IMG/VR virus record: IMGVR_UViG_3300021961_007606 | Coordinates: 1 to 64,000 of that record | Source: a virus | Strand: one strand, 5' to 3' | DNA length: 64,000 nucleotides | Part shown: piece by piece, positions 1 through 64,000 of the stretch | Layout: each line of letters starts with the position of its first letter | How positions within the stretch are numbered: position 1 is the first letter of the stretch | The notes under the pieces: generated by a model | The model's input: only the letters and a program-made list of their open reading frames with translations | What the model was told of the DNA's origin: nothing | The model's database searches: none | Position numbers and translations under genes: made by a program

Positions 1-93
1 AGTTTTTGTGCTATACTTTTTAGCAGCTTCTTTAGCCTGCATTTCAGAGGCTATCTCTTCTTTTATTATTTGTTTTAAATCTGATTTTTTCAT
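1..93 (-). CDS. 5' part of a leader-bearing small gene (runs off the window)
   Basis: Only the first 31 codons lie in the window; the ATG is at 93 and the frame stays open to base 1. The protein starts MKKSDLKQIIKEEI, almost the same leader as the genes at 667-945, 997-1215, 30849-31583 and 40027-40392. In T4-like phages short amphipathic N-terminal leaders of this kind direct internal proteins into the prohead and are clipped by the prohead protease, so I infer a packaged protein. It sits just downstream of a copy of the thyA 3' end (122-160), with a TATTTATA motif at 111-118. Confidence 0.65.
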   Translation of the reverse strand, partial: MKKSDLKQIIKEEIASEMQAKEAAKKYSTKT

Positions 94-121
94 AGTTTAT
101 CCTTTTCTATTATAAATATGA

Positions 122-160
122 TCAATTTGATAACGGTGCTTTAGTTGTTGGGTGTGATTG
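122..160 (-). repeat. thyA 3'-end repeat, copy C
   Basis: Read on the minus strand this encodes QSHPTTKAPLSN followed by TGA, the C-terminus of thymidylate synthase, directly after and in frame with the stop codon of the 161-646 gene. It differs from the true thyA end (1242-1280) at 4 of 39 positions. It is untranslated unless the TAA at 161-163 is read through. Confidence 0.85.
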
Positions 161-646
161 TTAGTCAAATGTACCTTGTTTTTCTATTTTAAACTTAATT
201 GGAGGTACTGATTTATGATTTGATTGAGTTTTAACTATAACTTCGGTTTCCATAAATCCAAATTTAATAAAAGATTCAAATGTTTCTTTCCAATTAATAT
301 CATCTAATTTAAAATCAGCAGTTATTAAATACAATCCCATTCCTGACATTTCTTCATCTCGCTCATATACTTGAGCGAAGTATTCTTCGGCGGCCCAAGC
401 AATCCCAAAACTAGTTCTATCTATATCAGATTTACTATCTGCTGCTACAGCTCGGTATAATGTTATTGTGTTACCTTTAATATACTTTTGTATAGTTTTA
501 TTAAACTTAATAAATATCTCTTCTAACTTCTTTTTAGTATTAATAGTACTTTTATATGGGGGACGTGTTAAGTTAGCTTTTACTTTTTCAATATCATCCG
601 ATGAGATACTAAAATTCTCTTTCAATAAATCTATTAATCGTATCAT
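161..646 (-). CDS. ADP-ribosyltransferase-like protein
   Basis: A 161-residue protein with the three blocks expected of an R-S-E class ADP-ribosyltransferase: Arg65 in TLYRAV, Ser79 with FGIAW at 80-84, and an E-x-E pair at 133-135 in METEV. Such enzymes move ADP-ribose from NAD to host targets; T4 Alt and ModA are the familiar phage cases. The N-terminus MIRLIDLLKENF is a short amphipathic segment that could act as a packaging leader, so it may be an injected virion protein. It lies between two leader-bearing genes. The family call rests on motifs only; the substrate is unknown. Confidence 0.55.
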   Translation of the reverse strand: MIRLIDLLKENFSISSDDIEKVKANLTRPPYKSTINTKKKLEEIFIKFNKTIQKYIKGNTITLYRAVAADSKSDIDRTSFGIAWAAEEYFAQVYERDEEMSGMGLYLITADFKLDDINWKETFESFIKFGFMETEVIVKTQSNHKSVPPIKFKIEKQGTFD

Positions 647-666
647 ATTAACAAAGGCATTTTACT

Positions 667-945
667 CTATGCAAGTCTATCAGTCATTGCATTAACTAAC
701 TTCAACATAGCCTCCATAGCCTTAGGATCTCTACCCATATTATCTAATAAGGTTAGTATAGCTTGATAGGAGTTTTTGCCACCTTTGATATTTTGTTTAG
801 CGATCTTTAATTGCTTACCATTTGAAAGTGTTAGTACTACGTGATCTGGATTAACAAATTCATCCCAATCAGTTATGGTTAGATTTTCATTTAACGCTTT
901 ACTGATCTCTTCGCGGATGATTTGTTTTAGTTCTGTTGCTTTCAT
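667..945 (-). CDS. Small protein with MKATELKQIIREEI leader
   Basis: A 92-residue protein of unknown function. Residues 1-18 form the amphipathic leader shared by five genes in the window; the remainder is a short soluble domain with no motif I recognise. Its leader DNA is close to that of the 40027-40392 gene. It follows thyA-tail copy B (961-996), with an ATATTTATTAGT stretch before the ATG. I infer an internal virion protein, by analogy with T4 internal proteins. Confidence 0.6.
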   Translation of the reverse strand: MKATELKQIIREEISKALNENLTITDWDEFVNPDHVVLTLSNGKQLKIAKQNIKGGKNSYQAILTLLDNMGRDPKAMEAMLKLVNAMTDRLA

Positions 946-960
946 ACTAATAAATATCGA

Positions 961-996
961 TCAATTCGATAAAGGTGCTTTAATGGTTGGGTGTGA
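961..996 (-). repeat. thyA 3'-end repeat, copy B
   Basis: On the minus strand it reads SHPTIKAPLSN then TGA, in frame after the TAA that ends the 997-1215 gene. That TAA (997-999) sits where the real thyA has a CAA codon. It differs from the thyA end at 4 of 36 positions, one pair silent and the rest giving Ala-to-Thr. Confidence 0.85.
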
Positions 997-1215
997 TTAG
1001 CTTACAAACTCTAATCCATAACTACCACCACCTAAATCGGCAACAATTTTTACTTTCTTACCTGCATACTTACCTGATTTAATAGTAGTGATGTCACCAA
1101 CTTTGAGTGGTTTATTCTTATCAAGTCTATTAAGCAAGCCTGACATCTCACCTTCTTCTTTTAATACTTTAGAGATTTCTTCTTTAATAATTTGACGTAA
1201 TTCTGATTTTTTCAT
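997..1215 (-). CDS. Small leader-bearing protein with a KOW-like segment
   Basis: Starts at the ATG at 1215 (MKKSELRQIIKEEI); a longer reading adds ten residues but crosses the thyA-tail spacer. It is 72 residues long. After the leader, about residues 36-55 read as a KOW-like beta segment (GDITTIKSGKYAGKKVKIV), seen in proteins that bind nucleic acid or ribosomal partners. It follows the true end of thyA by 26 bp. Likely a packaged virion protein; function unknown. Confidence 0.6.
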   Translation of the reverse strand: MKKSELRQIIKEEISKVLKEEGEMSGLLNRLDKNKPLKVGDITTIKSGKYAGKKVKIVADLGGGSYGLEFVS

Positions 1216-1241
1216 ACTATAGGTTTTATAATAAATATGTA

Positions 1242-1280
1242 TCAATTTGATAAAGGTGCTTTAATTGCTGGATGTGATTG
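1242..1280 (-). repeat. thyA 3'-end repeat, copy A (genuine gene end)
   Basis: The last 13 codons of thyA, QSHPAIKAPLSN and stop. Near copies lie at 961-996 and 122-160, each after another gene's stop codon and before a leader-bearing gene. Confidence 0.85.
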
Positions 1281-1916
1281 ATAATCGTTTAAGTAGAAAT
1301 CTTCAAATACTAATTTATCCCAGTTACCACTATCAGGTTGTAGTGATGATGGTAATGTTATGGTTGGCAATTCGTATGGTTCTCTACCAATCTGCTCTTT
1401 TGCTTGTTCAACATGATTCAAATACAAATGTGTATCACCCAAGTTACCAATCAATTCACCAGGAACCATATTAACTTCTTTAGCAATGATTTCTAATAGT
1501 AAGCCATAAGAAGCAATATTGAATGGTAAACCTAAGAATGTATCTACTGAACGTTGATTCCACATTAAAGAGATTGCTCTGGTTGGAATGTTTCTTTCAT
1601 CACATACTCTCATCATATTAGAGGTATTCATTTCCTTACCATCATATCCTGATTTGAGTAGTAATCCGTATCTTTCACTTTCAACTAACTCTCTTGTATA
1701 AACTTGAAATCCATAATGACAAGGTGGAAGTACCATATTTGGTAAATCGTGGACTGCCCAAGCATTCACAACCATACGCCTAGAATCAGGAGTATCTTTT
1801 AATTGTTTAATTAACTCTGAAATTTGGTCAATTCCTTTACTACCAAACTCTTCGTTAAACTCTTTATCTGTTTTTAATTTTTGTAAAAACTCTTCTTTTG
1901 ATAATATCTTATTCAT
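1242..1916 (-). CDS. thyA: Thymidylate synthase, C-terminal half (split ThyA-b)
   Basis: A 224-residue protein holding the catalytic half of ThyA, which methylates dUMP to dTMP with methylene-tetrahydrofolate. Visible are the phosphate-binding Arg pair (46-47), nucleophile Cys66 in LPPCHYGFQ, QRSVDTFLGLPFNIASYG (121-138) and GDTHLYLNH (160-168). It lacks the N-terminal substrate-binding part, which is encoded separately at 3008-3574. Its first 25 residues (EEFLQKLKTDKEF) repeat a segment also present in the N-terminal half ([13 protein letters not shown]). The ATG overlaps the end of the preceding ORF, so translation is probably coupled. Confidence 0.93.
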   Translation of the reverse strand: MNKILSKEEFLQKLKTDKEFNEEFGSKGIDQISELIKQLKDTPDSRRMVVNAWAVHDLPNMVLPPCHYGFQVYTRELVESERYGLLLKSGYDGKEMNTSNMMRVCDERNIPTRAISLMWNQRSVDTFLGLPFNIASYGLLLEIIAKEVNMVPGELIGNLGDTHLYLNHVEQAKEQIGREPYELPTITLPSSLQPDSGNWDKLVFEDFYLNDYQSHPAIKAPLSN

Positions 1917-2253
1917 AATTTTTTAATTTATTTTTTAATTTGTTAAATATTTCCCTACCCTCAATTAAATTTTTTGGGTTTGGTAATATGCGTATTGTAT
2001 CATCCAACTCTTCAGTTTCAATATCTAAATCTGAAATAATATTATACAAATCACCAAGATATTTTTGATTAATATCAATCCAAGGATATGGTAGACCCCA
2101 ACTTTTATGACCCCAACATGATTGTGTTGTTCCAATATTATGGTAATTTAATAAAACAACTAATTCTCTAACACCACTATCAATTTTTTTACCTAAACCA
2201 TCAGTAACACTTTTTGACTTTTCATTTATGGTTTTGTATTTAGTTTTATTCAT
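1909..2253 (-). CDS. Unknown protein inside the thyA split (SCWGH / LPYPWIDI motif)
   Basis: A 114-residue protein with a compact motif around residues 45-61 (TTQSCWGHKSWGLPYPWIDI). I recall similar SC-x-GH...PWI motifs in small phage and plasmid proteins of unknown role. It lies between the HNH endonuclease (4 bp downstream of its stop) and the C-terminal half of thyA, whose start codon it overlaps by 8 bp. It may have arrived with the endonuclease or serve to couple translation into thyA-b. No function assigned. Confidence 0.7.
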   Translation of the reverse strand: MNKTKYKTINEKSKSVTDGLGKKIDSGVRELVVLLNYHNIGTTQSCWGHKSWGLPYPWIDINQKYLGDLYNIISDLDIETEELDDTIRILPNPKNLIEGREIFNKLKNKLKNYE

Positions 2254-2257
2254 AAAA

Positions 2258-2950
2258 TTAATTTATATAATACCAATTTTTATACTTCTCTTTATGTTTT
2301 TGTGATCTACCTCTACCTTGTAATATCCATCTAATAGAAAACTCATTCATATTAAGGAAGTCCGCAGCGGCTTTAGCCGACTCAAATTCAACACCATCTA
2401 TTGAACACCTTTTGTTTGATGTGGATGGTAATTTCTTCCCTTCGTATTTTTTCTCCTTATCTTTGTTTGCTTTATCTGATATTGATTTACCACCAAACCT
2501 ACCAGATAACCATCCTTCTTCAGTGATTTTTGGGTCATTTGGAAATGTTCGTAAATTTCTCCCATCAGGTTTATGATACCATTTAGTCCCAGTTAAACTT
2601 TCTTTAATGGAATTTATCTGATTATCAGATGGTTTAAATTTCACCCACACTTCTAACATTTTGTGTTTAGCATATTCATACACCCTTGATGATGGTTTAT
2701 ATCTCTGTTGGTTATCTGACTTACGGCACATAGACCAAAAAGCATATTTCAAATCAGTATTATCAGGATACATTTCGTGTAATAACCAATGTATTAAAAA
2801 ATGTTCTCTAGCAGTTAATTCCACTAAATTATTTGGTTCATTAGTGCCATTCATACATTTTGGTATAATGTGGTGTTTTTCAACATATCCTTCTAATTTT
2901 CTCGTTCTTGCTCGTTCAATTATTTTGTCGTGTATTTTTTTATAGTCCAT
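2258..2950 (-). CDS. HNH homing endonuclease inserted in thyA
   Basis: A 230-residue HNH endonuclease. The nuclease core is at residues 22-60: YVEKHHIIPKC (His26-His27), Asn41 in NNLVELTAREH and His50. The C-terminus (about 180-230) has a NUMOD1/IENR1-like DNA-recognition repeat (SIDGVEFESAKAAADFL). Such enzymes cut intron- or insert-less alleles and spread by repair. It sits between the two halves of thyA, the arrangement known for the HNH enzyme MobE that splits nrdA in Aeromonas phage Aeh1. I see no group I intron core around it. Confidence 0.88.
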   Translation of the reverse strand: MDYKKIHDKIIERARTRKLEGYVEKHHIIPKCMNGTNEPNNLVELTAREHFLIHWLLHEMYPDNTDLKYAFWSMCRKSDNQQRYKPSSRVYEYAKHKMLEVWVKFKPSDNQINSIKESLTGTKWYHKPDGRNLRTFPNDPKITEEGWLSGRFGGKSISDKANKDKEKKYEGKKLPSTSNKRCSIDGVEFESAKAAADFLNMNEFSIRWILQGRGRSQKHKEKYKNWYYIN

Positions 2951-3007
2951 ATAGTTTCCATTGTTTACTATATATAAATATGGTAATAAATGGAAAAAAT
3001 ACTGACG

Positions 3008-3574
3008 CTATTTAATTTTTTTCAAATAATCTTCATAAAGTTCATCATCTGTTTTACCATTCCAATTACGCCAACCGTACCCATAAATTTTTCCGAGTTC
3101 TCCCCACTTCTTAGCAAACTCATCATCAGTTTTGATTTTGTTGATGAACTCTTCTTGTGAATATGGTCTAAACCCATAAGCAAATGATGGATTCGTAGAA
3201 AAATGTTCATAGTGACCGTCAAATTCTACTAAACAACCATCCATATAACCCGCAATTCTATCTAAACCTCCCTCTACTCCAGATATAGTATGTTTCAAAT
3301 AGTTCTTATACGCATCACCATCCCAAATATGACAATCGTTATCAACTAAAAACTTAATGTTTGTATCTCCTCTTAAAAACCATAACAATTCAGTTACAAT
3401 TTGTTTCCAAGCCATTTTCTTGGTTGTGAGTAAAGGAAACCCATCACTCATTTTATGACGGATCTGTCTTCCGAATACTGAGAGTGTTCCTGTACCTGTA
3501 CGGTCTCCTTTTTGTATTCCGTTGTCTAGGATATCTTGTAGGAGTGATTGGTACCTATAGTCTATTGTGTTCAT
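3008..3574 (-). CDS. thyA: Thymidylate synthase, N-terminal half (split ThyA-a)
   Basis: A 188-residue protein with the N-terminal ThyA region: [47 protein letters not shown] and, near the end, [13 protein letters not shown], the segment that in intact ThyA precedes the GIDQI block. It then adds about 16 unrelated residues and stops. It lacks the catalytic Cys, so it can work only together with the 1242-1916 product. I chose the ATG at 3574 over a TTG at 3598. A TATAAATA box in gene orientation (3582-3589) lies just upstream. Confidence 0.92.
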
Positions 3575-3584
3575 AACTCTATAT

Positions 3585-4154
3585 TTATACTGCTGCAAAT
3601 CTAACTATACATCCTCTATATCCTTCCGGTCTATATTCTTCAGGATTGTTTAATACCTTTTCTAACATATCGCGAATCATTTGTTTATCATCTTCGTATG
3701 TTCTCTTAGGAGCATTAATATCTTGAGGAAACTCAGGTGACCAAGTTAAAGTAATACTTTGTTTTGGTTCAAATGTTTCTGGGTTGTATATAATAGGAGC
3801 AAATACACAACCATCTTTTACTGGTTCATGTAATGATTTTGGATCATATATTTTTGGTGTAAATAATACCTTATAAACATATCCAACCTTTCCTGGGTAT
3901 TTAGGATCGTCGTCTGATATTTTTATACTCTTCGCAACAATTGGTGTTGTTTTATCTTCTGTAAGACCTGATGGTAGGTCCATCCATACGATTCTTTCAA
4001 AGTCAAAATGTTTGATTAGTTCTGCTTCTACTTGAATACGTTGCTCTTCAGTTAGATTGTCAATACCAAATGTATTGTCTAAACTGTGATTGTTTTCTAA
4101 TGGAGCATTTGGAGCACAAATACTCATTAATTTTTCTGCTAGTTTTGTTTTCAT
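3585..4154 (-). CDS. Conserved-looking protein of unknown function
   Basis: A 189-residue soluble protein rich in Pro, Asp and Tyr, without recognised motifs; it has a C-terminal helix ([16 protein letters not shown]) and ends [12 protein letters not shown]. Its ATG overlaps the stop of the upstream 39-codon ORF (ATGA), and it ends 10 bp before thyA-a. The tight placement suggests it is expressed with the dTMP synthesis genes. Confidence 0.7.
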
Positions 4155-4270
4155 AACTTCTCTATTTTAATTTTAACTTTACCTGATGAAACTAACTCAA
4201 TTACTTTTTGAGCTTCATTCCAGTTTTTACAACCGCTTAAATCAATTTTAATTATGTTTTTCTTTTTCAT
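4151..4270 (-). CDS. 39-residue small protein
   Basis: ATG at 4270, TGA at 4151-4153, ending within an ATGA overlap with the next gene. The peptide (MKKKNIIKIDLSGCKNWNEA, then [19 protein letters not shown]) looks like one beta-helix-beta unit with a lysine-rich end. Its start lies inside the 3' end of the 4248-4403 gene. The exact overlaps at both ends are the evidence that it is real. Confidence 0.5.
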   Translation of the reverse strand: MKKKNIIKIDLSGCKNWNEAQKVIELVSSGKVKIKIEKL

Positions 4271-4403
4271 CAATAATCGCTTTAAGTCGTTTAATTTCTT
4301 CAGTAACATCATCACCTAACTCAATTTTAGACATCATTGATAAGTCTATTACTTGACCATACAATAATTCTATTAATGCATCTTTTGCTTCTTCTTTATT
4401 CAT
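4248..4403 (-). CDS. Small helical protein
   Basis: A 51-residue acidic helical protein starting MNKEEAKDALIELLYGQVID and ending in a charged helix (EEIKRLKAIIDEKEKHN). I chose the ATG at 4403, which lies just after the upstream stop at 4408; a longer reading begins within that gene. No function recognised. Confidence 0.6.
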   Translation of the reverse strand: MNKEEAKDALIELLYGQVIDLSMMSKIELGDDVTEEIKRLKAIIDEKEKHN

Positions 4404-4407
4404 AGTT

Positions 4408-4677
4408 TTAAGCATTAAGTAATACTGAAACATAGATTCCTAAATAAGATCCCACTACAGAACCTAAAACATAACCCATCCATTGATGGAATGCTTCTTC
4501 GCTTTTTGCAATCTTTCGTATTACAAAAAAGTTCATAGTTGCTATTGCAAAATCAGAAATAGCAGCTTCATGGTAATCTGCTAATGCTACCGCTCTATAG
4601 TTTACACAAAGCAATCCATACAATACAATTTGTATTACAAACAGTAGTGATGCCTCTTTAAGCTTCTTCATTGTCAT
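4408..4677 (-). CDS. Small membrane protein, two transmembrane segments
   Basis: An 89-residue protein with hydrophobic segments at about 9-27 and 66-87 joined by a polar stretch containing YHEAAISDFA. The second segment is Gly-rich (YVLGSVVGSYLGIYVSVLL). A holin-like or superinfection-related role is possible but not shown. It overlaps its upstream neighbour by 20 bp. Confidence 0.65.
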   Translation of the reverse strand: MTMKKLKEASLLFVIQIVLYGLLCVNYRAVALADYHEAAISDFAIATMNFFVIRKIAKSEEAFHQWMGYVLGSVVGSYLGIYVSVLLNA

Positions 4678-4849
4678 CTTGTATTCCTAGTTTATTATCA
4701 AAACCATTTATTAATTCTTCTTCCAAAGCAGCAGTTAGTTTATCTAAATTTGAAAGTATGTGATTTACTTCTTCCTCACTGAGATCTGATTCTAAAAGCT
4801 GTTGGTATTTATCTATCTCCTCTTGGAGTTGTTGTAACTTATTTGTCAT
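4658..4849 (-). CDS. Small coiled-coil protein
   Basis: A 63-residue acidic protein that is almost entirely alpha-helical with heptad spacing (LQQLQEEIDKYQQLLESDLS, then EEEVNHILSNLDKLTAALEEE). It overlaps genes on both sides. Function unknown; it may oligomerise with neighbouring membrane proteins. Confidence 0.6.
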   Translation of the reverse strand: MTNKLQQLQEEIDKYQQLLESDLSEEEVNHILSNLDKLTAALEEELINGFDNKLGIQDDNEEA

Positions 4850-5030
4850 GTGTCTTGCTTAAGTTGTGAACATATAACGAACTAATCATGAACACCATCC
4901 ACCAAGTTGGATTGAATCCAGTTATTTCTGTCAGCTTTGTTATATCGGTATGTGTAAAGGTTGCGTATCCTAAATTGTACACTACCCAGCACCAAATAGC
5001 AATATCAATTAGTTTAAATATGTTCTTCAT
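4839..5030 (-). CDS. Small membrane protein, two transmembrane segments
   Basis: A 63-residue protein with hydrophobic segments at about 8-25 (IDIAIWCWVVYNLGYATF) and 43-57 (WWMVFMISSLYVHNL), and a short polar loop. It overlaps the previous gene by 17 bp and the next by 11 bp. No family recognised. Confidence 0.6.
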   Translation of the reverse strand: MKNIFKLIDIAIWCWVVYNLGYATFTHTDITKLTEITGFNPTWWMVFMISSLYVHNLSKTHDK

Positions 5031-5295
5031 GTTTAGTTGTGTCTATTACAATAACTGTTTTAGTAGTATCAATTACCATTGCTTTTTTGCGTGACTTTGG
5101 TTTTATTACATTAACCTTTGTTGGCTTTACCGTATCCTGTACTGGAGTTTGAAATATGTTTTGATTGTCTTTTGGTATCACTACCTTCTCATTATACGAA
5201 GAAGATATCAATGTTCCAAAAATAGCTATCCCAGCTCCAACAAAGAGTAATACTGATCCTAACCCACTGTAAAATAATTTATTAAATTTGTTCAT
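5014..5295 (-). CDS. Membrane-anchored protein with VIDTTK repeat
   Basis: A 93-residue protein with one N-terminal transmembrane segment (about 10-32) followed by a basic, Pro-containing tail that ends in two copies of VIDTTK. The layout suggests an inner-membrane protein with a periplasmic tail, compatible with a spanin- or lysis-related role; that is inference only. Confidence 0.55.
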   Translation of the reverse strand: MNKFNKLFYSGLGSVLLFVGAGIAIFGTLISSSYNEKVVIPKDNQNIFQTPVQDTVKPTKVNVIKPKSRKKAMVIDTTKTVIVIDTTKHEEHI

Positions 5296-5701
5296 GCTTT
5301 AGTGTTTTGTATATGTTAGACAAAGAGTGCTTTACATTGGAACGTATTTCACTTTCCATGGCCTCTCTACGTTTTTCTACTTCCACATCAAACAATCTTT
5401 CAATACGATGCATAGGCTTACCCCAGACATCTATATTGTAACTGTATTGATGGTTTACTATAGTAATCATGCTTCTTTCAAGAATAATAAAGATTTGTAT
5501 CTTATCGTTTTTGATATAGCGTTTTCCGGAGATGGGTGACATGAGTAGTACACTATCCGGATCGTGCATTAGCTTATTACAGATTGCATAGCTTTCCCTA
5601 TCATACTCACTATGCGTTTGCTTACTGGATTCGTAGCTCATTGCTCTCGTAATCCTAAGAGCAACTTTTTGCATTGCTCTTCTAAACTTATGTTTGTTCA
5701 T
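5282..5701 (-). CDS. Protein of unknown function
   Basis: A 139-residue protein with a basic N-terminus (NKHKFRRAMQKVALRITRAM), a central beta-rich stretch (GKRYIKNDKIQIFIILERS) and a charged C-terminal helix. No membrane segment. It overlaps the next gene by 14 bp in the run of small accessory genes. Confidence 0.6.
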   Translation of the reverse strand: MNKHKFRRAMQKVALRITRAMSYESSKQTHSEYDRESYAICNKLMHDPDSVLLMSPISGKRYIKNDKIQIFIILERSMITIVNHQYSYNIDVWGKPMHRIERLFDVEVEKRREAMESEIRSNVKHSLSNIYKTLKHEQI

Positions 5702-5719
5702 AACCTATTGTTTTTTAAA

Positions 5720-5735
5720 AGTGTGAGTTCTTTGA
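5720..5735. repeat. 16-bp inverted repeat, left arm
   Basis: agtgtgagttctttga, a perfect inverted match to 6121-6136. The two arms flank the gene at 5745-6092, separated by 385 bp. Confidence 0.7.
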
Positions 5736-5744
5736 GATGTTTGT

Positions 5745-6092
5745 TTATCCTTTAATTATTTGTTTTTCTTGTTTAAGCGTTTTATCAGCTAACTTGTCAA
5801 GTCGTGAATCAGTATAGGAATATACTTCATTAAACCTACTATCTAATTCCCTTTGCAAGGCTGATATGTGATCATTTCCATGACGTTCCATGTTATCTAA
5901 TCTACGATCTATCTCTTGATAAAGTTCTCGAAATCGATCGTTTATTTCACGGTCATGATGTGATTGCCACTGTTCATGACTTTTGATTATTTTTAACAAT
6001 TTTGTAATCTTAACCATACCCAAAATTATAGTTGCCATAAAAGCAATTGCTACAATCGAGAGCATACCTAAAATAAAATACATTGTTTCCAT
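5745..6092 (-). CDS. Membrane-anchored coiled-coil protein
   Basis: A 115-residue protein: an N-terminal transmembrane segment (about 5-27), then a long charged helix (about 40-112) with heptads such as REINDRFRELYQEIDRRLDN. The architecture recalls small phage membrane-tethered coiled coils such as i-spanins, without proof. It is bracketed by a perfect 16-bp inverted repeat and is one of very few genes here with a clear Shine-Dalgarno sequence, so it may have its own expression unit. Confidence 0.6.
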   Translation of the reverse strand: METMYFILGMLSIVAIAFMATIILGMVKITKLLKIIKSHEQWQSHHDREINDRFRELYQEIDRRLDNMERHGNDHISALQRELDSRFNEVYSYTDSRLDKLADKTLKQEKQIIKG

Positions 6093-6101
6093 TTTTTATT
6101 T

Positions 6102-6108
6102 CTCCTTT
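6102..6108 (-). promoter_or_regulatory. Strong Shine-Dalgarno (AAAGGAG)
   Basis: AAAGGAG on the minus strand, 9 nt before the ATG at 6092. It stands out because most starts in this window are preceded only by A/T-rich sequence. Confidence 0.6.
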
Positions 6109-6120
6109 CGTTATTTTATG

Positions 6121-6136
6121 TCAAAGAACTCACACT
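6121..6136. repeat. 16-bp inverted repeat, right arm
   Basis: tcaaagaactcacact, the reverse complement of 5720-5735, located 12 bp upstream of the Shine-Dalgarno of the gene it brackets. Confidence 0.7.
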
Positions 6137-6259
6137 TAGTGAATTTCGGGAAAGCAGCAGATGGTGGTGTGGACAACTGCTTTTACGATTAGCATTACTT
6201 AGTTGATCTTTCACAACCCACTCAATCCTAATCAACCCTACCCTCGGTAGCGGGGATGA

Positions 6260-6330
6260 GCTTCCACCCAGAATCGAACTGAGGACTACTGATTACAAGT
6301 CAGTTGTTTTACCTGCTAAACTACAGAAGC
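6260..6330 (-). tRNA. tRNA-Thr (anticodon TGT)
   Basis: A 71-nt cloverleaf on the minus strand: acceptor GCTTCTG with TGGAAGC, D-arm GTTTAGCAGGTAAAAC, anticodon stem ACTGA/TCAGT around CTTGTAA (anticodon TGT, codon ACA), and T-arm CTCAG-TTCGATT-CTGGG. No encoded CCA. It begins 21 bp after the end of the HNH gene at 6352. Confidence 0.93.
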
Positions 6331-6351
6331 TTGTAAAGAAAGATACAACTT

Positions 6352-6837
6352 TTATTTTACAAAACCAACTCTCGATTTTCTTCCACTACCCATATTACGT
6401 CCTTTGTATGTATCCGTTTGAGAGTGACAATTTGGGCATAATAGTTCGAGATTAGTAGGAAAATTATTGTATGCATTACCATCGATGTGATTTACTTCAA
6501 GCACAATATACTTACCATTATGCTCAGTTATACCACACGAGTTGCAAACGTGTCCTCTGTATCTATTAAGAATACCTCTCAGAGTACCTCGATCGCGAAC
6601 ATTACCACACTCAAATCTAGGTATTATAATCTCTCTATGTTCAAATTCACGTTGACACGTGTTATTACAATAAATTTTTAACCTATTTGTAAGTTGGTTA
6701 TTGCAGTTTTTACAACAAGGATAGGGTTTCTTTTCCCTCCTTGTGTTGTTATATTTTGCAGAACAACTACTATTACAAAATGTCTTATGTTTTGCAATAG
6801 CGGTGTTGCATTGTTTACATTGTTTTTCGAATTTCAT
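6352..6837 (-). CDS. HNH endonuclease with zinc-finger pairs, in the tRNA region
   Basis: 161 residues from the ATG at 6837 (MKFEKQCKQCNTAIAKHKTF). It has three Cys-pair zinc-binding segments (CKQC...FCNSSC; CCKNC...YCNNTC; CNSCG) and a C-terminal HNH core, VLEVNHIDGNAYNNFPTNLE then LLCPNCHSQT. It is probably a free-standing homing endonuclease targeting the tRNA region: tRNA-Thr lies immediately downstream and the tRNA-like element upstream. A TATTTATA motif lies at 6851-6858. Confidence 0.85.
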   Translation of the reverse strand: MKFEKQCKQCNTAIAKHKTFCNSSCSAKYNNTRREKKPYPCCKNCNNQLTNRLKIYCNNTCQREFEHREIIIPRFECGNVRDRGTLRGILNRYRGHVCNSCGITEHNGKYIVLEVNHIDGNAYNNFPTNLELLCPNCHSQTDTYKGRNMGSGRKSRVGFVK

Positions 6838-7325
6838 ATCTATTGTTTTGTATAAATAGGTCAATAATTCGAAAAAGTGTCTCCTTATAAACCCTTCCTG
6901 TGCACAGAACAAGAAACTGGGGAAACATTGTTTCTACTTTTATGAGAGGCTTGGTTACCCTCTCCCACCGTTTAGCAGGTTGAAGCTACGTGTAGTCAGG
7001 ACAGGATTTGAACCTGTATGCCATCTGTGGTTTTCTCTTCCATTTACGATTGCAATCGTACCACCAGCGTTTAGCAAATTCTGCATATTGTCCGCTTACG
7101 TCCAATACACAATATTAACTTTGCGAGTTAATCTTAGCGTCTACCATTCCGCCACCTGACTATTTTGGTGAGTTTTAGTATCACCCCTTTACTCTCAACT
7201 ACTGATGCGGATAGTTCACCCGTTGACTTCATTCGTAAAGACTGAGTGGCTTCACTGACCCTCGATAACCAAACTATCTGTTATTATCTCCTGGTGCCAT
7301 ACGGACTTCCCCCACTTCTTGTTGT
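6838..7325 (-). other. Gene-free structured region between HNH gene and tRNA-Glu
   Basis: About 490 bp without a convincing ORF. It holds the 168-nt tRNA-like element (6994-7161). On either side are several short hairpins on the minus strand: GGTGA-TACTAAAAC-TCACC and GATAGTT...AACTATC within 7162-7325, and GAGAGG...CCTCTC and GAAAC-AAT-GTTTC within 6913-6993. This looks like folded RNA rather than spacer, but I cannot assign a family. Confidence 0.5.
6994..7161 (-). ncRNA. Unusual 168-nt tRNA-like element (Leu-type ends)
   Basis: The ends are those of a tRNA: acceptor AGTCAGG pairs perfectly with CCTGACT, followed by TG and a Leu-like D-arm (GCGGAATGGTAGACGC), with T-arm ACAGG-TTCAAAT-CCTGT before the 3' acceptor strand. 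Between them lie about 125 nt instead of about 45. That insert includes a 7-bp hairpin (ATTAACT-CGCAA-AGTTAAT), a second pairing (ATATTGT/ACAATAT), and a second D-arm-like stretch (GCAGAATTTGCTAAACGC). No standard anticodon arm can be placed. It could be an intron- or insertion-bearing tRNA-Leu, a fused pair, or a decayed gene. Confidence 0.55.
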
Positions 7326-7396
7326 ACTCCCGACGGGAATCGAACCCGTGTTTTATCCGTGAAAGGGATATGTCCTAACCCCTAGACGACGGGAGC
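7326..7396 (-). tRNA. tRNA-Glu (anticodon TTC)
   Basis: A 71-nt cloverleaf: acceptor GCTCCCG with CGGGAGT, D-arm GTCTAGGGGTTAGGAC, anticodon stem TATCC/GGATA around CTTTCAC (anticodon TTC), T-arm ACGGG-TTCGATT-CCCGT. No encoded CCA. Its 5' end overlaps the last codons and the TAG stop of the 7382-7816 gene by 15 nt. Confidence 0.93.
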
Positions 7397-7816
7397 ATGA
7401 TTTCGTATTAGTGTTTTTGTAATACGTAATGTTCGTAAGTTTGGTTTTCTTCTGTCTATAAAAGAAGCATAAGATTCTATCTTAGAAGCATCAAACTCCA
7501 AACAATAAAGTACTTCATAGTCTTTATTGAATCCTACAAACACAAACAAGTCAGCTTGGTTTTCAGTTCCAGCAATCCATGAACCACTTGGTCCTCCAAC
7601 TTTATCCTTCCACCATCTTGCTTTGACTTGTATTTTTTTACCATCTGCAGACAGCACATCATAGCCTTTTGCGTTTACAGTTTTTCCATTATACAGCTGT
7701 GCCACATACAACTGAGACAATGCTGTAGTTGGATTAGTTGTACTACAGAAATCTGATAACCACTTTTGTGTGGCAACCATATCCTGAACACGCTTATGTG
7801 CTTCTGAGTAGGTCAT
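7382..7816 (-). CDS. DUF6998-like protein (PD-(D/E)XK-type fold)
   Basis: A 144-residue protein whose centre reads GYDVLSADGKKIQVKARWW (about 51-69), then ADLFVFVGFNKDYEVLYCLE. Asp, then Q-V-K in a strand, followed by a hydrophobic strand is the layout of small PD-(D/E)XK-fold domains such as DUF6998. The role is unknown; nuclease activity is possible. The last codons (HAPVV and TAG) are read from the 5' end of tRNA-Glu. The start overlaps the stop of the 37-codon ORF (TAATG). Confidence 0.6.
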   Translation of the reverse strand: MTYSEAHKRVQDMVATQKWLSDFCSTTNPTTALSQLYVAQLYNGKTVNAKGYDVLSADGKKIQVKARWWKDKVGGPSGSWIAGTENQADLFVFVGFNKDYEVLYCLEFDASKIESYASFIDRRKPNLRTLRITKTLIRNHAPVV

Positions 7817-7929
7817 TATTTACGTACGTAATCTTTCTGAGGCTTAGGACGTCCTTTACCTCGTTTAATGTCTTCTAACCAAGCTTTTAAAGTTTCAATT
7901 TGCAGTAATTTACTTTTTGACTTTCCCAT
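7816..7929 (-). CDS. 37-residue AT-hook-like protein
   Basis: ATG at 7929; its TAA shares the A of the next gene's ATG (TAATG). The peptide has a basic helix (KSKLLQIETLKAWLEDIKRG) followed by GKGRPKPQKDYVRK, which resembles an AT-hook (G-R-P core with flanking basic residues). A TATTTATA motif lies at 7935-7942. The coupling and the motif argue for a real gene with a possible DNA-binding role. Confidence 0.55.
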   Translation of the reverse strand: MGKSKSKLLQIETLKAWLEDIKRGKGRPKPQKDYVRK

Positions 7930-7961
7930 AGTTTTATAAATATAAGTTAAATTTTAATTGT

Positions 7962-8366
7962 TTACAACTCTCCTTGTACTAAAATGATTTTATCACTCAG
8001 CTGACCATTTACAAAGGTATGGTACTCAGCATGAGCAATGTTTTGTTTGTTTTCTTCAACGTGTTTAACAAACTCAGCTTCACTGCCTGCTAAAGCAAAT
8101 GTACCAAGCTCATAACCAACATCACCACGATATTGTAATCTGTAGCATCCCGATCCAAAAACCTCTTTAAGATCAAACTTTGGTAAGATCTCAAATCCCT
8201 CTTCATCTGTTTTACCGATTTCCTCTCGGTTTACAATAGTGAACTGACGAGTGTATCCACACTTATCGCATATTGTATATTCTTCTCCTGTTTTGTAATA
8301 GTAATCTACTACTGCATCCGGATTGCCACATTGTGGACAATCAATTGCATCCATTATTGATCCCAT
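7962..8366 (-). CDS. Zinc-ribbon protein
   Basis: A 134-residue protein with an N-terminal C4 ribbon (CPQCGNPDAVVDYY, then CDKCGY, about residues 10-38) and an alpha/beta C-terminal region without recognised motifs. Two other ribbon proteins occur at 25656-26147 and 33774-33998. Likely a nucleic-acid- or protein-binding accessory protein. It ends 33 bp before the AT-hook ORF. Confidence 0.65.
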   Translation of the reverse strand: MGSIMDAIDCPQCGNPDAVVDYYYKTGEEYTICDKCGYTRQFTIVNREEIGKTDEEGFEILPKFDLKEVFGSGCYRLQYRGDVGYELGTFALAGSEAEFVKHVEENKQNIAHAEYHTFVNGQLSDKIILVQGEL

Positions 8367-8367
8367 A

Positions 8368-8727
8368 TTAGTTTAATTTAGTTTTTGCTTCATCTATATG
8401 ACGACACTTCCGTCTAAAACTATATCCAGTACAATCACAACTCCAGCCACTCTTATCAAATGTCACAGTGTAATGACCTGTACCTTTACTGTTTTTTATC
8501 TGCCATGACCAATCTTTACTTGATACTTCTTGTGTGGTTTTTCTCACAAAGAGCTTTTGAGCATCATGAAAAGAAAACGTATCTGATACTTTGTACCATC
8601 CATCAACATTGTTTGTGGAATTAACCACTATCATGTAATGACCGTTGAGTGTGTCAACAACGGTAGGATTTATTGTACCAATAATCTTTTTAGGTATCTT
8701 CTTTGTCGTCGTAACCTTTGCTTTCAT
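8368..8727 (-). CDS. SWIM-type zinc-finger protein
   Basis: A 119-residue protein. Residues about 96-111 read CDCTGYSFRRKCRHI, the C-x-C...C-x-H pattern of a SWIM zinc finger, preceded by a small beta-rich domain (YTVTFDKSGWS). SWIM fingers bind DNA or protein. It overlaps the upstream gene by 38 bp and ends one base before the zinc-ribbon gene's start. Confidence 0.65.
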   Translation of the reverse strand: MKAKVTTTKKIPKKIIGTINPTVVDTLNGHYMIVVNSTNNVDGWYKVSDTFSFHDAQKLFVRKTTQEVSSKDWSWQIKNSKGTGHYTVTFDKSGWSCDCTGYSFRRKCRHIDEAKTKLN

Positions 8728-9106
8728 TGTCGTTAAAGTTTTTTAGATATACTAATAGTTTATACATCTTTTCTAAGAAAAGAGGATCAATAGACTCTTT
8801 GAGTTTCTCCATATATGCTTGCACTTCCTTAACCACAGGATATCCGATTTCATACAAATCTTCTACAGCATGTGATGTAGTATCAAACTTTTTACCAGCC
8901 AAATACTTGAGAAGTTTTTCATCTTTGGTTATAAGATGCTCCACAAACGAAATAAACGAAAGCTTAAATGGATGCTTTGTCATTTTATCAAAATGAACAT
9001 AAAAGAACCCACTTCCAGCATTCTTAAAGTTATAAATTGGTTCAACACCAGTTACTTCATACTTAGCACTTGTTAAGTCAAAGTCTTCTTTGTCTAAAGG
9101 TTCCAT
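8690..9106 (-). CDS. Protein of unknown function
   Basis: 138 residues from the ATG at 9106 (MEPLDKEDFDLTSAKYEV); an extended TTG start at 9130 would run into the upstream gene. It has a beta-rich N-terminal half, a helical C-terminal half and an acidic tail. No recognised domain. Confidence 0.6.
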   Translation of the reverse strand: MEPLDKEDFDLTSAKYEVTGVEPIYNFKNAGSGFFYVHFDKMTKHPFKLSFISFVEHLITKDEKLLKYLAGKKFDTTSHAVEDLYEIGYPVVKEVQAYMEKLKESIDPLFLEKMYKLLVYLKNFNDNESKGYDDKEDT

Positions 9107-9110
9107 ACGA

Positions 9111-9341
9111 TTAGTATTGATATTTACCAACTTGTTGCTTGTAATGTTCTAATTGTGCAGCAACTTGAGGATCACGAATAATCTCAAACTCCTGATACCC
9201 ATCATCTTCCAATTCACCGTGCTGAACAACGTTCAAACTAAAAGGTGATGCTGTTGAGTGCTGTACACACGTTACTGCATTTGGAATTGCTTTTAAACGA
9301 CCTGCTGGAATCTCAGATCCACATACTTTACATGTTTTCAT
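9111..9341 (-). CDS. DksA/TraR-type zinc-finger protein
   Basis: A 76-residue protein beginning CKVCGSEIPAGRLKAIPNAV and TCVQH (residues 4-28), the C4-type (here C3H) finger of the DksA/TraR family. TraR-like proteins act on host RNA polymerase through its secondary channel. This one lacks the long coiled coil, so an RNA-polymerase role is uncertain. Confidence 0.65.
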   Translation of the reverse strand: MKTCKVCGSEIPAGRLKAIPNAVTCVQHSTASPFSLNVVQHGELEDDGYQEFEIIRDPQVAAQLEHYKQQVGKYQY

Positions 9342-9402
9342 AGTTATTGTGTTTTTATATAAGGGTAAAGGTACAAATCTTTATCTAAATATCAACCGCT
9401 TA

Positions 9403-9436
9403 ATAAAAAAATAACTCCCTGAGTATCAAGGAGTTA
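9403..9436 (-). terminator. Rho-independent terminator
   Basis: On the minus strand AACTCC, a short loop and GGAGTT are followed by ATTTTTTTA, 26 bp after the stop of the 9462-9806 gene. It closes the transcription unit upstream of the DksA-like gene. Confidence 0.75.
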
Positions 9437-9461
9437 TATAACTATCTGATTATCAGGGAGA

Positions 9462-9806
9462 TTATTTCCACTTCCCGTTTTGCACGATTTGCGCGATAAT
9501 TCCGTAAATGGACATATCTTGAAAGGTATCTGTAGTGGATTCTGAAGTAACATTTGGCTTTTGATTGAGTAAAACGAGATTCTTTAGCCGATTCATTTTA
9601 TCATTCATTCGAAACCATAATCCAGTCAACGACAACTTTACCTCTTCAGGAGTTTCTAAGTTAGTACCAACCGATATGTTTCCTTTACCATAATCAAGCA
9701 TCTTAGCTGCAAACAAGTTGAATTGTTCAGCTGCAATACGCTTATACTCTTGAGCAATCTCAGGATAGCGTTGTTCCAGTTCTTGGATGCTATTATTGCT
9801 TGCCAT
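9462..9806 (-). CDS. DUF1599 / Nmad1-like protein
   Basis: A 114-residue protein with FAAKMLDYGKGNIS (about 32-45), LWFRMNDKMNRLKNLVL (about 63-79) and DTFQDMSIYGIIAQIV (about 93-108), matching the K-M-x-D-Y-G and R-x-x-N-L helices of the DUF1599 (nucleotide-modification-associated domain 1) family common in phages. A nucleotide-related role is suggested by family genomic context only. It precedes a clear terminator. Confidence 0.7.
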   Translation of the reverse strand: MASNNSIQELEQRYPEIAQEYKRIAAEQFNLFAAKMLDYGKGNISVGTNLETPEEVKLSLTGLWFRMNDKMNRLKNLVLLNQKPNVTSESTTDTFQDMSIYGIIAQIVQNGKWK

Positions 9807-10032
9807 ATGTATCAGGAGTTTCAGATGGAGTAATCAATTGAATAATACGACTCTCAGTAGCTGAGCTGATCATATACTCTTCTTGGAATTGTTCCATAAA
9901 CTTAACTACACGAGCTTCTGCTTCGGTAACTGTTAGAGCTTCAACTAAATGACGCTCAGTAGCTGTTTTAAGTTTGCCTTTAGCGTCTTCACGCTTAATC
10001 TTTACTGTAACTTGAAAATACTTGTTATTCAT
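9793..10032 (-). CDS. DUF4494-like protein
   Basis: A 79-residue protein: YFQVTVKIKREDAKGKLKTA, then HLVEALTVTEAEARVVKFM, then beta strands. This fits DUF4494, which I know mainly from Bacteroidetes genomes, and so it is part of the host inference. Function unknown. It overlaps the next gene by 14 bp. Confidence 0.7.
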   Translation of the reverse strand: MNNKYFQVTVKIKREDAKGKLKTATERHLVEALTVTEAEARVVKFMEQFQEEYMISSATESRIIQLITPSETPDTYGKQ

Positions 10033-10042
10033 ATTATTTGTT

Positions 10043-10954
10043 TTATTTAATTAATATACCATGTTTCTTTCTGTATTCCAACAGAGCCTTCTCCTTTTGT
10101 TTAACTTCCAACATTACATCAACATCATGACCATATAGATCAATAGTTTCATAAACATAGTCAGCATGTGCTTGTACTTTTGCTTTAGGATCTTCTATTT
10201 GTTTACACGAAGAATAATGAACAACCGGTTTAATACCTTCAGGCCACGTTGCAACAGCCAATTTGAGAGACTCGCTGTGAGATAGATCCCCAGGATTGCA
10301 ACTATGATGGTGATAGTCAAACACAATAGGAACACCTGTGTGGTTATGTACGCCATGATATAAATCATACGTAGTAAATAAGCTAGGTTTGTCATCGTTT
10401 TCTATAGTAAGTCTTTTTCTTGTATTCTCATCCAGTTTCTGATAATTAGCACACCATTGCTTTAATACAGCATACTTGTCTTTGTATGCTGCTCCAATGT
10501 GTATATTGATCTTGTTATACACTGAGGGTGTAAATCCCATCAAGTCAAAGATTTCAGAATGATGTCTTAAATCAACCATTGTACGTTGTACTACGTTTTC
10601 TTTCTGAGATCCTAAGATATTGAAAGGTCCTGGATGATATGTTAATCGTTGGTTAGTTGCTGTTGCATACTTGCCAATTGCACTAAGCAATTCACATATC
10701 TCTTTGTATTGTGGTAAGTCTTTGTATTCATACTCACTACTCCATGGAAAGATATCGGAACCTATGCGATAAAAGGTAATACCATTTGCAGCATTCCATT
10801 CAAGTATGCGATGCAAGTCACGAAGGTTTTGTACACCTAAGTCACCTACATACTTTAAGCCTCCTTTTTGAAATGTGTCTTTCCTGCATGTCCTACCAGC
10901 AAAGATCTTTTTCTTACGTAATTCTACGTTAATACAAGCGTAACCTAAATTCAT
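10043..10954 (-). CDS. uvsE: UV-damage endonuclease (UVDE family)
   Basis: 303 residues, the usual length of UvsE. This TIM-barrel metal enzyme nicks DNA 5' of UV photoproducts and starts an alternative excision repair. Seen: MNLGYACIN at the start, FYRIGSDIFPW, LTYHPGPFN, the HIGAAYKDK block, LTIENDD, VFDYHHHSCNP and VVHYSS, which hold the metal-binding His, Glu and Asp residues. It ends 11 bp before the DUF4494-like gene and starts 3 bp after the nuclease gene. It probably protects phage DNA from sunlight damage. Confidence 0.92.
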   Translation of the reverse strand: MNLGYACINVELRKKKIFAGRTCRKDTFQKGGLKYVGDLGVQNLRDLHRILEWNAANGITFYRIGSDIFPWSSEYEYKDLPQYKEICELLSAIGKYATATNQRLTYHPGPFNILGSQKENVVQRTMVDLRHHSEIFDLMGFTPSVYNKINIHIGAAYKDKYAVLKQWCANYQKLDENTRKRLTIENDDKPSLFTTYDLYHGVHNHTGVPIVFDYHHHSCNPGDLSHSESLKLAVATWPEGIKPVVHYSSCKQIEDPKAKVQAHADYVYETIDLYGHDVDVMLEVKQKEKALLEYRKKHGILIK

Positions 10955-10956
10955 GT

Positions 10957-11547
10957 TTATTTTATTTCATAATCCCAGAAGGTCTTGCCTTGTGGTGGGA
11001 TTACATTATCAAAATAAAATATACGAGTCTTTTTTGAGTTTTCAAAGTAAATTGTTTTGTAGAATCCGGAAGGCACTGAGGCTCCGGTAGTTAGTTTTTT
11101 TGAGTTCTTGAAAACTAATCTAATGTATATAGAAACTGGTTCTTGTTTTGCCCATTCACGTTCTTGAGCTTCTAACAATCTCCATAAACCTCTATTGAGT
11201 CGTTCTTGTTGCAAAGCACAGTTTGCATAACTAAAAGTATTCCAAAGATCCATCTTACTGCAATTAAAATCTGCTGCTGGTGCTAAGTGACCTTTATCCC
11301 ATTCATTGTTTGCATAGTCAGCATCATCAGAAGTAAAGTATTCAGTTTCAATACGAAAGTCCATACCATTACGTTGAGCCTTGCCATCTAAACAAGTAAC
11401 GCGATATTTAACCCATAAAGGTTGTTCTAACTTTTCACTGTACATAACTTTGTAGATACCTTTATCGATTGCTACAGAGTCATAAAGAGGTCGTTGTTGT
11501 GCTACCGTTAGTGTTGGTAACAAAAGAATTAATAAGAGTTTTTTCAT
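10957..11547 (-). CDS. Secreted DNA/RNA non-specific endonuclease
   Basis: A 196-residue protein with an N-terminal signal peptide (KKLLLILLLPTLTVA) and the bba-metal nuclease motif WDKGHLAPAADF (about 83-94; DRGH in Serratia nuclease, here DKGH), followed by NTFSYANCALQQ with the metal-binding Asn. Such enzymes cut DNA and RNA outside the cytoplasm. In a phage it could clear DNA in the periplasm or degrade released nucleic acid. Its start overlaps the end of the clpS-like gene. Confidence 0.88.
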   Translation of the reverse strand: MKKLLLILLLPTLTVAQQRPLYDSVAIDKGIYKVMYSEKLEQPLWVKYRVTCLDGKAQRNGMDFRIETEYFTSDDADYANNEWDKGHLAPAADFNCSKMDLWNTFSYANCALQQERLNRGLWRLLEAQEREWAKQEPVSIYIRLVFKNSKKLTTGASVPSGFYKTIYFENSKKTRIFYFDNVIPPQGKTFWDYEIK

Positions 11548-11798
11548 AGTGGTGCAAGTTTTGCTGGAATGTCATGCTCGTGTAGTATCTTTAAAACTGC
11601 TCTTGCTTTATCTTGCTCAGAGGCTTTAAAGGATTTCACAAGGTACTCTCCTTTATTAAATATCATGTGAGCACAATTAGCAGCTTGAGAATAATGATAT
11701 CCTAAAGAATGTCTGAACACTTCTGCAAGAAATCTCTCATTGTTTAAGTCGTTATGAAAAACAATTAAGCCAATATGTTTAGCTCTCTTACTCACCAC
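11544..11798 (-). CDS. clpS: ClpS-like N-degron adaptor
   Basis: An 84-residue protein, the size of a ClpS core. GLIVFHNDLNNERFLAEVF matches the Y-N-D-D pocket region, followed by QAANCAHMIFNKGEYLV (the helix with the conserved HxxG-like turn) and the A-x-x-K-A...L pattern. ClpS delivers proteins with N-terminal aromatic or Leu residues to ClpAP/ClpCP. There is no ATG; translation must start at GTG (11798 or 11795), overlapping the upstream stop. A phage copy could redirect host proteolysis. Confidence 0.75.
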   Translation of the reverse strand: MVSKRAKHIGLIVFHNDLNNERFLAEVFRHSLGYHYSQAANCAHMIFNKGEYLVKSFKASEQDKARAVLKILHEHDIPAKLAPL

Positions 11799-12217
11799 TT
11801 ACCTAATGGACATCGATCTTCCATACTTCTTACTTTTGCACTGAGATTACAACCACACTTGCCACACTTCATACCTTGTATTTGTTTTGTTTTATTATCA
11901 ACTACAATAGAATATAAACCAAACTTTTCTGCAAACGGACAAGTTGCACAGATTTTAGCTCTACTCGTCGCAACAGCTTCAACTTCAGGATCATTGTATA
12001 TTAAATGAGCAAAACCATCAATAATGTTTTTTAATACTACGTCTGACTGTCTTGTTTTTATCTTAACACTTAATATAGTGTTTTTTAACCAACTTAAGCA
12101 CCATATAATAATAAATGGAATTATTAAAACCACAAACTTAGTAAGCTTGTAGTGCTTTTTTTTACGATAATTTGGAATATACTGCTTTTCCCAGTTTTTA
12201 ATCTTTAAAAAAGTCAT
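11792..12217 (-). CDS. Membrane protein with C-terminal Cys-rich CPLGKW domain
   Basis: 141 residues: a basic N-terminus, one transmembrane segment (about 27-45), a linker, and a cytoplasmic-type Cys cluster (ICATCPF...MKCGKCGCNLSAK, ending DRCPLGKW, residues 89-141). The C-x-x-C, CGC and CP-x-GKW pattern recurs in small phage and Bacteroidetes proteins (DUF6171-like, from memory) and should bind zinc. Function unknown. Confidence 0.65.
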   Translation of the reverse strand: MTFLKIKNWEKQYIPNYRKKKHYKLTKFVVLIIPFIIIWCLSWLKNTILSVKIKTRQSDVVLKNIIDGFAHLIYNDPEVEAVATSRAKICATCPFAEKFGLYSIVVDNKTKQIQGMKCGKCGCNLSAKVRSMEDRCPLGKW

Positions 12218-12843
12218 ATGTTGTTTAGGTTTTTAAGTAGTTCAATCTTTTCTTCTTCGGATAGTAAATCCATACTTGACATAACTTCCATACTTTTGTC
12301 TGAGTCTAAAACTTGTGAAGTTGGAATTACCTCTTCTGGTCTATCGTAATACTTTGATCTCATATCAGTCTTGGTTAAATCACCTACCAAGGTAAAATAA
12401 CAATTAAAGCAAAGCACTTCTAGATTTTCACGTCTGTGATCTGTTTGATTACCATTAATGTGATGTAATGCTAATGGTGTACGTAAATCCATTGGACGTT
12501 TCTGACAGTAGCCACAATGATTACACTTTTCTTCAATATAACCACTTATGATCATTCGACGTAAAAGCTTTTCTCTTGGGTACTGTGGATACTTTCCTAA
12601 TAGTATATCATCTAAAAGAAATCGTTTCTTGGAAACGTGAGTCTTGGATATTCCAGATCCTGCTTGATTAAGGTGTACATCAAATAAACTAACACCTTCT
12701 TTGTTTTTATATAGCTTAGCAAACCTTTTATATAAGTTATAGCTTACACGAAGGTACTCGGCTGCAGCTCTATTGGAGCGTGTAACCTTTATTGCAGTCT
12801 CAATCTGAGCCTGCATTAAGACTCTAGTTCTTGCCTTCTTCAT
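12214..12843 (-). CDS. HNH endonuclease with N-terminal helix-turn-helix
   Basis: 209 residues. An N-terminal helix-turn-helix-like segment (AIKVTRSNRAAAEYLRVSYN) precedes the HNH core, CNHCGYCQKRP ... LALHHINGNQTDHRRENLE and VLCFNCYF (about 110-150), with structural zinc cysteines. The C-terminus is acidic. Probably a free-standing homing endonuclease. Confidence 0.85.
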   Translation of the reverse strand: MKKARTRVLMQAQIETAIKVTRSNRAAAEYLRVSYNLYKRFAKLYKNKEGVSLFDVHLNQAGSGISKTHVSKKRFLLDDILLGKYPQYPREKLLRRMIISGYIEEKCNHCGYCQKRPMDLRTPLALHHINGNQTDHRRENLEVLCFNCYFTLVGDLTKTDMRSKYYDRPEEVIPTSQVLDSDKSMEVMSSMDLLSEEEKIELLKNLNNI

Positions 12844-12849
12844 TGTAAC

Positions 12850-13329
12850 TTATAACTTTTGTAGTATCTGTCTAGCTATTATGCATTTGTCGTACTGTTC
12901 TATAGCAATAAAGTATTCAAGGGATTGCTGTACTCCATTCTTCCAATCATCCTTGTCGGAGGTTATGTACACTCCAGTACCATTAAGCTCAAACAATCTT
13001 ATAGAATCTCTTTGAGCTCTAATACCTTCTTCCACAGCTTGTAGTATGCGAGCATACACAAACTCTTGATTATCTTCAAAAAAGTCATCTGCTTCAGTTT
13101 CTTCTAATACTGGGATGCTTGGAATCTCTGTGAACTTGAACTCAGCTGGTTTGGCTTCGATCATCTCAATATCTAAAGCACCATATAAGTCTGCTAGTTT
13201 CCAAACTACCTCATCTCTTTTCTTTACACCATCAGCAGCTTCTGTATGAATAATTGCTTGACCATCTAGAACTTCGATTGTGAAAGTTCTATTGTTTTTT
13301 CTGCCTGACGATGTAACAACTATCTTCAT
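12850..13329 (-). CDS. Protein of unknown function
   Basis: A 159-residue acidic protein. The N-terminal part is beta-rich (MKIVVTSSGRKNNRTFTIEV), the middle is acidic (EETEADDFFEDNQEF) and the C-terminal half is helical. It resembles no family I know. A TATTTATA motif (13335-13342) precedes the ATG. Confidence 0.6.
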   Translation of the reverse strand: MKIVVTSSGRKNNRTFTIEVLDGQAIIHTEAADGVKKRDEVVWKLADLYGALDIEMIEAKPAEFKFTEIPSIPVLEETEADDFFEDNQEFVYARILQAVEEGIRAQRDSIRLFELNGTGVYITSDKDDWKNGVQQSLEYFIAIEQYDKCIIARQILQKL

Positions 13330-13343
13330 ACAAATATAAATAG

Positions 13344-13499
13344 CTACTTACTAACTCCAAATAGCTTTAAAAAGGATTTTAAAGATAGCCTCTTTGTAGC
13401 TGCAAACCATCTTGCTGCTGTTAGTCTGGACTCCTCTGACTTCTTTGCAATAGGCTCTTGCTTTTTATCTGTACGTGAATAAAAGTAAAATAGTTTCAT
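13344..13499 (-). CDS. 51-residue basic protein
   Basis: ATG at 13499 overlapping the upstream TGA (ATGA), TAG at 13344-13346. The peptide begins MKLFYFYSRTDKKQEPIAKK and continues with SEESRLTAARWFAATKRLSL. It looks like a small DNA- or ribosome-associated helical protein; similar short proteins occur in aquatic phages, as far as I recall. It fills what would otherwise be a gap between genes. Confidence 0.65.
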   Translation of the reverse strand: MKLFYFYSRTDKKQEPIAKKSEESRLTAARWFAATKRLSLKSFLKLFGVSK

Positions 13500-13741
13500 C
13501 GTGTTCTAACTTTTAGTTTACCAATAGCAGTTAAGAACTGCTCTATAGTAAATATCTTAGGAGACATATCCGAACGTATCTTAATAAGAGGTAGTATTTC
13601 TGGCTGAGAGTCAACAATCTTCATGAGAGTTGTTAATCCAGTACCAGCCCAGAAAACACCAAAAGATGCTTCACCTAACAAATTAGCTTCGTTAAGAGCA
13701 TCCTCTTCTGTATCTCCAGGCATTAGTAAGAAGTATGTCAT
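13496..13741 (-). CDS. Conserved phage protein of unknown function
   Basis: An 81-residue protein: MTYFLLMPGDTEEDALNEAN, LLGEASFGVFWAGTGLTTLM, then IFTIEQFLTAIGKLKVRTR. I recall similar short proteins from aquatic T4-like phages, without a function. It overlaps the genes on both sides and bridges the accessory region and the glycan cluster. Confidence 0.65.
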   Translation of the reverse strand: MTYFLLMPGDTEEDALNEANLLGEASFGVFWAGTGLTTLMKIVDSQPEILPLIKIRSDMSPKIFTIEQFLTAIGKLKVRTR

Positions 13742-15039
13742 TATTCAAATTTAAAGGTATCTATTTTTAAAAGAGTATCTATTGTAGAAACTCGTTTGTA
13801 GTCTTGTGATAAGTCTTGTTTTTGTTTTATCTCAATAACCAATGGACCAAAAGCAAAACTACCTACCTCAGTATCAGCCACAATAGAGTGTATATTCTCT
13901 ATAACCTTCTTCATTTCCTCATTAAATCCTTTTACAAATTCAGAATACTTGAAGGAGATAACTACGTCAGTATTAGGTTTAGTGTTTGCTTGTATTTTTT
14001 CAAAAAAGTTAGTTGGATTAAATAGTAGTTGTTTATTTAACCAATGTTCTGTTGAATACTTCCATCTAAGATTACTATAATAGTGAGCTTCAAATTCAAT
14101 CTGACTTGCGAGTTGATGTGCTACAGATTCATCATTCAAATGCATCTTCTTACAAAAAGGTTCTAAAAATTTAAGTAAGTTTAAATCTGCATACCGATCC
14201 AAATCAATATTAAAAGCAATATCGTAAACTGGTTTAGGATGATGTCCAAAAAATCCCCACTTTCTAATAAACCTTTTTAGTTCTTGATGATCAGCTTGGT
14301 GTTGTAATTCATTCTTATAATCAGCTTCTGGGTTTTGTTTAAACCAATCGGTACCTCTACTTGATATACAAGTAAAATGATATACACATGCATTCCAAGA
14401 TTGAATCATAGCCAATCCACACAAATCCATTCTCAATATTGTATCCGAATCCTCTCGTGAGCATCTAAATTGTGTATCAAATCCACCCAATTTATCAAAC
14501 CATGCAGATTTGTATATTGCAAAAGGTGCAAAATGACCTACCATGTTGGGTCTATTTTCTTTCTGCAATGTATCAACATAAGCATTAAACTCTTCGTATT
14601 TAAACTCCTCAGGAATTAATCCAAAATCCATTACAATCTTTTCGGGTGAAGGTGGATGCAATGGTGGTTCAATTCGAGCACAAGCTAATACAGTATTCTC
14701 GTTAATGTTATCTGATATATGTTTATCAAAATCCTTTCCAACAACCATATCAGATTGCAAATAACATACTATATCGTTAGTAGCTGCATCAAACATTACA
14801 GAGACGTTACGTTGACTACCTATTGGAAATCCGGTAGTGTTTTTACATATTCTAAGATTAGGTAGCTTTTGTTTAATCTCAAGCAATGCTTCATATGTAT
14901 TTTGGTTGTCTGAATCTATAAACACCAAGATCTCATGTCTTTTAATGTCTGTGTGATCTTGTAAAGACCTTAATACTAGTTTAGTATATTCCTTTTCGTT
15001 ATTAGCAGAAGCAATACAAAATGTGATTGGTTTAGTCAT
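13741..15039 (-). CDS. Family 2 glycosyltransferase
   Basis: A 432-residue protein with a GT-A fold N-terminal half: ITFCIASANNEKEYTKLVL, the nucleotide-binding EILVFIDSDN (about 37-46), and DIVCYLQSDMVVGKDF (about 89-104) where a Q-S-D takes the place of D-x-D. GGFDTQFRCSREDSD (about 186-200) resembles the acceptor-side E-D of GT2 enzymes. The C-terminal 200 residues are unassigned. It is the last gene in transcription order of the glycan cluster. Confidence 0.82.
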   Translation of the reverse strand: MTKPITFCIASANNEKEYTKLVLRSLQDHTDIKRHEILVFIDSDNQNTYEALLEIKQKLPNLRICKNTTGFPIGSQRNVSVMFDAATNDIVCYLQSDMVVGKDFDKHISDNINENTVLACARIEPPLHPPSPEKIVMDFGLIPEEFKYEEFNAYVDTLQKENRPNMVGHFAPFAIYKSAWFDKLGGFDTQFRCSREDSDTILRMDLCGLAMIQSWNACVYHFTCISSRGTDWFKQNPEADYKNELQHQADHQELKRFIRKWGFFGHHPKPVYDIAFNIDLDRYADLNLLKFLEPFCKKMHLNDESVAHQLASQIEFEAHYYSNLRWKYSTEHWLNKQLLFNPTNFFEKIQANTKPNTDVVISFKYSEFVKGFNEEMKKVIENIHSIVADTEVGSFAFGPLVIEIKQKQDLSQDYKRVSTIDTLLKIDTFKFE

Positions 15040-15812
15040 ATTAAGTTGTGATAAGAGTTTATAATACCATCATACAAACCTCGATACGATAAACCAAGAT
15101 CTGTGAAAGTACCAATGTAATCTTCAGCTAATCCTGGCTGAAGGGTTGATATCGCTAATCTATTTTTACCTAAACGATTGATTATGCTAGCAATATCGTT
15201 AAGCGTGTACTTTTCTTTATAGCAACAATCTATCTCTTTAGGAACATTGTCTGTGTGAATGTAATGCTCAATAAGAGTTCTTAAATCCTCCATATAGAAA
15301 AAGTCCATACGTTTATTTTGATGAATTATTAAATCTTGCTCAGTTGCATATCTTTGCAAGTTTCCTTTAATAAATCTTCTATCTAATTCATTCTCATCAA
15401 ACACAGCAAAGATCCTAAGGTTATAGCAATTAGGTTTATCTAGCATAGAATATCTTATTGCCAACTTACTTATTCCATACCATGTTGTAGGTAACCCTAT
15501 TTCAGCACCAGATCCAAAGCTAATAAACTTAGCATGTTGAGCTGCGTACTTGTAAACATTATGGTACATAATAAAGTTGTTATCAATAACACTCGAAGTT
15601 TCAGATTGCAATCTGTTTCCTCCTTCAATAGCAGTATGTATTACTACATCGTATACTTTGTTGTTAAAATAATCTTTACAAGCTTTTTGATCCAAAAGAT
15701 TCACATCCTGTCTTGTTACAGTTTCAATAGTACAGTCTTTTAGCCCTTTTGCTAAACTTTTAGCTATATAACCATTGCCACCCGTTATTAAGACTTTTTT
15801 TAGGATAGCCAT
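15036..15812 (-). CDS. NAD-dependent sugar epimerase/reductase (extended SDR)
   Basis: A 258-residue protein with the Rossmann start KKVLITGGNGYIAKSLA (5-21), VVIHTAIEGG, FGSGAE and the catalytic Tyr-x3-Lys as WYGISK (about 110-115). It is shorter than most epimerases (about 310). It probably reduces or epimerises a nucleotide sugar made by the neighbouring enzymes. ATGA overlap with the GT2 gene, and a 13-bp overlap with the ThDP enzyme. Confidence 0.82.
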   Translation of the reverse strand: MAILKKVLITGGNGYIAKSLAKGLKDCTIETVTRQDVNLLDQKACKDYFNNKVYDVVIHTAIEGGNRLQSETSSVIDNNFIMYHNVYKYAAQHAKFISFGSGAEIGLPTTWYGISKLAIRYSMLDKPNCYNLRIFAVFDENELDRRFIKGNLQRYATEQDLIIHQNKRMDFFYMEDLRTLIEHYIHTDNVPKEIDCCYKEKYTLNDIASIINRLGKNRLAISTLQPGLAEDYIGTFTDLGLSYRGLYDGIINSYHNLI

Positions 15813-17530
15813 TGTATATTTTTTAATTCACCAGGAATAAACTTACCATCAGCATCTAAGGATGCTACAACTTTAGGTTCATGGTATTCGTTTGGATCTG
15901 TAAACACTTCTAGTACACACGGACCTTCTTGAGATAAAAATTCATTTAGTGTAGGTTGAATTGCGCTATTTGAATTAATACTCATATAAGGTAGTTCATA
16001 TGCTTTAATAACTTTTTCAAATTTAGGAAAAGATACTCCACTATTTTTTTCAGATGCAACAAACCTTCCATCAAAAAAAGCTTTTTGAGATATCTTGATT
16101 GATGTATAACCATCGTTATTTAGTAGTATTAGCTTAATAGGTAGGTTATAGTGCTTCATTGTTTGAAGTTCGTGTATATTAAGATGAAGACTGCCATCAC
16201 CTTCTAAACATATAATTTTATGATGAGAAGCTGCTCCTAATGCAGCTGGTAGTCCATATCCCATTGGAGCACATCCAGTATTTGTTACGAGTCTTTGATC
16301 TCCATGCAAATCCAACACCTGCATTGTAACTACATTAGCTGATCCATCACTTGTGACAATATGATGATCGCTTGGCATTACTTTTGATAGCTCTTCAATA
16401 AAAGCATAATGACTAACATAGTCACCATTTTCCCTATGCCTCTGTAGCACCCTTGGTGATGTTGCTTTGAGATCATTACAAAAATCTATCCAACTTCTGC
16501 TAGCTACTGGTAACTCTGAACTTAAAATAGCTTCAAGAAACTCTTTAGCATCTGATTGAATCTTCAGGTCTGTAAACAAGGTTGGCTTATCCAATTCAGC
16601 TCTATCCACATCAACATGAACTTTATATGCTTGTTGAGCAAATCCTTTAAAATTGTATCCTGTTTGTCTTACATACAATCTAGTACCAACAGCTATAACA
16701 AAATCACACTCACTCAATAGTTTATTTGCACAGATTTGAGCATGCGTACCAAATCTACCATAATACTGACTATAATCTTCATTTACTAAGTCGTTACCAT
16801 TAACAGCTGATATAACTGGGATACTGGTCTTGGTTAGTGTCTTGTGCAGTTGTTCAACTCCACCACTCAATCTAATACCATTACCAACAATCATTAAAGG
16901 CTTCTTTGCACTTTTCCACTTTTCTAGCAAAGTATTGATATCAGTTGACATTGGTCTGTGTATAAATTTAGGATCCACATAACCTTCTAGCATTTGTGGA
17001 TTGATGTCAGCTGATTGCACATTGAGAGGTATGTCTATCCACACTGGACCAGGTCTTCCTGTAATTGCAAGCTTACAAGCTTTTTCCAAATGATATCTAA
17101 TCTGCGATGGATCATTTACTTGTACAGCATACTTAGTCATGTTCTTCACCGATTCAACAATGTTAAACTCCTGATCACCAAGCTGCCTCAAAGGTAGTTT
17201 AGTATAGTCTGTGGTCATTTCTTTGTTAACCTGACCACTAACAACTATGACTGGAATAGAATCTAACCAGCTACACAAAGTACCTGTAATTGCGTTAGTA
17301 CCTCCTGGACCACTTGTTACTACACAAGCTCCAAGTTTATTATTCATACGAGCATAGCCTTCTGCTGCTATTGCAGCTGCCTGCTCGTGGTGGGTTGCTA
17401 CATACTTAACTCCTTCGGTATGTCCTAAGGAATCTATCAAAAATATACAACCTCCACCGGATACGGTGAAGATGGTATCGAGCTTGTATTCATCCCTTAA
17501 AAACTGAATAACATAATCAGATACTTTCAT
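15800..17530 (-). CDS. ThDP-dependent enzyme (acetolactate-synthase-like, YerE-type candidate)
   Basis: A 576-residue full-length three-domain ThDP enzyme. The cofactor-activating Glu lies in THHEQAAAIAAEGYAR (about 47-62); GPGGTNAITG follows; the ThDP/Mg site is EGDGSLHLNIHELQ with LLNNDGY (about 437-470). Relatives join a two-carbon unit from pyruvate to an acceptor. Within a sugar cluster containing RfbH, a YerE-like role, adding a branch to a 4-keto-3,6-dideoxy sugar, is more likely than branched-chain amino acid synthesis. The exact substrate is inference. Confidence 0.8.
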   Translation of the reverse strand: MKVSDYVIQFLRDEYKLDTIFTVSGGGCIFLIDSLGHTEGVKYVATHHEQAAAIAAEGYARMNNKLGACVVTSGPGGTNAITGTLCSWLDSIPVIVVSGQVNKEMTTDYTKLPLRQLGDQEFNIVESVKNMTKYAVQVNDPSQIRYHLEKACKLAITGRPGPVWIDIPLNVQSADINPQMLEGYVDPKFIHRPMSTDINTLLEKWKSAKKPLMIVGNGIRLSGGVEQLHKTLTKTSIPVISAVNGNDLVNEDYSQYYGRFGTHAQICANKLLSECDFVIAVGTRLYVRQTGYNFKGFAQQAYKVHVDVDRAELDKPTLFTDLKIQSDAKEFLEAILSSELPVASRSWIDFCNDLKATSPRVLQRHRENGDYVSHYAFIEELSKVMPSDHHIVTSDGSANVVTMQVLDLHGDQRLVTNTGCAPMGYGLPAALGAASHHKIICLEGDGSLHLNIHELQTMKHYNLPIKLILLNNDGYTSIKISQKAFFDGRFVASEKNSGVSFPKFEKVIKAYELPYMSINSNSAIQPTLNEFLSQEGPCVLEVFTDPNEYHEPKVVASLDADGKFIPGELKNIQWLS

Positions 17531-18533
17531 AGACTTCGTTTATTGCTTCTTTTACTATACTAAAATCTTTTATGTTTACCAAACTTGGTTCGTCACCAAC
17601 AAGTATCATTGTTAGCTCTCCAGTACTTTTTTTATCAGATTTAACAATCTCAATAAGTTCATTAAAATCAAACCACGATTTCTCAAGCTTTAAATCACTT
17701 TGGCGTATTAAATTAATTCCAGTGGTTAGAGTTAGCTCGTAATCCTTTACTTTGTATCCCATCTTGTATGCTACCCTTGTTGCAATCATGCTACCTAAGA
17801 TCACACCAAGTCCATGCGGAATACTATGATTGGATGATGATTCAAGAGCGTGTCCAAATGTATGGCCATAGTTTAACCACTTACGTTCATTCTTATCAAA
17901 CTCATCTAAAGCTAGTATGCTCGCTTTGTATTTTAAACCATTTTGGATTCGAGCACTAACATCAGCAACAGAAAACTCTAACATTTTTCCTTGCAATATG
18001 TAAAACTTGTAGATCTCACCCCATCCACTCAAGTAATCGGTTCTTGAAAGAGTGTTTACAAAGTCTGGGTAGATTAGTACTTCTTTTGGTGGGTAAAACG
18101 TACCTAATATGTTTTTTCTATTTGCATGGTTTATAGAGGTCTTTCCACCAATACAACTATCTACTTGCGCTAGTAGTGTTGTTGGAATAAGGGTATAATC
18201 AATACCACGACAATATATTGATGCAACAAAGCTAACAAGATCTTGAATTATTCCACCACCTACTGCTACTAATTTTGTTTTTATATTTGCTTTATTGTTG
18301 ATCAATATATTAGATAGTTTATCAACCATCTTTAGAGTTTTATTAGCTTCTTCTGCTTTAACATATATACATGATATGTTTTTACAAAGCTCTGGGTAAA
18401 GATGTGCTATATTCTCATCCACAACAACTACAGTATTGTCTGCACTAATGTGCTGCTTTATTTCTTCAATACTCTCTACCCAGTTAATTGTATAATTTGA
18501 AAACTTTGATTGTATTGTTAATAAGTTGTACAT
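17517..18533 (-). CDS. Sugar-phosphate cyclase (3-dehydroquinate-synthase family)
   Basis: 338 residues. NAD-binding AVGGGIIQDLVSFVAS (about 90-105), TLIPTTLLAQVDSCIGGKTS, NRKNILGTFYPP, and the zinc site in LNYGHTFGHALES (about 220-232) are typical of DHQS. The family also includes cyclases acting on sedoheptulose 7-phosphate or glucose 6-phosphate. No shikimate genes accompany it; it overlaps the ThDP enzyme and the SDR. A cyclitol or unusual keto-sugar product is inferred. Confidence 0.85.
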   Translation of the reverse strand: MYNLLTIQSKFSNYTINWVESIEEIKQHISADNTVVVVDENIAHLYPELCKNISCIYVKAEEANKTLKMVDKLSNILINNKANIKTKLVAVGGGIIQDLVSFVASIYCRGIDYTLIPTTLLAQVDSCIGGKTSINHANRKNILGTFYPPKEVLIYPDFVNTLSRTDYLSGWGEIYKFYILQGKMLEFSVADVSARIQNGLKYKASILALDEFDKNERKWLNYGHTFGHALESSSNHSIPHGLGVILGSMIATRVAYKMGYKVKDYELTLTTGINLIRQSDLKLEKSWFDFNELIEIVKSDKKSTGELTMILVGDEPSLVNIKDFSIVKEAINEVYESI

Positions 18534-19153
18534 GAAAAACCTCCATCTATTCTGATATTTTGTCCACTAATATAGTCATTGTCAATCGTGAGTTGATAAA
18601 CCAATTTAGCCACTTCTTCTGGTTTACCTAAACGACTAACTGGAATATTGTGAATTATTTTTAATACATCTTCTGGCGTATTGTTTTTAAAAGTCAAGTC
18701 TGTTTCAATAAATCCTGGTGATACTGTATTAGCTAAAATGTTCCAATGACCATACTCAGCAGTGATTGCTTTTGTTAAGGCATGTAAAGCATTTTTACTT
18801 GCACTGTATGCCAACCTTCCTTGCTTAGCAGTATCAATCCAAACACTCCCAATGTTAACAATCCTACCGTACTGTTTGTTTATCATGTAAGGAATGCATT
18901 GTTGAATAATCTCCAAAGGTGAATAGTAATTCACCCTCATAACTTCATCAGAGGATATACTATCTAAAAATTTAATAGGATTAATCCCAGCACAATTTAT
19001 GACAATATCAAATTCACGATTGGTTAAGTTTACTGGTTGTGTTAAGTCTAACTCTGTTCTTGTTGGAGAATATACAGAATGGCCATTGCTGACAAATACA
19101 TCCACAATGGCCTTTCCAATTCCTCGTGAGCCTCCTGTAACTAATACATTCAT
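18518..19153 (-). CDS. Short-chain dehydrogenase/reductase (FabG-like)
   Basis: 211 residues: VLVTGGSRGIGKAIVDVF (3-20), NCAG (about 51-54), a catalytic Ser in VNIGSVW, Tyr-x3-Lys as AYSASKNA (about 114-121) and PGFIETDLTF. A classical NAD(P)-dependent oxidoreductase. It overlaps the cyclase gene by 16 bp and the aldolase gene by one base, suggesting it acts on their product. Confidence 0.88.
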   Translation of the reverse strand: MNVLVTGGSRGIGKAIVDVFVSNGHSVYSPTRTELDLTQPVNLTNREFDIVINCAGINPIKFLDSISSDEVMRVNYYSPLEIIQQCIPYMINKQYGRIVNIGSVWIDTAKQGRLAYSASKNALHALTKAITAEYGHWNILANTVSPGFIETDLTFKNNTPEDVLKIIHNIPVSRLGKPEEVAKLVYQLTIDNDYISGQNIRIDGGFSCTTY

Positions 19154-19953
19154 TATTTGAAAGATACAGATTGATTGATACGATCTTGGATCATTTGTAT
19201 TCGTTTAATATCCTGATTAGCCATTGAGGTATAAAGTTCGTGCTTACACATCAACCACTCATACTCAAACATCTGAGCTTTTGATAAAGCTCTTGATAAA
19301 TTTTTTAATGTAATTGATGGATCAAACATTGCATAGCGAGTCTCAAACTTATCTAACAATCCCTCTGAGTGTAACTTTTTTAAGAAGGTTAGTGAGTTAG
19401 TTGATACAGCTCCTCCTAAACAAGCCTTTAGTCCTTTTTCTTTTACTTTAGCAAACACACCTTTAACCATCTTATACACTTCAGGTTCGTTTACATAGTT
19501 TCTATCTTTGTTCATCGATGAAACTAAATCTACACGACCAACAGTTACACCATACAACTCTCCAGCTTCTGGAGCATCTAACATAGCTTGGGCATTACCA
19601 ATAGCTGTAATTGTTTCTACATTTACATTTAATTGGATTGATGACAGTGTGTCTTCAGGAATATAAAGTTTAGCAGCTTGAACAAACTTTTTCAAACCAA
19701 ATTCAGATTCTACCATAGGAGCTACTAAACCCTTTACACCAATGATTGTTGAATCTTTTAAATCACGAATGGCTTCAGGACCACCAATCTTTAAAGTAAT
19801 TTTAGTTTTAGCTTGATTACAAACCTCTTTGAGACGGATTGTTTCGTTAAACAAAGCTCCTTCATCTTCAAAGCTGGTTTTTATACCTACTAGACCTTCA
19901 TTCTCAATTAAGTCAGTTAGGATTTTTACACACTTAAATTCTCTTGTATTCAT
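19153..19953 (-). CDS. HpcH/HpaI aldolase / citrate-lyase-type protein
   Basis: A 266-residue TIM-barrel-type protein: LVGIKTSFEDEGA, KITLKIGGPEA, VKGLVAPMVES, LNVNVETITAIGNAQAMLDA and LYGVTVGRVDLVSS, following the HpcH/HpaI or CitE layout with acidic metal ligands in the Glu-rich strands. These enzymes cleave or form C-C bonds using pyruvate- or acyl-type donors. The last 40 residues are a helical extension. With the ThDP enzyme and cyclase it suggests assembly of an unusual carbon skeleton. Confidence 0.78.
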   Translation of the reverse strand: MNTREFKCVKILTDLIENEGLVGIKTSFEDEGALFNETIRLKEVCNQAKTKITLKIGGPEAIRDLKDSTIIGVKGLVAPMVESEFGLKKFVQAAKLYIPEDTLSSIQLNVNVETITAIGNAQAMLDAPEAGELYGVTVGRVDLVSSMNKDRNYVNEPEVYKMVKGVFAKVKEKGLKACLGGAVSTNSLTFLKKLHSEGLLDKFETRYAMFDPSITLKNLSRALSKAQMFEYEWLMCKHELYTSMANQDIKRIQMIQDRINQSVSFK

Positions 19954-19956
19954 AGT

Positions 19957-20628
19957 TTATTTTTTTGTTATTATTGCAACTGCATATGCATCCTGGATAT
20001 CTGGGTATATCTCTATATTTTTAATGTTTGATTCAATATACGCTTTTTCTTCCGGTAATACAAATTTAGAGTTGATTTTTCCTGTATCTGCAAGCTCTTG
20101 TATTGCTCTGTACGTATCATCATTTCTAATGCAACATACCAGATTGTCCGGTATAGACATATCCTCTAATATGTAATAACCTCCTGACTTTGCGTACTTA
20201 AACAAGTGTCCAAGCGAAATCATTTGATGATTGTGCTCATGAGAACCGTCTTCTAATATAAAGTCAAACTGCTCAGAACCAAACGACTCGTACATTGCTG
20301 ATAATTGATTACGATCGGATTGATCAGCTTGAAAGAATTTTACTCTATCTTTTAAATCCACAATACATGGATGGGAATGCATGTTAAGTATATCCATAGT
20401 GTATATTTGAGCTTTGCTGAAGTAGTCGTACCACATATTGACAGATTGGCCACCATGTGCAGGCTCTAAGGATATACCAATTTCTAAAAGACGAATTTGC
20501 TCATTTCTCCATTTACTTAAATAACGTTGATCGTATATACTGGCATAGCCGTGTCTACTACCACCAGCATATGCAGAACCTTTGTCGGTTTGATATTGAT
20601 TTGCTAAATCATCTAATGTTTTTACCAT
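19957..20628 (-). CDS. Class I SAM-dependent methyltransferase
   Basis: 223 residues: LANQYQTDKGS, then HGYASIYDQRYL, the SAM site LLEIGISLEPAHGGQSVNMW (about 47-66), YTMDIL as the acidic loop, and QFDFILEDGSHEHNHQMISL. It belongs with the sugar O-methyltransferases of antibiotic and O-antigen clusters (MycE/cephalosporin-hydroxylase-like group). It lies 3 bp from the aldolase gene. Likely methylates the deoxy sugar. Confidence 0.82.
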   Translation of the reverse strand: MVKTLDDLANQYQTDKGSAYAGGSRHGYASIYDQRYLSKWRNEQIRLLEIGISLEPAHGGQSVNMWYDYFSKAQIYTMDILNMHSHPCIVDLKDRVKFFQADQSDRNQLSAMYESFGSEQFDFILEDGSHEHNHQMISLGHLFKYAKSGGYYILEDMSIPDNLVCCIRNDDTYRAIQELADTGKINSKFVLPEEKAYIESNIKNIEIYPDIQDAYAVAIITKK

Positions 20629-21590
20629 ATAAATTTATTTTTATAATAATCCACTATACCACCAATTTCCTGTCCAAACACCTTCTTAGGTTCCCAACCT
20701 AAAGATCTAAGCTTTGCGTCATCTAAAGCATATCTTACATCCTGACCTGGACGATGACATGAAAAATCCACATAATGATCCACATAATGAAAATCTTCCC
20801 AGTTCTTAACCTTACTAAACTCTGTAATAATAGCCTTTACAGTTTGAATATTTTGTTGTTCAAACCCACCAGCTACATTATAGATCTCACCAACTTGTCC
20901 TTTTTCAATAAGAGTCATCACAGCTTCTGCAGTATCGTCTGCATGTAACCAGTTTCTATATGGTGTACCGTTGTTGTGAAGAGGTATCTTACGACCTATG
21001 TTTAGCAATTTTACGGATTTTGGTATTAGTTTTTCAACATACTGACCAACACCATAGTTGTTAGTTGGTCTTATGATCATATAAGGAACGTTGTGAGTTC
21101 TACCCCAAGCCACTACTAACATATCTGCAGCTGCTTTTGTTGCTGAGTATGGGTTGCTTGGTCTGAGCATATCAGTTTCAGAATGAGCTCCTTCAGACAC
21201 ATCGCCGTATACCTCATCTGTACTAAAATGTATTAAGATAGGCTTACTTGCATTCTCTCCTCTATGGTTTTTAATAAGTTCAAGAAGATTGTGTACTCCA
21301 TCAATATTCGACTTCACAAATTCAACACTACTTGCTATTGAATTTCCTACATGAGTTTCGGCTGCAGTATTAATTACATAATCGCAATCATATAAAAATT
21401 TCAAGTCGTTTATATCACAATGTACAAACGAAAAGTTAGGGTAACTTTTAAACTCTTTTAATAAATCTTTGTTAGCTGCATAGGTTATTTTATCAACTCC
21501 TTTTACATACCAACCTCTCTCTAAACACTTTTTAGTTACATAAGACCCAATAAAGCCTAAGCAACCAGTTACATATACTATTTTTTTCAT
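20622..21590 (-). CDS. dTDP-glucose 4,6-dehydratase-like enzyme
   Basis: 322 residues from the ATG at 21590 (a longer reading starts inside the GT11 gene). NAD-binding VTGCLGFIGSYVT, the catalytic ST-DEVYGD segment (about 127-135), Tyr-x3-Lys in NPYSATKAAAD and RPTNNYGVGQY are those of RfbB-type dehydratases, which make 4-keto-6-deoxy sugars. This supplies the type of substrate RfbH-like dehydrases use, although RfbH normally acts on a CDP-sugar. Confidence 0.87.
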   Translation of the reverse strand: MKKIVYVTGCLGFIGSYVTKKCLERGWYVKGVDKITYAANKDLLKEFKSYPNFSFVHCDINDLKFLYDCDYVINTAAETHVGNSIASSVEFVKSNIDGVHNLLELIKNHRGENASKPILIHFSTDEVYGDVSEGAHSETDMLRPSNPYSATKAAADMLVVAWGRTHNVPYMIIRPTNNYGVGQYVEKLIPKSVKLLNIGRKIPLHNNGTPYRNWLHADDTAEAVMTLIEKGQVGEIYNVAGGFEQQNIQTVKAIITEFSKVKNWEDFHYVDHYVDFSCHRPGQDVRYALDDAKLRSLGWEPKKVFGQEIGGIVDYYKNKFIW

Positions 21591-22426
21591 ATCACTGGGT
21601 TGTTTATATTTTTCCATGTTTGTGGATAATAGTTTCCATTTAAGTGTGACCACGGACTAGTAGCTTTCAGATAGTTTGTAGGACACATAATTGTTTTATT
21701 AGTATTTTTACTCTTATAGGCTGCCCACCAACTATAAGAACTATTTGCTGTTATAAAATGATCACACAAACTCATTAATATAAGATCTACATAATCAGAT
21801 CCTGGTTCTATAAAGGTAACAGAGTCACCTTCAATAAGGTTTTCTTTGCACCATTGTATGTCATTTGAAAATACAACAAAATAATAACGCTCTATGTTGT
21901 CTGTAAAGCTTTGCAATGCTTCGTTATAATACGATACATCTAATTTACAAAAGTGATCATGTTGTGGTAAAAGATAATCACCTCTACGAACATGAATTGC
22001 CACTAGCTCTTTATCTTTAGGTAATATCTTTTTCTTAATACTTGTAGCTGCTTTTAAATGTATTGGATTCCAATCCCAATTAAATACATCACTAGCACAT
22101 ATATTATGCCAATAGCAATAACTATCAAATCTATTAACTATGTTGTAGTTTAGTTTTGGATCCAATCCATACACATTACTATCTACAAGAAGACGATCAT
22201 TTGGACGAAAGTCTATAAAATCAACAAACTCACTATCAGCAGCAGTGTGAATAGGTAAATCAACTAGTTCTGCAAATTTAAAACCATGACCCATAGACAA
22301 ACTAGATTCTGGAAACACAATAGTCTTATTGGTTTGCTTAGCAACAGCATACAAAGATGCATACTGCTGCAATTGCGAACCCAAGTTTCCAGACTCTCCT
22401 ATTGTTTTAAAGGTTATATAGCTCAT
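21587..22426 (-). CDS. Family 11 glycosyltransferase (alpha-1,2-fucosyltransferase-like)
   Basis: 279 residues with the GT11 motifs GNLGSQLQQYASLYA (13-27), the donor-phosphate motif AIHVRRGDYL (about 142-151), FSNDIQWCKENL and ANSSYSWWAAY (about 225-235). GT11 enzymes transfer L-fucose from GDP-fucose. A GDP-fucose-synthase homologue lies at 23762-24688, so donor and transferase are both encoded. Overlaps RfbB-like and RfbH genes by 4 bp each. Confidence 0.87.
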   Translation of the reverse strand: MSYITFKTIGESGNLGSQLQQYASLYAVAKQTNKTIVFPESSLSMGHGFKFAELVDLPIHTAADSEFVDFIDFRPNDRLLVDSNVYGLDPKLNYNIVNRFDSYCYWHNICASDVFNWDWNPIHLKAATSIKKKILPKDKELVAIHVRRGDYLLPQHDHFCKLDVSYYNEALQSFTDNIERYYFVVFSNDIQWCKENLIEGDSVTFIEPGSDYVDLILMSLCDHFITANSSYSWWAAYKSKNTNKTIMCPTNYLKATSPWSHLNGNYYPQTWKNINNPVI

Positions 22427-23772
22427 TCAAATTTTGCAAAAAACTTATTTATAACTTCTTCGATATAGTTTAATTGCTCTTCAGTGATTCCAGGATATAC
22501 TCCTAAAAAGAAAGTATCTTTTGTTGTTTTAGTAGCTATAGGAAACATCTCAGCTGGATTGGTGTAATGAGTAAATGCCGGATGCTCAGAGTAAGCCGGA
22601 TGAAACAATGCATTACCTGTAAAATAGGATCTTGTTTGTATCTTAGCTCCTTCAAGCCAATCTACTAATTCGTTCTTTTCAAAAGGAGATCCATCTTTTA
22701 CTGTTAAAAGAAAACCAAACCAACTAGTGTCTGCTTTTTCTAACGAATATGGTAAGTGAAAGTATTTTATATACTTTTCAAAAATACTATACAATCTCTT
22801 AAAGTTTGCTTTTCGCTTTGCGTGCATCATATCCAACTTCTCTATTTGTTTTAAACCAATAGCAGCTTGCATCTCTGTAGGTTTTAGATTATATCCAATT
22901 TCATCAAACACATACCTATGATCATAAGTCATCTCTGGATAATTCTTGAACCACGTATTCATACGCATACCGCAAGCTGTTCCACAAACCACATTACCAG
23001 GCTTAATTGTATTACAATAGCAAGCACGACCCCAATCTCTTAAAGAAGCAAGTGCCATTCGATGTATACCAGTCGAGCAAGCAACAAAACCACCTTCGCC
23101 AGTAGTCATGTGGTGAGCTGGAAAAAAAGAACAAGTTGATATTTTGCCAAAAGATCCTAAGGGCTTGTTGTCCCAAGTTGAACCAAGAGCATCACAACAA
23201 TCTTCAAGAAAAATTAAGTTGTATTTTTTTACTATTTCCATCAAACGATCCATGTCAGGAGGATTGCCTAACACGTGAGCAAAAATAATACCTTTAATTT
23301 CTTTATCCTTATCATTCTCAAGAAGAGACTCTACCATATCTAGATTTAGATTTAAGTTTGGAAGCTCTACATCAACAAACACAGGAACATATCCATTTTG
23401 TAGTAGTGGATTTATTGTGGTAGGAAAACACACTACTGGTGTAATAAACTTACTACCTGCAGGAAGATTTCCTCCTCTCTTTGTTTTAAGCAAAGATACC
23501 ATTAGTAAATTAGCTGAGCTACCTGAGTTAACAATAATGCCGTCTGATTTACCTAAATGAGGTGCAAATCGTTTTTCAAACTCACGACCTTTTTCACCCA
23601 AAATAAACCAACTATCTAACAAAGTCTCTACAGCAGAGACATATTCGTCACTGTTGAAATAAGGACCTGAGTACTGAACCCAGTCCTCTCCAGCACGCCA
23701 AACTTTGTTAGCTTGCATTTCTTGTACATAACCCTTAATGGATTCAAGAATTTCTTCTTTTTTATTTTTCAT
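22423..23772 (-). CDS. rfbH: RfbH-type CDP-4-keto-6-deoxyglucose-3-dehydrase
   Basis: 449 residues from the ATG at 23772. It is a DegT/DnrJ-fold enzyme in which the PLP-binding Lys is replaced by His: CSFFPAHHMTTGEGGFV (about 220-236), the hallmark of the PMP-dependent 3-dehydrase E1 (RfbH). It also keeps Cys residues after DWGRACYC (about 255-262) and in a later C-x3-C, as in the [2Fe-2S] cluster of E1, and YDHRYVFDEIGYNLKPTEMQ. It removes the C3 hydroxyl on the way to 3,6-dideoxyhexoses. Its usual reductase partner RfbI is not in the window. Confidence 0.88.
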   Translation of the reverse strand: MKNKKEEILESIKGYVQEMQANKVWRAGEDWVQYSGPYFNSDEYVSAVETLLDSWFILGEKGREFEKRFAPHLGKSDGIIVNSGSSANLLMVSLLKTKRGGNLPAGSKFITPVVCFPTTINPLLQNGYVPVFVDVELPNLNLNLDMVESLLENDKDKEIKGIIFAHVLGNPPDMDRLMEIVKKYNLIFLEDCCDALGSTWDNKPLGSFGKISTCSFFPAHHMTTGEGGFVACSTGIHRMALASLRDWGRACYCNTIKPGNVVCGTACGMRMNTWFKNYPEMTYDHRYVFDEIGYNLKPTEMQAAIGLKQIEKLDMMHAKRKANFKRLYSIFEKYIKYFHLPYSLEKADTSWFGFLLTVKDGSPFEKNELVDWLEGAKIQTRSYFTGNALFHPAYSEHPAFTHYTNPAEMFPIATKTTKDTFFLGVYPGITEEQLNYIEEVINKFFAKFE

Positions 23773-24688
23773 ATTGTAATTGTTTCTTTTTTTCAATATA
23801 GACTTTTTTTATTCCATCTGCAAATTTTGTAAACTCAAAATCAGGCAGATACCTTCTCATTTTTGCAATAGACACGTCCTTTCTAAACTGACCATCTAAT
23901 TCAGGTGTATCGTATACAATCTTCCAGTCTTGCTTACCTAAAACTTCTAAAGTGATAGTAGCAAGCTCATGGATAGTATAAGTTTCGGGATTAGATACGT
24001 TAAAGGATTCGTTAATCTCATCATATGCCATTGTACTAATTATAGCAGCAACATCACCAGCATACGTAAACTGTCTCAATGGCTTTCCAGTACCGAGTAG
24101 CTTAATGGTTGTTCCTCCCACCTTCTCTTGTTCTATAATTTTATCAAGTAAAGCAGTGACATAGTGAGCTTTATTATTTTTATGAGCATCCAACTCACTA
24201 TATAAGTTGGAAGGAGTAATATAACAGTATTTGGTGTTGTATTGTTTGTTGTAAGCTTCAATTAAGCTAATCATGCATCTTTTGCTGTATGCATATCCAA
24301 AGTTTGTTGGAGTAGGAGGCCCTTTAAATATATCCTCCTCGATCATAGGATATTTATCTAACCTATCAGGATATGCACAAGTACTTGAAAGAGCTATTAA
24401 TCTTTCTACTCCAACCTCGTGAGCAGCTTTAATTATATTTGTATTGATTAATAAATTTTGTTCTAAATACTCAACTGGTCGATTGATATTATCTTGAATA
24501 CCGCCGACAACACCAGCTAAGTGAATAATGAGGTTTGGTGAGCAGTCTTTAACTAACTCTAAAGTTTTATTGTAATCAGTGAGATCACCATCTTTACTAC
24601 TACGATAAATTGCTTGTGATAGTGGCCGCATTATCTTTTTTAAATGCTTGCCAACTGTACTTGTACCACCTGTAACTAAAATAATCAT
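23762..24688 (-). CDS. fcl: GDP-L-fucose synthase-like epimerase/reductase
   Basis: 308 residues, close to the usual 310-320. VTGGTSTVGKHLKK, HLAGVVGGI, the SSTCAYP active-site segment (about 108-114), TNFGYAYSKR with Tyr-x3-Lys, and PSNLYS are characteristic of GDP-fucose synthase (WcaG/Fcl), which turns GDP-4-keto-6-deoxymannose into GDP-L-fucose. No GMD dehydratase is visible here, so the substrate must come from elsewhere or differ. Confidence 0.85.
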   Translation of the reverse strand: MIILVTGGTSTVGKHLKKIMRPLSQAIYRSSKDGDLTDYNKTLELVKDCSPNLIIHLAGVVGGIQDNINRPVEYLEQNLLINTNIIKAAHEVGVERLIALSSTCAYPDRLDKYPMIEEDIFKGPPTPTNFGYAYSKRCMISLIEAYNKQYNTKYCYITPSNLYSELDAHKNNKAHYVTALLDKIIEQEKVGGTTIKLLGTGKPLRQFTYAGDVAAIISTMAYDEINESFNVSNPETYTIHELATITLEVLGKQDWKIVYDTPELDGQFRKDVSIAKMRRYLPDFEFTKFADGIKKVYIEKKKQLQYEK

Positions 24689-24696
24689 AATCTTTG

Positions 24697-25044
24697 TTAT
24701 ATACGATTGTAGTCGTCTTGTATTCTTATAATATCATCCTCATCAAAAGAGTCACCAGTTTGTATTTCAATAAACACTAATTTAGTGTCTCCAAAATTAG
24801 ATATACGATGGGGAGTCATTCGAGGTATATTAGTGCCCATGCCTGTTGCCAGTTGCCAACTAGCACCACCACATGTAACTAAACCAACACCTTCTGTTAC
24901 ATACCAATGTTCTTCTCTTTTGGTATGGTATTGCAAAGACAGCTGTTGACCTGGATTAACTGTGAGTCTTTTTATTTTGCAATGATCATCTACATATAGT
25001 ATCTCAAAAGCACCCCATGGTCTTTCTTCTCTATAATTTTGCAT
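24697..25044 (-). CDS. Cupin, type II mannose-6-phosphate-isomerase-like
   Basis: A 115-residue single cupin: RPWGAFEIL, VNPGQQLSLQYHTKREEHWY (about 31-50, with His and Glu metal ligands), then RMTPHRISNFGD. It matches the C-terminal isomerase domain of ManC-type bifunctional proteins, which interconvert fructose- and mannose-6-phosphate and so feed GDP-mannose and GDP-fucose. The guanylyltransferase half is absent. Overlaps the GT2 gene by 14 bp. Confidence 0.85.
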   Translation of the reverse strand: MQNYREERPWGAFEILYVDDHCKIKRLTVNPGQQLSLQYHTKREEHWYVTEGVGLVTCGGASWQLATGMGTNIPRMTPHRISNFGDTKLVFIEIQTGDSFDEDDIIRIQDDYNRI

Positions 25045-25654
25045 ATAATTCGTTTTGCTTTTCTTGTTTTGCTATTGTTTTATGATGCTCTAAACAAAAA
25101 TCTACCTCTGCAGGTAGTGCTGCGAATTGCTTGTATCCATTTAATCTCTCATGGACTTTGTTGATCCACACAATCTCTGGTTTATTTTTATAAATGCGCC
25201 ATTGATAGTCTGGAAAGTTTATAAATCCATTTTCGTTTAGGTTCCATCCCCACCTTTGTATATGGTCAGCTGTAAGCCCCACTACGGTGTTTATTCGAGG
25301 AACAATATAAACATCTACATCTGGATTTGCTTCTAAAATACTGGGTAGGTTTTCGATTAAAGAATCTACGGGCATCTCATCCGCATCTATTTGAAAGATG
25401 TAGTCGCCGGTACAGTAGTTTGTGAGTTTATTTTTCCAATCAGCAAAATGTCTATCAAAAGCACCTTTATGCCAAACAAACTCACTATTAATAGAGTGTG
25501 TACGTAAGTACTGTTCTATTTCGGGGTCACCATTTGCTTCATCAAATAACACAACGATTTGATCCTCACTACGTTTTCTCTGAAGCAAAAAAGAGATTAA
25601 ACGTTGGATTTCTATAAACTCGTTGCAAACTGTAATAGCGTAACTAATTTTCAT
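25031..25654 (-). CDS. Short GT2-type glycosyltransferase
   Basis: 207 residues. ISYAITVCNEFIEIQRLISF, QIVVLFDE and DYIFQIDADEMP (about 84-95) with a D-x-D motif define a minimal GT-A domain, and WINKVHERLNGY follows. It resembles the WaaE/KdtX-like transferases in length. Position between the cupin and a zinc-ribbon gene ties it to the sugar cluster. Confidence 0.8.
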   Translation of the reverse strand: MKISYAITVCNEFIEIQRLISFLLQRKRSEDQIVVLFDEANGDPEIEQYLRTHSINSEFVWHKGAFDRHFADWKNKLTNYCTGDYIFQIDADEMPVDSLIENLPSILEANPDVDVYIVPRINTVVGLTADHIQRWGWNLNENGFINFPDYQWRIYKNKPEIVWINKVHERLNGYKQFAALPAEVDFCLEHHKTIAKQEKQNELYAKL

Positions 25655-25655
25655 A

Positions 25656-26147
25656 CTATGATTTGATAAATCCTAAAAACTTACAAGCATCGTAAAACTT
25701 ATCATTAGTAAATAACTGACCTGACTTCATATCAATACGACGAGTGTAATACTTGTCAGTTTGACCTGGAATAGGATATTTCTTTTGATCTTCAGTTGGA
25801 ATATCTACTGCAGGAGCAGCCATCCACTTCCAATCCTCAGAACTTGTACCATCAGGAAAGATGATACCAAAAGATGGAAAGTTGAGTACAATTGGATACC
25901 ATACTAATCCACGATCGTCAATCCAGCGAAGAGCTTTAATAAGTTCAGCTGTTGTAGCTTCATATTGTTTAACAAAGTCAGAATCTACTCTGTTTAAAGA
26001 AGTAGTTGTATATCCACACTCCATACACATGAAGCTATGAACATCCTCATTGTTTACTTTTTCTGTCTCCACAAAGCATTCTGGAGATTTACAGTGCGGA
26101 CACTCTATCTTAATAGGATCCGTACTCGAGACTGATTGATGCGCCAT
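25656..26147 (-). CDS. Zinc-ribbon protein
   Basis: 163 residues with a C4 ribbon (CPHCKSPECFV, then CMECGYTTTS, about 15-49), and a C-terminal half rich in aromatic residues (RWIDDRGLVWYPIVLNFPSF). Distantly like the ribbon protein at 7962-8366. Its location within the glycan cluster may be incidental. Confidence 0.6.
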   Translation of the reverse strand: MAHQSVSSTDPIKIECPHCKSPECFVETEKVNNEDVHSFMCMECGYTTTSLNRVDSDFVKQYEATTAELIKALRWIDDRGLVWYPIVLNFPSFGIIFPDGTSSEDWKWMAAPAVDIPTEDQKKYPIPGQTDKYYTRRIDMKSGQLFTNDKFYDACKFLGFIKS

Positions 26148-26349
26148 TGTTTTCTTGAGTAAATTCTTTAATTAAATTATACTGATTAATATCACCGATT
26201 ACAACAAATTTAGAGTAAACTTCTTCATTTTGTACATAATCCCAGTGGTATTCGATATCGTTTGCTGTTAAAGTTCCAATCAACAAGTTGTGTGAGAAAG
26301 GAGAATGAGTAAGCAAATAAAATCTCATTGTTTTGTTATCTGTTGCCAT
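26110..26349 (-). CDS. Protein of unknown function
   Basis: A 79-residue alpha/beta protein (MRFYLLTHSPFSHNLLIGTL, then a Tyr/Val-rich strand and a helix). It overlaps the zinc-ribbon gene by 38 bp and abuts the GT4 gene with no space. No family recognised. Confidence 0.6.
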   Translation of the reverse strand: MATDNKTMRFYLLTHSPFSHNLLIGTLTANDIEYHWDYVQNEEVYSKFVVIGDINQYNLIKEFTQENNGASISLEYGSY

Positions 26350-27660
26350 TTATTCTGTTTTTTTAAGTTTAGAAAGTTCAATTTTTTTAAGTTTAGGTAA
26401 TTGTAAACCTACTTGTTGAGGAAACTCTGGAATGCTTTTGTTTAGAATTTCTTCTAATTTTTTACTCATAGCATCCAGACTAAATTCGTTTTTAATAACT
26501 CGAGCTTGCTTTTTTCCTAAAACTTCATAGTTTTTATAGTCATCAAACACTGCTCGCAATACACTAGCTGCATATCCAAAATCTACACTCATCCACTGAG
26601 ATTCTTGTAGAATTACATTCTCCCAAGCAGCAGATGGGTGTACATTAGTCAATTGTCCAGGTAGTAATACAGCTTCTTTTAAGAAATCAATATGACCTGA
26701 CCAGTTTGTTGCTATAATAGGTTTTTGTGAAAGGCTAGCTTCTGCTAAAGGACGTCCATAACCTTCTCCTTTTGTAAGACTGACGTGAGCTTTGATCTTT
26801 GGGTGATTATAAAGAGAGTTCATTTCTTCATCACTTAAATCACCGTGCAATAGATATATGTTAGGTAAGTTGTTAGAGCTTACAGAACCAACTATCTGTC
26901 GAATCTTATTTAAGAGCTCATCGCGATCAATCGCACTAAAGTCTGCAGAAGATGTTTTTAGTATTAAAGCAGGTTGATTGTGAGAAGCTTTATTTTTAAA
27001 CGCTTCTAAAAAGACTCTAATTAACCCTGAGATGTTTTTTCTATCTTCTCCAAATTCACCATTCAACCAATGGCCTACAAATAAGAATGCAAAGCTCTCT
27101 TTAATACTTAACAATTCATCATTAATACTTTTATTAATTTCTTTTGTAGAATGATAAATATCTAAATCAACTCCTTCAAATAAAACTTCAATAGGCTTTA
27201 TTAATTTGATTTCTCCTTCAGGTTGTTGAGTTTGTTGATTTTGTTTCATCCACACTGAGTGCTGTAAAACATTCTTTGAATGCTCAGAAGAGGTCAATAC
27301 CAAATCCATACGATTACAGCCTTCAATCCAAGGAGCAGAAGCTATAGTAGTTTCAATACCAGCTGTAATACCGATATTAAATTTACCTAATCGTTGAAAC
27401 TCATTTGGAACTGTGATCTGAATAAAAATCTCAGGTTCTTTTTCTAGCTTTGGTTCTGTCAGCATACAGCTTAATATACCTTTATGCTTTTCGTTTTCAG
27501 GATCTAAAGCATTCATTGGAGTTGATCCCCAACGAGTGTTCCATATTTTTACATTATACTTACCTGATTTGATTAGGGAGTATGCAATGTCTCGTGATCG
27601 AGCTCCATAACCTGATACGGTTGCTACTGGAGCCATTAATAATAGTGTTGGTTTACTCAT
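26350..27660 (-). CDS. Family 4-like glycosyltransferase
   Basis: 436 residues with a GT-B fold. The N-terminal domain shows PVATVSGYGARSRDI, and the C-terminal nucleotide-sugar domain shows LFVGHWLNGEFGEDRKN, IYLLHGDLSDEEMNSLYNHP and LTKGEGYGRPLAEASLSQKP (about 293-312), the E-x7-E-type donor site. It overlaps the second GT4 gene by 4 bp; the two probably act in sequence. Confidence 0.85.
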   Translation of the reverse strand: MSKPTLLLMAPVATVSGYGARSRDIAYSLIKSGKYNVKIWNTRWGSTPMNALDPENEKHKGILSCMLTEPKLEKEPEIFIQITVPNEFQRLGKFNIGITAGIETTIASAPWIEGCNRMDLVLTSSEHSKNVLQHSVWMKQNQQTQQPEGEIKLIKPIEVLFEGVDLDIYHSTKEINKSINDELLSIKESFAFLFVGHWLNGEFGEDRKNISGLIRVFLEAFKNKASHNQPALILKTSSADFSAIDRDELLNKIRQIVGSVSSNNLPNIYLLHGDLSDEEMNSLYNHPKIKAHVSLTKGEGYGRPLAEASLSQKPIIATNWSGHIDFLKEAVLLPGQLTNVHPSAAWENVILQESQWMSVDFGYAASVLRAVFDDYKNYEVLGKKQARVIKNEFSLDAMSKKLEEILNKSIPEFPQQVGLQLPKLKKIELSKLKKTE

Positions 27661-29144
27661 AACTGTATGCTTATTCCTGATTTTTTATTCTTAAATTTAT
27701 CTATCTGCTTCTGTACATTATACAGATTAAATCTCTTTGGAGCAACCCAATTATCTAAGGTATTTTCTACTGCCTTAGTAAAACGCTTACACATTTGCTC
27801 AGCAGTTAAACCAGCTTCTTCAGACATAGCCCACTTACGACCAGCTAATCCGGCTTCTACTCGATCCTCCTCATTCATTATCCACCAATAGCGAATTGCA
27901 TCAGCAACATCTCGAATATCACAACGATCATCAAAGATGTATGGAGTAGGAATAGAACCTTGTAAGTTGATTGCTGCTGGAAAGACTGGTTTTGCCCATA
28001 CTCCATGCTTTTTATATTTGCCAGCATGATTAGTCGCAAAGTCCTCATTAAACTCAATCCAATTACCTTTTTCATCTTCAAAGCGACACTGATCTTGCAA
28101 ACCACCAGTCACATTGTTGATCAATACACGACCAGTCATTAAAGCCTCAGTACTACTTAATCCCCAACCTTCATTAGAAGCAATATTGATTACAGCATCA
28201 CAGCAGTTGTATAGTGTGTTTAAGTCTTCTGTCGATAACCTTGTATCGGTAAAAGTAATCAAATGAGCTATGTCAGGACACACAACATCAATAACTGCAT
28301 TGAGATCTGTACCATTTTCATCAACACGTTGTGTGTGCAATACAAATCTTACATCTGGTGTATTGATTTTTGGAAGACTATCGTAAAACAATTTGAAAGC
28401 TAAGATAGCATCAGAAGTCATTTTACGACGAATGTTACGGTTGTTGTAAAACAATACAAACTCAGGGTTAGCTCCATTGAAGAGTCTTTTTCGCATGAGT
28501 TGTACTTTTTCGTCTTGACGATCAATTGGAAAAAACCTTTCATGATTGATTCCGTGAGGTACATAGCAAGTTTTAGGTAAAGATTTACTAATCATTTCTT
28601 TTGGAGGATTAGAATCCAAATCCACATAATTTCCTTTACCTAAAACAAGTTTACTAATGTTAACAGACTGCTTACTAATACCCATTAATAGATCACAGGA
28701 TTCATAGTAAGGTCTGTTGTAGTGTGGAGCTGGAAGGTCATCCCATATATGATAGTAAAAGATTGGCATACGTTGCCGGATCTCAGAAGCCATTCTGTAA
28801 AGCCAGATCCAATAACGAGGATCTGTAAAATGAACAATAGCATCAATTTTATGACGCTCAAGTATTAATCTAATTAAGTCAGGATCTCCATATCCATTAT
28901 ATGGATAAATTATAATACTAGCATCCTCAACACCAACTTCTTTACCAACATCAGCACTCACATCAATAACCTTTCCTGCATCTGGATGGTTTATACCCGC
29001 TCCAACGTGAACAAAGTTAAACTTATGAGCATTACCTACGATAAGCTCTCGTGTCATTGTACCAATTCCTGATGGTAATCTTAGATCATCAGCAAGAAAC
29101 AGTATAGTCTTGCGATCTTCTTTTTTAATGTAACCTTCTTTCAT
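27657..29144 (-). CDS. Family 4 glycosyltransferase
   Basis: 495 residues, GT-B fold: LFLADDLRLPSGIGTMTREL at the N-terminus, FYYHIWDDLPAPHYN and CYVPHGINHERFFP in the linker, FVLFYNNRNIRRKM at the second-domain start and SNEGWGLSSTEALMTGRVLI (about 321-340) as donor-binding E-x7-E. It is the first gene in transcription order of the cluster, so a promoter may lie in the 46 bp between it and 29191. Confidence 0.87.
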   Translation of the reverse strand: MKEGYIKKEDRKTILFLADDLRLPSGIGTMTRELIVGNAHKFNFVHVGAGINHPDAGKVIDVSADVGKEVGVEDASIIIYPYNGYGDPDLIRLILERHKIDAIVHFTDPRYWIWLYRMASEIRQRMPIFYYHIWDDLPAPHYNRPYYESCDLLMGISKQSVNISKLVLGKGNYVDLDSNPPKEMISKSLPKTCYVPHGINHERFFPIDRQDEKVQLMRKRLFNGANPEFVLFYNNRNIRRKMTSDAILAFKLFYDSLPKINTPDVRFVLHTQRVDENGTDLNAVIDVVCPDIAHLITFTDTRLSTEDLNTLYNCCDAVINIASNEGWGLSSTEALMTGRVLINNVTGGLQDQCRFEDEKGNWIEFNEDFATNHAGKYKKHGVWAKPVFPAAINLQGSIPTPYIFDDRCDIRDVADAIRYWWIMNEEDRVEAGLAGRKWAMSEEAGLTAEQMCKRFTKAVENTLDNWVAPKRFNLYNVQKQIDKFKNKKSGISIQL

Positions 29145-29190
29145 ATTATTTTATATAACTTACTATAAACTTTTTATTGCGTAAAAGCAA

Positions 29191-29886
29191 TTATTTGGGT
29201 CGATTTCTGCAGTGTCTTTTACCAGTTAGGAATGGCTTTGGACATGAAGTTCCTTTAACATGGAAGTGACCGCATCTGCCACAGCAAGTGCTAGCTACTT
29301 CATTTACACTACCTTTAAGCAAATATCCAACAAGTCTGCCATCACTCATAAATCTTGATAACAAACTCTCTCCTACTTTAAAAATCTTGTCTGAATCTAT
29401 TGGTTGTATTATCATTATATCGGAACCAGCCATTACACCAAAACATGGACCTAAGTTTTTGTATTCAGGAAAATAGATTACATCAGATCCTGTATGTGTT
29501 GTATAATTTTTAGCTTGCAGCTTTGTAATAAAGCTATCTGCTTTCACTCTTAACTGGGCGGCATCTGGTTTGGTATAGGGTTTTGCATAGCTAAACACTT
29601 TTATTACGCCTTCACTTACACTATTATCACCACAAGTACCACAATCTTGATCAGGAGAGAACATATGGTTATCATACACAGCTCCAATGTAATCAGATGC
29701 TTTAGTAATCTTGGCTTGTACCCAACCTTCTAAATCTTTAGGCTTTTCTTTTTCAAAATGATCAGCTAATTGACTAGCTCTGTGTGCTAATGATCTTAGA
29801 TCGGTAATGGCCATTTCTACTTCATGGTCATCTGTTTGACCAGTCATTTGCTGGTACAAGTCTTCTACTATCTTTTTTAATTTCAT
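29191..29886 (-). CDS. Probable virion protein with two cysteine clusters
   Basis: 231 residues. The N-terminal helical part (KIVEDLYQQM ... EGWVQAKITKASDYIGAVYD, up to about 75) resembles segments I recall from aquatic T4-like phage structural proteins. Cys clusters follow at about 82-85 (CGTCG) and 209-220 (CCGRCGHFHVKGTSC), which may bind zinc. A TATTTATA motif (29891-29898) precedes it. It lies with leader-bearing genes, suggesting a packaged or structural role. Confidence 0.6.
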   Translation of the reverse strand: MKLKKIVEDLYQQMTGQTDDHEVEMAITDLRSLAHRASQLADHFEKEKPKDLEGWVQAKITKASDYIGAVYDNHMFSPDQDCGTCGDNSVSEGVIKVFSYAKPYTKPDAAQLRVKADSFITKLQAKNYTTHTGSDVIYFPEYKNLGPCFGVMAGSDIMIIQPIDSDKIFKVGESLLSRFMSDGRLVGYLLKGSVNEVASTCCGRCGHFHVKGTSCPKPFLTGKRHCRNRPK

Positions 29887-29903
29887 TTTATATAAATATC
29901 TGA

Positions 29904-30848
29904 TTATTTCTTTAAGTCTTTTATAAACCTCTTGAGGTACTTGTTGTATTCTCGGTTAAAATCAAATCCTGCAGGGTATTCATTAACTTCTACGTAAGGT
30001 ATTATATCATCTACACTATTAACCAAAGGAAAATCCTCTCCTGTACGTTTACTTTCTGCATTAGCTGCTTTATTATAAGCATCTACAATTCCTGCAAAGT
30101 ATGGTTGAGCTTTTTTGATTTTATGTATAAAAAGTTCGTTTGGTTCCATTCTCCATGAATTAACAGAAACAGACCAATCCACATACGCTTCAAACGTCCC
30201 AGCTTTTGCTATTCGTATAGTTTCTTTTTCATCTACACCCCATATTATTTTTAAAAGCAATGGATTGATAATAAAATCTTTGTTTACTTTAGTAGCATAT
30301 ACTACTGCTACGTTATCTGTCCAATGACCTGTTTTACCTTGAAAAGTAAAAGCTTTTTTAGGATTTAGCGTCCATGACTGAGCGTCTCTGATAGGAGAGT
30401 ATTGTAAATTTTTAAAATGAAATACGTCTCTTCCAGCTATTCTCTCTGTAGTATATTTTTTGGTTTTAAATGCACTCTCTAAAGAGTCTTTTTTAATTGA
30501 AGTGCCTCGATAAACAATTTCACCTATTGGAGGTTGTAATAGCATTGGAAATTCTTTTGCTAATTGGTCTAGTAAACCTTTATTCTTTTTGAAGTATTCA
30601 GCGGTTGCATTGTCTGATTGATTTAACCAATCAGTGATTTTGATGTATAAATCATCTTCCCATTTTGTATTAGGTTCTGCTACATCAGCTCCTCTAGGAA
30701 TTTTAGCTCCTTGAACCTTTGCTAAAGAATCTCCGCTGCGACCCGTGGTACCTCCTAAAAAGACATTACCAACCTTTTTTTGTAAATCTGGTGTAAGCTT
30801 TTCTTTAAGCTGTCGTATTTCTTTTAAAACTTGCTCTGGAGATTTCAT
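29904..30848 (-). CDS. ADP-ribosyltransferase-like virion protein
   Basis: 314 residues. The helical N-terminal third is followed by an ART-like core: Arg in IVYRGTSIKK (about 110-119), Ser-Trp-Thr in AQSWTLNPKKAF (about 157-168), and Glu in MEPNELFIHKIK (about 232-243), matching the R-S-E triad. It resembles the catalytic domains of Alt-type toxins injected with phage DNA. Whether it is active needs the full E-x-E, of which only one Glu is clear. Confidence 0.6.
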   Translation of the reverse strand: MKSPEQVLKEIRQLKEKLTPDLQKKVGNVFLGGTTGRSGDSLAKVQGAKIPRGADVAEPNTKWEDDLYIKITDWLNQSDNATAEYFKKNKGLLDQLAKEFPMLLQPPIGEIVYRGTSIKKDSLESAFKTKKYTTERIAGRDVFHFKNLQYSPIRDAQSWTLNPKKAFTFQGKTGHWTDNVAVVYATKVNKDFIINPLLLKIIWGVDEKETIRIAKAGTFEAYVDWSVSVNSWRMEPNELFIHKIKKAQPYFAGIVDAYNKAANAESKRTGEDFPLVNSVDDIIPYVEVNEYPAGFDFNREYNKYLKRFIKDLKK

Positions 30849-31583
30849 TTATGCCTCTGTTCCAAATTCCCATTGGTTACCACCCTTGTGATAAGCATTT
30901 TCTATATTAGGCAACATTCTACCTACTCCTCCAGTAAATTGAAAGTCGTGATAAGCATCAATAAACTCATTTTCATCTTTCAGAGGATTTACAAACTCAA
31001 TAGACAAAGTAGGTCCAGCGTTTATGTTGTTGTATGTTTCTATTTTTTTAACAGGAAAGCCTAATGATTTGAATATTTTTGCTAATGCTGTTACTTTGAA
31101 AGTTTTGATAGGTTTTACTGATCCATAACCTTCTTGCAATCCTTCATGTTTCTTGAGCTCATTGTATAGTTTGTCATACAAACCCTTTATTGTCATAAAA
31201 TCTTTATCGTCAACTACATCAGACAATCTATCCATATATCTTTTAAAGTCTGGAGCTGCCAACAAGCTCAGCATATTTGATGCTGGATTTTCATTGACTT
31301 CTTGTAATCCTTCTACATAAGGACCTAATATGTTCTCAATTTCGTCATCATCAAATCCAAATTGACCAAGAATTTCCATTACATCAGTCCAACTGGTAGA
31401 TTTTTTTATATCTTCCATAGCTGCCAATACAGTGTTTACCTCTTCGTCACCCGTACTTTGAGCAGCCTTTAAATGACCTGCCAATGCTTTTATAGCATTG
31501 ATTTTGGATTTTTTGGATAAAGATTCCTTCAATACTGATTGAATCTCTTCTTTAATGATTTTTACTAGTTGTGATTTTTTCAT
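30849..31583 (-). CDS. Leader-bearing probable internal virion protein
   Basis: 244 residues beginning MKKSQLVKIIKEEIQSVL, the shared leader. The next 150 residues are helical with acidic stretches; the last 90 hold strands (IKTFKVTALAKIFKSLGF). Its end touches the ART-like gene and its start overlaps the metallopeptidase by 4 bp. I infer a prohead-packaged protein cleaved after the leader. Confidence 0.6.
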   Translation of the reverse strand: MKKSQLVKIIKEEIQSVLKESLSKKSKINAIKALAGHLKAAQSTGDEEVNTVLAAMEDIKKSTSWTDVMEILGQFGFDDDEIENILGPYVEGLQEVNENPASNMLSLLAAPDFKRYMDRLSDVVDDKDFMTIKGLYDKLYNELKKHEGLQEGYGSVKPIKTFKVTALAKIFKSLGFPVKKIETYNNINAGPTLSIEFVNPLKDENEFIDAYHDFQFTGGVGRMLPNIENAYHKGGNQWEFGTEA

Positions 31584-31981
31584 TTGTTTCCGTACTTTTT
31601 ATTATCAGTCCAATCTCTAAAAAGCATATTACCTCTCTTGTAGGCATCCTCTTCTAGTTTTCTCATATGAGGATTGTTTTGTGCATACTTAGGATCATTA
31701 CCTTCTCCCATCTTGTCTGGAGTCATTAATCCTGATAGATTTTGGTTGTGATGGATAAGCTCATGAGCATAGCTTCTAAGAATATCTTTCATATGCCTAC
31801 CATGTGTAAAAAGAACTATAACCTTGTCTGTAGGGTCATAGTATCCAGTAGTGTTAAATAAAGTATTTCCAGTCTGAGGTTGCTTGTTTAGCATTACACT
31901 CGGAAATGGATAAACATCAACACCACACTCTTGCATGTATTGAGCAATTTCAGCCAAATGCTTTTTAAAGGACTTGTCCAT
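31580..31981 (-). CDS. Zinc metallopeptidase (HExxH)
   Basis: 133 residues with HELIH at 73-77 in RSYAHELIHHNQ and a downstream LEEDAYKRGN (about 107-116) that can supply the third, Glu ligand (gluzincin type). There is no signal peptide, so a virion-borne or cytoplasmic peptidase is likely; maturation or host-targeting roles are possible. A TATTTATA motif (31986-31993) precedes it. Confidence 0.8.
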   Translation of the reverse strand: MDKSFKKHLAEIAQYMQECGVDVYPFPSVMLNKQPQTGNTLFNTTGYYDPTDKVIVLFTHGRHMKDILRSYAHELIHHNQNLSGLMTPDKMGEGNDPKYAQNNPHMRKLEEDAYKRGNMLFRDWTDNKKYGNK

Positions 31982-31997
31982 TTAGTATAAATATACT

Positions 31998-32417
31998 CTA
32001 ACTAACGATTACAGCTTGTTTTTTAAGTTTTGTAAGTTGCTTAATCAAGTTTAATACTTTTTTATCTTGGGTATTTGTATCATCAAACACAATACATTTA
32101 TGTATGTATTGCCCAAATATCTTTACTTGTTGATGAAAATTTCTTGGATGATACGGCTTATTGTAATAAGCTTCTGTCATTAAGGAGTATAAGCTTTTTG
32201 GTGTATGAGCTGGATTCATTTCCTGGTATTCATAACCAAACTCTAAAGCAAACTTCTTTACATGCTTATCAGCACCATCTTTGTCTCCCAATCCAACTAT
32301 AACAATCTGATCTGTAGTTTGCTCTTTTAGCTTATGAATAAGTGATTTAATCTTAATCTTATTCTCATATGTTTTGGATCCCGTTATCCCTATTAAGATT
32401 TTGTTCATATAACTCAT
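31998..32417 (-). CDS. SLOG / DUF2493-like nucleotide-binding protein
   Basis: 139 residues: ILIGITGSKTYENKIKIKSL (7-26), IVIVGLGDKDGADKHVKKFA (about 38-57), then EMNPAHTPKSLYSLM. The G-S-K/R-x-Y start and the G-x-x-x-G-A-D segment are typical of the YspA/DUF2493 group of SLOG proteins, thought to bind nucleotide-derived ligands. The N-terminus overlaps the endolysin gene by 53 bp. Confidence 0.75.
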   Translation of the reverse strand: MSYMNKILIGITGSKTYENKIKIKSLIHKLKEQTTDQIVIVGLGDKDGADKHVKKFALEFGYEYQEMNPAHTPKSLYSLMTEAYYNKPYHPRNFHQQVKIFGQYIHKCIVFDDTNTQDKKVLNLIKQLTKLKKQAVIVS

Positions 32418-32838
32418 ATATTGTGTTGCCCATTAGGTTTTGTACATGGCCTGGCTCAAAAGAGGGCCATCTCCATCCAGCTTCCCATCCTTCTTCTTCA
32501 AAGTATCGCACTACTCGTAACCATTTGTTACGCCAATAATCTCTTGGATAAACATCTTCCCAACTCATCAACTCTTTATCAAACAATAAACAAAAGTCTA
32601 AAGCCATTCCATAGTTGTGAGCACTATAGCCACCTCTACTTGCAGTAAGTATGTTTCCAGGTATAGTTCTACCAAACCTAAACATAAAATCTTGTTCAGC
32701 AACACTTCGACTACCCCAAACTATGTACACAGGAATTTTATCCTTATGACACCTTTCAAATACTTTTGTTGCTGAAGAAATCAACTTTGGAGTGAGTGTG
32801 TTGATTCTTTGCATCGACACATCCAAAAACCTACTCAT
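32365..32838 (-). CDS. M15-type peptidoglycan peptidase (endolysin)
   Basis: 157 residues with the M15 zinc-peptidase motifs GYSAHNYGMALDF (about 70-82, S-x-H-x6-D) and FEPGHVQN (about 127-134, second His). RSVAEQDFMFRFGRT recalls the substrate-binding segment of CwlK/T5-type endolysins. It should cut the peptide stem cross-links of the cell wall at lysis. No signal peptide, so it would need a holin. Confidence 0.88.
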   Translation of the reverse strand: MSRFLDVSMQRINTLTPKLISSATKVFERCHKDKIPVYIVWGSRSVAEQDFMFRFGRTIPGNILTASRGGYSAHNYGMALDFCLLFDKELMSWEDVYPRDYWRNKWLRVVRYFEEEGWEAGWRWPSFEPGHVQNLMGNTIYELYEQNLNRDNGIQNI

Positions 32839-33733
32839 CTTTTACTTTTAATCTTTGTTTTTTAGCACAGTGTTGTTCTTCTGTCTTGTATGGACAATAC
32901 TTACAAGCACTTGTTTCATATGCTGGAAAGTTTCCATCAACATTATACTCTCCTTCTGTTGTAAAGCAATTTTGTACAAATTCATGAAATAGTTTACCTA
33001 CTTTGTTTCTAGTTGGCTTACCACTTGCTGGAGAGAATGTTTGTATACGTTTTGGTACAAATTCCAACTCTTCATTAATCTTTCTGCGTACAATAATATA
33101 TTCAACATTGATATGATCAACATCTACACCAAATTGCTTTGCATAAAACTCTTTGTATAGAATAAGCTGAGCTGTTTTAGATACATCAGCTTTTTGATAC
33201 TTGTTCCAACCTTGAGTACTTGTTTTAATATCGTAAATAGTATATGTATTGTTTCGTTTATCTTTAATAATAATATCAATGAAACCAATAAAAGTAACAT
33301 TGTTAACCAAGTCTACACGTAATGGTTGTTCTATACCAATTAGTTCATGATGCTTGGTACTAAAGAATTGTACACGATGACGTCTAAAGTAATCTAAGAT
33401 AGCTACACCATCCTGATGAAACTCAGCAAGTTCTTGTGGTGTAGAAAAATGATGATTACCATTCTTAGTAAGAGCTTGTTTGTATTCATTAAACATACTC
33501 TCTTTTAGGTAATCACCTAAATGTATTTCGTCTGCCTTTTTAGCGGACTCAGTAAACATACAGTTTACGTAGTTTTGTACTGTGTGATGAAATGCGCTAC
33601 CAAAACACGTGTTAATGTTTTGCTCGTATTGACGTAAACCGTCCAAATAATCAAGCTTCCAGCGCTTAGGGCAAGTAGCATATAAGCTAAATTGCGAATA
33701 TGAGACGGTTTTTGTTGCTTGTGTCTTTTCCAT
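32831..33733 (-). CDS. RecB-like PD-(D/E)XK nuclease
   Basis: 300 residues. SYSQFSLYATCPKRWKLDYL at the N-terminus, GSAFHHTVQNYV, the catalytic FIGFIDIIIKDK ... YTIYDIKTSTQG (about 165-195, D...D-x-K) and a C-terminal CKYCPY...C (about 280-292). With the first Cys this makes four cysteines able to hold an iron-sulfur cluster, as in Cas4/AddB-type nucleases. It probably works in recombination or DNA-end processing. Confidence 0.85.
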   Translation of the reverse strand: MEKTQATKTVSYSQFSLYATCPKRWKLDYLDGLRQYEQNINTCFGSAFHHTVQNYVNCMFTESAKKADEIHLGDYLKESMFNEYKQALTKNGNHHFSTPQELAEFHQDGVAILDYFRRHRVQFFSTKHHELIGIEQPLRVDLVNNVTFIGFIDIIIKDKRNNTYTIYDIKTSTQGWNKYQKADVSKTAQLILYKEFYAKQFGVDVDHINVEYIIVRRKINEELEFVPKRIQTFSPASGKPTRNKVGKLFHEFVQNCFTTEGEYNVDGNFPAYETSACKYCPYKTEEQHCAKKQRLKVKDE

Positions 33734-33773
33734 AATGGAAAGATACTCATAATTTTTGGATAAAACAACAGTC

Positions 33774-33998
33774 TTAAAGTCCCTGGTTTTCTGGGAGAAA
33801 GTCTTTGTTTATGTGCCCACATTTTGTGCATGCAAAGGTTTGCACGGGAGTTAGCATTTCTTGGCCGGTTGGCGATATAAGAGGTGAAAACCTCCTAATT
33901 ATGTAATTCACAATAAAGCGGTCGTGACCACATTCATCACACTTATAGACTTCTGCTTGTGAAATATCTAAATTTGTATTTTGTTGCAATTGATTCAT
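33774..33998 (-). CDS. Small zinc-ribbon protein
   Basis: 74 residues with CDECGHDR (about 20-27) and CTKCGH (about 59-64), a four-cysteine ribbon with a beta-rich spacer. Likely an accessory regulator or cofactor; no precise family. It follows the groEL terminator. Confidence 0.65.
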   Translation of the reverse strand: MNQLQQNTNLDISQAEVYKCDECGHDRFIVNYIIRRFSPLISPTGQEMLTPVQTFACTKCGHINKDFLPENQGL

Positions 33999-34003
33999 AA
34001 TGT

Positions 34004-34037
34004 AAAACTAAAAGGAGGATAGCCGCAACTATCCTCC
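34004..34037 (-). terminator. Rho-independent terminator after groEL
   Basis: On the minus strand GGAGGATAG-TTGCGG-CTATCCTCC followed by TTTTAGTTTT, 7 bp after the groEL stop. A strong 9-bp stem. Confidence 0.9.
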
Positions 34038-34044
34038 GGTTCTT

Positions 34045-35676
34045 TTAGTATGGGTATGCTGGGGTCTTTTGTTCTTCTTTTTCTTCAGGATCAAGTGTTA
34101 TGATACATTCAGTGGTAAGAAGAGTACCGGCTGCGGAAGTTGCTAATTCAAGAGCTGTACGAGTTACTTTAGTTGGATCAATGATACCTACATCAAACAT
34201 GTTTACAAACTTATCGTTGCGAGCATCGTAGCCAAAAGTCTCAGCTGATGGATTTTCTTTTTCAATCATATCAAGCTTAGTTTTAATTGCTTCAGCACTT
34301 TTGCCAGCATTCTCAACAATAGCTTTAAATGGAGCAAAGCAAGCTTTTTTTACAATGTTAACTCCTAATTGCTGATCTTCGTTTTCACATTCTACAGTTA
34401 CATTGCTTACATTCAATAAGGCGATACCACCACCTGCTACAATACCTTCTTCAACTGCAGCACGAGTTGCATGCAAAGCATCATCTACACGATCTTTCTT
34501 TTCTTTAAGTTCAATCTCAGTAGCTGCTCCAATGTTTAACACAGCAACACCACCAATAAGTTTACTCATACGTTCTTTTAAGAACTGCTTTTCGTAATCA
34601 CTATCAGCTTTTTCATATAAGCTCTTAATATCTTCAATACGAGCTTTGATAGCTTCAGGATCTCCAGCACCATCTACAATAATAGTTTCGTTTTGTGAAA
34701 CAGTTACTGTACGACAAGTACCTAACATCTCTACTGTTAATTTATCAAGCTTCATGGCTTTCTGAGCAGCAACTACTGTACCTTTGGTTAAGGTAGCAAT
34801 ATCTTCAAGATTATGAATCTTGCGATCACCAAATCCTGGAGCTTTGATTGCACATACATTCAAAATACCACGTGCTTTGTTTAATACCATAGTAGCCAAT
34901 GCTTCACCATCTACATCATCAGCAACAATAAGAAGTGGTTTGTTTTGCTTACTACAAGTTTCTAATAATGGAAGAATCTCTTTTACAGTAGAAATCTTGC
35001 GATCATAAATTAAGATCAAAGGATTTTCTAATGTAGTTGTCATTGTAGCTTGGTTTGTTGCAAAGTAAGGTGATAAAAATCCACGATCAATTTGCATACC
35101 CTCCACAATCTCTAAAGTAGTTTCAGAGGTTTTACTTTCATCAACTTGAATAACACCATTCTTACCAACACTCTCCATAGCTTCTGCAATGATTGCACCA
35201 ACTGCTGTATCATTGTTAGCTGAGATTGTTGCTACTTGTTTAATTTCTTCATTTGTTTTTACATCGCGACTTTCATTACGTAGGTTTTCAATAATAGCAT
35301 TTGTAGCTTTATCCATACCACGTTTCAATTCAACTGGATTTACTCCAGAGTTGATTGCTTTTAGTCCTTCGTTATAAATGAAAGAAGCTAGTACTGTTGC
35401 TGTTGTAGTACCATCACCAGCCAACTTAGCAGCTTTCATGGACACTTCTTTAATAGCTTGAGCACCAGCATTCTCGATAGGGTCTTTAAGAAAAATCTCC
35501 TTTGCAACACTTACACCATCTTTGGTGATAACTGGATTGCTGTTTTCTTTTTCTATTAATACATTACGTCCACAAGGTCCTAATGTGGCTTGTACAGCAG
35601 AAGCAAGTTTATTTACGCCATTGCGTACTTTATCTCGAGCTTCTGAACTAAAGGTTAGATTTTTTGTCTTATTCAT
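34045..35676 (-). CDS. groEL: Chaperonin GroEL (60 kDa subunit)
   Basis: 543 residues, full length. Seen: LASAVQATLGPCGRNVLIE, the ATP-binding LAGDGTTTATVLA (about 84-96), GFLSPYFAT at the apical-domain start, VAGGGIALLN, and a conserved equatorial C-terminal domain. The C-terminal tail is acidic then KTPAYPY instead of the GGM repeats. It folds proteins in the cytoplasm as a tetradecamer with GroES, encoded 4 bp upstream. Probably folds capsid or other phage proteins. Confidence 0.97.
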   Translation of the reverse strand: MNKTKNLTFSSEARDKVRNGVNKLASAVQATLGPCGRNVLIEKENSNPVITKDGVSVAKEIFLKDPIENAGAQAIKEVSMKAAKLAGDGTTTATVLASFIYNEGLKAINSGVNPVELKRGMDKATNAIIENLRNESRDVKTNEEIKQVATISANNDTAVGAIIAEAMESVGKNGVIQVDESKTSETTLEIVEGMQIDRGFLSPYFATNQATMTTTLENPLILIYDRKISTVKEILPLLETCSKQNKPLLIVADDVDGEALATMVLNKARGILNVCAIKAPGFGDRKIHNLEDIATLTKGTVVAAQKAMKLDKLTVEMLGTCRTVTVSQNETIIVDGAGDPEAIKARIEDIKSLYEKADSDYEKQFLKERMSKLIGGVAVLNIGAATEIELKEKKDRVDDALHATRAAVEEGIVAGGGIALLNVSNVTVECENEDQQLGVNIVKKACFAPFKAIVENAGKSAEAIKTKLDMIEKENPSAETFGYDARNDKFVNMFDVGIIDPTKVTRTALELATSAAGTLLTTECIITLDPEEKEEQKTPAYPY

Positions 35677-35679
35677 AAC

Positions 35680-35973
35680 TTATTTTTTAATTCGGGTTAA
35701 AACATCACGCTCTTGAATAATGTGGTAATCTTTACCATCATATTCCATAACTTGTGCTGCAAAACGTTGATAGACTACTAAGTCTCCTTCTTTGCAAGTA
35801 GTTTCAATAAAAAGTCCTGGAGCTGCCCAGAATCCCTTTCCAGCAACTACTACCTTTGCTGTTAATGTTTTTTGATCATCGATCTGTGGTAAGATGATAC
35901 CACCATCACTCACTTCTTCCTGTTCTACAGGTAAGCATACTAATTTGTCACTAATTGGTTCGAATTGACTCAT
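35680..35973 (-). CDS. groES: Co-chaperonin GroES
   Basis: 97 residues, standard GroES length. DKLVCLPVEQEEVSDGGIIL covers the core strand and the mobile loop that contacts GroEL (GGIIL), followed by TAKVVVAGKGFW, KEGDLVVYQRFA and YHIIQERDVL. Together with the adjacent groEL it forms a groES-groEL operon in host order, ending at the terminator 34004-34037, with a sigma70-like promoter candidate upstream. Confidence 0.93.
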   Translation of the reverse strand: MSQFEPISDKLVCLPVEQEEVSDGGIILPQIDDQKTLTAKVVVAGKGFWAAPGLFIETTCKEGDLVVYQRFAAQVMEYDGKDYHIIQERDVLTRIKK

Positions 35974-36014
35974 ACGTGTAACTTTGTTTGGTTAAATTAT
36001 AACTGTTGTATATA

Positions 36015-36043
36015 AATATAGGGAATAATAAAAAGATATGCAA
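36015..36043 (-). promoter_or_regulatory. Candidate promoter of groES-groEL
   Basis: Minus strand TTGCAT, 17 bp, TATATT, running into TATTTATA, 42 bp before the groES ATG. It matches the spacing of a bacterial -35/-10 pair. Similar to the candidate upstream of the ssDNA-binding protein gene. Confidence 0.45.
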
Positions 36044-36047
36044 CTAT

Positions 36048-36608
36048 CTAGATTTTTGCTGCCACAAAAGATTCTGGGGTAAGTTGCTTGTCTATATTAG
36101 GAAAATTCTCTTTTAGTTTATCTTTCCACTTAGACTGACCAAGTAGATAGCTAATAAATTTAGGAGCTTGTTCTTTTGTAAGAGCTGCTTGTAATTCTTG
36201 AGCTGTAGATGATGTTACTGCTTTAAACTTATCATCTTTCATTACTAAAAACAATCCAATTTTTTCTTTAACACGTGGTGATGATAATGTGATTGTTATT
36301 GTAGAATCTGATGCAAGGGCTTTAGCAATCTTAGCTCCTAGCTTTTTAAAAAATCCACCATCTGTTGGCTTTTCTGAGCTCTTTTGTTGATTGTCTATAT
36401 TAACGTTTTCTATCTTGCAATTAAATTGTGCAGATCTTTTACGTAAAGGATCGTACTTTACCCACATATGAAACTCATCTGGTGCAGAAGATGGTTCTTC
36501 ATCCTTTGCATTCTTAGTATTGAGAGATGCTGCAGCAACAGCTCCTATTTGACCTGGCATTGCTTCTTTTACAATATGCTCTGGTAGTAGAGTTTTTAGC
36601 TTTATCAT
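36048..36608 (-). CDS. Protein of unknown function with possible packaging leader
   Basis: 186 residues starting MIKLKTLLPEHIVKEAMPGQ, a short amphipathic leader ending in a site (KEA) that resembles prohead-protease cleavage sites. Then comes a polar region, a predicted alpha/beta core and a C-terminal helix. A TATTTATA motif (36613-36620) sits 5 nt before the ATG. Virion association is inferred. Confidence 0.55.
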   Translation of the reverse strand: MIKLKTLLPEHIVKEAMPGQIGAVAAASLNTKNAKDEEPSSAPDEFHMWVKYDPLRKRSAQFNCKIENVNIDNQQKSSEKPTDGGFFKKLGAKIAKALASDSTITITLSSPRVKEKIGLFLVMKDDKFKAVTSSTAQELQAALTKEQAPKFISYLLGQSKWKDKLKENFPNIDKQLTPESFVAAKI

Positions 36609-36622
36609 TTTATATAAATATA

Positions 36623-37060
36623 CTACTTGTCTTTTAAATCTGTTTGTAGTTTAGTTTTCAAGTGTTTAAGCTTTTTCAACATTTGTGGATTAGCAGAAGT
36701 AGGAGCAGGATTAATTGTCCTGCCCTGCTCATATTTGAGTATTCTACTTTGAGTGGCGTGCTTTTCAATTTCAACAACAATGTCTAAAATTTCTTTTTCT
36801 TTTGCAATTAGAGAATTTGTACATTCTCGCTGGTTGCTTATGACTTGTGTATTGAGTTCGTTAACACGTGTGGTGAGCTCTGCAATCTCGTTTTTTTGTA
36901 ATGCTACTTTGTTTTTTAACTCCTCAGTATCTTTTGTAAAACTATCAACTAATCTTGGTCCAATTGTCATTACAACAATGGCCAGTATAAGAATACACAA
37001 AGCAATTAATCTTTGTGCAGGTGATATTGTTTTTAGTATTCCTGAAACGTACTTTAGCAT
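36623..37060 (-). CDS. Membrane-anchored coiled coil, i-spanin-like
   Basis: 145 residues: a short basic N-terminus, a transmembrane segment (about 16-37), then a long coiled coil (about 40-100: KNKVALQKNEIAELTTRVNE) and a basic tail. This is the layout of inner-membrane spanins (Rz), which help disrupt the outer membrane at lysis. No outer-membrane partner is evident next to it. Confidence 0.55.
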   Translation of the reverse strand: MLKYVSGILKTISPAQRLIALCILILAIVVMTIGPRLVDSFTKDTEELKNKVALQKNEIAELTTRVNELNTQVISNQRECTNSLIAKEKEILDIVVEIEKHATQSRILKYEQGRTINPAPTSANPQMLKKLKHLKTKLQTDLKDK

Positions 37061-37665
37061 TTTAATATAAATAGTCTATACTCTTCTTTGAGGTGTGGAA
37101 GTGCTACTGTCAGATATCTACCCTCCACTCCGTGCATGAATCGATTTCCTTTAGAGCTATTTTCAGCATCGTCCAACCATTGTAGGTTATCCAGGTGCCA
37201 CACTATGTGTATAGGAGCATCTTCTTTAAACCAACTTTTTGGGATCCTATGGTCAATATGTTGGCCTATCGAGCCTTCACCGTAGCGATTAATAAAATCT
37301 TGAGCTGTGTATCCTAGTAGTTGTGCCGTTCTTTCGTTCTTTTTATACTTAATGTACTCTATGATTTGTTGTCTGAGTATTGTCTGCAGTCTGTAAGTTG
37401 GGTCAGTACGATATCTCATATTGCCGTAATCCGTAACGATCTTGCGCATCTTTTCTGGATTTTCTTTTCGATACCTTCTACCCTGCTCTAATCGTTTTTC
37501 AGGGTATCGATCTCTGTACCTTTTTGATGCTGCCTTTTGAGCCTCCTTGTTCACAACTGCCTTCATGCAGACTTTGCAGTTTGGATTCTTACCTCCTTTG
37601 TTTCCCTTACCACTATAGTACTCGGTTAATGGTTTATCTTGCATACAAGTCTTACACGTTTTCAT
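37054..37665 (-). CDS. HNH endonuclease upstream of the spanin-like gene
   Basis: 203 residues from the ATG at 37665 (MKTCKTCMQDKPLTEYYSGK). A C-x-x-C zinc pair at each end of the N-terminal 35 residues, a basic helical linker (KRYRDRYPEKRLEQGRRYRK), and the nuclease core IGQHIDHRIPKSWF with a distal Asn/His block (HLDNLQWL). Probably a free-standing homing endonuclease, located between the DNA polymerase gene and the spanin-like gene. A TATTTATA motif lies at 37681-37688. Confidence 0.85.
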   Translation of the reverse strand: MKTCKTCMQDKPLTEYYSGKGNKGGKNPNCKVCMKAVVNKEAQKAASKRYRDRYPEKRLEQGRRYRKENPEKMRKIVTDYGNMRYRTDPTYRLQTILRQQIIEYIKYKKNERTAQLLGYTAQDFINRYGEGSIGQHIDHRIPKSWFKEDAPIHIVWHLDNLQWLDDAENSSKGNRFMHGVEGRYLTVALPHLKEEYRLFILKC

Positions 37666-37698
37666 AGCAATGTTCTTTGCTATAAATAGTCTTGTGTT

Positions 37699-37735
37699 TT
37701 TATAAATGACCCCCTCTAGGAGGGACATTTATAAA
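37699..37735. repeat. Long inverted repeat at the polA stop codon
   Basis: Arms tttataaatg and catttataaa (perfect) enclose a second stem CCCTC-TAG-GAGGG. It overlaps the TAA of the DNA polymerase gene (37729-37731). It may end polA transcription or stabilise the 3' end; a U-run is lacking. Confidence 0.65.
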
Positions 37736-39951
37736 TGCCCCGCACCAAAATCACTTGCAATATTTGGTTCAGCAATCAGCCCAGTTGCAATCTTTACAGT
37801 ATTTTCCATGTGATGTTTTACAATCCTTGACACTTCCTCAGCAATTTCTTCCTTTGCATTTACAACAAACTCATCATGGATTTGTAACATGATATATGCA
37901 TCCAATCCTCTTTCTTTAAACTCTTTGTGTATTGCTATGGCAGATCTATTCATAATAGAAGCTGCTAGTGACTGTATTTGAAAGTTTTTAGAGTTGTTCA
38001 AACCATTCTTATACTCCATCCGCAGTTGCATTAGTTTATTTGTTTGCTCTACACTTTTGCACATTCCTTTCATCATTTTAAAAGCTTGTGGATGTAGCAA
38101 GTTATCTTCAAACTTTTCATAGATAGCTTTTACACGATCCAAGTGACGAATCCTACCAGTCTTATTTTTAATAAAACCAAATGCTTGCACTCTAAGGTGG
38201 GTATCACTCATCCATTTTGCTAACTCAGGGAACCCTTCAAGATACCCATCAATTAGCTTTTGAGCTTCTCTAATATCAATATCAAGACTCTTACTGATCT
38301 GCCAAGCACCAGCACCATATGGAATCGCAAGTGCAATTCCTTTTGCCCTCTGCCTCAGTTCCGGTCTCATTGTTTTAACAAAGTTAGGATCTTTCTTTTT
38401 AGCTGAAAGTCCTTTAAGTTTAAAAGCTTGTATCGCTACCCTGCTATACAAATCCTCATTTTCTAAGAATACATTAATTAGGTTTGGGTCATTACTAACA
38501 GAAGCAAACACTCGAGGTTCTAGAGAAGATTGGTCACATATAATAAGCTTACGACCATTCTCGGCTTTTAGGAAACTGCGCAAAATGTTGTTGTATTTTA
38601 AAACTAAATCACTCACCTCACCCTGTTCCAATACACGAGGCATTTGCTGACAATCAGAGCTAAACCTACCACTAGTTGTTCCATGTTGGCGGAAGTACCA
38701 ATAATACCTACCATTCTCATTACCATCGACAAAGCGGTCAATATAGGCACTATTGATTTTAATAAGTTTGTTATAATCCCTCAGCTTTGCAGCCCAATCA
38801 TGCTTCTTTCCTAAATGCTCTATCATGTCATCATCAAACTGATCTGTACCCTTACGAGTTTGACTGAGAGGCTTGATCTTCATGTATTTAAAAACAATAT
38901 CCGATAGTTGCTTCTTGCTACTGATGTTTATGTAGTTTCCTTCACTCTCTTTCCATAATTCCAAACTAACTTTATACTTTAACTCCTCAGTTAAATCATT
39001 CACATCTCCACTAATCAAAAAGAGGGAATTAGGGTCATGTTGTTTAAGTCGTTCTGCATACTTTCCTCTTTTCTTAGGAGGAAAGTTTTGTATAGCTTTT
39101 ACCATCACCCACTCCTTTACGGCTGGAATTGTTAACATGCTGGCTATGATGTCCTGCTCTAGTTGTATCAGCTCAGCATTGATGTTTTTCTTAGTTTCAA
39201 GAATAAGATTCATGTCTAACTCTGTACCAACTTCTTCCATCTGAATGGTTACAGTTTTGTAAAGTGGCATGACTTCGTCAACAAAAAAGAAGTCCCACAA
39301 CTCCTGCTCTTTTAGTATTGGAAGATAGTGAGTCATTACACGAAGAGTTAAATCAGTATCCGCTGCAGCATATTGACCTAACAACTGCATGTCTGCTTTA
39401 AAGATCTCATAGTTTTCTTTGCTGACACTACCACCATTCCTTTTAATGTTCTCTTTCATAAGGACCTGCTCTTCATTAGCTTCTTTCTCAGCATTGATAC
39501 CAAGCTCAGCTTGCAACTCAATTGCAATATCTTTTAAACCAAAAGGACCATCCTCTTTAAGAGTGTGACGTAGTAACATTGTATCACAATACAAGTCCTC
39601 TCTAAGATCTATACCATAAAAGTTTTTAGTAAATCGGATATCAAAAGATCCGTTATGCATTATCAGCTTCTTGCCTTTGAGCATTCCGATAAGCTGTTTA
39701 GCAATATCGTCACAGCTCTTGCTGCCTATAAAAGAATCTACCAAAGCTTGTTGTTCGGGATTCCAAATACGAGTGGGAAAGTAGTAACCCTCATTCAAGT
39801 TTGCTGAAACTGAAAAACCAATGATCATCCCAGTTCTTGGATTGATGCTTGTGGTTTCAATATCATACGCGATTATGTTACCATTCTTAATGTAATTAGC
39901 CAGCTCTACGACCCCAGCCTGGTCCGTTATGATCTTATAACTTTTTTCCAT
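37729..39951 (-). CDS. polA: Family A DNA polymerase with 3'-5' exonuclease
   Basis: 740 residues from the ATG at 39951. Exonuclease motif I is IAYDIETT (about 28-35), with MHNGSFDIRF and a later AADTDLT as motifs II/III. In the polymerase domain: HGTTSGRFSSDCQQMP, motif A ICDQSSLEPRVFA (Asp about 473), motif B RQRAKGIALAIPYG (Lys about 537), motif C LQIHDEF. The residue equivalent to E. coli Phe762 is Leu, a known viral PolA variant. It lacks a 5' nuclease domain, which is separate at 52276-53316. Probably the replicative polymerase. Confidence 0.95.
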   Translation of the reverse strand: MEKSYKIITDQAGVVELANYIKNGNIIAYDIETTSINPRTGMIIGFSVSANLNEGYYFPTRIWNPEQQALVDSFIGSKSCDDIAKQLIGMLKGKKLIMHNGSFDIRFTKNFYGIDLREDLYCDTMLLRHTLKEDGPFGLKDIAIELQAELGINAEKEANEEQVLMKENIKRNGGSVSKENYEIFKADMQLLGQYAAADTDLTLRVMTHYLPILKEQELWDFFFVDEVMPLYKTVTIQMEEVGTELDMNLILETKKNINAELIQLEQDIIASMLTIPAVKEWVMVKAIQNFPPKKRGKYAERLKQHDPNSLFLISGDVNDLTEELKYKVSLELWKESEGNYINISSKKQLSDIVFKYMKIKPLSQTRKGTDQFDDDMIEHLGKKHDWAAKLRDYNKLIKINSAYIDRFVDGNENGRYYWYFRQHGTTSGRFSSDCQQMPRVLEQGEVSDLVLKYNNILRSFLKAENGRKLIICDQSSLEPRVFASVSNDPNLINVFLENEDLYSRVAIQAFKLKGLSAKKKDPNFVKTMRPELRQRAKGIALAIPYGAGAWQISKSLDIDIREAQKLIDGYLEGFPELAKWMSDTHLRVQAFGFIKNKTGRIRHLDRVKAIYEKFEDNLLHPQAFKMMKGMCKSVEQTNKLMQLRMEYKNGLNNSKNFQIQSLAASIMNRSAIAIHKEFKERGLDAYIMLQIHDEFVVNAKEEIAEEVSRIVKHHMENTVKIATGLIAEPNIASDFGAGHL

Positions 39952-39974
39952 ACTATAACAATACAAAATAAAAA

Positions 39975-40007
39975 AGAAAAAGCCAACTTTTTTAGGAGTT
40001 GGCTTTT
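39975..40007 (-). terminator. Rho-independent terminator before polA
   Basis: Minus strand AAAAGCCAACT, a short loop, AGTTGGCTTTT and then TCTTTTTTA. It follows the stop of the 40027-40392 gene by about 20 bp and precedes the polA start, so polA probably has its own promoter or is reached by read-through. Confidence 0.85.
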
Positions 40008-40026
40008 AATGTATGCTATTGTTAAT

Positions 40027-40392
40027 TTAATTTCCTACAATGTAAACATCATATCCAGTAAACTTGCTAGCCAAAGGCTCTAAAGCATCTTCGACATTAT
40101 TTTTAGTTTCTTCTAAAAGATCCTGATATACTGGTCCATTTGGACGAAATTCAAACTCACAAACACTGTCAGTTACTACGTAATTGATTAGTTTACAGTC
40201 GTTTTGTTCTATAGTTTGTATTACCTCAGCCCATAAAGATGCGTTGTTGCTTTCAGCTTTATTCCAAGAAAAGTAGATAGCTGCTACAAGATTGTTGTTT
40301 TTATGTTTAGCTTGAAAAGCAGGAGCTTTTGCTTCCGTTAATACTTTTTTAATCTCTTCGCGGATTAGCTTTCTAAGTTCTGTTGCTTTCAT
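40027..40392 (-). CDS. Leader-bearing protein of unknown function
   Basis: 121 residues starting MKATELRKLIREEIKKVL, the shared leader, followed by an alpha/beta domain (NNLVAAIYFSWNKAESNNAS, VTDSVCEFEF, YDVYIVGN). A TATTTATA motif (40409-40416) lies upstream and a strong terminator downstream. Inferred to be an internal virion protein although it lies among replication genes. Confidence 0.6.
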   Translation of the reverse strand: MKATELRKLIREEIKKVLTEAKAPAFQAKHKNNNLVAAIYFSWNKAESNNASLWAEVIQTIEQNDCKLINYVVTDSVCEFEFRPNGPVYQDLLEETKNNVEDALEPLASKFTGYDVYIVGN

Positions 40393-40424
40393 TATTATTT
40401 TTATTTCTTATAAATAGTCTAACG

Positions 40425-41219
40425 TCATTTAAAAGAACCTTTTCTGCAACTCTTTTTCAACATCTCAATGTTAGATTCTACCAACTTCATATCCACATCT
40501 CTCATATCAAAAGTTTCTAAAAAATTATGTGGAGTTGGTATTCTTGTTTCAGAATCTTTAGTAAAATCAATACCATGTGCTGCAGCAAGTACGGGATACA
40601 CACTATCAGTTGATCTCATAGCTGGGTGATCGTAGTAACTGAACTCAGTTGGTGATCCCTGTCCTAAGCAATGGATAGGCTTGAGTAGCATGTTTCTTTC
40701 TTTCAAGTAATCATAAGCCAAGTGCCTTGCTTCCTTAATACCTTGATCATTTGTCATGTTTAAGAAAGCGTTAGGAACTGCAATCTTAGAGAATCCAATG
40801 GTACTGATCCAGTCTTGCTTTAGTCCCCACTCATATGCTTCCAACCAAGCTGTTTGGTCAATCCCTTGTGGACAAAAGAATATATCAGTACTTTCTAATA
40901 AACCTTCTGCTTCCATACGATCACGAAACTTGATTGCATTAGCAATTGTAGCATCTTTATCAAACAACACATCCGGTGCAATTACTTCACTTGGTGCTAA
41001 ATCCTTTACTACCTCAATAAGTACATCTTCTGTAACTAAAGCTCTTTCAGCTGCACTATTGTCTAATGTAATCCATCTATCTACATCTTCATCAATCAAA
41101 TTATATATAAATTTTCTGTAGTGAGGATACTGTACCCACAAATGTGCAAGTACAAAGATTCTATCTCCAAGCTTCATTGGCTCGAGATTGCTTACTGGTG
41201 ATATAACGTAAAAATCCAT
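40425..41219 (-). CDS. dpdA: DpdA/TGT-like 7-deazaguanine transglycosylase
   Basis: 264 residues resembling the TIM-barrel tRNA-guanine transglycosylase superfamily: WITLDNSAAER near residue 49 (catalytic Asp), APDVLFD, FFCPQGIDQTAWLEAY (about 113-128), IGFSKIAVP, and HCLGQGSPTEF ... RSTDSVYP (about 183-208). Phage DpdA proteins of this type swap guanine in DNA for preQ0 or a derivative. folE, queD and queE nearby supply that pathway. The call depends on motif order; a tRNA-directed enzyme is the alternative. Confidence 0.68.
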   Translation of the reverse strand: MDFYVISPVSNLEPMKLGDRIFVLAHLWVQYPHYRKFIYNLIDEDVDRWITLDNSAAERALVTEDVLIEVVKDLAPSEVIAPDVLFDKDATIANAIKFRDRMEAEGLLESTDIFFCPQGIDQTAWLEAYEWGLKQDWISTIGFSKIAVPNAFLNMTNDQGIKEARHLAYDYLKERNMLLKPIHCLGQGSPTEFSYYDHPAMRSTDSVYPVLAAAHGIDFTKDSETRIPTPHNFLETFDMRDVDMKLVESNIEMLKKSCRKGSFK

Positions 41220-41288
41220 TTAGTTTTTTATATAAGTGTATGTGAAAGGAATGTTTCCAAAGGTTGTACTAGATGTCCAATAATTCAT
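41220..41288 (-). CDS. Possible 22-residue micro-ORF
   Basis: ATG at 41288 overlaps the TGA of the HNH gene (ATGA); its TAA abuts the DpdA-like ATG. Peptide: MNYWTSSTTFGNIPFTYTYI plus KN. It could be a real short peptide, or simply an open stretch that couples translation between the two genes. Confidence 0.3.
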   Translation of the reverse strand: MNYWTSSTTFGNIPFTYTYIKN

Positions 41289-41944
41289 TGTTTTAGGTTG
41301 CTTAATTGTTTGTGTTCATATATTTGTTTTATCATACGAAAAAAATCTTCTTCAGGCAAATCCATTTTCATTTTATTTGCGTTTTTGTGTATCCACTGTA
41401 TATTGTCGGCTGTGTACCCTTTTGCTGAGTTAATGCGGTCAAGTGATGCTGTCTGCTTATTGAAGTTGTTGCTGTTTGTCAGTGTTAGGTCTAATCCTGA
41501 AAATACACACTTGCCTATCTGCTTTTGATACTGTGACCACATATCTTCTATTGTAATCATAAACGGTATACCTCTTCGAATAGCTGCGTTTTTAATCTGA
41601 AGCCAGTATGTTTGGTGTACTCTGCCACACGACTTGCCTTCTGATATCTTTTTATAACTGCAAGCGGTGCAGCGTTTAGATCTCGGTGACTTTGCTGTCG
41701 CTGATGAAAGTTCACTAGTGTTACCACAACTACACCTAACAGATATAAGATTGTGACGATTAAACGTATGACCTTCTACAACCCAATCACCTATGTAGGT
41801 GCCTATAGGAAATTCTTTTTTTAAGCTTTGTGCACCTAAGCAGCGGTGACATAAACCATCCCAAGTTGGATCTTTAATTTTATCAGGCTTGCATATACGC
41901 TCTTTACCACAACAGGTACAAGCTCGAATATAAGTTTTATTCAT
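41285..41944 (-). CDS. HNH-type endonuclease between folE and dpdA
   Basis: 219 residues. Zinc-binding Cys pairs at the N-terminus (CTCCGKERIC ... LCHRC; RCSCGN; CTAC) and a C-terminal core ASLDRINSAKGYTADNIQWI followed by HKNANKMK (about 178-205), as in the family of phage HNH proteins with the S-L-D-R-I motif. Probably a homing endonuclease that has entered the deazapurine operon. TATTTATA (41958-41965) and a stem-loop lie upstream. Confidence 0.8.
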   Translation of the reverse strand: MNKTYIRACTCCGKERICKPDKIKDPTWDGLCHRCLGAQSLKKEFPIGTYIGDWVVEGHTFNRHNLISVRCSCGNTSELSSATAKSPRSKRCTACSYKKISEGKSCGRVHQTYWLQIKNAAIRRGIPFMITIEDMWSQYQKQIGKCVFSGLDLTLTNSNNFNKQTASLDRINSAKGYTADNIQWIHKNANKMKMDLPEEDFFRMIKQIYEHKQLSNLKQ

Positions 41945-41965
41945 AATTACTATTTATTATAAATA

Positions 41966-42002
41966 GTATAACGAACTGTTTTATTATACAAATTCGTTAT
42001 AC
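41966..42002. repeat. Inverted repeat between folE and the HNH gene
   Basis: Perfect 10-bp arms gtataacgaa and ttcgttatac with a 17-nt loop. On the minus strand it falls after the folE stop and before TATTTATA, so it may end the folE transcript or mark the insertion edge of the endonuclease. Confidence 0.6.
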
Positions 42003-42020
42003 TTTTTATAATAAAATAAA

Positions 42021-42671
42021 TTACATTCTACTTTGGTCGATGAGAGCAAAAAATTCATGCCTAGTGCCAATTTCATTAGTCCAGAAGTACCCTGACATTT
42101 GTGATGTCTTCATAATACTATCTTGCTTGATACCTCTACATTTTACACAATTGTGTTGGCTTTCTACTACCACTGCCACTCCTCGATTACCAATGCAAAG
42201 CTTATCAATGTGATCATGAATTTGCTTTGTTAAACTTTCTTGAATGTTTGGTCTACGTGAATAAAAATCTACAATACGGTTCAACTTACTTAAACCAATA
42301 ACCATATCAGTTTTTTCTTTACCAGCTATGTAAGCAACATGGGCCACTCCATGGAATGTTAAGTTATGATGAGCACAAAGACTCATTACTGGAATACGTG
42401 TTTGACAAATTATACCAGTGTAACCTTCATCATTTGGAAATGCGGTAATCTCAGGCTCTTCACTCAAGGAACCCTTAATAAGGTCGTGTACCCATGCTTT
42501 TGCTACTCGCTTAGGTGTGTTAGCACTATGTGGATCTTGTGTCCAATCAAAGCCTAACGCATTTAAAAACTTTCCATAATACTCAGCAGCTTGTTCAATC
42601 ATCTGAGCTTTTTCTTCCTCCGTACGAGGTATGTTGCCATTGGCTTTTGTCAATAACTTGATTTCTTTCAT
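42021..42671 (-). CDS. folE: GTP cyclohydrolase I
   Basis: 216 residues, standard length. TPKRVAKAWVHDL, MSLCAHHNLTFHGVAHVAYI (about 97-116, zinc Cys and His), IGLSKLNRIVDFYSRRPNIQ, and a final ESQHNCVKCRGIKQ holding the second zinc Cys. It converts GTP to dihydroneopterin triphosphate, the first step to preQ0 and to folate. With QueD and QueE it forms a 7-deazaguanine pathway. Confidence 0.95.
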   Translation of the reverse strand: MKEIKLLTKANGNIPRTEEEKAQMIEQAAEYYGKFLNALGFDWTQDPHSANTPKRVAKAWVHDLIKGSLSEEPEITAFPNDEGYTGIICQTRIPVMSLCAHHNLTFHGVAHVAYIAGKEKTDMVIGLSKLNRIVDFYSRRPNIQESLTKQIHDHIDKLCIGNRGVAVVVESQHNCVKCRGIKQDSIMKTSQMSGYFWTNEIGTRHEFFALIDQSRM

Positions 42672-42675
42672 ATGT

Positions 42676-43143
42676 TTAGTTGTTTACAGTAATATACAAA
42701 TCTTTTAGCTTATCTTGCAACTCTTTTAATCCTAAACTTTCATCACGCAGATCTGCTTCTTCAAAGGTGATGTCATCTTTAGAAATTGCTCGGTCATGAA
42801 ATCTATACTTGCGAACATCGTCAGGAGTCTCTAACCAAACAAGGTCTAAGTTCTCAATACCATATTCAGCAACTAATCCCATTACAATGGTATATTGTCT
42901 AATACCATCAATCACAACTTTATTGTATTTGTTGATTTCTTGACAAAGTTCATGACAAATATCTTGATCCATGTGAGCTGTGTTTTGCAACTCACTACGA
43001 GAAGCTTTGCCCGATACTCGCTTTACAATATCAGATACTGTAATTCTTTTTGCTTTTGTGATGTAGCTCAATGCGTTTGCATATGTGCTTTTTCCACTAC
43101 ATATTTTTCCAAATAGTAGTACTATTCTTTTTGTTTGAATCAT
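42676..43143 (-). CDS. P-loop nucleotide kinase-like protein
   Basis: 155 residues with a Walker A, LLFGKICSGKSTYANAL (8-24), and VVIDGIRQ as a Walker B-like strand (about 75-82), then LVWLETPDDVRKYRFHDR as the lid-type Arg segment. This resembles deoxynucleoside monophosphate or adenylate kinases of phages. It lies 4 bp from folE and overlaps the next gene by 4 bp, so it probably serves nucleotide metabolism. Confidence 0.75.
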   Translation of the reverse strand: MIQTKRIVLLFGKICSGKSTYANALSYITKAKRITVSDIVKRVSGKASRSELQNTAHMDQDICHELCQEINKYNKVVIDGIRQYTIVMGLVAEYGIENLDLVWLETPDDVRKYRFHDRAISKDDITFEEADLRDESLGLKELQDKLKDLYITVNN

Positions 43144-43481
43144 AACGTAACTATACCAAAAAATTCACCATCTTCCGACACTGAACATCTGCAAAGATTA
43201 AATTCCTTTAGCAGCTCCTCCGCAATCATTTCACAAGACCATCCGGTAAAGTTACAGCACTTGTATTTAGCGTCATACCACTTTTGACCAATGTAATTTT
43301 TAATCTTATGCTTAAACTCAATAAACTCAATGTCACGATCTCCATGAGAAACTTCTGCTCTGCAAAAAAATTGAAATGTGTGTCTGTGTAGATACTTTAA
43401 GTATTCTACTTCCTCAATGTTGCAGTTAGGCCAACAATGCAATCCCTCGATGTCTATCTTTACTTCTATGTACTTTTTCAT
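43140..43481 (-). CDS. Unknown protein of the deazapurine operon (possible T-fold)
   Basis: 113 residues: VKIDIEGLHCWPNCNIEEVE, YLKYLHRHTFQFFCRAEVSH, GDRDIEFIEFKH, then SCEMIAEELLKEF and a short SVSEDGEFFG strand. The pattern of His residues followed by an acidic strand and E-D-G-E is reminiscent of QueD-like T-fold proteins, but I cannot prove homology. I recall similar phage proteins annotated as hypothetical. Coupled to kinase and dCTP deaminase genes. Confidence 0.6.
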   Translation of the reverse strand: MKKYIEVKIDIEGLHCWPNCNIEEVEYLKYLHRHTFQFFCRAEVSHGDRDIEFIEFKHKIKNYIGQKWYDAKYKCCNFTGWSCEMIAEELLKEFNLCRCSVSEDGEFFGIVTL

Positions 43482-43963
43482 TATTTAAGATCCTTATTTT
43501 TTTGCCACTGACCATTATACAGCTCAGCTGATGTGTTTTCAAACAAAATGATTTGAGCTACTCTTGCTCCTTTTTCAATTACCATTTCTTTTGTTGCAAT
43601 CAATACAGCTCCCATTTCATCTACCTCAAAACCCGGATCATAAACTCCGCTTGTAATAATTCCACCACAACGTAAAATACTTGAACGATGTCTAATAAAA
43701 GCTGTGTGATTGCTATCCAGCTTACAGCCTTGTTCAAAGGTGAGTGAGTATGTTCCTGGTTCTAGTTTAAAAATAATCTTTCCAGTTGGAGAGGTGAATG
43801 GTGTTATTGGGGTGTATGGAGTTACATCGGTTGCATTTGCCATTACAGCACCACCATTAATCTTTTTTACTTCTTTTAAGGTTAAGTCATAACCTACTTG
43901 AGCCTTTGCTCCTTTTCCATGTGTAGATAAAAAAGTTTCTACTTGATTTGCATTTAAAAGCAT
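43481..43963 (-). CDS. dcd: dCTP deaminase / dUTPase-family protein
   Basis: 160 residues: YDLTLKEVKKI, KLEPGTYSLTFEQG, HTAFIRHRSSILRCGG (about 86-101), ITSGVYDPGFEVDEMGAVLI and GARVAQIILFENTSA. The R-H-R-S-S motif and the beta-barrel pattern fit the dCTP-deaminase branch, which makes dUTP from dCTP, feeding the separate dUTPase (48353-48778) and ThyA. A bifunctional activity is possible. Confidence 0.82.
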   Translation of the reverse strand: MLLNANQVETFLSTHGKGAKAQVGYDLTLKEVKKINGGAVMANATDVTPYTPITPFTSPTGKIIFKLEPGTYSLTFEQGCKLDSNHTAFIRHRSSILRCGGIITSGVYDPGFEVDEMGAVLIATKEMVIEKGARVAQIILFENTSAELYNGQWQKNKDLK

Positions 43964-44085
43964 ATGTTTTTAAGATATTTTAAGAGTTCAACAAAACCTG
44001 TATAGTTCGCGACCAAAATGTCTACTAAGTCCAAATGACCAATACTATCAGGACAAATTCCTATTATGTGATATAATTCATGCAT
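43954..44085 (-). CDS. 43-residue small protein
   Basis: ATG at 44085, one base after the queE stop; TAA at 43954-43956 inside the start of the dCTP deaminase gene. The peptide begins MHELYHIIGICPDSIGHLDL, and continues VDILVANYTGFVELLKYLKN. Tight fit on both sides suggests it is translated in the operon. No function recognised. Confidence 0.5.
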   Translation of the reverse strand: MHELYHIIGICPDSIGHLDLVDILVANYTGFVELLKYLKNICF

Positions 44086-44086
44086 A

Positions 44087-44863
44087 TTACACTCCGCGTT
44101 TAGTATCAAAAGCAATGATATGATCTCTACCAGTCATATTGTATCCTCTTTCAGCACACATATCAAATACTAATGGATACATCTTGATTAACTCATCTCT
44201 TGTGTCTCCAGCTGGCATGATATAAGTCTTGCTCATTGGAATATCATGAAGCTTTCTAAACTCTTCTAATTCCAAAAGAGTATCTACTGTACCATCCCAA
44301 ACTGGTTTGTAATGGTAGTCTGTATGATACTTTAAAGTTTGACTAATGGCCTCATGATTGAGTCTAAGCTTGTTATGTTGCTTAATCATTTTATCATCTA
44401 CAATATCTCCTTGAGGAGTACTAACTCCAGCTTTAGGAACACTATTGCTAAACTTTGGACTAAGTGAAATTAAACCAATAGGATAATCTGTTTCAATAAA
44501 ATGACTACCTTCAGTTTCAATTGTAATAAGAATGCCCCTTTCATGAGCAAAATGAGTAAGCTCATTTACCAAGTTAGGATGCATTGTTGGTGATCCTCCA
44601 GTCAACATCATTTCACTGATGTGTGGATTTTCATCATAGATTTTAATAATATCGTTAAAAGTAAATGTACCCTTTTCAGGATGTATACTTGTATACCAAC
44701 TATCACACCATCCACCTTCACCAAAGTAACATCTATGAGTACATCCAGTTGTTCGTACAGCTATAGTTGGTCTTCCAAATCGACTACCTTCACTTTGCAC
44801 ACAACGATACAACTCTACAATAGGTAAAACTTTATTGTAATCTACTATTCTTCCTGGTTTCAT
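44087..44863 (-). CDS. queE: 7-carboxy-7-deazaguanine synthase
   Basis: 258 residues from the ATG at 44863, two bases after the upstream stop. A radical-SAM enzyme: EGSRFGRPTIAVRTTGCTHR then CYFGEGGWCDSWY, a C-x3-C-x7-C cluster motif with the loop longer than the classical C-x2-C (a known QueE feature), then MLTGGSPTMHPN (SAM binding), LITIETEGS and LISLSPKFSNS. It makes 7-carboxy-7-deazaguanine from the QueD product. Confidence 0.92.
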   Translation of the reverse strand: MKPGRIVDYNKVLPIVELYRCVQSEGSRFGRPTIAVRTTGCTHRCYFGEGGWCDSWYTSIHPEKGTFTFNDIIKIYDENPHISEMMLTGGSPTMHPNLVNELTHFAHERGILITIETEGSHFIETDYPIGLISLSPKFSNSVPKAGVSTPQGDIVDDKMIKQHNKLRLNHEAISQTLKYHTDYHYKPVWDGTVDTLLELEEFRKLHDIPMSKTYIMPAGDTRDELIKMYPLVFDMCAERGYNMTGRDHIIAFDTKRGV

Positions 44864-44864
44864 A

Positions 44865-45098
44865 TTATACTGGGTTTTGTTTAAAGTATTCATCTAAAAA
44901 GCTTTTAGGATACCTCATGATTTTTCCTACGTAGGTTTTTGTTGTTACCTCGTGAGTGGTCATTTCAACTCCTTTTAGCATTGCTGCTTGACACACGGCT
45001 CTTCCTAGTTCAGAACCTGCTGCTTGTCCTAAATACTCAAACAAAGACATCATAATTACATCGTTTGTTGAGGTTGATGTGTAATAACTATTTGACAT
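44865..45098 (-). CDS. Unknown protein between queD and queE
   Basis: 77 residues from the ATG at 45098 (MSNSYYTSTSTNDVIMMSLF). It continues EYLGQAAGSELGRAVCQAAM and a basic C-terminal half (KTYVGKIMRYPKSFLDEYF). The junctions on both sides share the sequence CCAGTATAATATG, so the gene may have arisen by duplication or insertion at that point. No function assigned. Confidence 0.6.
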   Translation of the reverse strand: MSNSYYTSTSTNDVIMMSLFEYLGQAAGSELGRAVCQAAMLKGVEMTTHEVTTKTYVGKIMRYPKSFLDEYFKQNPV

Positions 45099-45099
45099 A

Positions 45100-45567
45100 T
45101 TATACTGGTTTGTATATTGCGCTGTTGCGTTTATTTTCAAAAAATTCTACTTGTACTACAGACACTCGTCCGTTTGTTTCTTCTTGTATGAATGTATTTA
45201 CTTTATCAAATACAAACTTAGCAAACTTTTCTGCACCAACCGGACCTTCAAGTATACGAAGTTGTAGTACACCTTTTCTATCCAACTCCTTGAACGATTC
45301 CAACTCAGGATCATCAGGTGCTATTACGGTTGTATGATCAAACATATAATCAAACCAAGTTTTTGGATTCATACCATCTATAGTTCCTTTAGCTCGCTTC
45401 ATGCCTCCAAAGTCCCATACCCAATTACGATGATCCAACTCACCTTCAAAGGTTAAACGAATCTCCACGTCATATCCGTGAAGATATTTACAATGCGTGC
45501 CTTCTGCAGCCCACTGACGGAATACTGTACTGAAACCGTCAAATAATTTTGTTGATTGATACTTCAT
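45100..45567 (-). CDS. queD: 6-carboxy-tetrahydropterin synthase (QueD/PTPS family)
   Basis: 155 residues: GFSTVFRQWAAEGTHCKYLH (catalytic Cys and zinc His at the end), GYDVEIRLTFEG, WVWDFGGMKRAKG, FDHTTVIAPDDP (about 76-87, zinc and acid-base residues), and ILEGPVGAEKFAKFVFD with Glu. QueD converts the FolE product into carboxy-tetrahydropterin for QueE. The N-terminal zinc site is slightly altered compared with classical QueD. Confidence 0.9.
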   Translation of the reverse strand: MKYQSTKLFDGFSTVFRQWAAEGTHCKYLHGYDVEIRLTFEGELDHRNWVWDFGGMKRAKGTIDGMNPKTWFDYMFDHTTVIAPDDPELESFKELDRKGVLQLRILEGPVGAEKFAKFVFDKVNTFIQEETNGRVSVVQVEFFENKRNSAIYKPV

Positions 45568-45571
45568 ATAC

Positions 45572-45727
45572 TTATACTAATTCTTCAACTATACCAATTA
45601 CTTCAGACATTACCAACAAACTTACAGCAACGTGTAGATTTACTAATAAAGTTAAGTAACCAAGGATTCGGATAGCAGATTTAAGAAAGCTTATCTGCTG
45701 ATGTCTTTTTGCGTTTGGGTGTTCCAT
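45572..45727 (-). CDS. 51-residue membrane protein
   Basis: ATG at 45727, inside the 3' end of the 45681-45938 gene in another frame; TAA at 45572-45574, 5 bp before queD. MEHPNAKRHQQISFLKSAIR is followed by one hydrophobic segment (about 20-44, GYLTLLVNLHVAVSLLVM). The gene fills an otherwise empty gap, which supports it. Confidence 0.5.
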   Translation of the reverse strand: MEHPNAKRHQQISFLKSAIRILGYLTLLVNLHVAVSLLVMSEVIGIVEELV

Positions 45728-45938
45728 ATTTTAATTCTTTATTTTTAAAGATAAACAAATCTATTGGATAAAACAACAGTGCTCCAATAAAATTGCTGAG
45801 TACTAGTGCTGGGAGAGTTGTTAGATGTAAAATGTTGTAACATAACTCTAAACATGGCCATAGTATAATAAAACTAATCTGCCATTTGAAGTGGTATATT
45901 CCTATCCTCTTCCAATTCCAATTTTTGTAACCTTTCAT
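45681..45938 (-). CDS. Small membrane protein, two transmembrane segments
   Basis: 85 residues from the ATG at 45938 (MKGYKNWNWKRIGIYHFKWQ); the longer reading crosses the terminator. Hydrophobic segments at about 18-36 and 42-60; a basic C-terminus (FKNKELKYGTPKRKK). First gene after the terminator 45969-46000. Function unknown. Confidence 0.6.
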   Translation of the reverse strand: MKGYKNWNWKRIGIYHFKWQISFIILWPCLELCYNILHLTTLPALVLSNFIGALLFYPIDLFIFKNKELKYGTPKRKKTSADKLS

Positions 45939-45968
45939 GATTTTATAATATACGTTAATGTAACTATA

Positions 45969-46000
45969 CAAAAAAAGGCTTACGTTTGCAAGCCTTTTTG
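45969..46000 (-). terminator. Rho-independent terminator
   Basis: Minus strand AAAAAGGCTTGC-AAAC-GTAAGCCTTTTTTTG, 9 bp after the stop of the 596-residue gene. It separates the upstream virion-like gene from the queuosine-type operon. Confidence 0.88.
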
Positions 46001-46008
46001 TAATTTGT

Positions 46009-47799
46009 TTAAAGCTTTTTAAGCTCTTGAACTTCAATCCGAATTTCGGATCCACTAAATCGAAACACTAACCTTGTAGCATACTTCTTATCACCCATGG
46101 TTGTTGTGTAGGCTAGTAAAAAACCAGATTGTCCTACTGAATCGACTAGTCGTATTTTTGAAGTCTTCGTATCAATATCTATCTTTACTTTTGAGTCAAA
46201 GAAATCAGCGTGTGCATTATTAAGGCTTCGAGCATTACCAATAGCTTTCCAAAAGCTTGGAGAAATGCCAGCTTGTGCAATTGCAAATGCAGTTAATGCA
46301 ACAAATGGATTTGATACTTCTTGAATCTTTTTATATGCTGGAGATATCTTAGCATTTTTATCTACCCAGCGATCCATAATAATTGAAGCTAGTTCGTATG
46401 CTGCTTGTTTCTTAGATAGGACAGATACTGGCTCTTCGTTTTCTTTTTGAATAGCTTTTGCAAATTGAGCACTACTTTCAGCCGACACTTCAATTTTATA
46501 TTTTTTGAGATCTTTTAAAAACTCTTCCCTACTTTTTATGAAAGAACTCTCTACTTGCTTTACAGAATCTTCTCCTCCAACTTGCTTTTTGATTTTTGCA
46601 ACAGCTTTTTGTAAGTCGTTAAAAATAGCTTTGTTTGCTTTATAAAAGCCCTTCTCATCTTTAACAAACTTAATATCACTAGTCTTGCGTGTAGGTAATC
46701 CTGCAGCTTGGAGTATAGTGTTGATAGAGCCGTGTATTTTATCATCCTTAGAAATGGCGTTAATAAAGCTCTGTGGTCTTTTTGCCTTTCCTATAAGATA
46801 ATCTTCAAATCGTGAAATCTTTGCAGAAAGTTTTGCTAGGTTTTTGTTTTCTGAAGTTCCATATTTTTCATTGGGGTCAATGTTGGCCTGGAATGTATTA
46901 GAAAATACTGTCTGTGCAAAAGTTGTTGCCTTTCCAGCTTGTGCTTTTTCTTCTTTTAAAGAAATCGCAACAATACCATTATTTTCTAAAAACTGAGCAT
47001 TTAGACTATCTTTACCGATGTTTAACGTTTCTGCTGCTAAAGCTTTTTTATCAGCTCCAGAGCTTACAACAAGATACACATCTCCAGGACACCAATTATC
47101 TGGAAGAAGGTTTATTTTAAATTCACTTTTTATTAAACTGGAAGCCAACGCTCGTATGCCTTCAAAAGTTTGATCTCGGATTATTCTTCCTTGAGATGAT
47201 ATTTCTGTGTGAATGACCTGAGCTGCTGAAGCGGCGTTTGTTAAGGTATCAAGCTCTTGCTTTGACGATAATACATATAATATGTAAGCATCCAAATTAA
47301 GAGGCATAGACTTTCCAACTCCATAAAATTTTAAATTACTCTTATATACAGCTTTTAGTTTAGCTCCAAATCCTACCAATAGTTTTTTATCTATAGGTGC
47401 TTTTTTATCGGAGGCTTGAGCATGTAGTGTTTGAAAACTCTTTGCGAGTGTGGAGTTCTTGAAAAGATCATAGAATAGGCACACTAAGCCTTCTTTTAAA
47501 GAAGTATCGTTTGTTCCTGTATTTGGTCTTGCAATTTCTGCTATCGCTAAAGACTCTACTAAACCCAATCCTCTCTTTTGCAAAATCTCATTAAGAATGC
47601 TGATTTCGCTAGCTTCACTAAAAACTCCATCCACCATAGTGGGATAACCTTTTGGTAGTCTATAAGACCACTCTTCTACAATCTCAGTAAAGTCAGCTAA
47701 TACTTCTGCTGAAGCTTCCTGCACTTGTTGAGGAACACTCTCTTGAGGTCCTTCTAAAATTGCGTTTAAATCTATTTCCTTAGAAATATCGTTCTTCAT
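46009..47799 (-). CDS. Large protein of unknown function
   Basis: 596 residues with no recognised enzyme motif. Acidic N-terminus (DLNAILEGPQESVPQQVQE), a recurring aquatic-phage-like segment VEEWSYRLPKGYPTMVDGVF (about 41-60), a long mixed alpha/beta middle and a C-terminal beta domain (RLVFRFSGSEIRIEVQEL). It overlaps the ferritin gene by 20 bp. A virion or DNA-transactions role cannot be decided. Confidence 0.6.
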   Translation of the reverse strand: MKNDISKEIDLNAILEGPQESVPQQVQEASAEVLADFTEIVEEWSYRLPKGYPTMVDGVFSEASEISILNEILQKRGLGLVESLAIAEIARPNTGTNDTSLKEGLVCLFYDLFKNSTLAKSFQTLHAQASDKKAPIDKKLLVGFGAKLKAVYKSNLKFYGVGKSMPLNLDAYILYVLSSKQELDTLTNAASAAQVIHTEISSQGRIIRDQTFEGIRALASSLIKSEFKINLLPDNWCPGDVYLVVSSGADKKALAAETLNIGKDSLNAQFLENNGIVAISLKEEKAQAGKATTFAQTVFSNTFQANIDPNEKYGTSENKNLAKLSAKISRFEDYLIGKAKRPQSFINAISKDDKIHGSINTILQAAGLPTRKTSDIKFVKDEKGFYKANKAIFNDLQKAVAKIKKQVGGEDSVKQVESSFIKSREEFLKDLKKYKIEVSAESSAQFAKAIQKENEEPVSVLSKKQAAYELASIIMDRWVDKNAKISPAYKKIQEVSNPFVALTAFAIAQAGISPSFWKAIGNARSLNNAHADFFDSKVKIDIDTKTSKIRLVDSVGQSGFLLAYTTTMGDKKYATRLVFRFSGSEIRIEVQELKKL

Positions 47800-48325
47800 A
47801 ATGTAGGAGATCCAATTTACTGTTTACGTCTACTAATTGAGCTGCATTAAGCTTATCGGACATTTCTGCGATAGATTCAGTTTGTATATCTACAAATCCT
47901 TGCAAAAAATTAAAGGTCATTAAATGTTTACTGAAGTTCTGTGATGCCCAGTTCATGTATTTTGTACCAAGTTGGTATTCAATAGCATAAGCTTTATTTA
48001 CAACATCAATTAAGCTTTTAAACTCTCCTGAGAATTTTACAGAAGGAAGTTGTGGTGTACAATTCCAATCTACTAAATACTTTTGTAATTTTTCTGCATG
48101 CTCTAGTTCAGCGTTTGCTTCTGCTGCAAAAAATGCAGCTGCTTTAAGATAAGCAACTCCTTGACACCAGTTAGCTGCTCCACGATAAAAATAATGAGCT
48201 GTATACTCTTCTGCCAAAGCGCTATTAAGGTCTGCAATAATATCTTCTGTTAAAGTCTTTGGTAACAATACGCTTGATTGTTCTGCTACAACATTAGTGA
48301 CTGTTGAATTAGGTAATTGTATCAT
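47780..48325 (-). CDS. Ferritin-like protein
   Basis: 181 residues in a four-helix pattern. Helix A LNSALAEEYTAHYFYRGAANW (Glu39/Glu40), helix B AEANAELEHAEKLQKYL with E-x-x-H (Glu73, His76), a long crossover, helix C AYAIEYQLGTKYMNWA (Glu about 116) and helix D FVDIQTESIAEMSDKL. The Glu and His positions fit a ferroxidase centre. It probably stores or oxidises iron, in a cage or as part of the virion. A TATTTATA motif (48342-48349) precedes it. Confidence 0.82.
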   Translation of the reverse strand: MIQLPNSTVTNVVAEQSSVLLPKTLTEDIIADLNSALAEEYTAHYFYRGAANWCQGVAYLKAAAFFAAEANAELEHAEKLQKYLVDWNCTPQLPSVKFSGEFKSLIDVVNKAYAIEYQLGTKYMNWASQNFSKHLMTFNFLQGFVDIQTESIAEMSDKLNAAQLVDVNSKLDLLHYEERYF

Positions 48326-48352
48326 GTAATGATAGTTTTTATATAAATAGTC

Positions 48353-48778
48353 TTAGTTTCCGGAACTCCCAAATCCACCATCACCACGTTCGGTAGTTGA
48401 TAGGTTTTCCATTTCAACTAATAAAACTTCAGGGTGTGGCATTATAATCATTTGACCAATCCTATCACCCACTTCATACTTTTTGGATGGAATACCAGCT
48501 AGTTTATTAAAAGTAAATTGAACTTCTCCTCTATATCCAGAATCAATAACTCCAACACAATTGGATAAACTTAATTGATAGTTGCGTACTGAACTTCTTG
48601 GAAAGATTAGTCCAACATAACCTAAAGGTATTTCAAAAGCTAAACCTGTCTTATAGGTAACTTGAAACCCCTCATCATTAATAATTTCTACAGCAGTTAA
48701 GTCTAATCCAGCATCTCCTGGTTTAGCATACTTTGGTATAACTGCGTTTGGATGTAACTTTTTAACTCCTACTCTCAT
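48353..48778 (-). CDS. dut: dUTPase
   Basis: 141 residues with the five trimeric dUTPase motifs: PGDAGLDLTA, FPRSSVRNYQLSLSNCVGVI (motif 2 and the following strand), VIDSGYRGEVQF, VGDRIGQMII and, at the C-terminus, RGDGGFGSSG. It hydrolyses dUTP to dUMP, the substrate of ThyA. Overlaps the downstream-coupled DUF5522-like gene by 17 bp. Confidence 0.96.
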   Translation of the reverse strand: MRVGVKKLHPNAVIPKYAKPGDAGLDLTAVEIINDEGFQVTYKTGLAFEIPLGYVGLIFPRSSVRNYQLSLSNCVGVIDSGYRGEVQFTFNKLAGIPSKKYEVGDRIGQMIIMPHPEVLLVEMENLSTTERGDGGFGSSGN

Positions 48779-48953
48779 AACTTTTATTTAATTTAATTGT
48801 TCCTTTTTCATGCTTTGGCTCGTATGGACAGTGGCGGCATTTACTGCCGCAACACTCTCCACGTTTTGCCAAAAACTCTTCTGTAAATACAACTTGACTA
48901 TGTTCTAAATAATATAGCTGTGATATCCAATCACTACCAACACTAAGCATCAT
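48762..48953 (-). CDS. DUF5522-like small cysteine-rich protein
   Basis: 63 residues: LEHSQVVFTEEFLAKRGECC then GSKCRHCPYEPK (about 31-46). The sequence F-T-E-x-x-x-x-x-R-G-x-C-C-G-x-x-C-R-H-C-P-Y is typical of the DUF5522 family found in Bacteroidetes and other bacteria, likely zinc- or metal-binding. It sits between RNR and dUTPase genes. Confidence 0.75.
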   Translation of the reverse strand: MMLSVGSDWISQLYYLEHSQVVFTEEFLAKRGECCGSKCRHCPYEPKHEKGTIKLNKSYESRS

Positions 48954-48957
48954 AATA

Positions 48958-50817
48958 CTACTTTACTTCACATGCACCACCTGCACAAGCAGCTTGTTCT
49001 TTTAAAGCTGTATTGTCTTCCAACTCAATAACTTTAGATAAGTCAACAGTGTGTAGGTATTTCATCATTTCTTCATATTTTTCTTTTGTACAATCTTCAA
49101 AAGGAGCTTGTGTATAAGATCCTCCATCGTATGGTAATACTGAAAGTCCATTATAGTGTTCACGGTTTTCCCACATCCATTCACCAGCAATTTCCCATTC
49201 TTCTGCTTTAAGTGATACTGTAGCAGATACATTGTGAGTATTGTTACCGGTTCTATGTCCAGGTTTAACCCATTCCAAGTGTACTTTTTTAATACGATCC
49301 AATAACTGAAATGGTGATTCTGTACGCAAGATAGCTCCTTCTGGGGCTTTTTGAGGTATGGAAATAACTGCAGTATCGTGAGGACGGAAATACTCATCCT
49401 CTACAAGTTCAGGGTGATTAATAGCTAAGTATGAATATATTGCTTCATTCTTACCAACACGAATACGACGAATATAATAGTCATTGTGCCAAGCATGAAT
49501 ACCACTTGAAGTACCTAAAGTAAGAGAAGTAGTACCAGCAGGCTTAACTGTAGTTGTACGAGCAGATTTGTTAATACCAATTAGATTAGCTACACGTTCG
49601 TTTTCTTTTTTAACTACATTTGCAGCTTCTTTCATGTTATAGCCTAACACTACACCAGATCCAATACCAGTCATGGAAACTCCAATAAGAGCTTCTTTTT
49701 CAGTTGTACGCTTCCATACATCACGAAGATAATGAAAGTCTGTATAACCAGCTTGCAATGTACCAATGAACGCAGCTGCTTTTACACGAGCATTCAAGTC
49801 TTCTTGTGATTCAATATCACTTACATTTACTTCACAAAGATTACAAAATTGGAATGGACGTAGTGCAATTTCACAACATGGATTAGTACCCCAGTCTTTA
49901 TCGTTTGTTAAATAGATACCAGGCTCTCCAGCACCACTTAACTCAACACGCTTCCAAAGATCCATGAAGAATTCTTTAGTTACTTTGTGACGAAGTAATA
50001 CTGCTGAGTTGTTTGCACGACCACGCTGTGGATTGTTTTCCCACCAAGCACCTGACTTACAAGCAATCATTTCTTCATCATCTGCACTAAACAAAGATAT
50101 TAAAGCTGCACGACGTATACCACCAGCTAATACTGCATCAGCAACGTGACATACCATATCGTGTACTTCGATTGATGAAAGTTTATCACCATCTTCTTTT
50201 GAATCTAAAATACCTTGAACTTTTACTAAACACTCTTTAAGAGGTTGAGGTCCTGGAGCTTTACCACCTGAAGTGATTAAACGAGCACCTTTTGGACGTA
50301 TATCTGAAAAATCAAACTCAATCTGAGAGCCACCAGTAAAGTAACTCTTAACAAGAGCTTTAACTGCATCTGCCCAACCCTCAATACTATCTGCAATTAA
50401 GAAACGCTTGTGACGTTTAGGGTTTGGCTTTCTAATCTCAGGCAAGCTTTCTACATGATGCTTTTGTACTGAGTAACCTACTCCTGTACCACCTAATAGT
50501 AAAAACATTGTTTCACCAAAAGCACGTACATCATCAATAGGCAAATAAGCACAATTGTAAATACGATTAGGACTAATTTCAATAGGCTTTCCAGCAAACT
50601 GCATGGACCTCATCGAAGGTAAAACCTTTTTGTCATACACCATCTTGTATACTTCTTCAATCTCTTCAACAAGATTAGGAAACTTTTTAAGATGCATGTT
50701 TTTGTTTCGTGTTACTAATTCTTCCCAAGTTTCGCGACGTTGAAGCTCTGGAATGTACTTTGCGTACTTCATAAAGACGGTGATCTCACTCAAGATCTCA
50801 TTCGATATTGTCATCAT
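48958..50817 (-). CDS. nrdJ: Adenosylcobalamin-dependent (class II) ribonucleotide reductase
   Basis: 619 residues, the size of monomeric class II enzymes. SMRSMQFAGKPIE and RIYNCAYLPIDD give the first redox Cys (about 89); NPCCEIALRPFQFCNLCEVN (about 318-337) holds the radical Cys region; PAGTTSLTLGTSSGIH is the substrate phosphate site; the end CAGGACEVK carries the C-terminal shuttling Cys pair. It reduces NTPs to dNTPs with B12 from the host. It has no NrdB partner here. TATTTATA at 50851-50858 precedes it. Confidence 0.93.
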   Translation of the reverse strand: MMTISNEILSEITVFMKYAKYIPELQRRETWEELVTRNKNMHLKKFPNLVEEIEEVYKMVYDKKVLPSMRSMQFAGKPIEISPNRIYNCAYLPIDDVRAFGETMFLLLGGTGVGYSVQKHHVESLPEIRKPNPKRHKRFLIADSIEGWADAVKALVKSYFTGGSQIEFDFSDIRPKGARLITSGGKAPGPQPLKECLVKVQGILDSKEDGDKLSSIEVHDMVCHVADAVLAGGIRRAALISLFSADDEEMIACKSGAWWENNPQRGRANNSAVLLRHKVTKEFFMDLWKRVELSGAGEPGIYLTNDKDWGTNPCCEIALRPFQFCNLCEVNVSDIESQEDLNARVKAAAFIGTLQAGYTDFHYLRDVWKRTTEKEALIGVSMTGIGSGVVLGYNMKEAANVVKKENERVANLIGINKSARTTTVKPAGTTSLTLGTSSGIHAWHNDYYIRRIRVGKNEAIYSYLAINHPELVEDEYFRPHDTAVISIPQKAPEGAILRTESPFQLLDRIKKVHLEWVKPGHRTGNNTHNVSATVSLKAEEWEIAGEWMWENREHYNGLSVLPYDGGSYTQAPFEDCTKEKYEEMMKYLHTVDLSKVIELEDNTALKEQAACAGGACEVK

Positions 50818-50884
50818 AGATTATTGTTTTTAAAGTTTGTTGTTGTAGATATAAATAGTTTTGGATACAACCTGACTTGCAATT

Positions 50885-52252
50885 TTACTTAATTAAATTG
50901 TTTAATTCTGCAAATTTATTTGATAAAGCTTTGCGTATCACTTCACTCTCATTCTGCATCAAACTCTTAGCTTCTTTACCCATCACAGTTGTTTCTGCAA
51001 AGATGTCTATCTTCGCTGTTGCCATGTTCATCTTACTTGGAAATGTTAATCCATCAGGTCCAAACCTATTTTTAATCACATGCCATCTACCAGTACCAGA
51101 GATTTTATCTGCTGTCTTTCTTGACAATGACACTACAAAGTCAGCAACCATTACCTTGGCATATGACTCTGCAATTTTATCAGCTTCAATGATATCCTCT
51201 TCCAAAGCTGATCTATTAGCTTGAGATGCTGTATACAATGGTACTTGGTATGTACCAGCTAAACCTCTCAACTCTTCATATATGTTACCCAACATGATAT
51301 CATTACGAACAGCTCCTTTAACTCCAGTGTCTCTTAACAAATCTGCATAGTCAAGAAGTATAACATCAGGTTTTACTCCTTGCATTATACATTTATCAAT
51401 ATGTGCAGCTATTGTATTTACACTTGCTGTTTTAGTTGGATAGTATTTAATAATCAATTTTCCTTTTACATTTTTCAAAGTCTCAACAACTTCTTCTTGA
51501 TGAAACTTTAAATCTTGTGATGGTATTCCTGTATAGTGAGAATCAAATCGAGCTCCTACATAAGTCTCTGAAAGCTCTAATGTATAATAGATTACATTCA
51601 ATCCTCTCTTTGCTGCATGTGCTGCTATGTTTACTAAAGCCATTGACTTACCAATACCAGCAGGTGCTACAAACACACCCATCTCACCAGTACCTAATCC
51701 ACCATCCATAATCTCATTAACAACATCCCATGGAGTTGGAATAGTATTACGTTTGTTCTCTACAAAGCGCAGTGCAATATCATCTATATACTCATGACCG
51801 ATGTTTCTATCTGAACCAGCTTTCATAGCATCGTCAATGCTAAGCTTGATCTCATCATACTTACCCGACTTTAGTAACTCAACAGATTTTAGGATTGCTC
51901 CTTTAATCTTTTGGTTTTTACAAAACTCCAAAGTCTTATCCTTAACAAACTGGAAATCCTCAGACTCTGCGAATCTTAAAACCTCTTTAATGTTTTCTAT
52001 GATTGTTGTTTTTAGTACATCAACATCAACTTGATCTACATAAATCTTTAATGCCTCTAAAGTTGGAGGTGATTTATACTGATCAAAATACTTTAAAATT
52101 GTTTTTGCAATCCACTGACTTGACTCAGATGAAAAGTATTTTGGATCTATTATATCGTGTACTTGTTGAAGGAAAACTCTATCCTTAATCAGAACAGCTA
52201 ATACTTTGTTCTGAAACCCTGTCCCATAAAACTGTAATGTGTCTCCTTGCAT
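50885..52252 (-). CDS. dnaB: Replicative DNA helicase (DnaB/gp41-like)
   Basis: 455 residues. An N-terminal helical domain as in DnaB, then a RecA-type core: Walker A VAPAGIGKSMALVNIAAHAA (about 204-223), VIYYTLELSE, Walker B VKPDVILLDYADLL (about 301-314), and LYTASQANRSA (motif H4). It unwinds the fork as a hexamer and should work with the family A polymerase. Primase is not seen in the window. Confidence 0.92.
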   Translation of the reverse strand: MQGDTLQFYGTGFQNKVLAVLIKDRVFLQQVHDIIDPKYFSSESSQWIAKTILKYFDQYKSPPTLEALKIYVDQVDVDVLKTTIIENIKEVLRFAESEDFQFVKDKTLEFCKNQKIKGAILKSVELLKSGKYDEIKLSIDDAMKAGSDRNIGHEYIDDIALRFVENKRNTIPTPWDVVNEIMDGGLGTGEMGVFVAPAGIGKSMALVNIAAHAAKRGLNVIYYTLELSETYVGARFDSHYTGIPSQDLKFHQEEVVETLKNVKGKLIIKYYPTKTASVNTIAAHIDKCIMQGVKPDVILLDYADLLRDTGVKGAVRNDIMLGNIYEELRGLAGTYQVPLYTASQANRSALEEDIIEADKIAESYAKVMVADFVVSLSRKTADKISGTGRWHVIKNRFGPDGLTFPSKMNMATAKIDIFAETTVMGKEAKSLMQNESEVIRKALSNKFAELNNLIK

Positions 52253-52275
52253 ACTCTAATCTTAATAAATTTTTA

Positions 52276-53316
52276 TCAATCTTCCAAGGCATGGCTGTCT
52301 AATTTATGAGTAATTTCTCTCAGCCACATCTCTACATTTTTAATAGCATTAGTCATCCGGTCTTCAATAAGCATGGAGTGAAATTTAATCTTTGCAAGTT
52401 TATTAACTTGTTGGTCAAGCATATCAATAATTTTCATTTTAGTACTCATATTGATATTGCTCACACTGAGTTGCACTACATCATAATACAATCTAATATC
52501 CGATTCAGCTTGTACAACTTTTTGATAAATCTTGGCTTTGTTTGTTGCAGCTAATTCTTTAGCGTATTCCATGAAACTATCTAAAGTCATTGCTTCTGTT
52601 GTAATCTTAGGAAACTTTTCAATTAAAGTCTTATCACCCACACCGTTTACTCCTGGAATGTTATCACTATCATCTCCAGTCAATGCTCTGTATAAAGCAA
52701 AGTTGCTTGGAGGTATTCCATACGTTTCCAACACATCATCTGTGTAAAACATCTTCTTTTTTGTTGGACTCCAAACGTGAGTTCGGTTATCCACTAGTTG
52801 CATAAAATCCTTATCCGAAGACATGATAAAGACTTGAGAATCTTTATGCAAAAGATAATCATTTGCAATATAAGCTACTACATCATCAGCTTCAGCACCA
52901 TCTACAACAATAGTACTAACTGGCATAATATCCAAGTACTCTGTTAATCTGACAAGTTGCTGTAACTGATTGTCTTGTTTGTCAACTGTAATAGCTCTGT
53001 TTAATCTTATCTTAACTTTTCTGTTTGCTTTGTAATCAGGGTATATTGATCTCCTGCGAGCAGATCCATCTTTGCCATCAAACACCACAACCACTCTTGT
53101 TGGATTGATTGCTTTGATAGCGTGACCTACACTCATTAGAAAACCTGATATGCCTCCCACATGCTCTCCATCTCCATTGAGAACAGGGCTTGCTGCATAA
53201 GCTCGTATAAAAGTGTTGAGGCCATCAACAACTAGAACCCTTGAGTTCTTTGTGACAGCCTCAACATTTTGTCGTAACTTAAGCTCGTTAATTAAAGCTT
53301 GATACTTGTTTACCAT
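52276..53316 (-). CDS. 5'-3' exonuclease (FEN / T4 RNase H-like)
   Basis: 346 residues: VLVVDGLNTFIRAYAAS (about 27-43), VVVFDGKDGSARRRSIYPDY, VDGAEADDVVAYIAND (about 138-153), FIMSSDKDFMQLV and GDDSDNIPGVNGVGDKT (about 211-227, the helix-hairpin-helix), giving the acidic metal ligands of the family. It removes RNA primers and flaps, supplying the activity missing from the PolA at 37729-39951. Confidence 0.93.
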   Translation of the reverse strand: MVNKYQALINELKLRQNVEAVTKNSRVLVVDGLNTFIRAYAASPVLNGDGEHVGGISGFLMSVGHAIKAINPTRVVVVFDGKDGSARRRSIYPDYKANRKVKIRLNRAITVDKQDNQLQQLVRLTEYLDIMPVSTIVVDGAEADDVVAYIANDYLLHKDSQVFIMSSDKDFMQLVDNRTHVWSPTKKKMFYTDDVLETYGIPPSNFALYRALTGDDSDNIPGVNGVGDKTLIEKFPKITTEAMTLDSFMEYAKELAATNKAKIYQKVVQAESDIRLYYDVVQLSVSNINMSTKMKIIDMLDQQVNKLAKIKFHSMLIEDRMTNAIKNVEMWLREITHKLDSHALED

Positions 53317-54464
53317 TAATCTAGTAATTCTCCATCATCTATTGATATTTCATCTGGATTGATCTCGTCTTGTTTACGATACTTCATCACAAATATATCA
53401 CAGATTTTTTTATAACAATAATCTTTAAGGTTTGAATCTTCGGTTAGCATACCTCTCCAATCCTTAGATTGAAAACGTATTTCTTCACCCGTGTCCTCAT
53501 TTACTAATGTATAGTAAGCTCCTGATTGTTTCAAGACACCGTAGTCTTTCATTAAGGATAGCCAACTATTGAAATCATCAATACCTGAGCTAAAGTAAAT
53601 GTCAAAGGTAGCTTTTTTGAAAGGAGGTCCCATACGATTTTTAATTACTTGAGCTTCTGTTTGTACTCCAATAATTTGTTCAGTCTTTCCTGTACCACTC
53701 TTTAGTTTACCTACTCCCTTTAGCCTGATACGACAACTTGCATGAAATCCTAATGCCTTACCACCAGAGGTTGTATATTTGTCACCAAACATTACACCCA
53801 TCTTTTCACGAAGCTGTGATGTACAGATCAACAATACTCTTTGCTTTGCAATGATATTAGTAATCTTACGCATAGCTTTTGACATTAAGATAGCTTTTGA
53901 AGTTGCCCAACCATCCTTATCATAGTCAGCATCTTGTTCTATCTTAGTTGTAGCTGCTGATACTGAATCTAATGCTATTGTTACCAATCTATTTTTAGAA
54001 CTCTTACGAACCGTCTCAATGATATTTTCAACAGCTTCAAAAGCATCTTCAATAGTTTCTAATGGAACATAAAGCATATTTGCAACATCAACTCCTACAG
54101 CTGTTAAGAACTCTTCACTTAAAGCGTTCTCAGTATCAATATACACTGCTAAACCACCCTTCTTCTGAGTATTTGCCAATGAATGTGCTACAATCAAACT
54201 CTTACCGGAAGCTTCCATACCTTGCAACTCAACTATACGACCTACTGGAAATCCTCCATTTGGTCTATTTGATATTGCCAAATCCAACAAAGTAGATCCT
54301 GTTCCAACCCACTCTGTTAAATCTGTTGGTGTTTCTTCTTCTCCACTTAGGAAATGAGCAGCCTTAAAATCCTTAAATTGTTTATTGAGACTATCCGCTA
54401 ACAATGATGCCAGCTCGTCCCGTCCTGATATTTCATCAGGTGTTGTTTTAGCCTGCTTTGCCAT
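53316..54464 (-). CDS. uvsX: RecA/UvsX-like recombinase
   Basis: 382 residues: GFPVGRIVELQGMEASGKSL with Walker A (about 71-90), LAVYIDTENAL, VTIALDSVSAA as Walker B (about 160-170), LICTSQLREKMGVMFGDK, and TTSGGKALGFHAS as the L2-like loop. The order of motifs matches RecA; the divergence and phage context favour a UvsX role in strand exchange and recombination-dependent replication. One-base overlap with the 5' nuclease gene. Confidence 0.93.
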   Translation of the reverse strand: MAKQAKTTPDEISGRDELASLLADSLNKQFKDFKAAHFLSGEEETPTDLTEWVGTGSTLLDLAISNRPNGGFPVGRIVELQGMEASGKSLIVAHSLANTQKKGGLAVYIDTENALSEEFLTAVGVDVANMLYVPLETIEDAFEAVENIIETVRKSSKNRLVTIALDSVSAATTKIEQDADYDKDGWATSKAILMSKAMRKITNIIAKQRVLLICTSQLREKMGVMFGDKYTTSGGKALGFHASCRIRLKGVGKLKSGTGKTEQIIGVQTEAQVIKNRMGPPFKKATFDIYFSSGIDDFNSWLSLMKDYGVLKQSGAYYTLVNEDTGEEIRFQSKDWRGMLTEDSNLKDYCYKKICDIFVMKYRKQDEINPDEISIDDGELLD

Positions 54465-54469
54465 AACTC

Positions 54470-55243
54470 TTATGAATTAAAAAGTGAATCAAATGCTGAT
54501 GAAATGTCTTCAGACTTTGTAGCTGTAGTAGCTCCTGTAATAGGTTTACTTGCAGTTTGCTTAGTACCATCTTCTGATGATGGATCTAACCATTTTTGTA
54601 AAGCCTCAGTCATTTCTTCATACGAAGATTCAGTAAAGAGTTCTTTAAGATTCTTTTGATTGTTTACAATCTTGTCAGCGATTTCCTTATCGGTTGTAGC
54701 TGGAGATGTGTTTGGTTTTACACGTACTGTGAAAGTTGGAAATGCTCCTTCTTTTTCAGCAGCAATGTGCTCAACAGTTAGGTCACGACCATTCATTAAA
54801 TCTGTGATATCTCCATAATCAGGATCAGCTATTACACTAAGAAGCTCAGTGAATATCTGTTTACCAAAAGACCAAAACTTAACACCTTCATGTTCTTGCC
54901 CACGTACAATAACTGGAGCATAAACACGAAACTTAGGTTCGATCTTTTTACCTAATTTCCAATCATCTTTATCACCAGACTTTTTAAGTTTTTCTGCAAA
55001 CTCTACAATAGGATCTGGACGTCCAAAGGACATCGGTGATACCATTGTACGCTTACCAATTTCATAGTGAAAGTATAATTCTTGGAATGGATTGTTTTTG
55101 TCGAATGCGTAGGGTACAATACGTACTTGTGATTTTCCTACTGGTGGTTTCCAAATGAAGTCGCTTGACTTGCTACCACCGCCTGAACTGGCTTGTTGCA
55201 TTTGTTGTAACTTTGCTTTGATTGCATCTAGGTTGATTGCCAT
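54470..55243 (-). CDS. Single-stranded DNA-binding protein (gp32-like)
   Basis: 257 residues. An N-terminal helix (INLDAIKAKLQQMQQ), then an OB-like core with KSQVRIVPYAFDKNNPFQEL and a conserved-looking YFHYEIGKRTMVSPMSFGRP, and an acidic tail ending SSAFDSLFNS as in gp32-type proteins, where it binds partner proteins. There is no visible zinc motif. It lies beside recA and follows a promoter candidate. Confidence 0.8.
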   Translation of the reverse strand: MAINLDAIKAKLQQMQQASSGGGSKSSDFIWKPPVGKSQVRIVPYAFDKNNPFQELYFHYEIGKRTMVSPMSFGRPDPIVEFAEKLKKSGDKDDWKLGKKIEPKFRVYAPVIVRGQEHEGVKFWSFGKQIFTELLSVIADPDYGDITDLMNGRDLTVEHIAAEKEGAFPTFTVRVKPNTSPATTDKEIADKIVNNQKNLKELFTESSYEEMTEALQKWLDPSSEDGTKQTASKPITGATTATKSEDISSAFDSLFNS

Positions 55244-55283
55244 TTTTACTTGTTTTTAATTGTTAAACTTACTTGACTTTATT

Positions 55284-55312
55284 ACTATAGGGATCTTTTT
55301 TCTTACTTGCAA
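55284..55312 (-). promoter_or_regulatory. Candidate promoter of the ssDNA-binding protein gene
   Basis: Minus strand TTGCAA, 17 bp, TATAGT, 41 bp before the ATG at 55243. It lies in a 118-bp gene-free spacer, where a promoter for the replication block is expected. Confidence 0.45.
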
Positions 55313-55361
55313 CTATGTGCTAAACTTCCCTGGACTAGTCTCTTTAGTTTCTTGCCTAAAC

Positions 55362-55742
55362 TTAATGGGCTAATTCTTTTATTGTTATGGTTTTGTATGA
55401 TTCTTCTCCTTCTGAAAGTAGTAATGTATCTTTGTACTGAGCCCAGTCGATAATATAAGTCTTATCGAGAACTCCATTATTTAATATACGAATTAAATTG
55501 TTAAGAGCATTAATACTGTAGAAGGTATTTGTTTCTTTTTTTCTATTTATTGATATTGTGTTTTTTAATCTACGTTCGGTTGTGTCTACGTTATACACAC
55601 AAATAACATGATTTGGTGTAGCTACGTAAGAGTAACATTTTAAATTGCTTACTGCTATGGCTGTATAGGCTGCGTATATCTCTCCCAAGCTAGAAGGAAG
55701 CCTATCCAAATAAGTAAATGTACATAGAAGTTGAGGTCTCAT
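55362..55742 (-). CDS. Protein of unknown function
   Basis: 126 residues: a Tyr- and Ser-rich N-terminal half with beta strands (SYVATPNHVICVYNVDTTER), then SINALNNLIRILNNGVLDKT and a short C-terminal helix. It overlaps the coiled-coil gene by 4 bp. It looks like a small alpha/beta protein without catalytic motif. Confidence 0.6.
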   Translation of the reverse strand: MRPQLLCTFTYLDRLPSSLGEIYAAYTAIAVSNLKCYSYVATPNHVICVYNVDTTERRLKNTISINRKKETNTFYSINALNNLIRILNNGVLDKTYIIDWAQYKDTLLLSEGEESYKTITIKELAH

Positions 55743-55975
55743 TTTTGATCTACTTGAGCAGACTGTGCTTTTTTTAAAGCGTCTTCGGCACCTTTTAGTG
55801 CAATCTTTTTAGCTTCAATATCTGCTTGTTTGGCTTTTACTGTCGCCTGCTTTTCTTTATCGCTAAGTTCCGAAACCTCTTCTTTATCTTCAGACCCTAC
55901 TAAGGCTTTGCGAATTGCTTCTTTGAATAATTTGTAATCTAAAGCGGAATAGTCAATGCTGTTATCAGACGCCAT
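55739..55975 (-). CDS. Small Lys/Ala-rich coiled-coil protein
   Basis: 78 residues; the C-terminal 50 form a long Ala/Lys-rich helix (KQATVKAKQADIEAKKIALK). Probably an oligomerising helper; function unknown. Directly follows the second polymerase gene in transcription order. Confidence 0.6.
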   Translation of the reverse strand: MASDNSIDYSALDYKLFKEAIRKALVGSEDKEEVSELSDKEKQATVKAKQADIEAKKIALKGAEDALKKAQSAQVDQK

Positions 55976-56006
55976 ATAAAAACGTTTCTAATAAATATCT
56001 CCACTA

Positions 56007-57311
56007 TTAGCAAAGTGTTAAATTTTTATAAGTAGTTCCTTTCTTCACTTTTATAGGATACTTTTGCATATCAATGCTTTGTGGTATTATTTCAGTAGTT
56101 AGTTTTGCAAATTCTGTTTCTGGTAAGTCAAACAAAATACTATCATAGGTGTACAATACTGGCACACATTGCATGTCTTTTGATTTTTCCAATATGTTTT
56201 TAAGCACTATTACATTTGTTTCAGTCTCATACATCTGTATAAAGTAGTTAAACAATACGTAACAGTTTATATCCTGGTAATTGCTTATTACCAGTCTTCT
56301 ACCTGATATTGGACTTTCTATATGCCCTTCATCTTGTATTTTATTCCATAAGTAGTGAGCTAAGTTGTTTGTCTTTTCAAAGAATGGAATATGAAGATAT
56401 TGCTGTTGTATACCACCATAGAGCTGTCTAAAAGTAGCTTCTTTTGCTTTTTCTATTTCTTCTTTACTTGGTGTTGGTGTGTTTGCATAATAGGTTGCTA
56501 AATGCTCATACACATTATCATCACCAAAGTCATAACCTACCAATGAAGCAATTAATCGAGGATGGTAAGAATTAAAATCCATTTCAACCAAGATACCATT
56601 TTCAAATCTAGATATAAAAGCATCCCTTGTGTTATCTTCTTTGTTTAAAGCTGCAAAGTTGATTCCACCAAAACGATTACTTGGCCTACCGGTTGTGGTA
56701 TAGTAGTTGTACTCGGTATAGCAATAATCTTTGCTTCTGCTAAAAGTCTTTCCAAAACGCTCAGCAAACAAACTTGGATCAACCTTTAGACCACTCTTTT
56801 CAATGTTATAGAATACATCCAGTAAATCGTTTTGATAAAAGCTAAGACCTGATTGTGATTCTTTTACCCAGCTTTCCTCAAAGATATTAAAAGCTATTTG
56901 CTCGTGCTTGTACAGAGATATAAGTTCGTTTATCTTATGACAGCTTTGAAAAGTTCTTGTATAGTGATTTACTATTCCAGGAGTTTCGTTGCTGTAACTC
57001 TGGTTTGTGTACAAGTAGTATTGCATCTTAACATCTACAAATTTAGATGTGTCATATCCCGCATACTTAAAAGACAAGCTATCGTAGCAATATACTTTAC
57101 ATGAATCTAAAAAGCTTAGATCACTACTATTGTATAGTCCTTCAGGATGCCCATTACTAAGAGTGTAACACTCGCGAGCCTCAATATCAACAAAAACAAA
57201 AGCAATGATGCTATTGTGGTGTCTATGCAGTCTATCATCCTTCAATATAGGATATGCAAAAACTGCTTTGTTTTGTAAAGCATAAAGTTGTTGCAGACTA
57301 TCTATAACCAT
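56007..57311 (-). CDS. Second, divergent family A DNA polymerase-like protein
   Basis: 434 residues. The palm is recognisable: YTTTGRPSNRFGGINFAAL (about 204-222, as T-x-T-G-R-x-S), motif A ILVEMDFNSYHPRLIASLVG (Asp245), motif B KEATFRQLYGG (Lys290, Phe294, Tyr298) and motif C VLYTYDSILFDL, where the usual His-Asp-Glu is Tyr-Asp-Ser. The N-terminal 160 residues could be a degenerate exonuclease domain but lack the D-I-E motif. It is much shorter than normal PolA and unlike the polymerase at 37729-39951. Role unknown: repair, priming or lesion bypass are possible. Confidence 0.78.
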   Translation of the reverse strand: MVIDSLQQLYALQNKAVFAYPILKDDRLHRHHNSIIAFVFVDIEARECYTLSNGHPEGLYNSSDLSFLDSCKVYCYDSLSFKYAGYDTSKFVDVKMQYYLYTNQSYSNETPGIVNHYTRTFQSCHKINELISLYKHEQIAFNIFEESWVKESQSGLSFYQNDLLDVFYNIEKSGLKVDPSLFAERFGKTFSRSKDYCYTEYNYYTTTGRPSNRFGGINFAALNKEDNTRDAFISRFENGILVEMDFNSYHPRLIASLVGYDFGDDNVYEHLATYYANTPTPSKEEIEKAKEATFRQLYGGIQQQYLHIPFFEKTNNLAHYLWNKIQDEGHIESPISGRRLVISNYQDINCYVLFNYFIQMYETETNVIVLKNILEKSKDMQCVPVLYTYDSILFDLPETEFAKLTTEIIPQSIDMQKYPIKVKKGTTYKNLTLC

Positions 57312-57342
57312 TCAACAACTATACAATAAAATTATTAAAAAA

Positions 57343-57909
57343 TCAAGCTAAAGTAAATCTAGCAAATTCAGTATAGTTTTTTACTGCGTACTGAACGCTT
57401 GGAGTTACTACTGATGCTTGTAATAGACTTAATTCATTATTTATTGTAATATCTTTTTGGTATCCTGTAAGTTGCCACTGTACAGCTGATGCGGCATAAA
57501 TACCTCCATCAATGCCACCTTTTTTGTTAATGTTGCGAAATTGTTTTTCATCTATTTCAATTGCATAGCTTTGATCATCGTTTATCTTTTCCACAAAAAA
57601 ACGAGTATCGTATCCAATCAAGTACGCTTGCTCTATCGGAGTATAAGCAAAATATACTGGTAAAGTAAACTGTAATACTTTTGGATTAAAGTTATACTGC
57701 TTATCATAAATGTAATGATCTTTGTTTGCATAATATCTTTGTAGTGGTAAAGCTTCTGGATCTACCACTGGACCAACTTTTGCAATGTTTCCGTCTAAGT
57801 GATACTCTCCTATGTACTCTATTCCATTTAAACTATACTCTTTACCCTTTGTATATAAATAAATGTTGTTATTTTTACGTACACCAAAACGACTTGTAAA
57901 TGTGGCCAT
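57343..57909 (-). CDS. Probable baseplate/tail protein
   Basis: 188 residues, beta-rich, starting TSRFGVRKNNNIYLYTKGKE. No enzymatic motif. It is the first of a run with LysM-like, hub-like and tape-measure genes, so a structural role is inferred from position and composition. Confidence 0.6.
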   Translation of the reverse strand: MATFTSRFGVRKNNNIYLYTKGKEYSLNGIEYIGEYHLDGNIAKVGPVVDPEALPLQRYYANKDHYIYDKQYNFNPKVLQFTLPVYFAYTPIEQAYLIGYDTRFFVEKINDDQSYAIEIDEKQFRNINKKGGIDGGIYAASAVQWQLTGYQKDITINNELSLLQASVVTPSVQYAVKNYTEFARFTLA

Positions 57910-57910
57910 G

Positions 57911-60310
57911 TTATTTAGGTTTTACTCGGGGTACTGTGTTTACTTGCATTGTCCAACCTTCTCCGGTGAGGCTGTGCTCAACAGATGTTATTTGCCAATT
58001 AAATTTTTCTCTGATTTCTTTTGGAATAAAATCTGTTGTTATTAGCTGTCCAAATCCAATACCACCAATTCCAAAATTAAAAGTCATAGTACATTCAACG
58101 GGCAATGGAACACCATCACAGTGTGGATGATTAGGATCTTCCATCATCTCTGCCATTTCTTTTTGTAAAAAATTTAAAGCATTGGTTACATTACTATCCG
58201 ATATCCCATTTTCCATACCCTCTTCCATAGCCACTCTAAAAGTTGTGAGTCTTGTTGTGTATGGGTCTTTATTTGCTTCTGGTGAATTTTTATCTGGACT
58301 GCATGGTTTAAGTTTTATGGGCTTTGAAGCTTTATTTAGGTCTGGATCGCTACCTCCCTGTACAACACTCCAAGCTCGTGCTGCTTTACCAGAACATGGA
58401 TTTTGCTTATCCGACATTCCTCCCGAATTACCTGGGTTGTATAGCGCTTGAGTTCGCATAGCTGATGTCATTTTCATATCCAGCTTTAAATCGCTTATGA
58501 TGCTGTTTTCTGGACGACTTGGAACTACAAAAGCTTCTGCTTTGTTTCCAGTATCGTTGTCTGTTGGTGTTGTTTTTACATCAACTACAGTAAGTTGCTC
58601 GTTGCTTTCATTTTCTGGTGTTTTTTTATCATCTGGTACTGGTGTGAGAATTAAGTCCCAATGGCTACCGGTTGCAGTACTAATTTCGCGCAGTACGCGA
58701 TCCATAAAAGTGTTAAGTTGAAAGTTACCAGTTTTAGGATTTTCAATTTCACCCAATACCCTTGTCAGCATCATTACATTAAGACGTATCTTGGATAATC
58801 TTACATACTTTTTATTACCAACTTGAACATACGCAGTCTTATCTTGGTAATAATTAAATCCCCCTTCTTCATCTAAAATATACTTTAACTCAGGAGCTCC
58901 TGGTATTAGGCAAACTCGAGGATCAACTGATTGTTGCAGCACATCTACGCTCTTACCTCTAATTACCGGAAGAAGGACTCCCTTACTCGATAAAATAGTT
59001 TGTTTAACATCGTCATCAGCATCAGATAAAACATATTTTGAAATTAAAGCTTCTAATACAGCAAAAGATATGTAAGTTTCAGTCACTCCTAGCTCAAGTG
59101 TTTCGGTAAAAAAGCTCTTAATACTGTTAATAATTCCACTAGTATTCCCACTTACTTCTCGAACTGGCCCTTCATATTGTTGAAATTCAACAAACATTTC
59201 AGCTGGGTTTTGTTTATATTTGCTTGCATTTGCTTTTAAATCCTCTAGCAATGCTTGTTGTTTTTCTACATCCAAAAGTGTTTGAGGTTTTTGCGGAGGT
59301 CCTCCTTGAGCGATACGCAACTCGTGAAGTCTTCTTTGTGCTTCAACTTGTGCTTGTGAATCCCCAACAGGAGCTGGTGTATTTTTTGCTAGAGTTGCAA
59401 GCTCTTGAAGCTTTGTATTTAATACAGAAACAAAAATATCTTCTTCCTTATTTTCTGTGTTGGTTGTTTTAAATCCAACTGACGGGCCCAATGATCCATC
59501 TGAGTTTTTACAAGGTTCAACCATTGGTTTTTCCATTTTACTCTCTGCAGCTGATATAATTTCCAAAGTACAAATCCAATATTGCGCACTCTCGAGTGTC
59601 CAGCTAAAGTTAGTCACTCTTCCTTGCAGACCATAATATAAACCTTTATTTTTTTCTACATGCTTTCGTATTACATCTGTAGCTTCTCCATCGGTAAGAG
59701 TGTCAGGTGCTTGAACTGGATAGGGGTTTGGATTACCTCCTGCATAATACCCCCACTCCACTCTTACACTCATCCCAGGAATAAAAAAACACTTTTGTAG
59801 TTGTGCCAATCCTTCGCCTACAGTACTTACTATAATCGTTATAGTGCATTTTGATGTTGTACCAAGCTCCCCTTGTTTTTGTACTTTAATATTGTCGATC
59901 ATAGGTTTTATGATCTTTTTAGATATCGTAATACGATTGCTACCAAAAGCACCTCCTGACCTGAGACCTGCATTTTCATCCAGAATAATATTAGTGTTTC
60001 CAGAAGTTGTTGCTGTTATAGTTTCAAACGGACTAACTTCGTTTGTACGAACACTCTGATCTATTCTTTGCAATGCGATAGCATCACGATCTTGTAATTG
60101 AGCACCTGTTGTTTTTTTATAAAAAGGAGTGCTAGATATGTAGTTACTTAAATTATTGTACTCCGATTCACATAACTTGGACATGCTTTTTAACTGAAAC
60201 CATATATTTTTAGCGCTGGTTGCAGCATTTAGTTTATCTACACTTCCCGCCAATTCCTTAAACCGTTCCTGCACAAACGGCGGTACATTTTTTGGTTGAA
60301 AAATACTCAT
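57911..60310 (-). CDS. Large baseplate hub-like structural protein
   Basis: 799 residues. The N-terminal 260 contain strands of the type seen in hub/tail-tip proteins (CTITIIVSTVGEGLAQLQKC, FFIPGMSVRVEWGYYAGG), a helical, Gln-rich middle (about 300-370), a central region with VRLSKIRLNVMMLTRVLGEI and a C-terminal domain ending LTGEGWTMQVNTVPRVKPK. The last 40 residues resemble the C-terminal strands of baseplate proteins. The exact T4 equivalent is not clear. Confidence 0.6.
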   Translation of the reverse strand: MSIFQPKNVPPFVQERFKELAGSVDKLNAATSAKNIWFQLKSMSKLCESEYNNLSNYISSTPFYKKTTGAQLQDRDAIALQRIDQSVRTNEVSPFETITATTSGNTNIILDENAGLRSGGAFGSNRITISKKIIKPMIDNIKVQKQGELGTTSKCTITIIVSTVGEGLAQLQKCFFIPGMSVRVEWGYYAGGNPNPYPVQAPDTLTDGEATDVIRKHVEKNKGLYYGLQGRVTNFSWTLESAQYWICTLEIISAAESKMEKPMVEPCKNSDGSLGPSVGFKTTNTENKEEDIFVSVLNTKLQELATLAKNTPAPVGDSQAQVEAQRRLHELRIAQGGPPQKPQTLLDVEKQQALLEDLKANASKYKQNPAEMFVEFQQYEGPVREVSGNTSGIINSIKSFFTETLELGVTETYISFAVLEALISKYVLSDADDDVKQTILSSKGVLLPVIRGKSVDVLQQSVDPRVCLIPGAPELKYILDEEGGFNYYQDKTAYVQVGNKKYVRLSKIRLNVMMLTRVLGEIENPKTGNFQLNTFMDRVLREISTATGSHWDLILTPVPDDKKTPENESNEQLTVVDVKTTPTDNDTGNKAEAFVVPSRPENSIISDLKLDMKMTSAMRTQALYNPGNSGGMSDKQNPCSGKAARAWSVVQGGSDPDLNKASKPIKLKPCSPDKNSPEANKDPYTTRLTTFRVAMEEGMENGISDSNVTNALNFLQKEMAEMMEDPNHPHCDGVPLPVECTMTFNFGIGGIGFGQLITTDFIPKEIREKFNWQITSVEHSLTGEGWTMQVNTVPRVKPK

Positions 60311-60312
60311 AA

Positions 60313-60603
60313 CTATTTATTTAAGTTTTGCAAATTTGTTAAGATTGCATTTATATTTCTAGGGATTCTAAGCTGCAATCCTGGCGGTATTGTGAAAGTT
60401 CCTTTGCCAAGTCCATTTGCTTCTGCTATTACCCACCAATAACTCACATCTCCATAGTAGTTGTAAGCAAGCAAATCTAGTCGATCGCCTGGTGTTGTAA
60501 TTACGTAAATATCGTCTACGCTTCGTGGAATTGGAGGATAAATAGTTGGCTTTGTTACCTGCCTATTATTGTCAGTTTTAGTGTATGTGTTTCTACTGCT
60601 CAT
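60313..60603 (-). CDS. LysM-like tail protein (gpX/gp53-like)
   Basis: 96 residues: YVITTPGDRLDLLAYNYYGD, VSYWWVIAEANGLGKGTFTI, PPGLQLRIP. The pattern of G-D-R-x-D-x-L-A-x-x-x-Y-G-D, W-W-x-I-x-x-x-N and P-x-G-x-x-L-x-I-P is that of LysM-containing tail proteins (P2 gpX) and T4 gp53, which join wedge or hub parts. Confidence 0.8.
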   Translation of the reverse strand: MSSRNTYTKTDNNRQVTKPTIYPPIPRSVDDIYVITTPGDRLDLLAYNYYGDVSYWWVIAEANGLGKGTFTIPPGLQLRIPRNINAILTNLQNLNK

Positions 60604-60607
60604 AGTT

Positions 60608-62683
60608 TTACCCTTTATTTAAAATTGCAAGATACTGTCTACCTTGCGCAACATCCACTGTGCAAGACAAGGACACATCCACAAGATGAGGTACTTCTTT
60701 TCCTATATCCCAACTGTAATCTGCTGTCTGTACATCAAGCTTGATGCTGTCAATAAATACAGGTACTTGCACACACCACGTTCCAATTGTCAAATCAAAT
60801 GTATTAGATCCTGCGGCAACTCCATCAATAACTCCAGGTATAGTTGCAACTTGACAGATTGTCTGCAAACGGCCGTATAGTATATTTAAGTCGCTTTGAG
60901 TAAAAGCTGCTACTTTAAATCCTAAAGAAATCTGACGACCTGCCGATTCAAAAGATTTAATTTCATTGGGTCTATTAAAAAACTTCTTACCTGCATATGA
61001 TGTAGTAAAACTGTCACTAAAAGAAGTAAGGAATGCCTTAAAACGGAATGGTGCTCTTTTTCCTCCTCCCACTACAACTCCAATTTCTAATTTTACAAAG
61101 TCTTTTGTGGGTACTCCTGTTATTGGTGAGCTTAGTGTTTCTGTTGTTAATTTTGATTCAAGCAGTTGTGAAGGTGGTTTGTTATCAATATACTTAACCT
61201 TTTTACCTCCTCTATATGACCATGTGCGTGTTTTAGCTAAATCTTCACGAAAGTCATTGCTGGTTAAATCAACTTGTGAATTGCCCTTTTTTACTAATTC
61301 ATCATAAGCGAGTGTAGAATAACTTCCCAAACTACGTGGAGCAGATTCACTATTATCCAGACCTTTATTCTTATCTATAGATCCTTTTTGTTTGTCAAAC
61401 TCAACAGAACCTGATTTATATACCCCAATTTTAGTGTAGTCTACATCATCCCTGACATCTATCAAGCTAGCTAATCCTGGATCTTTGGACTCTGCCAAGT
61501 ATTTTAGTATGTCGTTTTTAAATCCAGGATGAGAGCCTCCAATGGATAGTGTATTTTTAATCTTGTCTTGAAAGTAACTAGACCCTTGTTTTGTTATAGT
61601 ATCTGACAATCCAGAGTCACCATGAGCAACAATAGGTGAAAAAAACGCTATTGTTCTACTAAGCTCGTAACGTAATAGTTTTAAAGTTGGTGATGTAAAC
61701 CTTGGTATAAAACTAAAAGGTAAAATGTTTGATGTATTGTTAGGAATCTCTTGCTGTACTTCTTCCACAGTTGGTACTATAACAATACTTTTTGGAATAA
61801 ACACCGAAACTTCTTTTGGTGTTAACTTTATTCGAATTTTAGGATCCTCAGTATAGGCACCAGCTGGTTTTGTTAGAGTAGTCTCAATTAATGGTATAAC
61901 AGGATAAGCTCCTTCTGGAGCAGTTAGTGTTGTATTAATTACTGATTGTGCTTTATTATTAGATATAATAATTCCTTGCAATAAAGCTAAAGTTTCTACT
62001 TTTTTAGATGGTTGTGGATTTGTACCTAATCCTTGTAATGGTGCTATCAAGTCCGAAGACTTTGTGTATTTTGGATTTGTTCCTGGTCCTTGGTTTGGAT
62101 TTTGAATTGGAACAGTTGTATTAATAAGCGAGCTGTAAACTCCGTTACTAAAAACGGTTCCTTGTAGTACTAGAGAATTATAATTTAATACTCTCAAGTC
62201 AACAGAACCTTGTGCAATCTTTGGATTGTAAGCTTTAATATCTGTACCTCCTTGATTTCCTACTGCATTTGGATATGTAATCTGTATGTTGCTTGTATGA
62301 GTAAATAAACCAAATGGACTGATCTTAATGTAGTTGGCATAAGTATCGGATAAATAAAACTGAGGTAAATAAGTTGTAGTGCCTAAGTTTATTTGTGAAA
62401 GTCTATCTCGCAAGGATATTGCTGATCTAAACCTAGTGTTTGCCATTGGCTTAGCCAAACTAGCTAACGGTGCTGTAATAAATTCTCTTAAAGAAGGTAT
62501 TTGTGTTGTTGGTGTTTTGATAATGGCTTTTAGGATTGCACTGTTTTTTTCAACGGCATTGGGTGTGAGTTTTAAACTTGCACCTTCTTTAGCTTTTACC
62601 GAAGTTGGGATAGGTAGGCGTTGGCCTTGTATGCTATCTTTATAACGCTCTTCTAAGCTTATAGTTTTAAACAGTTTTGCCAT
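60608..62683 (-). CDS. Large tail/baseplate structural protein
   Basis: 691 residues. The first 330 are low-complexity and Pro/Asn-rich with recurring segments (PNQGPGTNPKYTK versus LQGLGTNPQPSKK; TTLTAPEGAYPV versus TTLTKPAGAYTE). The C-terminal 150 form a beta-rich domain (RFKAFLTSFSDSFTTSYAGK, LNILYGRLQTICQVATIPGV, ISLGFKVAAFTQ) like tube-initiating or distal-tail proteins. The repeats suggest a fibrous spacer. Confidence 0.6.
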   Translation of the reverse strand: MAKLFKTISLEERYKDSIQGQRLPIPTSVKAKEGASLKLTPNAVEKNSAILKAIIKTPTTQIPSLREFITAPLASLAKPMANTRFRSAISLRDRLSQINLGTTTYLPQFYLSDTYANYIKISPFGLFTHTSNIQITYPNAVGNQGGTDIKAYNPKIAQGSVDLRVLNYNSLVLQGTVFSNGVYSSLINTTVPIQNPNQGPGTNPKYTKSSDLIAPLQGLGTNPQPSKKVETLALLQGIIISNNKAQSVINTTLTAPEGAYPVIPLIETTLTKPAGAYTEDPKIRIKLTPKEVSVFIPKSIVIVPTVEEVQQEIPNNTSNILPFSFIPRFTSPTLKLLRYELSRTIAFFSPIVAHGDSGLSDTITKQGSSYFQDKIKNTLSIGGSHPGFKNDILKYLAESKDPGLASLIDVRDDVDYTKIGVYKSGSVEFDKQKGSIDKNKGLDNSESAPRSLGSYSTLAYDELVKKGNSQVDLTSNDFREDLAKTRTWSYRGGKKVKYIDNKPPSQLLESKLTTETLSSPITGVPTKDFVKLEIGVVVGGGKRAPFRFKAFLTSFSDSFTTSYAGKKFFNRPNEIKSFESAGRQISLGFKVAAFTQSDLNILYGRLQTICQVATIPGVIDGVAAGSNTFDLTIGTWCVQVPVFIDSIKLDVQTADYSWDIGKEVPHLVDVSLSCTVDVAQGRQYLAILNKG

Positions 62684-62685
62684 TA

Positions 62686-64000
62686 TTATTTACCACCCTT
62701 TCTTACTGGTGTAGATCCTAAAGTTATATTTTTTTCAATGATTGGTGATAAAACCACTCCAACCTTTTCTTTGTCTAAAATAACATCACCTTTAATGCTA
62801 GTTATAGCAGCTGAGATTTTACTTGCTATTTGGTTGATGGAGTTTTCGCTCAACTCTACTGTACTTTGTTTTTCACTCTTACCCCCCTCACCACCTCCAA
62901 ATAGACCGCCTAATCCTGCAAGTGCAACAAGACCTCCGCCTACTACTGCCAAAGCTGTTAATGCTTTGATTACCGGCATTGCTAATAGTCCTGCAGATGC
63001 CATTATTGCCAATCCTGCTCCAATACCCAACATTGCCTGCGGTAATACCGCTAAATTCTTATACGGAATTTCTCCAAACTGCTTTACCATGTAACCTATT
63101 CCAAGTGCAGCAGCTGCTATCCCAACGCCTATTAATAAGAAGGCTAATCCAAGAGCCATTAACGGACCTGCAACTGCTGTTGAAGCTGCACCCATTGCTG
63201 ATATAATAGGTATCATTAGAGCCAACATACCAGCAAAACCCACTATCACAAGTGTTATTGCAATCAAAGCTGCCTTCATCTCATCGTTAGACAAACCTTT
63301 AAATGACTGCACCAATTCTGCTAGTCCCTCAGAAGCAAATTTAATTCCTAATCCTATCAACATTAAAGCTGCTCCAACTGCTGCAATTGCAGCTGCTGTT
63401 GAAAGCATTTGTTTAGCATCTATTTTAGCTAGTTTATCCAGCATACCAGCTTTATCAGCTCCAGGTGGTACTTTTGGTCCTCCTCCCAACCCTGGTAAAG
63501 GTCCTTGCATTGGTTGAGGGCCAATTGGTGCTTTAGCTCCAAACCCAAATAACCCTTTCATTTTGCCTAATGCTCCTGATCCTTCTGTAAATCCCTTAAC
63601 CATGCTTTTGGTCAAGCCTAAAGTATCTGTAAAAGCTTTACGCATTTCATTAAGAGCAACAAGCTGACCACCAAGTCCTGTAACGCCGTCAAATATATTC
63701 TTGGCTATACCACCAGAGTTGGCTAGTATATCATCCATTGTAGTTTCTCCCGTAGCCAATGCTTCTTGCTGTTCTTTGGTTAGGCTAGCTAGCTTGTCTT
63801 GGTTTTTAACCATCTTGGACAACTCACCCACACTAACACCCATAGATTCAGCTAATGCTTTTCTTTGCACAACATTCATTTTATTGAACTCTGCCTCACC
63901 TCCAACATTTTTTAACATTTCTTGGGTTGCTCCAAGTAAGTCGCCATTAAGAGCAGCCTCTCTTGCTTTGTCAAGATTAATCTCTCTACCCAATAATACA
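62686..64000 (-). CDS. Tape measure protein, C-terminal part (5' end outside window)
   Basis: At least 438 codons, open through the window edge; the apparent TTG start at 63993 is internal. Helical, Gln/Lys-rich stretches, then a Gly-rich linker (PLPGLGGGPKVPPGAD) and two long hydrophobic blocks (AAAIAAVGAALMLIGLGIKF and ALIAITLVIVGFAGMLALMI), then a polar C-terminus. This is typical of a tape measure protein that sets tail length and may insert into the membrane during DNA entry. Confidence 0.8.
   Translation of the reverse strand, partial: VLLGREINLDKAREAALNGDLLGATQEMLKNVGGEAEFNKMNVVQRKALAESMGVSVGELSKMVKNQDKLASLTKEQQEALATGETTMDDILANSGGIAKNIFDGVTGLGGQLVALNEMRKAFTDTLGLTKSMVKGFTEGSGALGKMKGLFGFGAKAPIGPQPMQGPLPGLGGGPKVPPGADKAGMLDKLAKIDAKQMLSTAAAIAAVGAALMLIGLGIKFASEGLAELVQSFKGLSNDEMKAALIAITLVIVGFAGMLALMIPIISAMGAASTAVAGPLMALGLAFLLIGVGIAAAALGIGYMVKQFGEIPYKNLAVLPQAMLGIGAGLAIMASAGLLAMPVIKALTALAVVGGGLVALAGLGGLFGGGEGGKSEKQSTVELSENSINQIASKISAAITSIKGDVILDKEKVGVVLSPIIEKNITLGSTPVRKGGK

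Follow-up and report, generated by a model that had tools for sequence, protein, structure and literature searches.

Shuffling of accessory genes between short repeats has been discussed for several phage systems. In the internal-protein loci of T-even phages, reportedly described by Repoila et al. in EMBO J in 1994, variable genes are said to be shuffled via short flanking repeats, and the mobile regulatory cassettes of T4-type phages, reportedly described by Arbiol et al. in Genome Biol Evol in 2010, are said to have repeated joints in hyperplastic regions. The former paper is cited in PMC12373910, the latter in PMC3797505 and PMC4177764. Genomic islands with tRNA-type attachment sites regenerate the 3' end of their target gene.

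The locus analyzed here lies behind thyA in a window of 64,000 nt, the start of a 71.7-kb IMG/VR record (IMGVR_UViG_3300021961_007606) that is itself a fragment. The T-even loci hold small, highly variable genes for packaged proteins with a common short N-terminal leader, and short repeats on both sides are thought to mediate their shuffling. Here, too, short repeats flank variable small genes, with 48 tail-to-tail units across the arrays and reassorted flanks, and a T4-type prohead protease is encoded in 6 of 14 records. However, the T-even repeat is an intergenic element of about 70 bp that contains a promoter and an inverted repeat, whereas the repeat behind thyA is coding DNA, namely the 3' end of a metabolic gene that is itself conserved, and has no stable fold. 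In addition, the exchange would here rebuild the conserved gene, leaderless genes also belong to the cargo, and, among cultured phages, the closest relatives are Immutovirus phages of Flavobacterium rather than T-even phages. The regulatory cassettes of T4-type phages likewise have short repeated joints that permit modular shuffling, but their joints consist of a promoter and a stem-loop, whereas those described here are derived from thyA, lie behind thyA and have no stable fold. As in the genomic islands, what is repeated is the terminal part of a conserved gene, which therefore survives insertion; the islands, however, use an integrase, whereas exchange here apparently proceeds on homology alone. 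No description of repeated thyA tails was found in the literature searched. The principle of shuffling via repeats is known from T-even and T4-type phages, and the use of a coding thyA end as a joint that would be regenerated in each exchange appears to be new.

A first-pass annotation of the window had claimed three copies of the thyA 3' end. All three are present on the minus strand (Table 1), with limits of 961-999 for copy B instead of the 961-996 originally given. Copy A is the genuine gene end, with the DNA sequence CAATCACATCCAGCAATTAAAGCACCTTTATCAAATTGA. The identity, stated as about 90%, was fairly estimated: in pairwise comparisons of the three tails, A and C share 35 of 39 bases, and A-B and B-C share 34 each. 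A tail profile search of the whole window gave 40-46 bits for the three tails and at most 8.2 bits for the next best match, and the number of matches of such quality expected by chance in 128 kb is about 1e-9. The TAA stop codon of cargo 1 sits at the CAA codon of copy B, copy C begins immediately after the TAA stop codon of cargo 3, and, as had been stated, both copies keep the reading frame of thyA with respect to the stop codons of the unrelated genes before them. In other phages, most cargo genes end in another frame inside the tail. Because the window opens the record, the array is truncated at base 1.

Table 1. Features of the thyA locus and the recombinase gene of the window.
Feature	Position	Strand	Remarks
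Cargo 4, leader gene	93 to 1	minus	leader MKKSDLKQIIKEEIASEMQAKEAAKKYSTKT..; start MKKSDLKQIIKEEI; runs off the contig end
Spacer C	94-121	minus	AT-rich, with ATATTTATAATAG; identical in contig L131
Orphan thyA tail, copy C	122-160	minus	35/39 vs copy A; 40.0 bits
Cargo 3, 161 aa	161-646	minus	leader MIRLIDLLKE; without a tail in front
Cargo 2, 92 aa	667-945	minus	leader MKATELKQIIREEISKALNE; start MKATELKQIIREEI
Spacer B	946-960	minus	AT-rich, with ATATTTATTAGT; ends at ATG
Orphan thyA tail, copy B	961-999	minus	34/39 vs copy A; 42.9 bits
Cargo 1, 72 aa	997-1215	minus	leader MKKSELRQIIKEEISKVLKE; start MKKSELRQIIKEEI
Spacer A	1216-1241	minus	AT-rich, with ATATTTATTATAA
thyA 3' end, copy A	1242-1280	minus	genuine gene end, CAA..TGA; protein ..DYQSHPAIKAPLSN, then stop
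thyA, C-terminal part of split gene	1242-1916	minus
114-aa ORF between the thyA parts	1909-2253
HNH-type endonuclease-like ORF between the thyA parts	2258-2950	minus	weak matches to PF01844 and I-TevI_DNA-bd, below curated cut-offs
thyA, N-terminal part	3008-3598	minus	listed ORF starts with TTG; later ATG possible
RecA/UvsX-type recombinase	53316-54464	minus	PF00154, E=7e-57; candidate engine of homologous exchange

Copies B and C are separated by two genes, cargo 2 and cargo 3, and CGATATTTATTAGTATG of spacer B is also found behind thyA of contig L024. Protein searches revealed one weak relative of cargo 2 and none of cargo 3, which also had no match in Pfam or PHROGs. The predicted structures of two cargo proteins, cargo 3 included, were unusable (pLDDT 39 and 43), so that a possible relationship of cargo 3 to ADP-ribosyltransferases stands on its R, S and ExE residues, which recall these enzymes when judged by eye. 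Elsewhere in the window, the ORF at 29904-30848 has a YRG/SWT/E pattern that, by eye, is also suggestive of an ADP-ribosyltransferase, and similar N-terminal leaders occur without thyA tails at 30849-31583, 40027-40392, 36048-36608, 29191-29886 and 31580-31981. The motif TATTTATA is present 16 times on the coding strand of the window and twice on the other (e.g., at 36621, 31994, 29899, 1238, 957 and 119). It overlaps ATATTTAT, which often lies 4-18 nt ahead of a start codon, too near for an ordinary leader; on the opposite strand the motif reads as the T4 late promoter TATAAATA.

The thyA gene of the window is split, and the start of its C-terminal part resembles a segment of the N-terminal part (1857-1901 versus 3116-3160). 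An Rfam search of the split gene revealed no intron; one sub-threshold match to an S15 leader was disregarded. By analogy with nrdA of phage Aeh1, the gene is possibly one that has been split by an endonuclease.

The first-pass annotation had proposed that thyA tails followed by different cargo should be sought in related phages. We retrieved the 80 best relatives using the C-terminal part of thyA, and a DNA-pattern scan together with a profile built from the tails revealed 209 tails in the fetched contigs. Tails that are not at a genuine thyA end were termed orphans, and the assignment was made by homology of the upstream reading frame. After a few cut or misregistered cases had been dropped (e.g., the match in L046, a genuine thyA end out of register), about 63 orphans remained in about 41 related viral contigs, numbers that are no measure of prevalence because the sample was picked by tail sequence. 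Three tails with extra thyA sequence beyond the tail (L196 at 6865, L090 at 3531 and L152 at 7782) could be older thyA remnants. Reversed sequences yielded no match at or above the 12-bit cut-off in the profile search, and the reversed pattern had 0 matches in 30 whole records. All 36 orphans with a visible thyA end are located downstream of thyA on the same strand within 2.4 kb; for 35 of them the median distance is 418 nt and the maximum 2,384 nt, while the 36th, in L063, lies behind a thyA gene too divergent for the profile. The remaining orphans are in loci or contigs without a visible thyA end. Thus, related phages do carry thyA tails ahead of differing cargo, with filled and empty sites and with reassorted flanks.

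Three further observations concern single contigs. At 2615-2690 of L106 two thyA tails directly adjoin each other with no cargo between them, an arrangement that loss of a unit would produce. Behind the last tail of the array of L090, a run of tRNA-like sequences is present (3873-4700). L204 has a thyA tail on a 254-kb contig of a Bacteroidetes MAG (GTDB), which may be a phage contig that was grouped with the genome of its host.

The window contig ends inside its array, which would be compatible with an assembly chimera. However, the same cassettes are found in independent contigs from many metagenomes, the number of orphans in about 41 of them being given above, complete genomes of cultured phages contain orphan tails, albeit shorter ones, and the chance expectation is vanishingly small. 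We therefore regard chimeras or chance as practically negligible explanations of the phenomenon. Neither of the two refutations named in the first-pass annotation, lack of the tails in relatives or an assembly artefact, was borne out.

To localize the copied segment, the last 600 nt of thyA were scanned in 39-nt windows for copies within 3 kb behind the gene in the same genome. The number of copies is 0 for all windows up to about -105 and, nearer to the gene end, rises via 1, 1, 1, 2 and 9 to 17 for the final 39 nt. Copying is restricted to the last ~50 nt of thyA. The mean pairwise DNA identity was determined among 75 thyA genes, which were picked by protein similarity and not by tail sequence. 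From -150 to -61 it amounts to 0.30-0.38, a low value to which length variation contributes; it is 0.53-0.57 from -60 to -43, 0.69-0.89 from -42 to +2, and 0.33 right after the stop codon. These steps mark the tail as a sharply bounded island of shared DNA.

The orphans differ from the consensus at 28, 20 and 70 first, second and third codon positions of the eight core codons, respectively (118 differences in total; third-position bias p=7e-9). The same third-position pattern is observed in genuine thyA genes, and the differences include serine codon exchanges from TCA to AGT. Variation of this thyA codon type, which is not expected for a non-coding functional motif, shows at the level of codon usage that the orphan tails derive from thyA. 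They differ from the thyA tail of their own genome at 3.5 positions and from those of others at 4.3, a slight effect; homogenization within genomes is therefore weak, consistent with import from other phages.

These results bear on the view that the tail plus spacer is a promoter, ribosome-loading site or processing site for accessory genes and that thyA just overlaps such an element. ATATTTAT is indeed found near the start codon behind many tails, TATTTATA has the strand bias of 16 to 2 described above, and ATTTAT is found in the 40 nt ahead of 17/25 and 25/44 leader genes, compared to 351/2110 background ORFs. However, ATATTTAT also precedes other genes of the window that have no tails, many orphans have a different spacer (AAAAAATATAAAATTATGG), the orphans vary by thyA codon rules up to the change of TCA to AGT, and the RNA of the tails has no stable fold (-0.1 to -4.5 kcal/mol). 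A regulatory element as the origin of the repeats is thus rather improbable.

The joints between cargo and tails are variable. Among the 63 orphans, 35 have an upstream gene that apparently runs into the tail and stops inside it (..ITPNN, then stop), 10 have an upstream stop codon that overlaps the start of the tail, 10 follow a gene that ends at most 12 nt before the tail, and five are read through to the thyA stop (..PLSN, then stop); three could not be assigned. The left boundary of the tail coincides with the left edge of the island in 43 of the 63 orphans, whereas nine are shorter and eight longer. The variable joints favor occasional illegitimate capture over the action of a site-specific enzyme.

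An integron-like or integrase-driven cassette system, in which the thyA end would serve for attachment, with the orphans in the role of attC- or att-like sites, fits the geometry of the arrays: one or a few ORFs alternate with a short repeat in one direction, and a conserved gene carries the first site at its end. Clusters of attC sites are known from phages (PMC9892861). The arrays share with integron cassettes and such clusters the tandem units of a gene and a short repeat in one direction. However, integrons have an attC palindrome and an integrase. The tails form no hairpin, and a lone ACCCAAC alone resembles a core half-site; their left boundary varies; a tyrosine recombinase (PF00589) was found in 2 of the 30 records, with none in the isolates or in the window record, and 28 records were without one. 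The integron and integrase readings, to which we give hardly any weight, were rejected because the hairpin, boundary and recombinase tests all speak against them.

To follow the exchange of units, the flanks of all tails were compared, over 200 nt on the upstream and 250 nt on the downstream side. The upstream gene alone is shared in 44 orphan-orphan pairs, with identities of up to 99.5-100% (e.g., L125, L175 and L196), and the downstream side alone in 95 pairs (21 orphan-orphan and 74 orphan-thyA pairs), some of these downstream matches spanning spacer and leader only. Between contigs, no orphan pair shares both flanks; the lone pair that does is the doubled tail inside L106. When at least 95 nt of cargo body were required, the downstream genes of 11 orphans were found directly behind thyA in another contig.

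Repeats, reassorted flanks, and filled and empty sites are thus directly observed. L165 has the order thyA-tail-[MIRLKDLI gene]-tail-MIHKLV and L091 the order thyA-tail-MIHKLV, so that a unit of 687 nt is present in one and absent from the other, and the joint of L091 mixes the TCG of the L165 thyA tail with the TGATC of the L165 orphan. L105 and L127 differ by the same kind of present or absent unit. In the window itself, copy C was compared with the genuine thyA end of L131: there are four differences in the tail and none in the next 121 nt, while the left sides are unrelated. Cargo 4 matches the L131 gene that is located directly behind thyA, whereas the identity is 73-83% in other parts common to both loci, including thyA.

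Two cultured Flavobacterium phages, immuto_2-6A and immuto_3-5A, come from one host and one mesocosm and are near-identical over most of the 49 kb compared. Their gene content resembles that of the window (queuosine genes, a family-A polymerase, GroES/EL and glycosyltransferases). The two phages have differing cargo behind thyA, each with a partial thyA tail; the cargo gene of 3-5A (MNRIHIKFIKWISNKFGYK..) is also present in L106 and L170, and its 3' part in L181. This cargo difference falls within a patch of about 8 kb in which the two genomes diverge, so that the breakpoints do not coincide exactly with the tails; the pair therefore shows live variation but no exact breakpoints. Upstream of thyA, the immuto phages have repeats of 51-54 nt (L205 2867-2920, 3344-3396, 3637-3687 and 3981-4031), which are perhaps a second set of shuffling joints.

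We propose that thyA is followed by an open mosaic array of accessory cassettes, which are linked by copies of the thyA 3' end, and that homologous recombination within the island shuffles the cassettes and rebuilds the ThyA C-terminus each time; we assign this reading a probability of about 0.72. The last ~39-42 nt encode the near-invariant C-terminus QSHPxIKAPLSN plus stop and form a strongly conserved island that phages share although the rest of their DNA has diverged; to its left the sequence is divergent, and to its right lies variable cargo. During co-infection, RecA/UvsX-type recombination or strand switching would link thyA from one genome with cargo from a different one. Since the shared piece is the gene end including the stop codon, a tail-by-tail exchange would rebuild an intact thyA, and selection on thyA would be the reason for the site. 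Exchange with a tail behind a cargo gene would insert, delete or swap whole tail-to-tail units and leave orphans at the joints, and new cargo would be acquired by fusion of a foreign gene to a thyA tail, at a point that varies but preserves or provides the stop codon of that gene. The first-pass suggestion of a recombination cassette agrees with this in that the tails would permit swapping of cargo next to thyA; the unit, however, does not always consist of tail, spacer and leader.

Genes of the RecA family were found in 13 of the 30 records, many of which are fragments, and in the window. The presence of RecA, together with the lack of a tyrosine recombinase in 28 of 30 records, the lack of a fold and the variable boundaries, favors homologous exchange with selection keeping thyA whole; we infer this mechanism from the comparison of genomes. 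A homology of 35-40 bp is, however, short for RecA-type recombination, the breakpoints in the immuto pair do not exactly match the tails, and a role of the tail and its AT-rich spacer in expression is also conceivable.

The most serious competitor is an array built by homing endonucleases, which would be encoded within or next to thyA and would cut near the thyA end of foreign genomes; repair would copy the endonuclease together with flanking cargo and would terminate in the homologous tail, and the orphans would be scars. Homing of the T4 td intron employs UvsX and co-converts flanking sequence (PMC2988022), and it likewise is a thyA-centred exchange via phage recombination. In L134, a NUMOD3-bearing endonuclease gene lies between two tails, and in L107 a fragment resembling the I-TevI DNA-binding domain is fused in frame to a thyA tail. 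An HNH-like ORF is present inside thyA of the window, a GIY-YIG gene lies just upstream of the thyA C part in L009, and interrupted thyA genes are somewhat more common with orphans (5/20 versus 10/108, p=0.06). However, the td exchange occurs at the intron site, whereas here the repeats are at the gene end and most arrays have no endonuclease. Indeed, 15 of the 20 array-bearing thyA genes are uninterrupted, GIY-YIG matches were found in 7 of 30 records, neither immuto phage among them, and most cassettes are without an endonuclease, with endonuclease-type cargo in two arrays only (L134 and L107). The earlier suggestion of co-conversion during homing therefore does not generalize, given these two arrays, mostly uninterrupted thyA genes and a weak association, and we consider homing as the general cause unlikely, though endonucleases may stimulate the exchange.

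Two kinds of cargo are shuffled. Leader genes start with MKKSELxQIIREEIxKVLNE or MIRLxDLLKE, and their leaders end with (L/I)xE; all window cargo is of this kind, so that the claim of a leader gene after each tail holds for the three window copies, but in other phages about half of the cargo is leaderless. The second kind comprises short leaderless MEN.. genes with a different spacer. Few cargo proteins match Pfam or PHROGs. T4-type prohead proteases cleave head proteins after glutamate (PMC5694885), and internal proteins of T4 block host restriction (PMC3012670, PMC12373910). The records with Peptidase_S77 are both immuto isolates (E down to 7e-36) and four large array-bearing contigs; it was not found in the 71.7-kb window record, a fragment, and the prohead protease S78 was absent from the records searched. 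Leaders ending with (L/I)xE, a protease that cuts after glutamate and the S77 gene make packaging and injection a reasonable inference; by analogy with the internal proteins of T4, leader-bearing cargo is probably packed into the head and injected.

A broader and more tentative view, which we hold to be possible but on balance doubtful, is that the thyA-anchored system is widespread in phages related to those of Flavobacterium, with the thyA 3' end as a universal docking site. There, phages that are only distantly related would actively trade arrays of injected effectors and small early genes, perhaps with stimulation by homing endonucleases that cut near the thyA end, and the system would be an integrase-free counterpart of integrons. 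The locus suggests a testable rule, namely that an accessory region stays plastic without harming its neighbor when its joint is formed by the conserved end of a gene whose integrity has to be kept. The thyA tails provide a search handle for catalogues of unknown proteins, possibly with counter-defence functions or injected, and gene gain and loss in phages can be tracked cassette by cassette. A model is at hand in the near-identical Flavobacterium phages that share one host and differ in the cargo directly behind thyA.

Follow-up and report, generated by a model that had tools for sequence, protein, structure and literature searches.

Gene clusters for sugar synthesis are already known from phages, for example the Prochlorococcus phage P-SSM2, and their products and targets have mostly been guessed. 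The P-SSM2 'LPS' genes were described earlier (24 genes in two clusters; PMC2984593) and are usually read as a means of remodelling the host surface. A related chemistry is known from bacteria, where the YerE, ErwE and JanthE pathways (yersiniose A, erwiniose, caryophyllose) combine a 4,6-dehydratase, an RfbH-type C3 dehydration, a YerE-like thiamine diphosphate (ThDP) lyase and a reductase. JanthE, a lyase of the YerE type, couples 2-oxo acids with ketones (PMC12188165), and ErwE uses 4-hydroxy-2-oxo acids on a 4-keto-3,6-dideoxy sugar (PMC12247030). We found no report in the literature of an AroB-like enzyme combined with a YerE-like one, and no description of the bradyrhizose genes in the open-access literature (PMC4743980). 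Here we analyse a viral locus in which both enzyme types occur, within a window of 64,000 nucleotides (the whole stretch of DNA studied). On balance, and by a narrow measure, we read the locus as a probable glycosylation island that phages encode and swap as a cassette.

A compact sugar locus in a phage genome

The cluster is filled by 16 open reading frames of at least 115 amino acids and one of 79 (Table 1), and 11 of the 15 junctions between the larger frames overlap, as expected from the original prediction of 17 contiguous, overlapping genes, whose individual gene calls are borne out by profile matches or solved relatives. Its phage setting was also correctly recognized: the viral contig (IMG/VR; 71,707 bp, the record being a fragment) encodes DNA polymerase A, DnaB, ribonucleotide reductase (RNR), tail sheath and tail tube. 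The carboligase module and the cassette nature of the locus were not among the specifics of that prediction. Bacterial contamination of the contig is excluded, since the flanks on either side of the cassette recur in phages of independent metagenomes. A megablast search with the locus gave no match among cultured phages.

Table 1. Features of the cluster and its flanks (IMG/VR record IMGVR_UViG_3300021961_007606; window, positions 1 to 64,000).
Feature	Position	Strand	Remarks
Cluster	13741-29144	-	17 genes
Downstream flank	10043..13741	-	g81-g159-g209-g141-84-aa ORF-g196-endonuclease; order kept in L084 and L085
GT2L, downstream-border glycosyltransferase, 432 aa	13741..15039	-	PF00535; 60% in sister phage L084
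NAD-dependent epimerase/reductase adjoining carboligase, 258 aa	15036..15812	-	PF01370
YerE-like ThDP carboligase, 576 aa	15800..17530	-	Best PDB match 8rph (JanthE)
AroB-like sugar-phosphate cyclase, 338 aa	17517..18533	-	TIGR04425, 317 bits (cut-off 400)
SDR reductase, 211 aa	18518..19153	-	PF00106/PF13561
Pyruvate-aldolase-like protein, divergent HpcH/HpaI, 266 aa	19153..19953	-	PF03328, 2.5e-8
Sugar O-methyltransferase, macrocin/MycE type, 223 aa	19957..20628	-	PDB 3ssm, E 1.9e-20
RmlB-type NDP-glucose 4,6-dehydratase, 343 aa	20622..21653	-	TIGR01181; PDB 2hun
GT11 glycosyltransferase, 279 aa	21587..22426	-	PF01531, 100.8 bits
RfbH, PLP 3-dehydrase (C3 deoxygenation), 457 aa	22423..23796	-	NF011936 equivalog; PDB 3bcx
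GDP-fucose-synthase-like reductase/epimerase, 308 aa	23762..24688	-	PDB 4b8w, E 1.9e-53; NF047922 under cut-off
PMI-C-terminal-like cupin, 115 aa	24697..25044	-	PF01050, 97.7 bits
GT2s, small GT2 glycosyltransferase, anchor, 207 aa	25031..25654	-	PF00535; 56% to immuto
Zinc-ribbon protein, anchor, 163 aa	25656..26147	-	CxxC motifs; present in 42 loci
79-aa conserved ORF between GT4b and zinc-ribbon gene	26110..26349	-	Similar-sized ORF at same site in L008-L010, L013, L014
GT4b, anchor glycosyltransferase, 436 aa	26350..27660	-	Weak Pfam Glycos_transf_1; 52% to immuto
GT4a, anchor glycosyltransferase, 495 aa	27657..29144	-	Relatives in 75 IMG/VR viral loci; 49% in immuto
Upstream flank	29191..39966	-	Reaches GroEL/ES and DNA polymerase A; order kept in L008-L010, L012-L014, immuto

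A conserved frame around an interchangeable interior

The nearest isolate is Flavobacterium phage immuto, with a DNA polymerase 47% identical to that of the window; GroEL and tail genes are also common to the two, placing the window in an Immutovirus-like lineage. A homologous locus with the same anchors occupies the corresponding place in the immuto genome (NC_055915, 49172-59988), whereas its interior encodes aminotransferases, a methyltransferase, a pilin-glycosylation-like protein and an epimerase, and has no branched-sugar module. Eight close relatives keep GT4a, GT4b, the zinc-ribbon gene and GT2s around different interiors, and two relatives keep both cassette borders. Across 46 related cassettes we counted 136 protein families, 79 of them seen once and none in half of the loci, and 351 of 666 cassette pairs shared no family. 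This gene content indicates that the locus is a hypervariable cassette, with conserved soluble glycosyltransferases around an interchangeable sugar-synthesis interior. Both GT4-type proteins score just under the Pfam cut-off, and the sole PDB match of GT4a is the chlorovirus glycosyltransferase B736L (3oy2, E 2.4e-10).

A predicted pathway to a C4-branched sugar

The cassette interior in the window holds a strictly ordered module, RmlB-(methyltransferase)-aldolase-SDR-AroB-like-ThDP lyase-reductase, with RfbH usually present. As for the C3 dehydrase of a YerE-like pathway, RfbH passes the NF011936 cut-off (445 versus 423 bits), carries the Lys-to-His hallmark (SFFPA[H]HMTTGEGG; SFFPAHHMTTGEGG) and has CDP-4-keto-6-deoxyglucose 3-dehydrase as its best PDB match. 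The ThDP enzyme scores 382 bits with JanthE against 260 for the next PDB match, a lead of 122 bits, and has the motifs of a YerE-like lyase, HHEQ (with the activating Glu) and GDG...NND, the GDG standing where JanthE has CDG. The dehydratase reaches 295 bits with TIGR01181 (cut-off 365) against 72 for the CDP type. For the AroB-like protein, in which DHQS-type residues are invariant, TIGR04425 is the best of all families, yet its score falls below the cut-off. The aldolase lies above the PF03328 gathering score (33.9 versus 25 bits), with E113 and D142 invariant across 11 viruses; its reaction is uncertain because the family is divergent and PDB similarity is marginal (E 0.095). The O-methyltransferase has no Pfam match and resembles MycE and demethylmacrocin O-methyltransferase (E 2e-20).

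In the pathway that we propose, RmlB would convert an NDP-glucose, probably host dTDP-glucose, into a 4-keto-6-deoxy sugar, from which RfbH would take off the C3 hydroxyl. The aldolase, the AroB-like enzyme and the SDR may build or complete a functionalised 2-oxo-acid unit, which the YerE-like lyase would decarboxylate and add to the C4 ketone, and the adjacent reductase, together with the O-methyltransferase in some phages, would complete a C4-branched 3,6-dideoxy sugar of about ten carbons; the AroB-like enzyme could introduce a carbocycle before or after branching. Judged from the encoded enzymes, a branched 3,6-dideoxy sugar is the likely product. It counts against this reading that the phage RmlB looks dTDP-type, whereas the known RfbH/YerE pathways are CDP-linked; the CDP-glucose start (RfbF/RfbG) is missing from the cluster, in which profile searches found an RmlB-type dehydratase and no nucleotidyltransferase. 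The cluster also has no E3-type reductase for RfbH, and host enzymes must therefore help.

Recurrence and variants of the module

The order aldolase-SDR-AroB-ThDP-reductase is found again in about 19 further uncultivated viral contigs, from both PolA-type and T4-like phages, mostly with identities of 73-85% for the aldolase and 70-77% for the ThDP enzyme (about 64-66% in L167 and L199). AroB relatives in IMG/VR were recovered by an alignment-based scan, a single-protein scan having given nothing. The whole module was found in no cultured phage: the aldolase had no match in the phage collection, and the AroB and ThDP matches there (at most 34%) appear to be bacterial sequence within phage records. 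None of the plasmid aldolase matches that we examined led to a named counterpart of the complete module in bacteria. In trees built with a limited bacterial sample (without Bacteroidota or cyanobacterial genome sets, so that the bacterial distribution is under-sampled), ThDP (23 members, support 1.0), AroB (21, 0.998) and RfbH (41, 0.998) each form a viral clade free of bacteria. GC content is 0.345 in the cassette and 0.352 in the backbone. Trees and GC together make a recent bacterial capture unlikely.

The carboligase itself varies. In the sister locus L010, RfbH-RmlB-ThDP is followed by an acetaldehyde dehydrogenase and an HMGL/DmpG aldolase, the enzymes of the common route to 4-hydroxy-2-oxopentanoate. 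In about ten other viruses the corresponding position, next to RmlB, RfbH and the reductase, is taken by a split transketolase. The JanthE-like enzyme and these sister carboligases on one RmlB/RfbH/reductase scaffold predict that C4-branched 3,6-dideoxyhexoses are made combinatorially. More tentatively, large phages may share a mobile pool in which interchangeable C-C carboligases on this scaffold diversify a soluble virion glycan, a particle 'serotype' system; through the AroB-like enzyme, the 3,6-dideoxy sugars of the pool are possibly carbocycle-bearing.

The acceptor and competing explanations

Like a Wzx/Wzy or ABC O-antigen locus, the cluster contains NDP-sugar genes and several glycosyltransferases; the genes for export and initiation are missing. 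Profile searches and a membrane test (a simple hydropathy count whose E. coli positive control flags Wzx, Wzy, WzxC and WcaJ) found no Wzx, Wzy, ABC exporter, polyprenyl-phosphate sugar transferase, GtrA or GtrB in the cluster of this fragmentary record, and no multi-pass membrane protein in 17 homologous phage cassettes. The predicted likeness to an O-antigen locus thus holds for sugar synthesis but not for export. Since the bacterial counterparts of the module do have GtrA/GtrB-like membrane genes, the absence of multi-pass membrane proteins from the phage cassettes favours glycosylation of virion proteins in the cytoplasm: the five glycosyltransferases would assemble an oligosaccharide on the capsid or a tail fibre, and a swapped cassette would give the particle a different surface. 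We prefer the virion as acceptor over a change of surface O-antigen, giving it about an even chance. Downstream of the module in L138 and L144 lie a glycosyltransferase, a tail-fibre-assembly-like gene and a collagen-like tail fibre with Gly-X-Thr repeats; no such fibre was seen for the window's own lineage within 71.7 kb.

Virion and host surface were both among the targets first suggested, and the second has become the less likely with the absence of export genes. Host export enzymes could still carry phage-made sugars to the surface and add them to LPS or capsule, blocking competing phages, as already proposed for cyanophages and pelagimyophages (PMC2984593, PMC7824862, PMC7029224), and the bacterial counterparts of the module adjoin GtrA/GtrB-like genes, which points to surface modification. 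However, flippase, polymerase, polyprenyl-phosphate transferase, GtrA and GtrB are absent from 17 of 17 phage cassettes and from the P-SSM2 15-gene cluster as well, and the five soluble glycosyltransferases would depend on a lipid carrier supplied by the host, leaving host-surface remodelling rather unlikely. A further step down in probability is glycosylation of modified phage bases, by which cassette swapping would change the modification and evade restriction. The window encodes homologues of immuto FolE, QueD and QueE, and immuto also has QueC, QueF and DpdA, which makes 7-deazaguanine DNA plausible, and sugar diversity would help against restriction. Yet the 7-deazaguanine route needs no sugar, Pfam profiles detected no known DNA-glycosyltransferase family in the cluster, and five glycosyltransferases with several sugars better suit a protein-bound oligosaccharide. 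That the cluster is a passenger, bacterial O-antigen genes recently captured and forming no defined pathway, is very improbable: every enzyme type occurs in bacteria and RfbH-like genes are also found in Synechococcus phages at about 40%, but the viral clades (in the limited bacterial sample) contain no bacteria, the GC matches the phage backbone and unrelated phages share the gene order.

Comparison with known systems

The locus names a testable chemistry, a C4-branched 3,6-dideoxyhexose, with a carboligase that phages swap as a module and missing export genes that argue for a cytoplasmic acceptor. Should this reading hold, YerE-type chemistry would have a viral branch that could supply new C-C bond-forming enzymes and allow phage particles to vary in an antigenic-like manner. 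Whereas the known YerE, ErwE and JanthE examples are bacterial cell-surface pathways with CDP sugars, the window is from a phage, has an RmlB-type dehydratase and no export, and adds an AroB-like cyclase and an aldolase. The uncharacterised bacterial loci L228-L231 share the core enzymes RfbH, ThDP, aldolase, SDR and AroB at 34-46% identity, in the set RfbH-reductase-ThDP-aldolase-SDR-AroB with RfbF-like, RfbG-like and GtrA/GtrB-like membrane genes; they differ in their CDP-sugar start, their membrane transfer or flipping genes and the lack of the phage anchor glycosyltransferases. P-SSM2 resembles the window in its run of NDP-sugar epimerases and GT1/GT2 genes, and its 15-gene cluster likewise has no membrane proteins, but that cluster has no annotated RfbH, ThDP carboligase, AroB-like or aldolase gene and belongs to another phage family and host. 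GtrABC O-antigen conversion cassettes are also phage-encoded agents of glycan change, and they use the membrane proteins GtrA and GtrB, absent here. Chlorovirus capsid glycosylation (B736L type), although found in a eukaryotic algal virus and only distantly similar through GT4a, is like the window in relying on virus-encoded cytoplasmic glycosyltransferases.

A sugar-enzyme cassette in an immuto-like phage

The source record, an IMG/VR virus of 71,707 bp, carries GroEL, GroES and DNA polymerase A upstream of the cassette and, farther away, RNR, DnaB, a 5'-3' exonuclease and tail genes. Because its DNA polymerase is 46.6% identical to that of Flavobacterium phage immuto (a 160-kb Immutovirus), and its tail sheath and tail tube also match this phage, we interpret the contig as a piece of an immuto-like large myophage, probably with a Bacteroidota host. 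The original prediction of a 17-gene sugar and glycosyltransferase cluster in a phage is confirmed: the genes fill the locus with few-base overlaps at most junctions.

As in immuto, two family-A polymerase-like genes are present, one of full length and a shorter one that matches immuto gp001. Homologues of FolE, QueE and QueD, 51-69% identical to those of immuto, suggest that the DNA carries a 7-deazaguanine modification; the 71,707-bp record lacks QueC and DpdA. Thymidylate synthase is divided into two parts separated by two ORFs, one with an HNH-like motif, and is uninterrupted in the sister phage L084; an Rfam intron search gave no match, with an intron and endonuclease invasion both candidate origins.

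Coordinates of the features discussed
Sequence	Feature	Position	Remark
Window	Cassette	13741-29144	minus strand
Window	Zinc-ribbon protein	25656-26147	
Window	Polymerase-like genes	56007-57311; 37729-39966	family A
Window	FolE	42021-42671	
Window	QueE	44087-44893	
Window	QueD	45100-45567	
Window	Thymidylate synthase, N part	1242-1916	PF00303 1-107
Window	Thymidylate synthase, C part	3008-3598	PF00303 105-265
Window	ORF with HNH-like motif	2258-2950	
L084	Thymidylate synthase	17485-18831	
Immuto	Glycosyltransferase locus	49172-59988	
L138	Collagen-like tail fibre	14151-15473	
L144	Collagen-like tail fibre	16507-18381	

Conserved borders and a swapped interior

The immuto glycosyltransferase locus occupies the same genomic place and begins with the same four genes (glycosyltransferases GT4a and GT4b, zinc-ribbon, glycosyltransferase GT2s); its remaining sugar genes differ. 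GT4a as query gathered 75 viral loci. Seven of them, the closest at 61-76% identity, retain the DNA polymerase-GroEL-GT4a-GT4b-Zn-GT2s block wherever it is covered and diverge immediately beyond GT2s; two of the seven also retain the downstream border (GT2L-g81-g159-g209-g141-g196-endonuclease). The 364 proteins of 46 cassettes form 136 families, 79 of them seen once and none reaching half of the set; of 666 cassette pairs, 351 have no family in common. This is a conservative estimate of variability, since the set takes in near-duplicates and loci retrieved via module searches. Gene content thus points to a cassette-swapping architecture. The zinc-ribbon protein, whose gene most related phages keep among those of the anchor glycosyltransferases, could serve the glycosylation system as an adaptor.

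The interior order is RmlB-methyltransferase-aldolase-SDR-AroB-ThDP-reductase, and alignment-based scans recovered aldolase-SDR-AroB-ThDP-reductase in about 19 further distinct viral contigs, mostly at identities of 73-85% (aldolase), 70-77% (ThDP), 58-69% (SDR) and 49-57% (AroB); L167 and L199 are less similar (64-66% aldolase, 64% ThDP, 40-41% AroB). Some carriers have the GT4 anchors; in others the module is in a T4-like phage, such as L145 (T4-type polymerase, UvsX, SbcC-like protein), or adjoins tail-fibre or helicase genes. The L140 module is closer to the window (RmlB and aldolase 82-83%) than are its anchors (GT4b 54%, Zn 34%), which fits horizontal transfer. The aldolase had no match among cultured phage records.

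Aldolase profile matches occurred in 7 of 398 Pseudomonadota and 8 of 74 Margulisbacteria genomes; genomes behind earlier loci were also searched. Several bacterial loci (L228-L231) have rfbF-like, rfbG-like and rfbH genes alongside those for reductase, ThDP, aldolase, SDR and AroB; GtrB-like and GtrA-like genes come next. The names RfbF, RfbG, GtrA and GtrB are based on size, start sequence and hydropathy rather than profile search. In trees with limited bacterial sampling, the window groups with sequences of a clade free of bacteria for ThDP (23 members, support 1.0), AroB (21, 0.998) and RfbH (41, 0.998); the aldolase value is 0.79. The RfbH clade takes in three phage-looking contigs assigned to archaeal or Maricaulis MAGs. 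L091, L092 and L093, short contigs from a Thaumarchaeota and a Maricaulis MAG, carry phage-clade RfbH and RmlB, with a GT4b relative on L091 and L092, and look like misbinned phage.

Predicted sugar chemistry

Since RfbH scores above its equivalog cut-off, C3 deoxygenation of a 4-keto-6-deoxy sugar is a well-supported prediction. The best solved relative of the ThDP enzyme, 122 bits ahead, is 8rph (JanthE), a YerE-like lyase coupling 2-oxo acids with ketones (PMC12188165); the substrate of YerE is CDP-3,6-dideoxy-4-keto-glucose, and the preferred donors of ErwE are 4-hydroxy-2-oxo acids (PMC12247030). Joining a four-carbon donor unit to a six-carbon acceptor would give ten carbons, as in erwiniose (PMC8657720).

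Sister phage L010 has the same borders and RfbH, RmlB and GT11 66-79% identical to those of the window; its ThDP enzyme differs (34%), and the genes after it encode an acylating acetaldehyde dehydrogenase and an HMGL/DmpG-type aldolase. Such a pair yields 4-hydroxy-2-oxopentanoate, an ErwE-type donor. In about ten other viruses a split transketolase adjoins reductase, RfbH and RmlB; split transketolases are the proposed agents of keto-sugar branching in two antibiotics (PMC12247030). These several independent replacements argue for an RmlB-RfbH-reductase scaffold combined with a choice of carboligase. The weakest link is the AroB-like cyclase, which has conserved catalytic-type residues, is paired with SDR in several bacterial and viral loci, and might act in cyclic donor synthesis or in ring closure after branching.

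Candidate glycan acceptors

By hydropathy count, no protein with at least three membrane segments is encoded in 17 phage cassettes, which argues for cytoplasmic acceptors; the same count does pick out Wzx, Wzy, WzxC and WcaJ of E. coli K-12, as well as several proteins encoded near the bacterial counterparts. The earlier interpretation is thus supported in part: the proposed likeness to an O-antigen locus holds for the sugar-synthesis enzymes and fails for multi-pass membrane proteins. The sole solved relative of GT4a by sequence is a chlorovirus glycosyltransferase, and in L138 and L144 a glycosyltransferase, a tail-fibre-assembly-like protein and a collagen-like tail fibre with long Gly-X-Thr-rich runs lie within about 2-5 kb downstream of the module. 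Gly-X-Thr repeats carry sugars in the collagen-like proteins of bacterial spores. Together, the missing membrane proteins, the chlorovirus relative and the collagen-like fibres lead us to favour a virion protein over LPS or DNA as the putative acceptor.

The 15-gene 'LPS' cluster of Prochlorococcus phage P-SSM2 likewise encodes no protein with at least three membrane segments by this count. Phage sugar clusters are already known; what is new here is a specific, testable predicted chemistry and the cassette-swapping architecture.

Follow-up and report, generated by a model that had tools for sequence, protein, structure and literature searches.

The divPolA1 family was named by Yutin et al. (2024, Virol J 21:200, PMC11348598) from 14 phages including Flavobacterium phage immuto, and, according to the passages of that paper devoted to it, divPolA1 phages encode a regular polymerase of family A, B or C as well. 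The AlphaFold2 models described there feature intact palm residues, a truncated thumb and an exonuclease-like domain in which all catalytic aspartates are replaced. The closest described counterparts are three further groups of A-family enzymes related to, yet distinct from, divPolA1: divPolA2 (AUR84708), the TV-Pol family of mobile elements (Iyer et al. 2008, PMC2579912), whose minimal polymerases lack nuclease domains and have been proposed to act as prim-pols, and the CCPol-MP primase of SCCmec (Bebel et al. 2020, PMC7581432; Rice 2023, PMC10061031), which resembles divPolA1 in combining a small A-family polymerase devoid of an exonuclease with a small protein encoded alongside it.

Here, we analyse a 64,000-nt stretch of DNA (hereafter the window), positions 1 to 64,000 of the 71.7-kb virus record IMGVR_UViG_3300021961_007606, in which an earlier note had reported a second, small and atypical family A polymerase. 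Profiles and alignment support that description, including the intact catalytic aspartates, and on the evidence of its sequence the protein (P0001) is a member of divPolA1, ordinary for the family and not new in kind. In common with the members described in the divPolA1 text of PMC11348598, from which it shows no essential difference, it has downstream replication genes, an additional regular polymerase, kept palm residues and a truncated thumb. The length of 434 residues and all individual residues named earlier are found in the window sequence as follows, and an ORF check found the plus strand of the same interval dense with stop codons.

56007-57311, minus strand: divPolA1, a 434-aa thumb-less family A polymerase-like protein with an ATG start, assigned from sequence and profiles
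56850-57311, minus strand: N-terminal domain of divPolA1 (about residues 1-154), called as an inactivated 3'-5' exonuclease fold from the AlphaFold2 models as described in the published divPolA1 text
56685-56699, minus strand: T-T-T-G-R, residues 205-209; Arg209 equals Pol I Arg668 and is invariant in 88 of 88 members
56550-56579, minus strand: motif A, DFNSYHPRLI, residues 245-254, with the catalytic Asp245 retained and His250 at the Pol I Glu710 position
56415-56444, minus strand: motif B, KEATFRQLYG, residues 290-299, with the Lys758, Phe762 and Tyr766 equivalents (Lys290, Phe294, Tyr298) retained
56139-56147, minus strand: motif C, Y389-D390-S391, replacing His881-Asp882-Glu883

As a single protein, the window divPolA1 reaches only 14.4 bits with PF00476, whose cut-off is 34.3, and it is family-level comparison that points clearly to homology with Pol I beyond chance: PF00476 is matched by 55 of 67 members at E-values up to 1, the best being 5.9e-14, a match of the family profile to Klenow has E=1.1e-9, and hhalign with a Pol I/T7/phage PolA profile yields 97.6% probability and E=2.6e-12 over residues 191-420. 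In the latter alignment, divPolA1 R209, D245, K290, F294, Y298, N355, Q359 and D390 correspond to Pol I R668, D705, K758, F762, Y766, N845, Q849 and D882, respectively, whereas Glu710, His881 and Glu883 are changed to His250, Tyr389 and Ser391. Compared with the Klenow fragment of E. coli Pol I, divPolA1 has a homologous palm and fingers, with Ser or Ala at the Glu883 position across the family and Arg754 not conserved, but the thumb is deleted and the exonuclease not recognisable. Indeed, the palm-helix Glu (171) and the TGR Arg are separated by 23-43 residues in divPolA1 (median 33) and by 127 in E. coli Pol I, which by alignment indicates that the thumb is gone, in agreement with the models as presented in the published divPolA1 text; the N-terminal domain gave no significant hhalign profile match to the exonuclease region.

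Among 50,697 phage records, near full-length matches to the window protein occur only in immuto records (gp001; tblastn E=6e-40 over 93% of the protein, about 30% identical along its length), while Microcystis phage Mel-JY01 and the 484-kb phage LR756508 give partial matches and both encode a full-length divPolA1. The remaining matches in these records are weak and apparently represent ordinary polymerases, and RM378, considered as a relative, has no divPolA1 match within its first 50 kb. A pattern scan recovered at least 574 relatives from viral contigs and 8 more from genome contigs, the latter all metagenome-assembled, so that a family scarce in phage records (immuto records, Mel-JY01 and one huge phage) is carried by hundreds of environmental viral contigs.

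Across an alignment of 88 members of at least 400 aa, Asp245, Asp390, Arg209, Lys290, Phe294 and Gln359 are invariant (88/88), with identities among the compared relatives as low as 26%; loss of the motif C aspartate, which the earlier note had named as a sign of a structural remnant, is thus not seen in any of them. The Glu710 position is His in 88/88 members, and H-D-E of motif C is replaced by Y-D-S/A. As the first scan patterns included both the gate His and YD[SA], with a possible ascertainment bias, the His was rechecked in 38 members collected via the neighbouring gene o126 (see below) rather than by polymerase motifs: it is present in 35/35 readable cases and Asp390 in 38/38, and the catalytic set is kept at readable positions, barring a few non-catalytic changes. 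Median dN/dS among relatives is 0.19 (about 0.05-0.3), indicating at the sequence level that divPolA1 is under purifying selection, and together with the conserved catalytic set this led us to reject a degenerate remnant. To the published account of the family, our analysis adds hundreds more contigs, the His found invariantly in place of Glu710, Y-D-S/A, the paired o126, the upstream tail genes and the co-occurring DnaG-type primase; the last five are absent from the text of PMC11348598 on divPolA1.

divPolA1 also differs from its counterparts. As reported in the corresponding part of PMC11348598, divPolA2 is likewise a second divergent PolA without a PolA-type thumb and lies beside a regular PolB, but its gene neighbourhood is variable, unlike that of divPolA1; it is not matched by the divPolA1 profile and, by eye, keeps the gate Glu (YDFKAFET) and has F-D-E in motif C, where divPolA1 has His and Y-D-S/A. 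TV-Pols possess a two-helix thumb, missing in divPolA1, and an RxxxK in the fingers, whose Arg is found in 22/88 divPolA1 members and is Ile in the window protein. They pair with a D5-type helicase and show no nuclease linkage, whereas divPolA1 has DnaB and FEN nearby.

The earlier note placed the gene next to recombination genes, and these are indeed close; they do not, however, directly adjoin it, as a 126-aa ORF intervenes before SSB, RecA/UvsX, FEN and DnaB.

60313-60603, minus strand: baseplate wedge-like protein (phrog_7145, E=1.8e-12)
57911-60310, minus strand: up799, upstream tail-block protein without a PHROGs assignment
57343-57909, minus strand: up188, immediately upstream of divPolA1 and syntenic
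55362-55742, minus strand: o126, a 126-aa protein found downstream of divPolA1 in all testable loci but one
54470-55243, minus strand: gp32-like single-strand DNA-binding protein (SSB)
53316-54464, minus strand: RecA/UvsX-like recombinase
52276-53316, minus strand: FEN / 5'-3' exonuclease with the fold of the Pol I 5' nuclease
50885-52252, minus strand: DnaB-like replicative helicase
48958-50817, minus strand: ribonucleotide reductase (RNR)

Read as far as each contig extends, 93 divPolA1 loci follow the order tape measure-like, up691, baseplate wedge, up799, up188, divPolA1, o126, SSB, RecA, FEN, DnaB and RNR, with every recognised gene on one strand in 93/93. The o126 gene is nearly always a neighbour: it is found in 80 of the 93 loci, and of the 13 others, 12 end within 2.3 kb downstream and one (L120) has only a 162-aa open frame of the polymerase; divPolA1 is in turn present in 51 of 69 new loci found through o126, the other 18 having less than 4 kb of upstream sequence. 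In immuto, whose host is Flavobacterium sp. LMO8, the o126 homologue is gp002. PDB profile and Pfam searches for the fold of o126 returned only chance-level matches. Pairwise distances of divPolA1 correlate with those of FEN (r=0.94), o126 (0.90) and SSB (0.83), which fits co-inheritance as a block.

The gap between divPolA1 and up188 has a median of 26 nt and that between divPolA1 and o126 a median of 1225 nt. Of the locus genes, only SSB is preceded by a clear enrichment of TAnnTTTG, a Bacteroidetes-type promoter motif (17/73 versus 4.7 in shuffles; the SSB-preceding stretch in the window is 55244-55361), and T4-type late promoters (TATAAATA) show no enrichment before any locus gene. Given the tight up188 spacing and the TAnnTTTG enrichment before SSB, divPolA1 may not be expressed with the replication genes and may instead be transcribed together with the tail-region genes; a Shine-Dalgarno sequence of its own is present in 1 of 84 loci.

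The interval downstream of divPolA1 also holds other reading frames. In the window, an ORF of about 78 aa (55739-55975, minus strand) sits in the gap from divPolA1 to o126 and overlaps the start codon of o126 with its own stop codon (ATGA), and similar small lysine/alanine-rich ORFs occupy the same place in L034 (5295-5540) and L003 (2523-2714). Homing-endonuclease-like ORFs (GIY-YIG-like and HNH-like by sequence) directly follow divPolA1 in L062 (11317-11955) and L071 (7194-7748), and in several loci the stretch from divPolA1 to o126 encodes a protein whose start resembles 'ILTEWSYRLPKGYPT' (L062 12003-13082, L049 11320-12546, L006 11043-12119).

The presence of two family A polymerases in one phage was previously regarded as unusual, which it is, although the situation has already been published as divPolA1, as the text of Yutin et al. 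(PMC11348598) on the family makes clear. The second enzyme of the window is encoded as follows.

37729-39966, minus strand: the regular PolA, full length at 745 aa; Leu occupies the Phe762 position, and the exonuclease motifs are intact

The exonuclease motifs read AYDIETTS, NGSFD and AAADTD, and the proposed contrast between the two proteins, Phe762 equivalent kept in divPolA1 and Leu in the main PolA (KGIALAIPYG), is confirmed; from the alignments, however, the selectivity residue that would deserve attention in divPolA1 is the His at the Glu710 position rather than Phe762. Among 14 divPolA1 phage records of at least 47 kb, 12 encode a full PolA or PolB. Homologues paired with a second, full PolA, which the earlier note had proposed to search for, occur in the window record, immuto, G012 and G014, and PolB is found in Mel-JY01, LR756508, G003, G004, G005, G007, G008 and G009. 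No full PolA, PolB or PolC was found in G010 (47 kb) and G013 (116 kb), and a regular polymerase lying on another contig, as in two metagenome-assembled genomes, was left out of the count. Furthermore, a DnaG-type (DnaG/gp61-type) primase is encoded in 8/8 divPolA1 records of at least 116 kb (immuto, Mel-JY01, LR756508, G003, G004, G005, G012 and G013); its absence from the window record and three other divPolA1 records below 72 kb is expected of fragments. Replacement of the primase is thus ruled out as a general explanation and a role as the phage's sole primase disfavoured, and the co-occurrence of both enzymes implies that divPolA1 replaces neither. The Mel-JY01 primase (L032 18020-19003) appears to be without most of the zinc-ribbon cysteines of its immuto homologue (L029 42446-43366).

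A repair, bypass or gap-filling role would best fit these data, and we give an about even chance to divPolA1 being an accessory polymerase of low processivity and without exonuclease, which would carry out short synthesis at intermediates of repair or recombination. By alignment, the protein retains the two-metal palm active site, the O-helix and the primer-grip residues but has lost the thumb and recognisable proofreading motifs. Without a thumb, it presumably cannot hold duplex DNA for long and would add few nucleotides per binding event; with proofreading also missing, it should be distributive. A partner (o126 and/or SSB) would probably keep it in position, and its sites of action would be gaps, or the recombination intermediates on which the neighbouring SSB, UvsX and FEN work. 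As FEN has the fold of the Pol I 5' nuclease, divPolA1 and FEN together resemble Pol I in separate pieces, a split set that would suit short gap filling at SSB/UvsX-coated intermediates. Klenow Glu710 helps to exclude ribonucleotides (PMC7581432), and its replacement by His predicts relaxed discrimination against them, so that divPolA1 is possibly ribonucleotide-tolerant and perhaps works with o126, whose near-obligate proximity makes it a concrete candidate partner. An active site without a thumb and without the ribonucleotide-rejecting Glu would in any case constitute a natural experiment on the capabilities of a minimal A-family polymerase.

The main rival to an accessory polymerase is that divPolA1 and o126 make RNA or mixed primers de novo in the manner of CCPol-MP, with o126 holding the single-stranded template, as a second specialised activity in, for example, origin use or recombination-dependent restart. 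A shorter last thumb helix has been proposed to set initiating A-family enzymes apart from Pol I (PMC7581432, PMC10061031), T7 RNA polymerase is likewise without both glutamates (Gly542, H-D-S) that divPolA1 has lost from its gate and its Y-D-S/A motif C, and a small protein adjoins divPolA1 in nearly every locus. However, CCPol itself retains Glu710 (PMC7581432) and a thumb, where divPolA1 has His in 88/88 members and no thumb, and CCPol shares an operon with the Cch2 helicase; the small partner in CCPol-MP is an OB fold that binds both ssDNA and the polymerase, while sequence searches relate o126 to no known fold. With the DnaG/gp61-type primase of all eight large records further weakening it, we consider de novo priming unlikely, if worth keeping in mind. 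Similarly speculative is a two-part enzyme of divPolA1 and o126 that, having lost sugar gate and thumb, would serve as a ribonucleotide-using initiator or patch synthesiser beside the normal primase and replicase; if true, it would represent a separate path by which family A passed from DNA to RNA synthesis. Lesion bypass, suggested by the lack of recognisable proofreading, the lost gate residue and an active site presumably opened by the missing thumb, overlaps the accessory-polymerase explanation and sits poorly with the kept Phe762 and Tyr766 equivalents, making it improbable as a dedicated function.

The conserved replication neighbourhood of divPolA1, set against the variable locations of the regular polymerases, is a point raised in the divPolA1 text of Yutin et al. 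(PMC11348598) that would make divPolA1 the main replicase, with the accessory part left to the regular polymerase of family A, B or C. Such a role is very unlikely for a protein without thumb or recognisable proofreading in phage records of up to 484 kb, around which replicases of two families swap and which, in the window, is accompanied by a regular PolA with intact exonuclease motifs. The tight spacing to up188 and the upstream tail-gene block, together with the lack of its own Shine-Dalgarno in 83/84 loci, could alternatively mean that the protein is catalytically dead, or a structural one associated with virions, and is co-expressed with the tail genes; yet both metal-binding aspartates, Arg209, Lys290 and Gln359 are invariant down to 26% identity, which is hard to explain without catalysis and renders this reading highly improbable.

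Finally, the gene content of the record resembles that of Flavobacterium phage immuto and Far-T4 phages. The record, which is probably a fragment, encodes GroEL, QueE, GTP cyclohydrolase, glycosyltransferases and the baseplate wedge-like protein, and its remaining part beyond the window carries a tail-sheath-like protein, so named by sequence. Among the large window proteins are one of 596 aa (46009-47799) and one of 576 aa (15800-17530) that matches phrog_11199 with E=1.2e-99.
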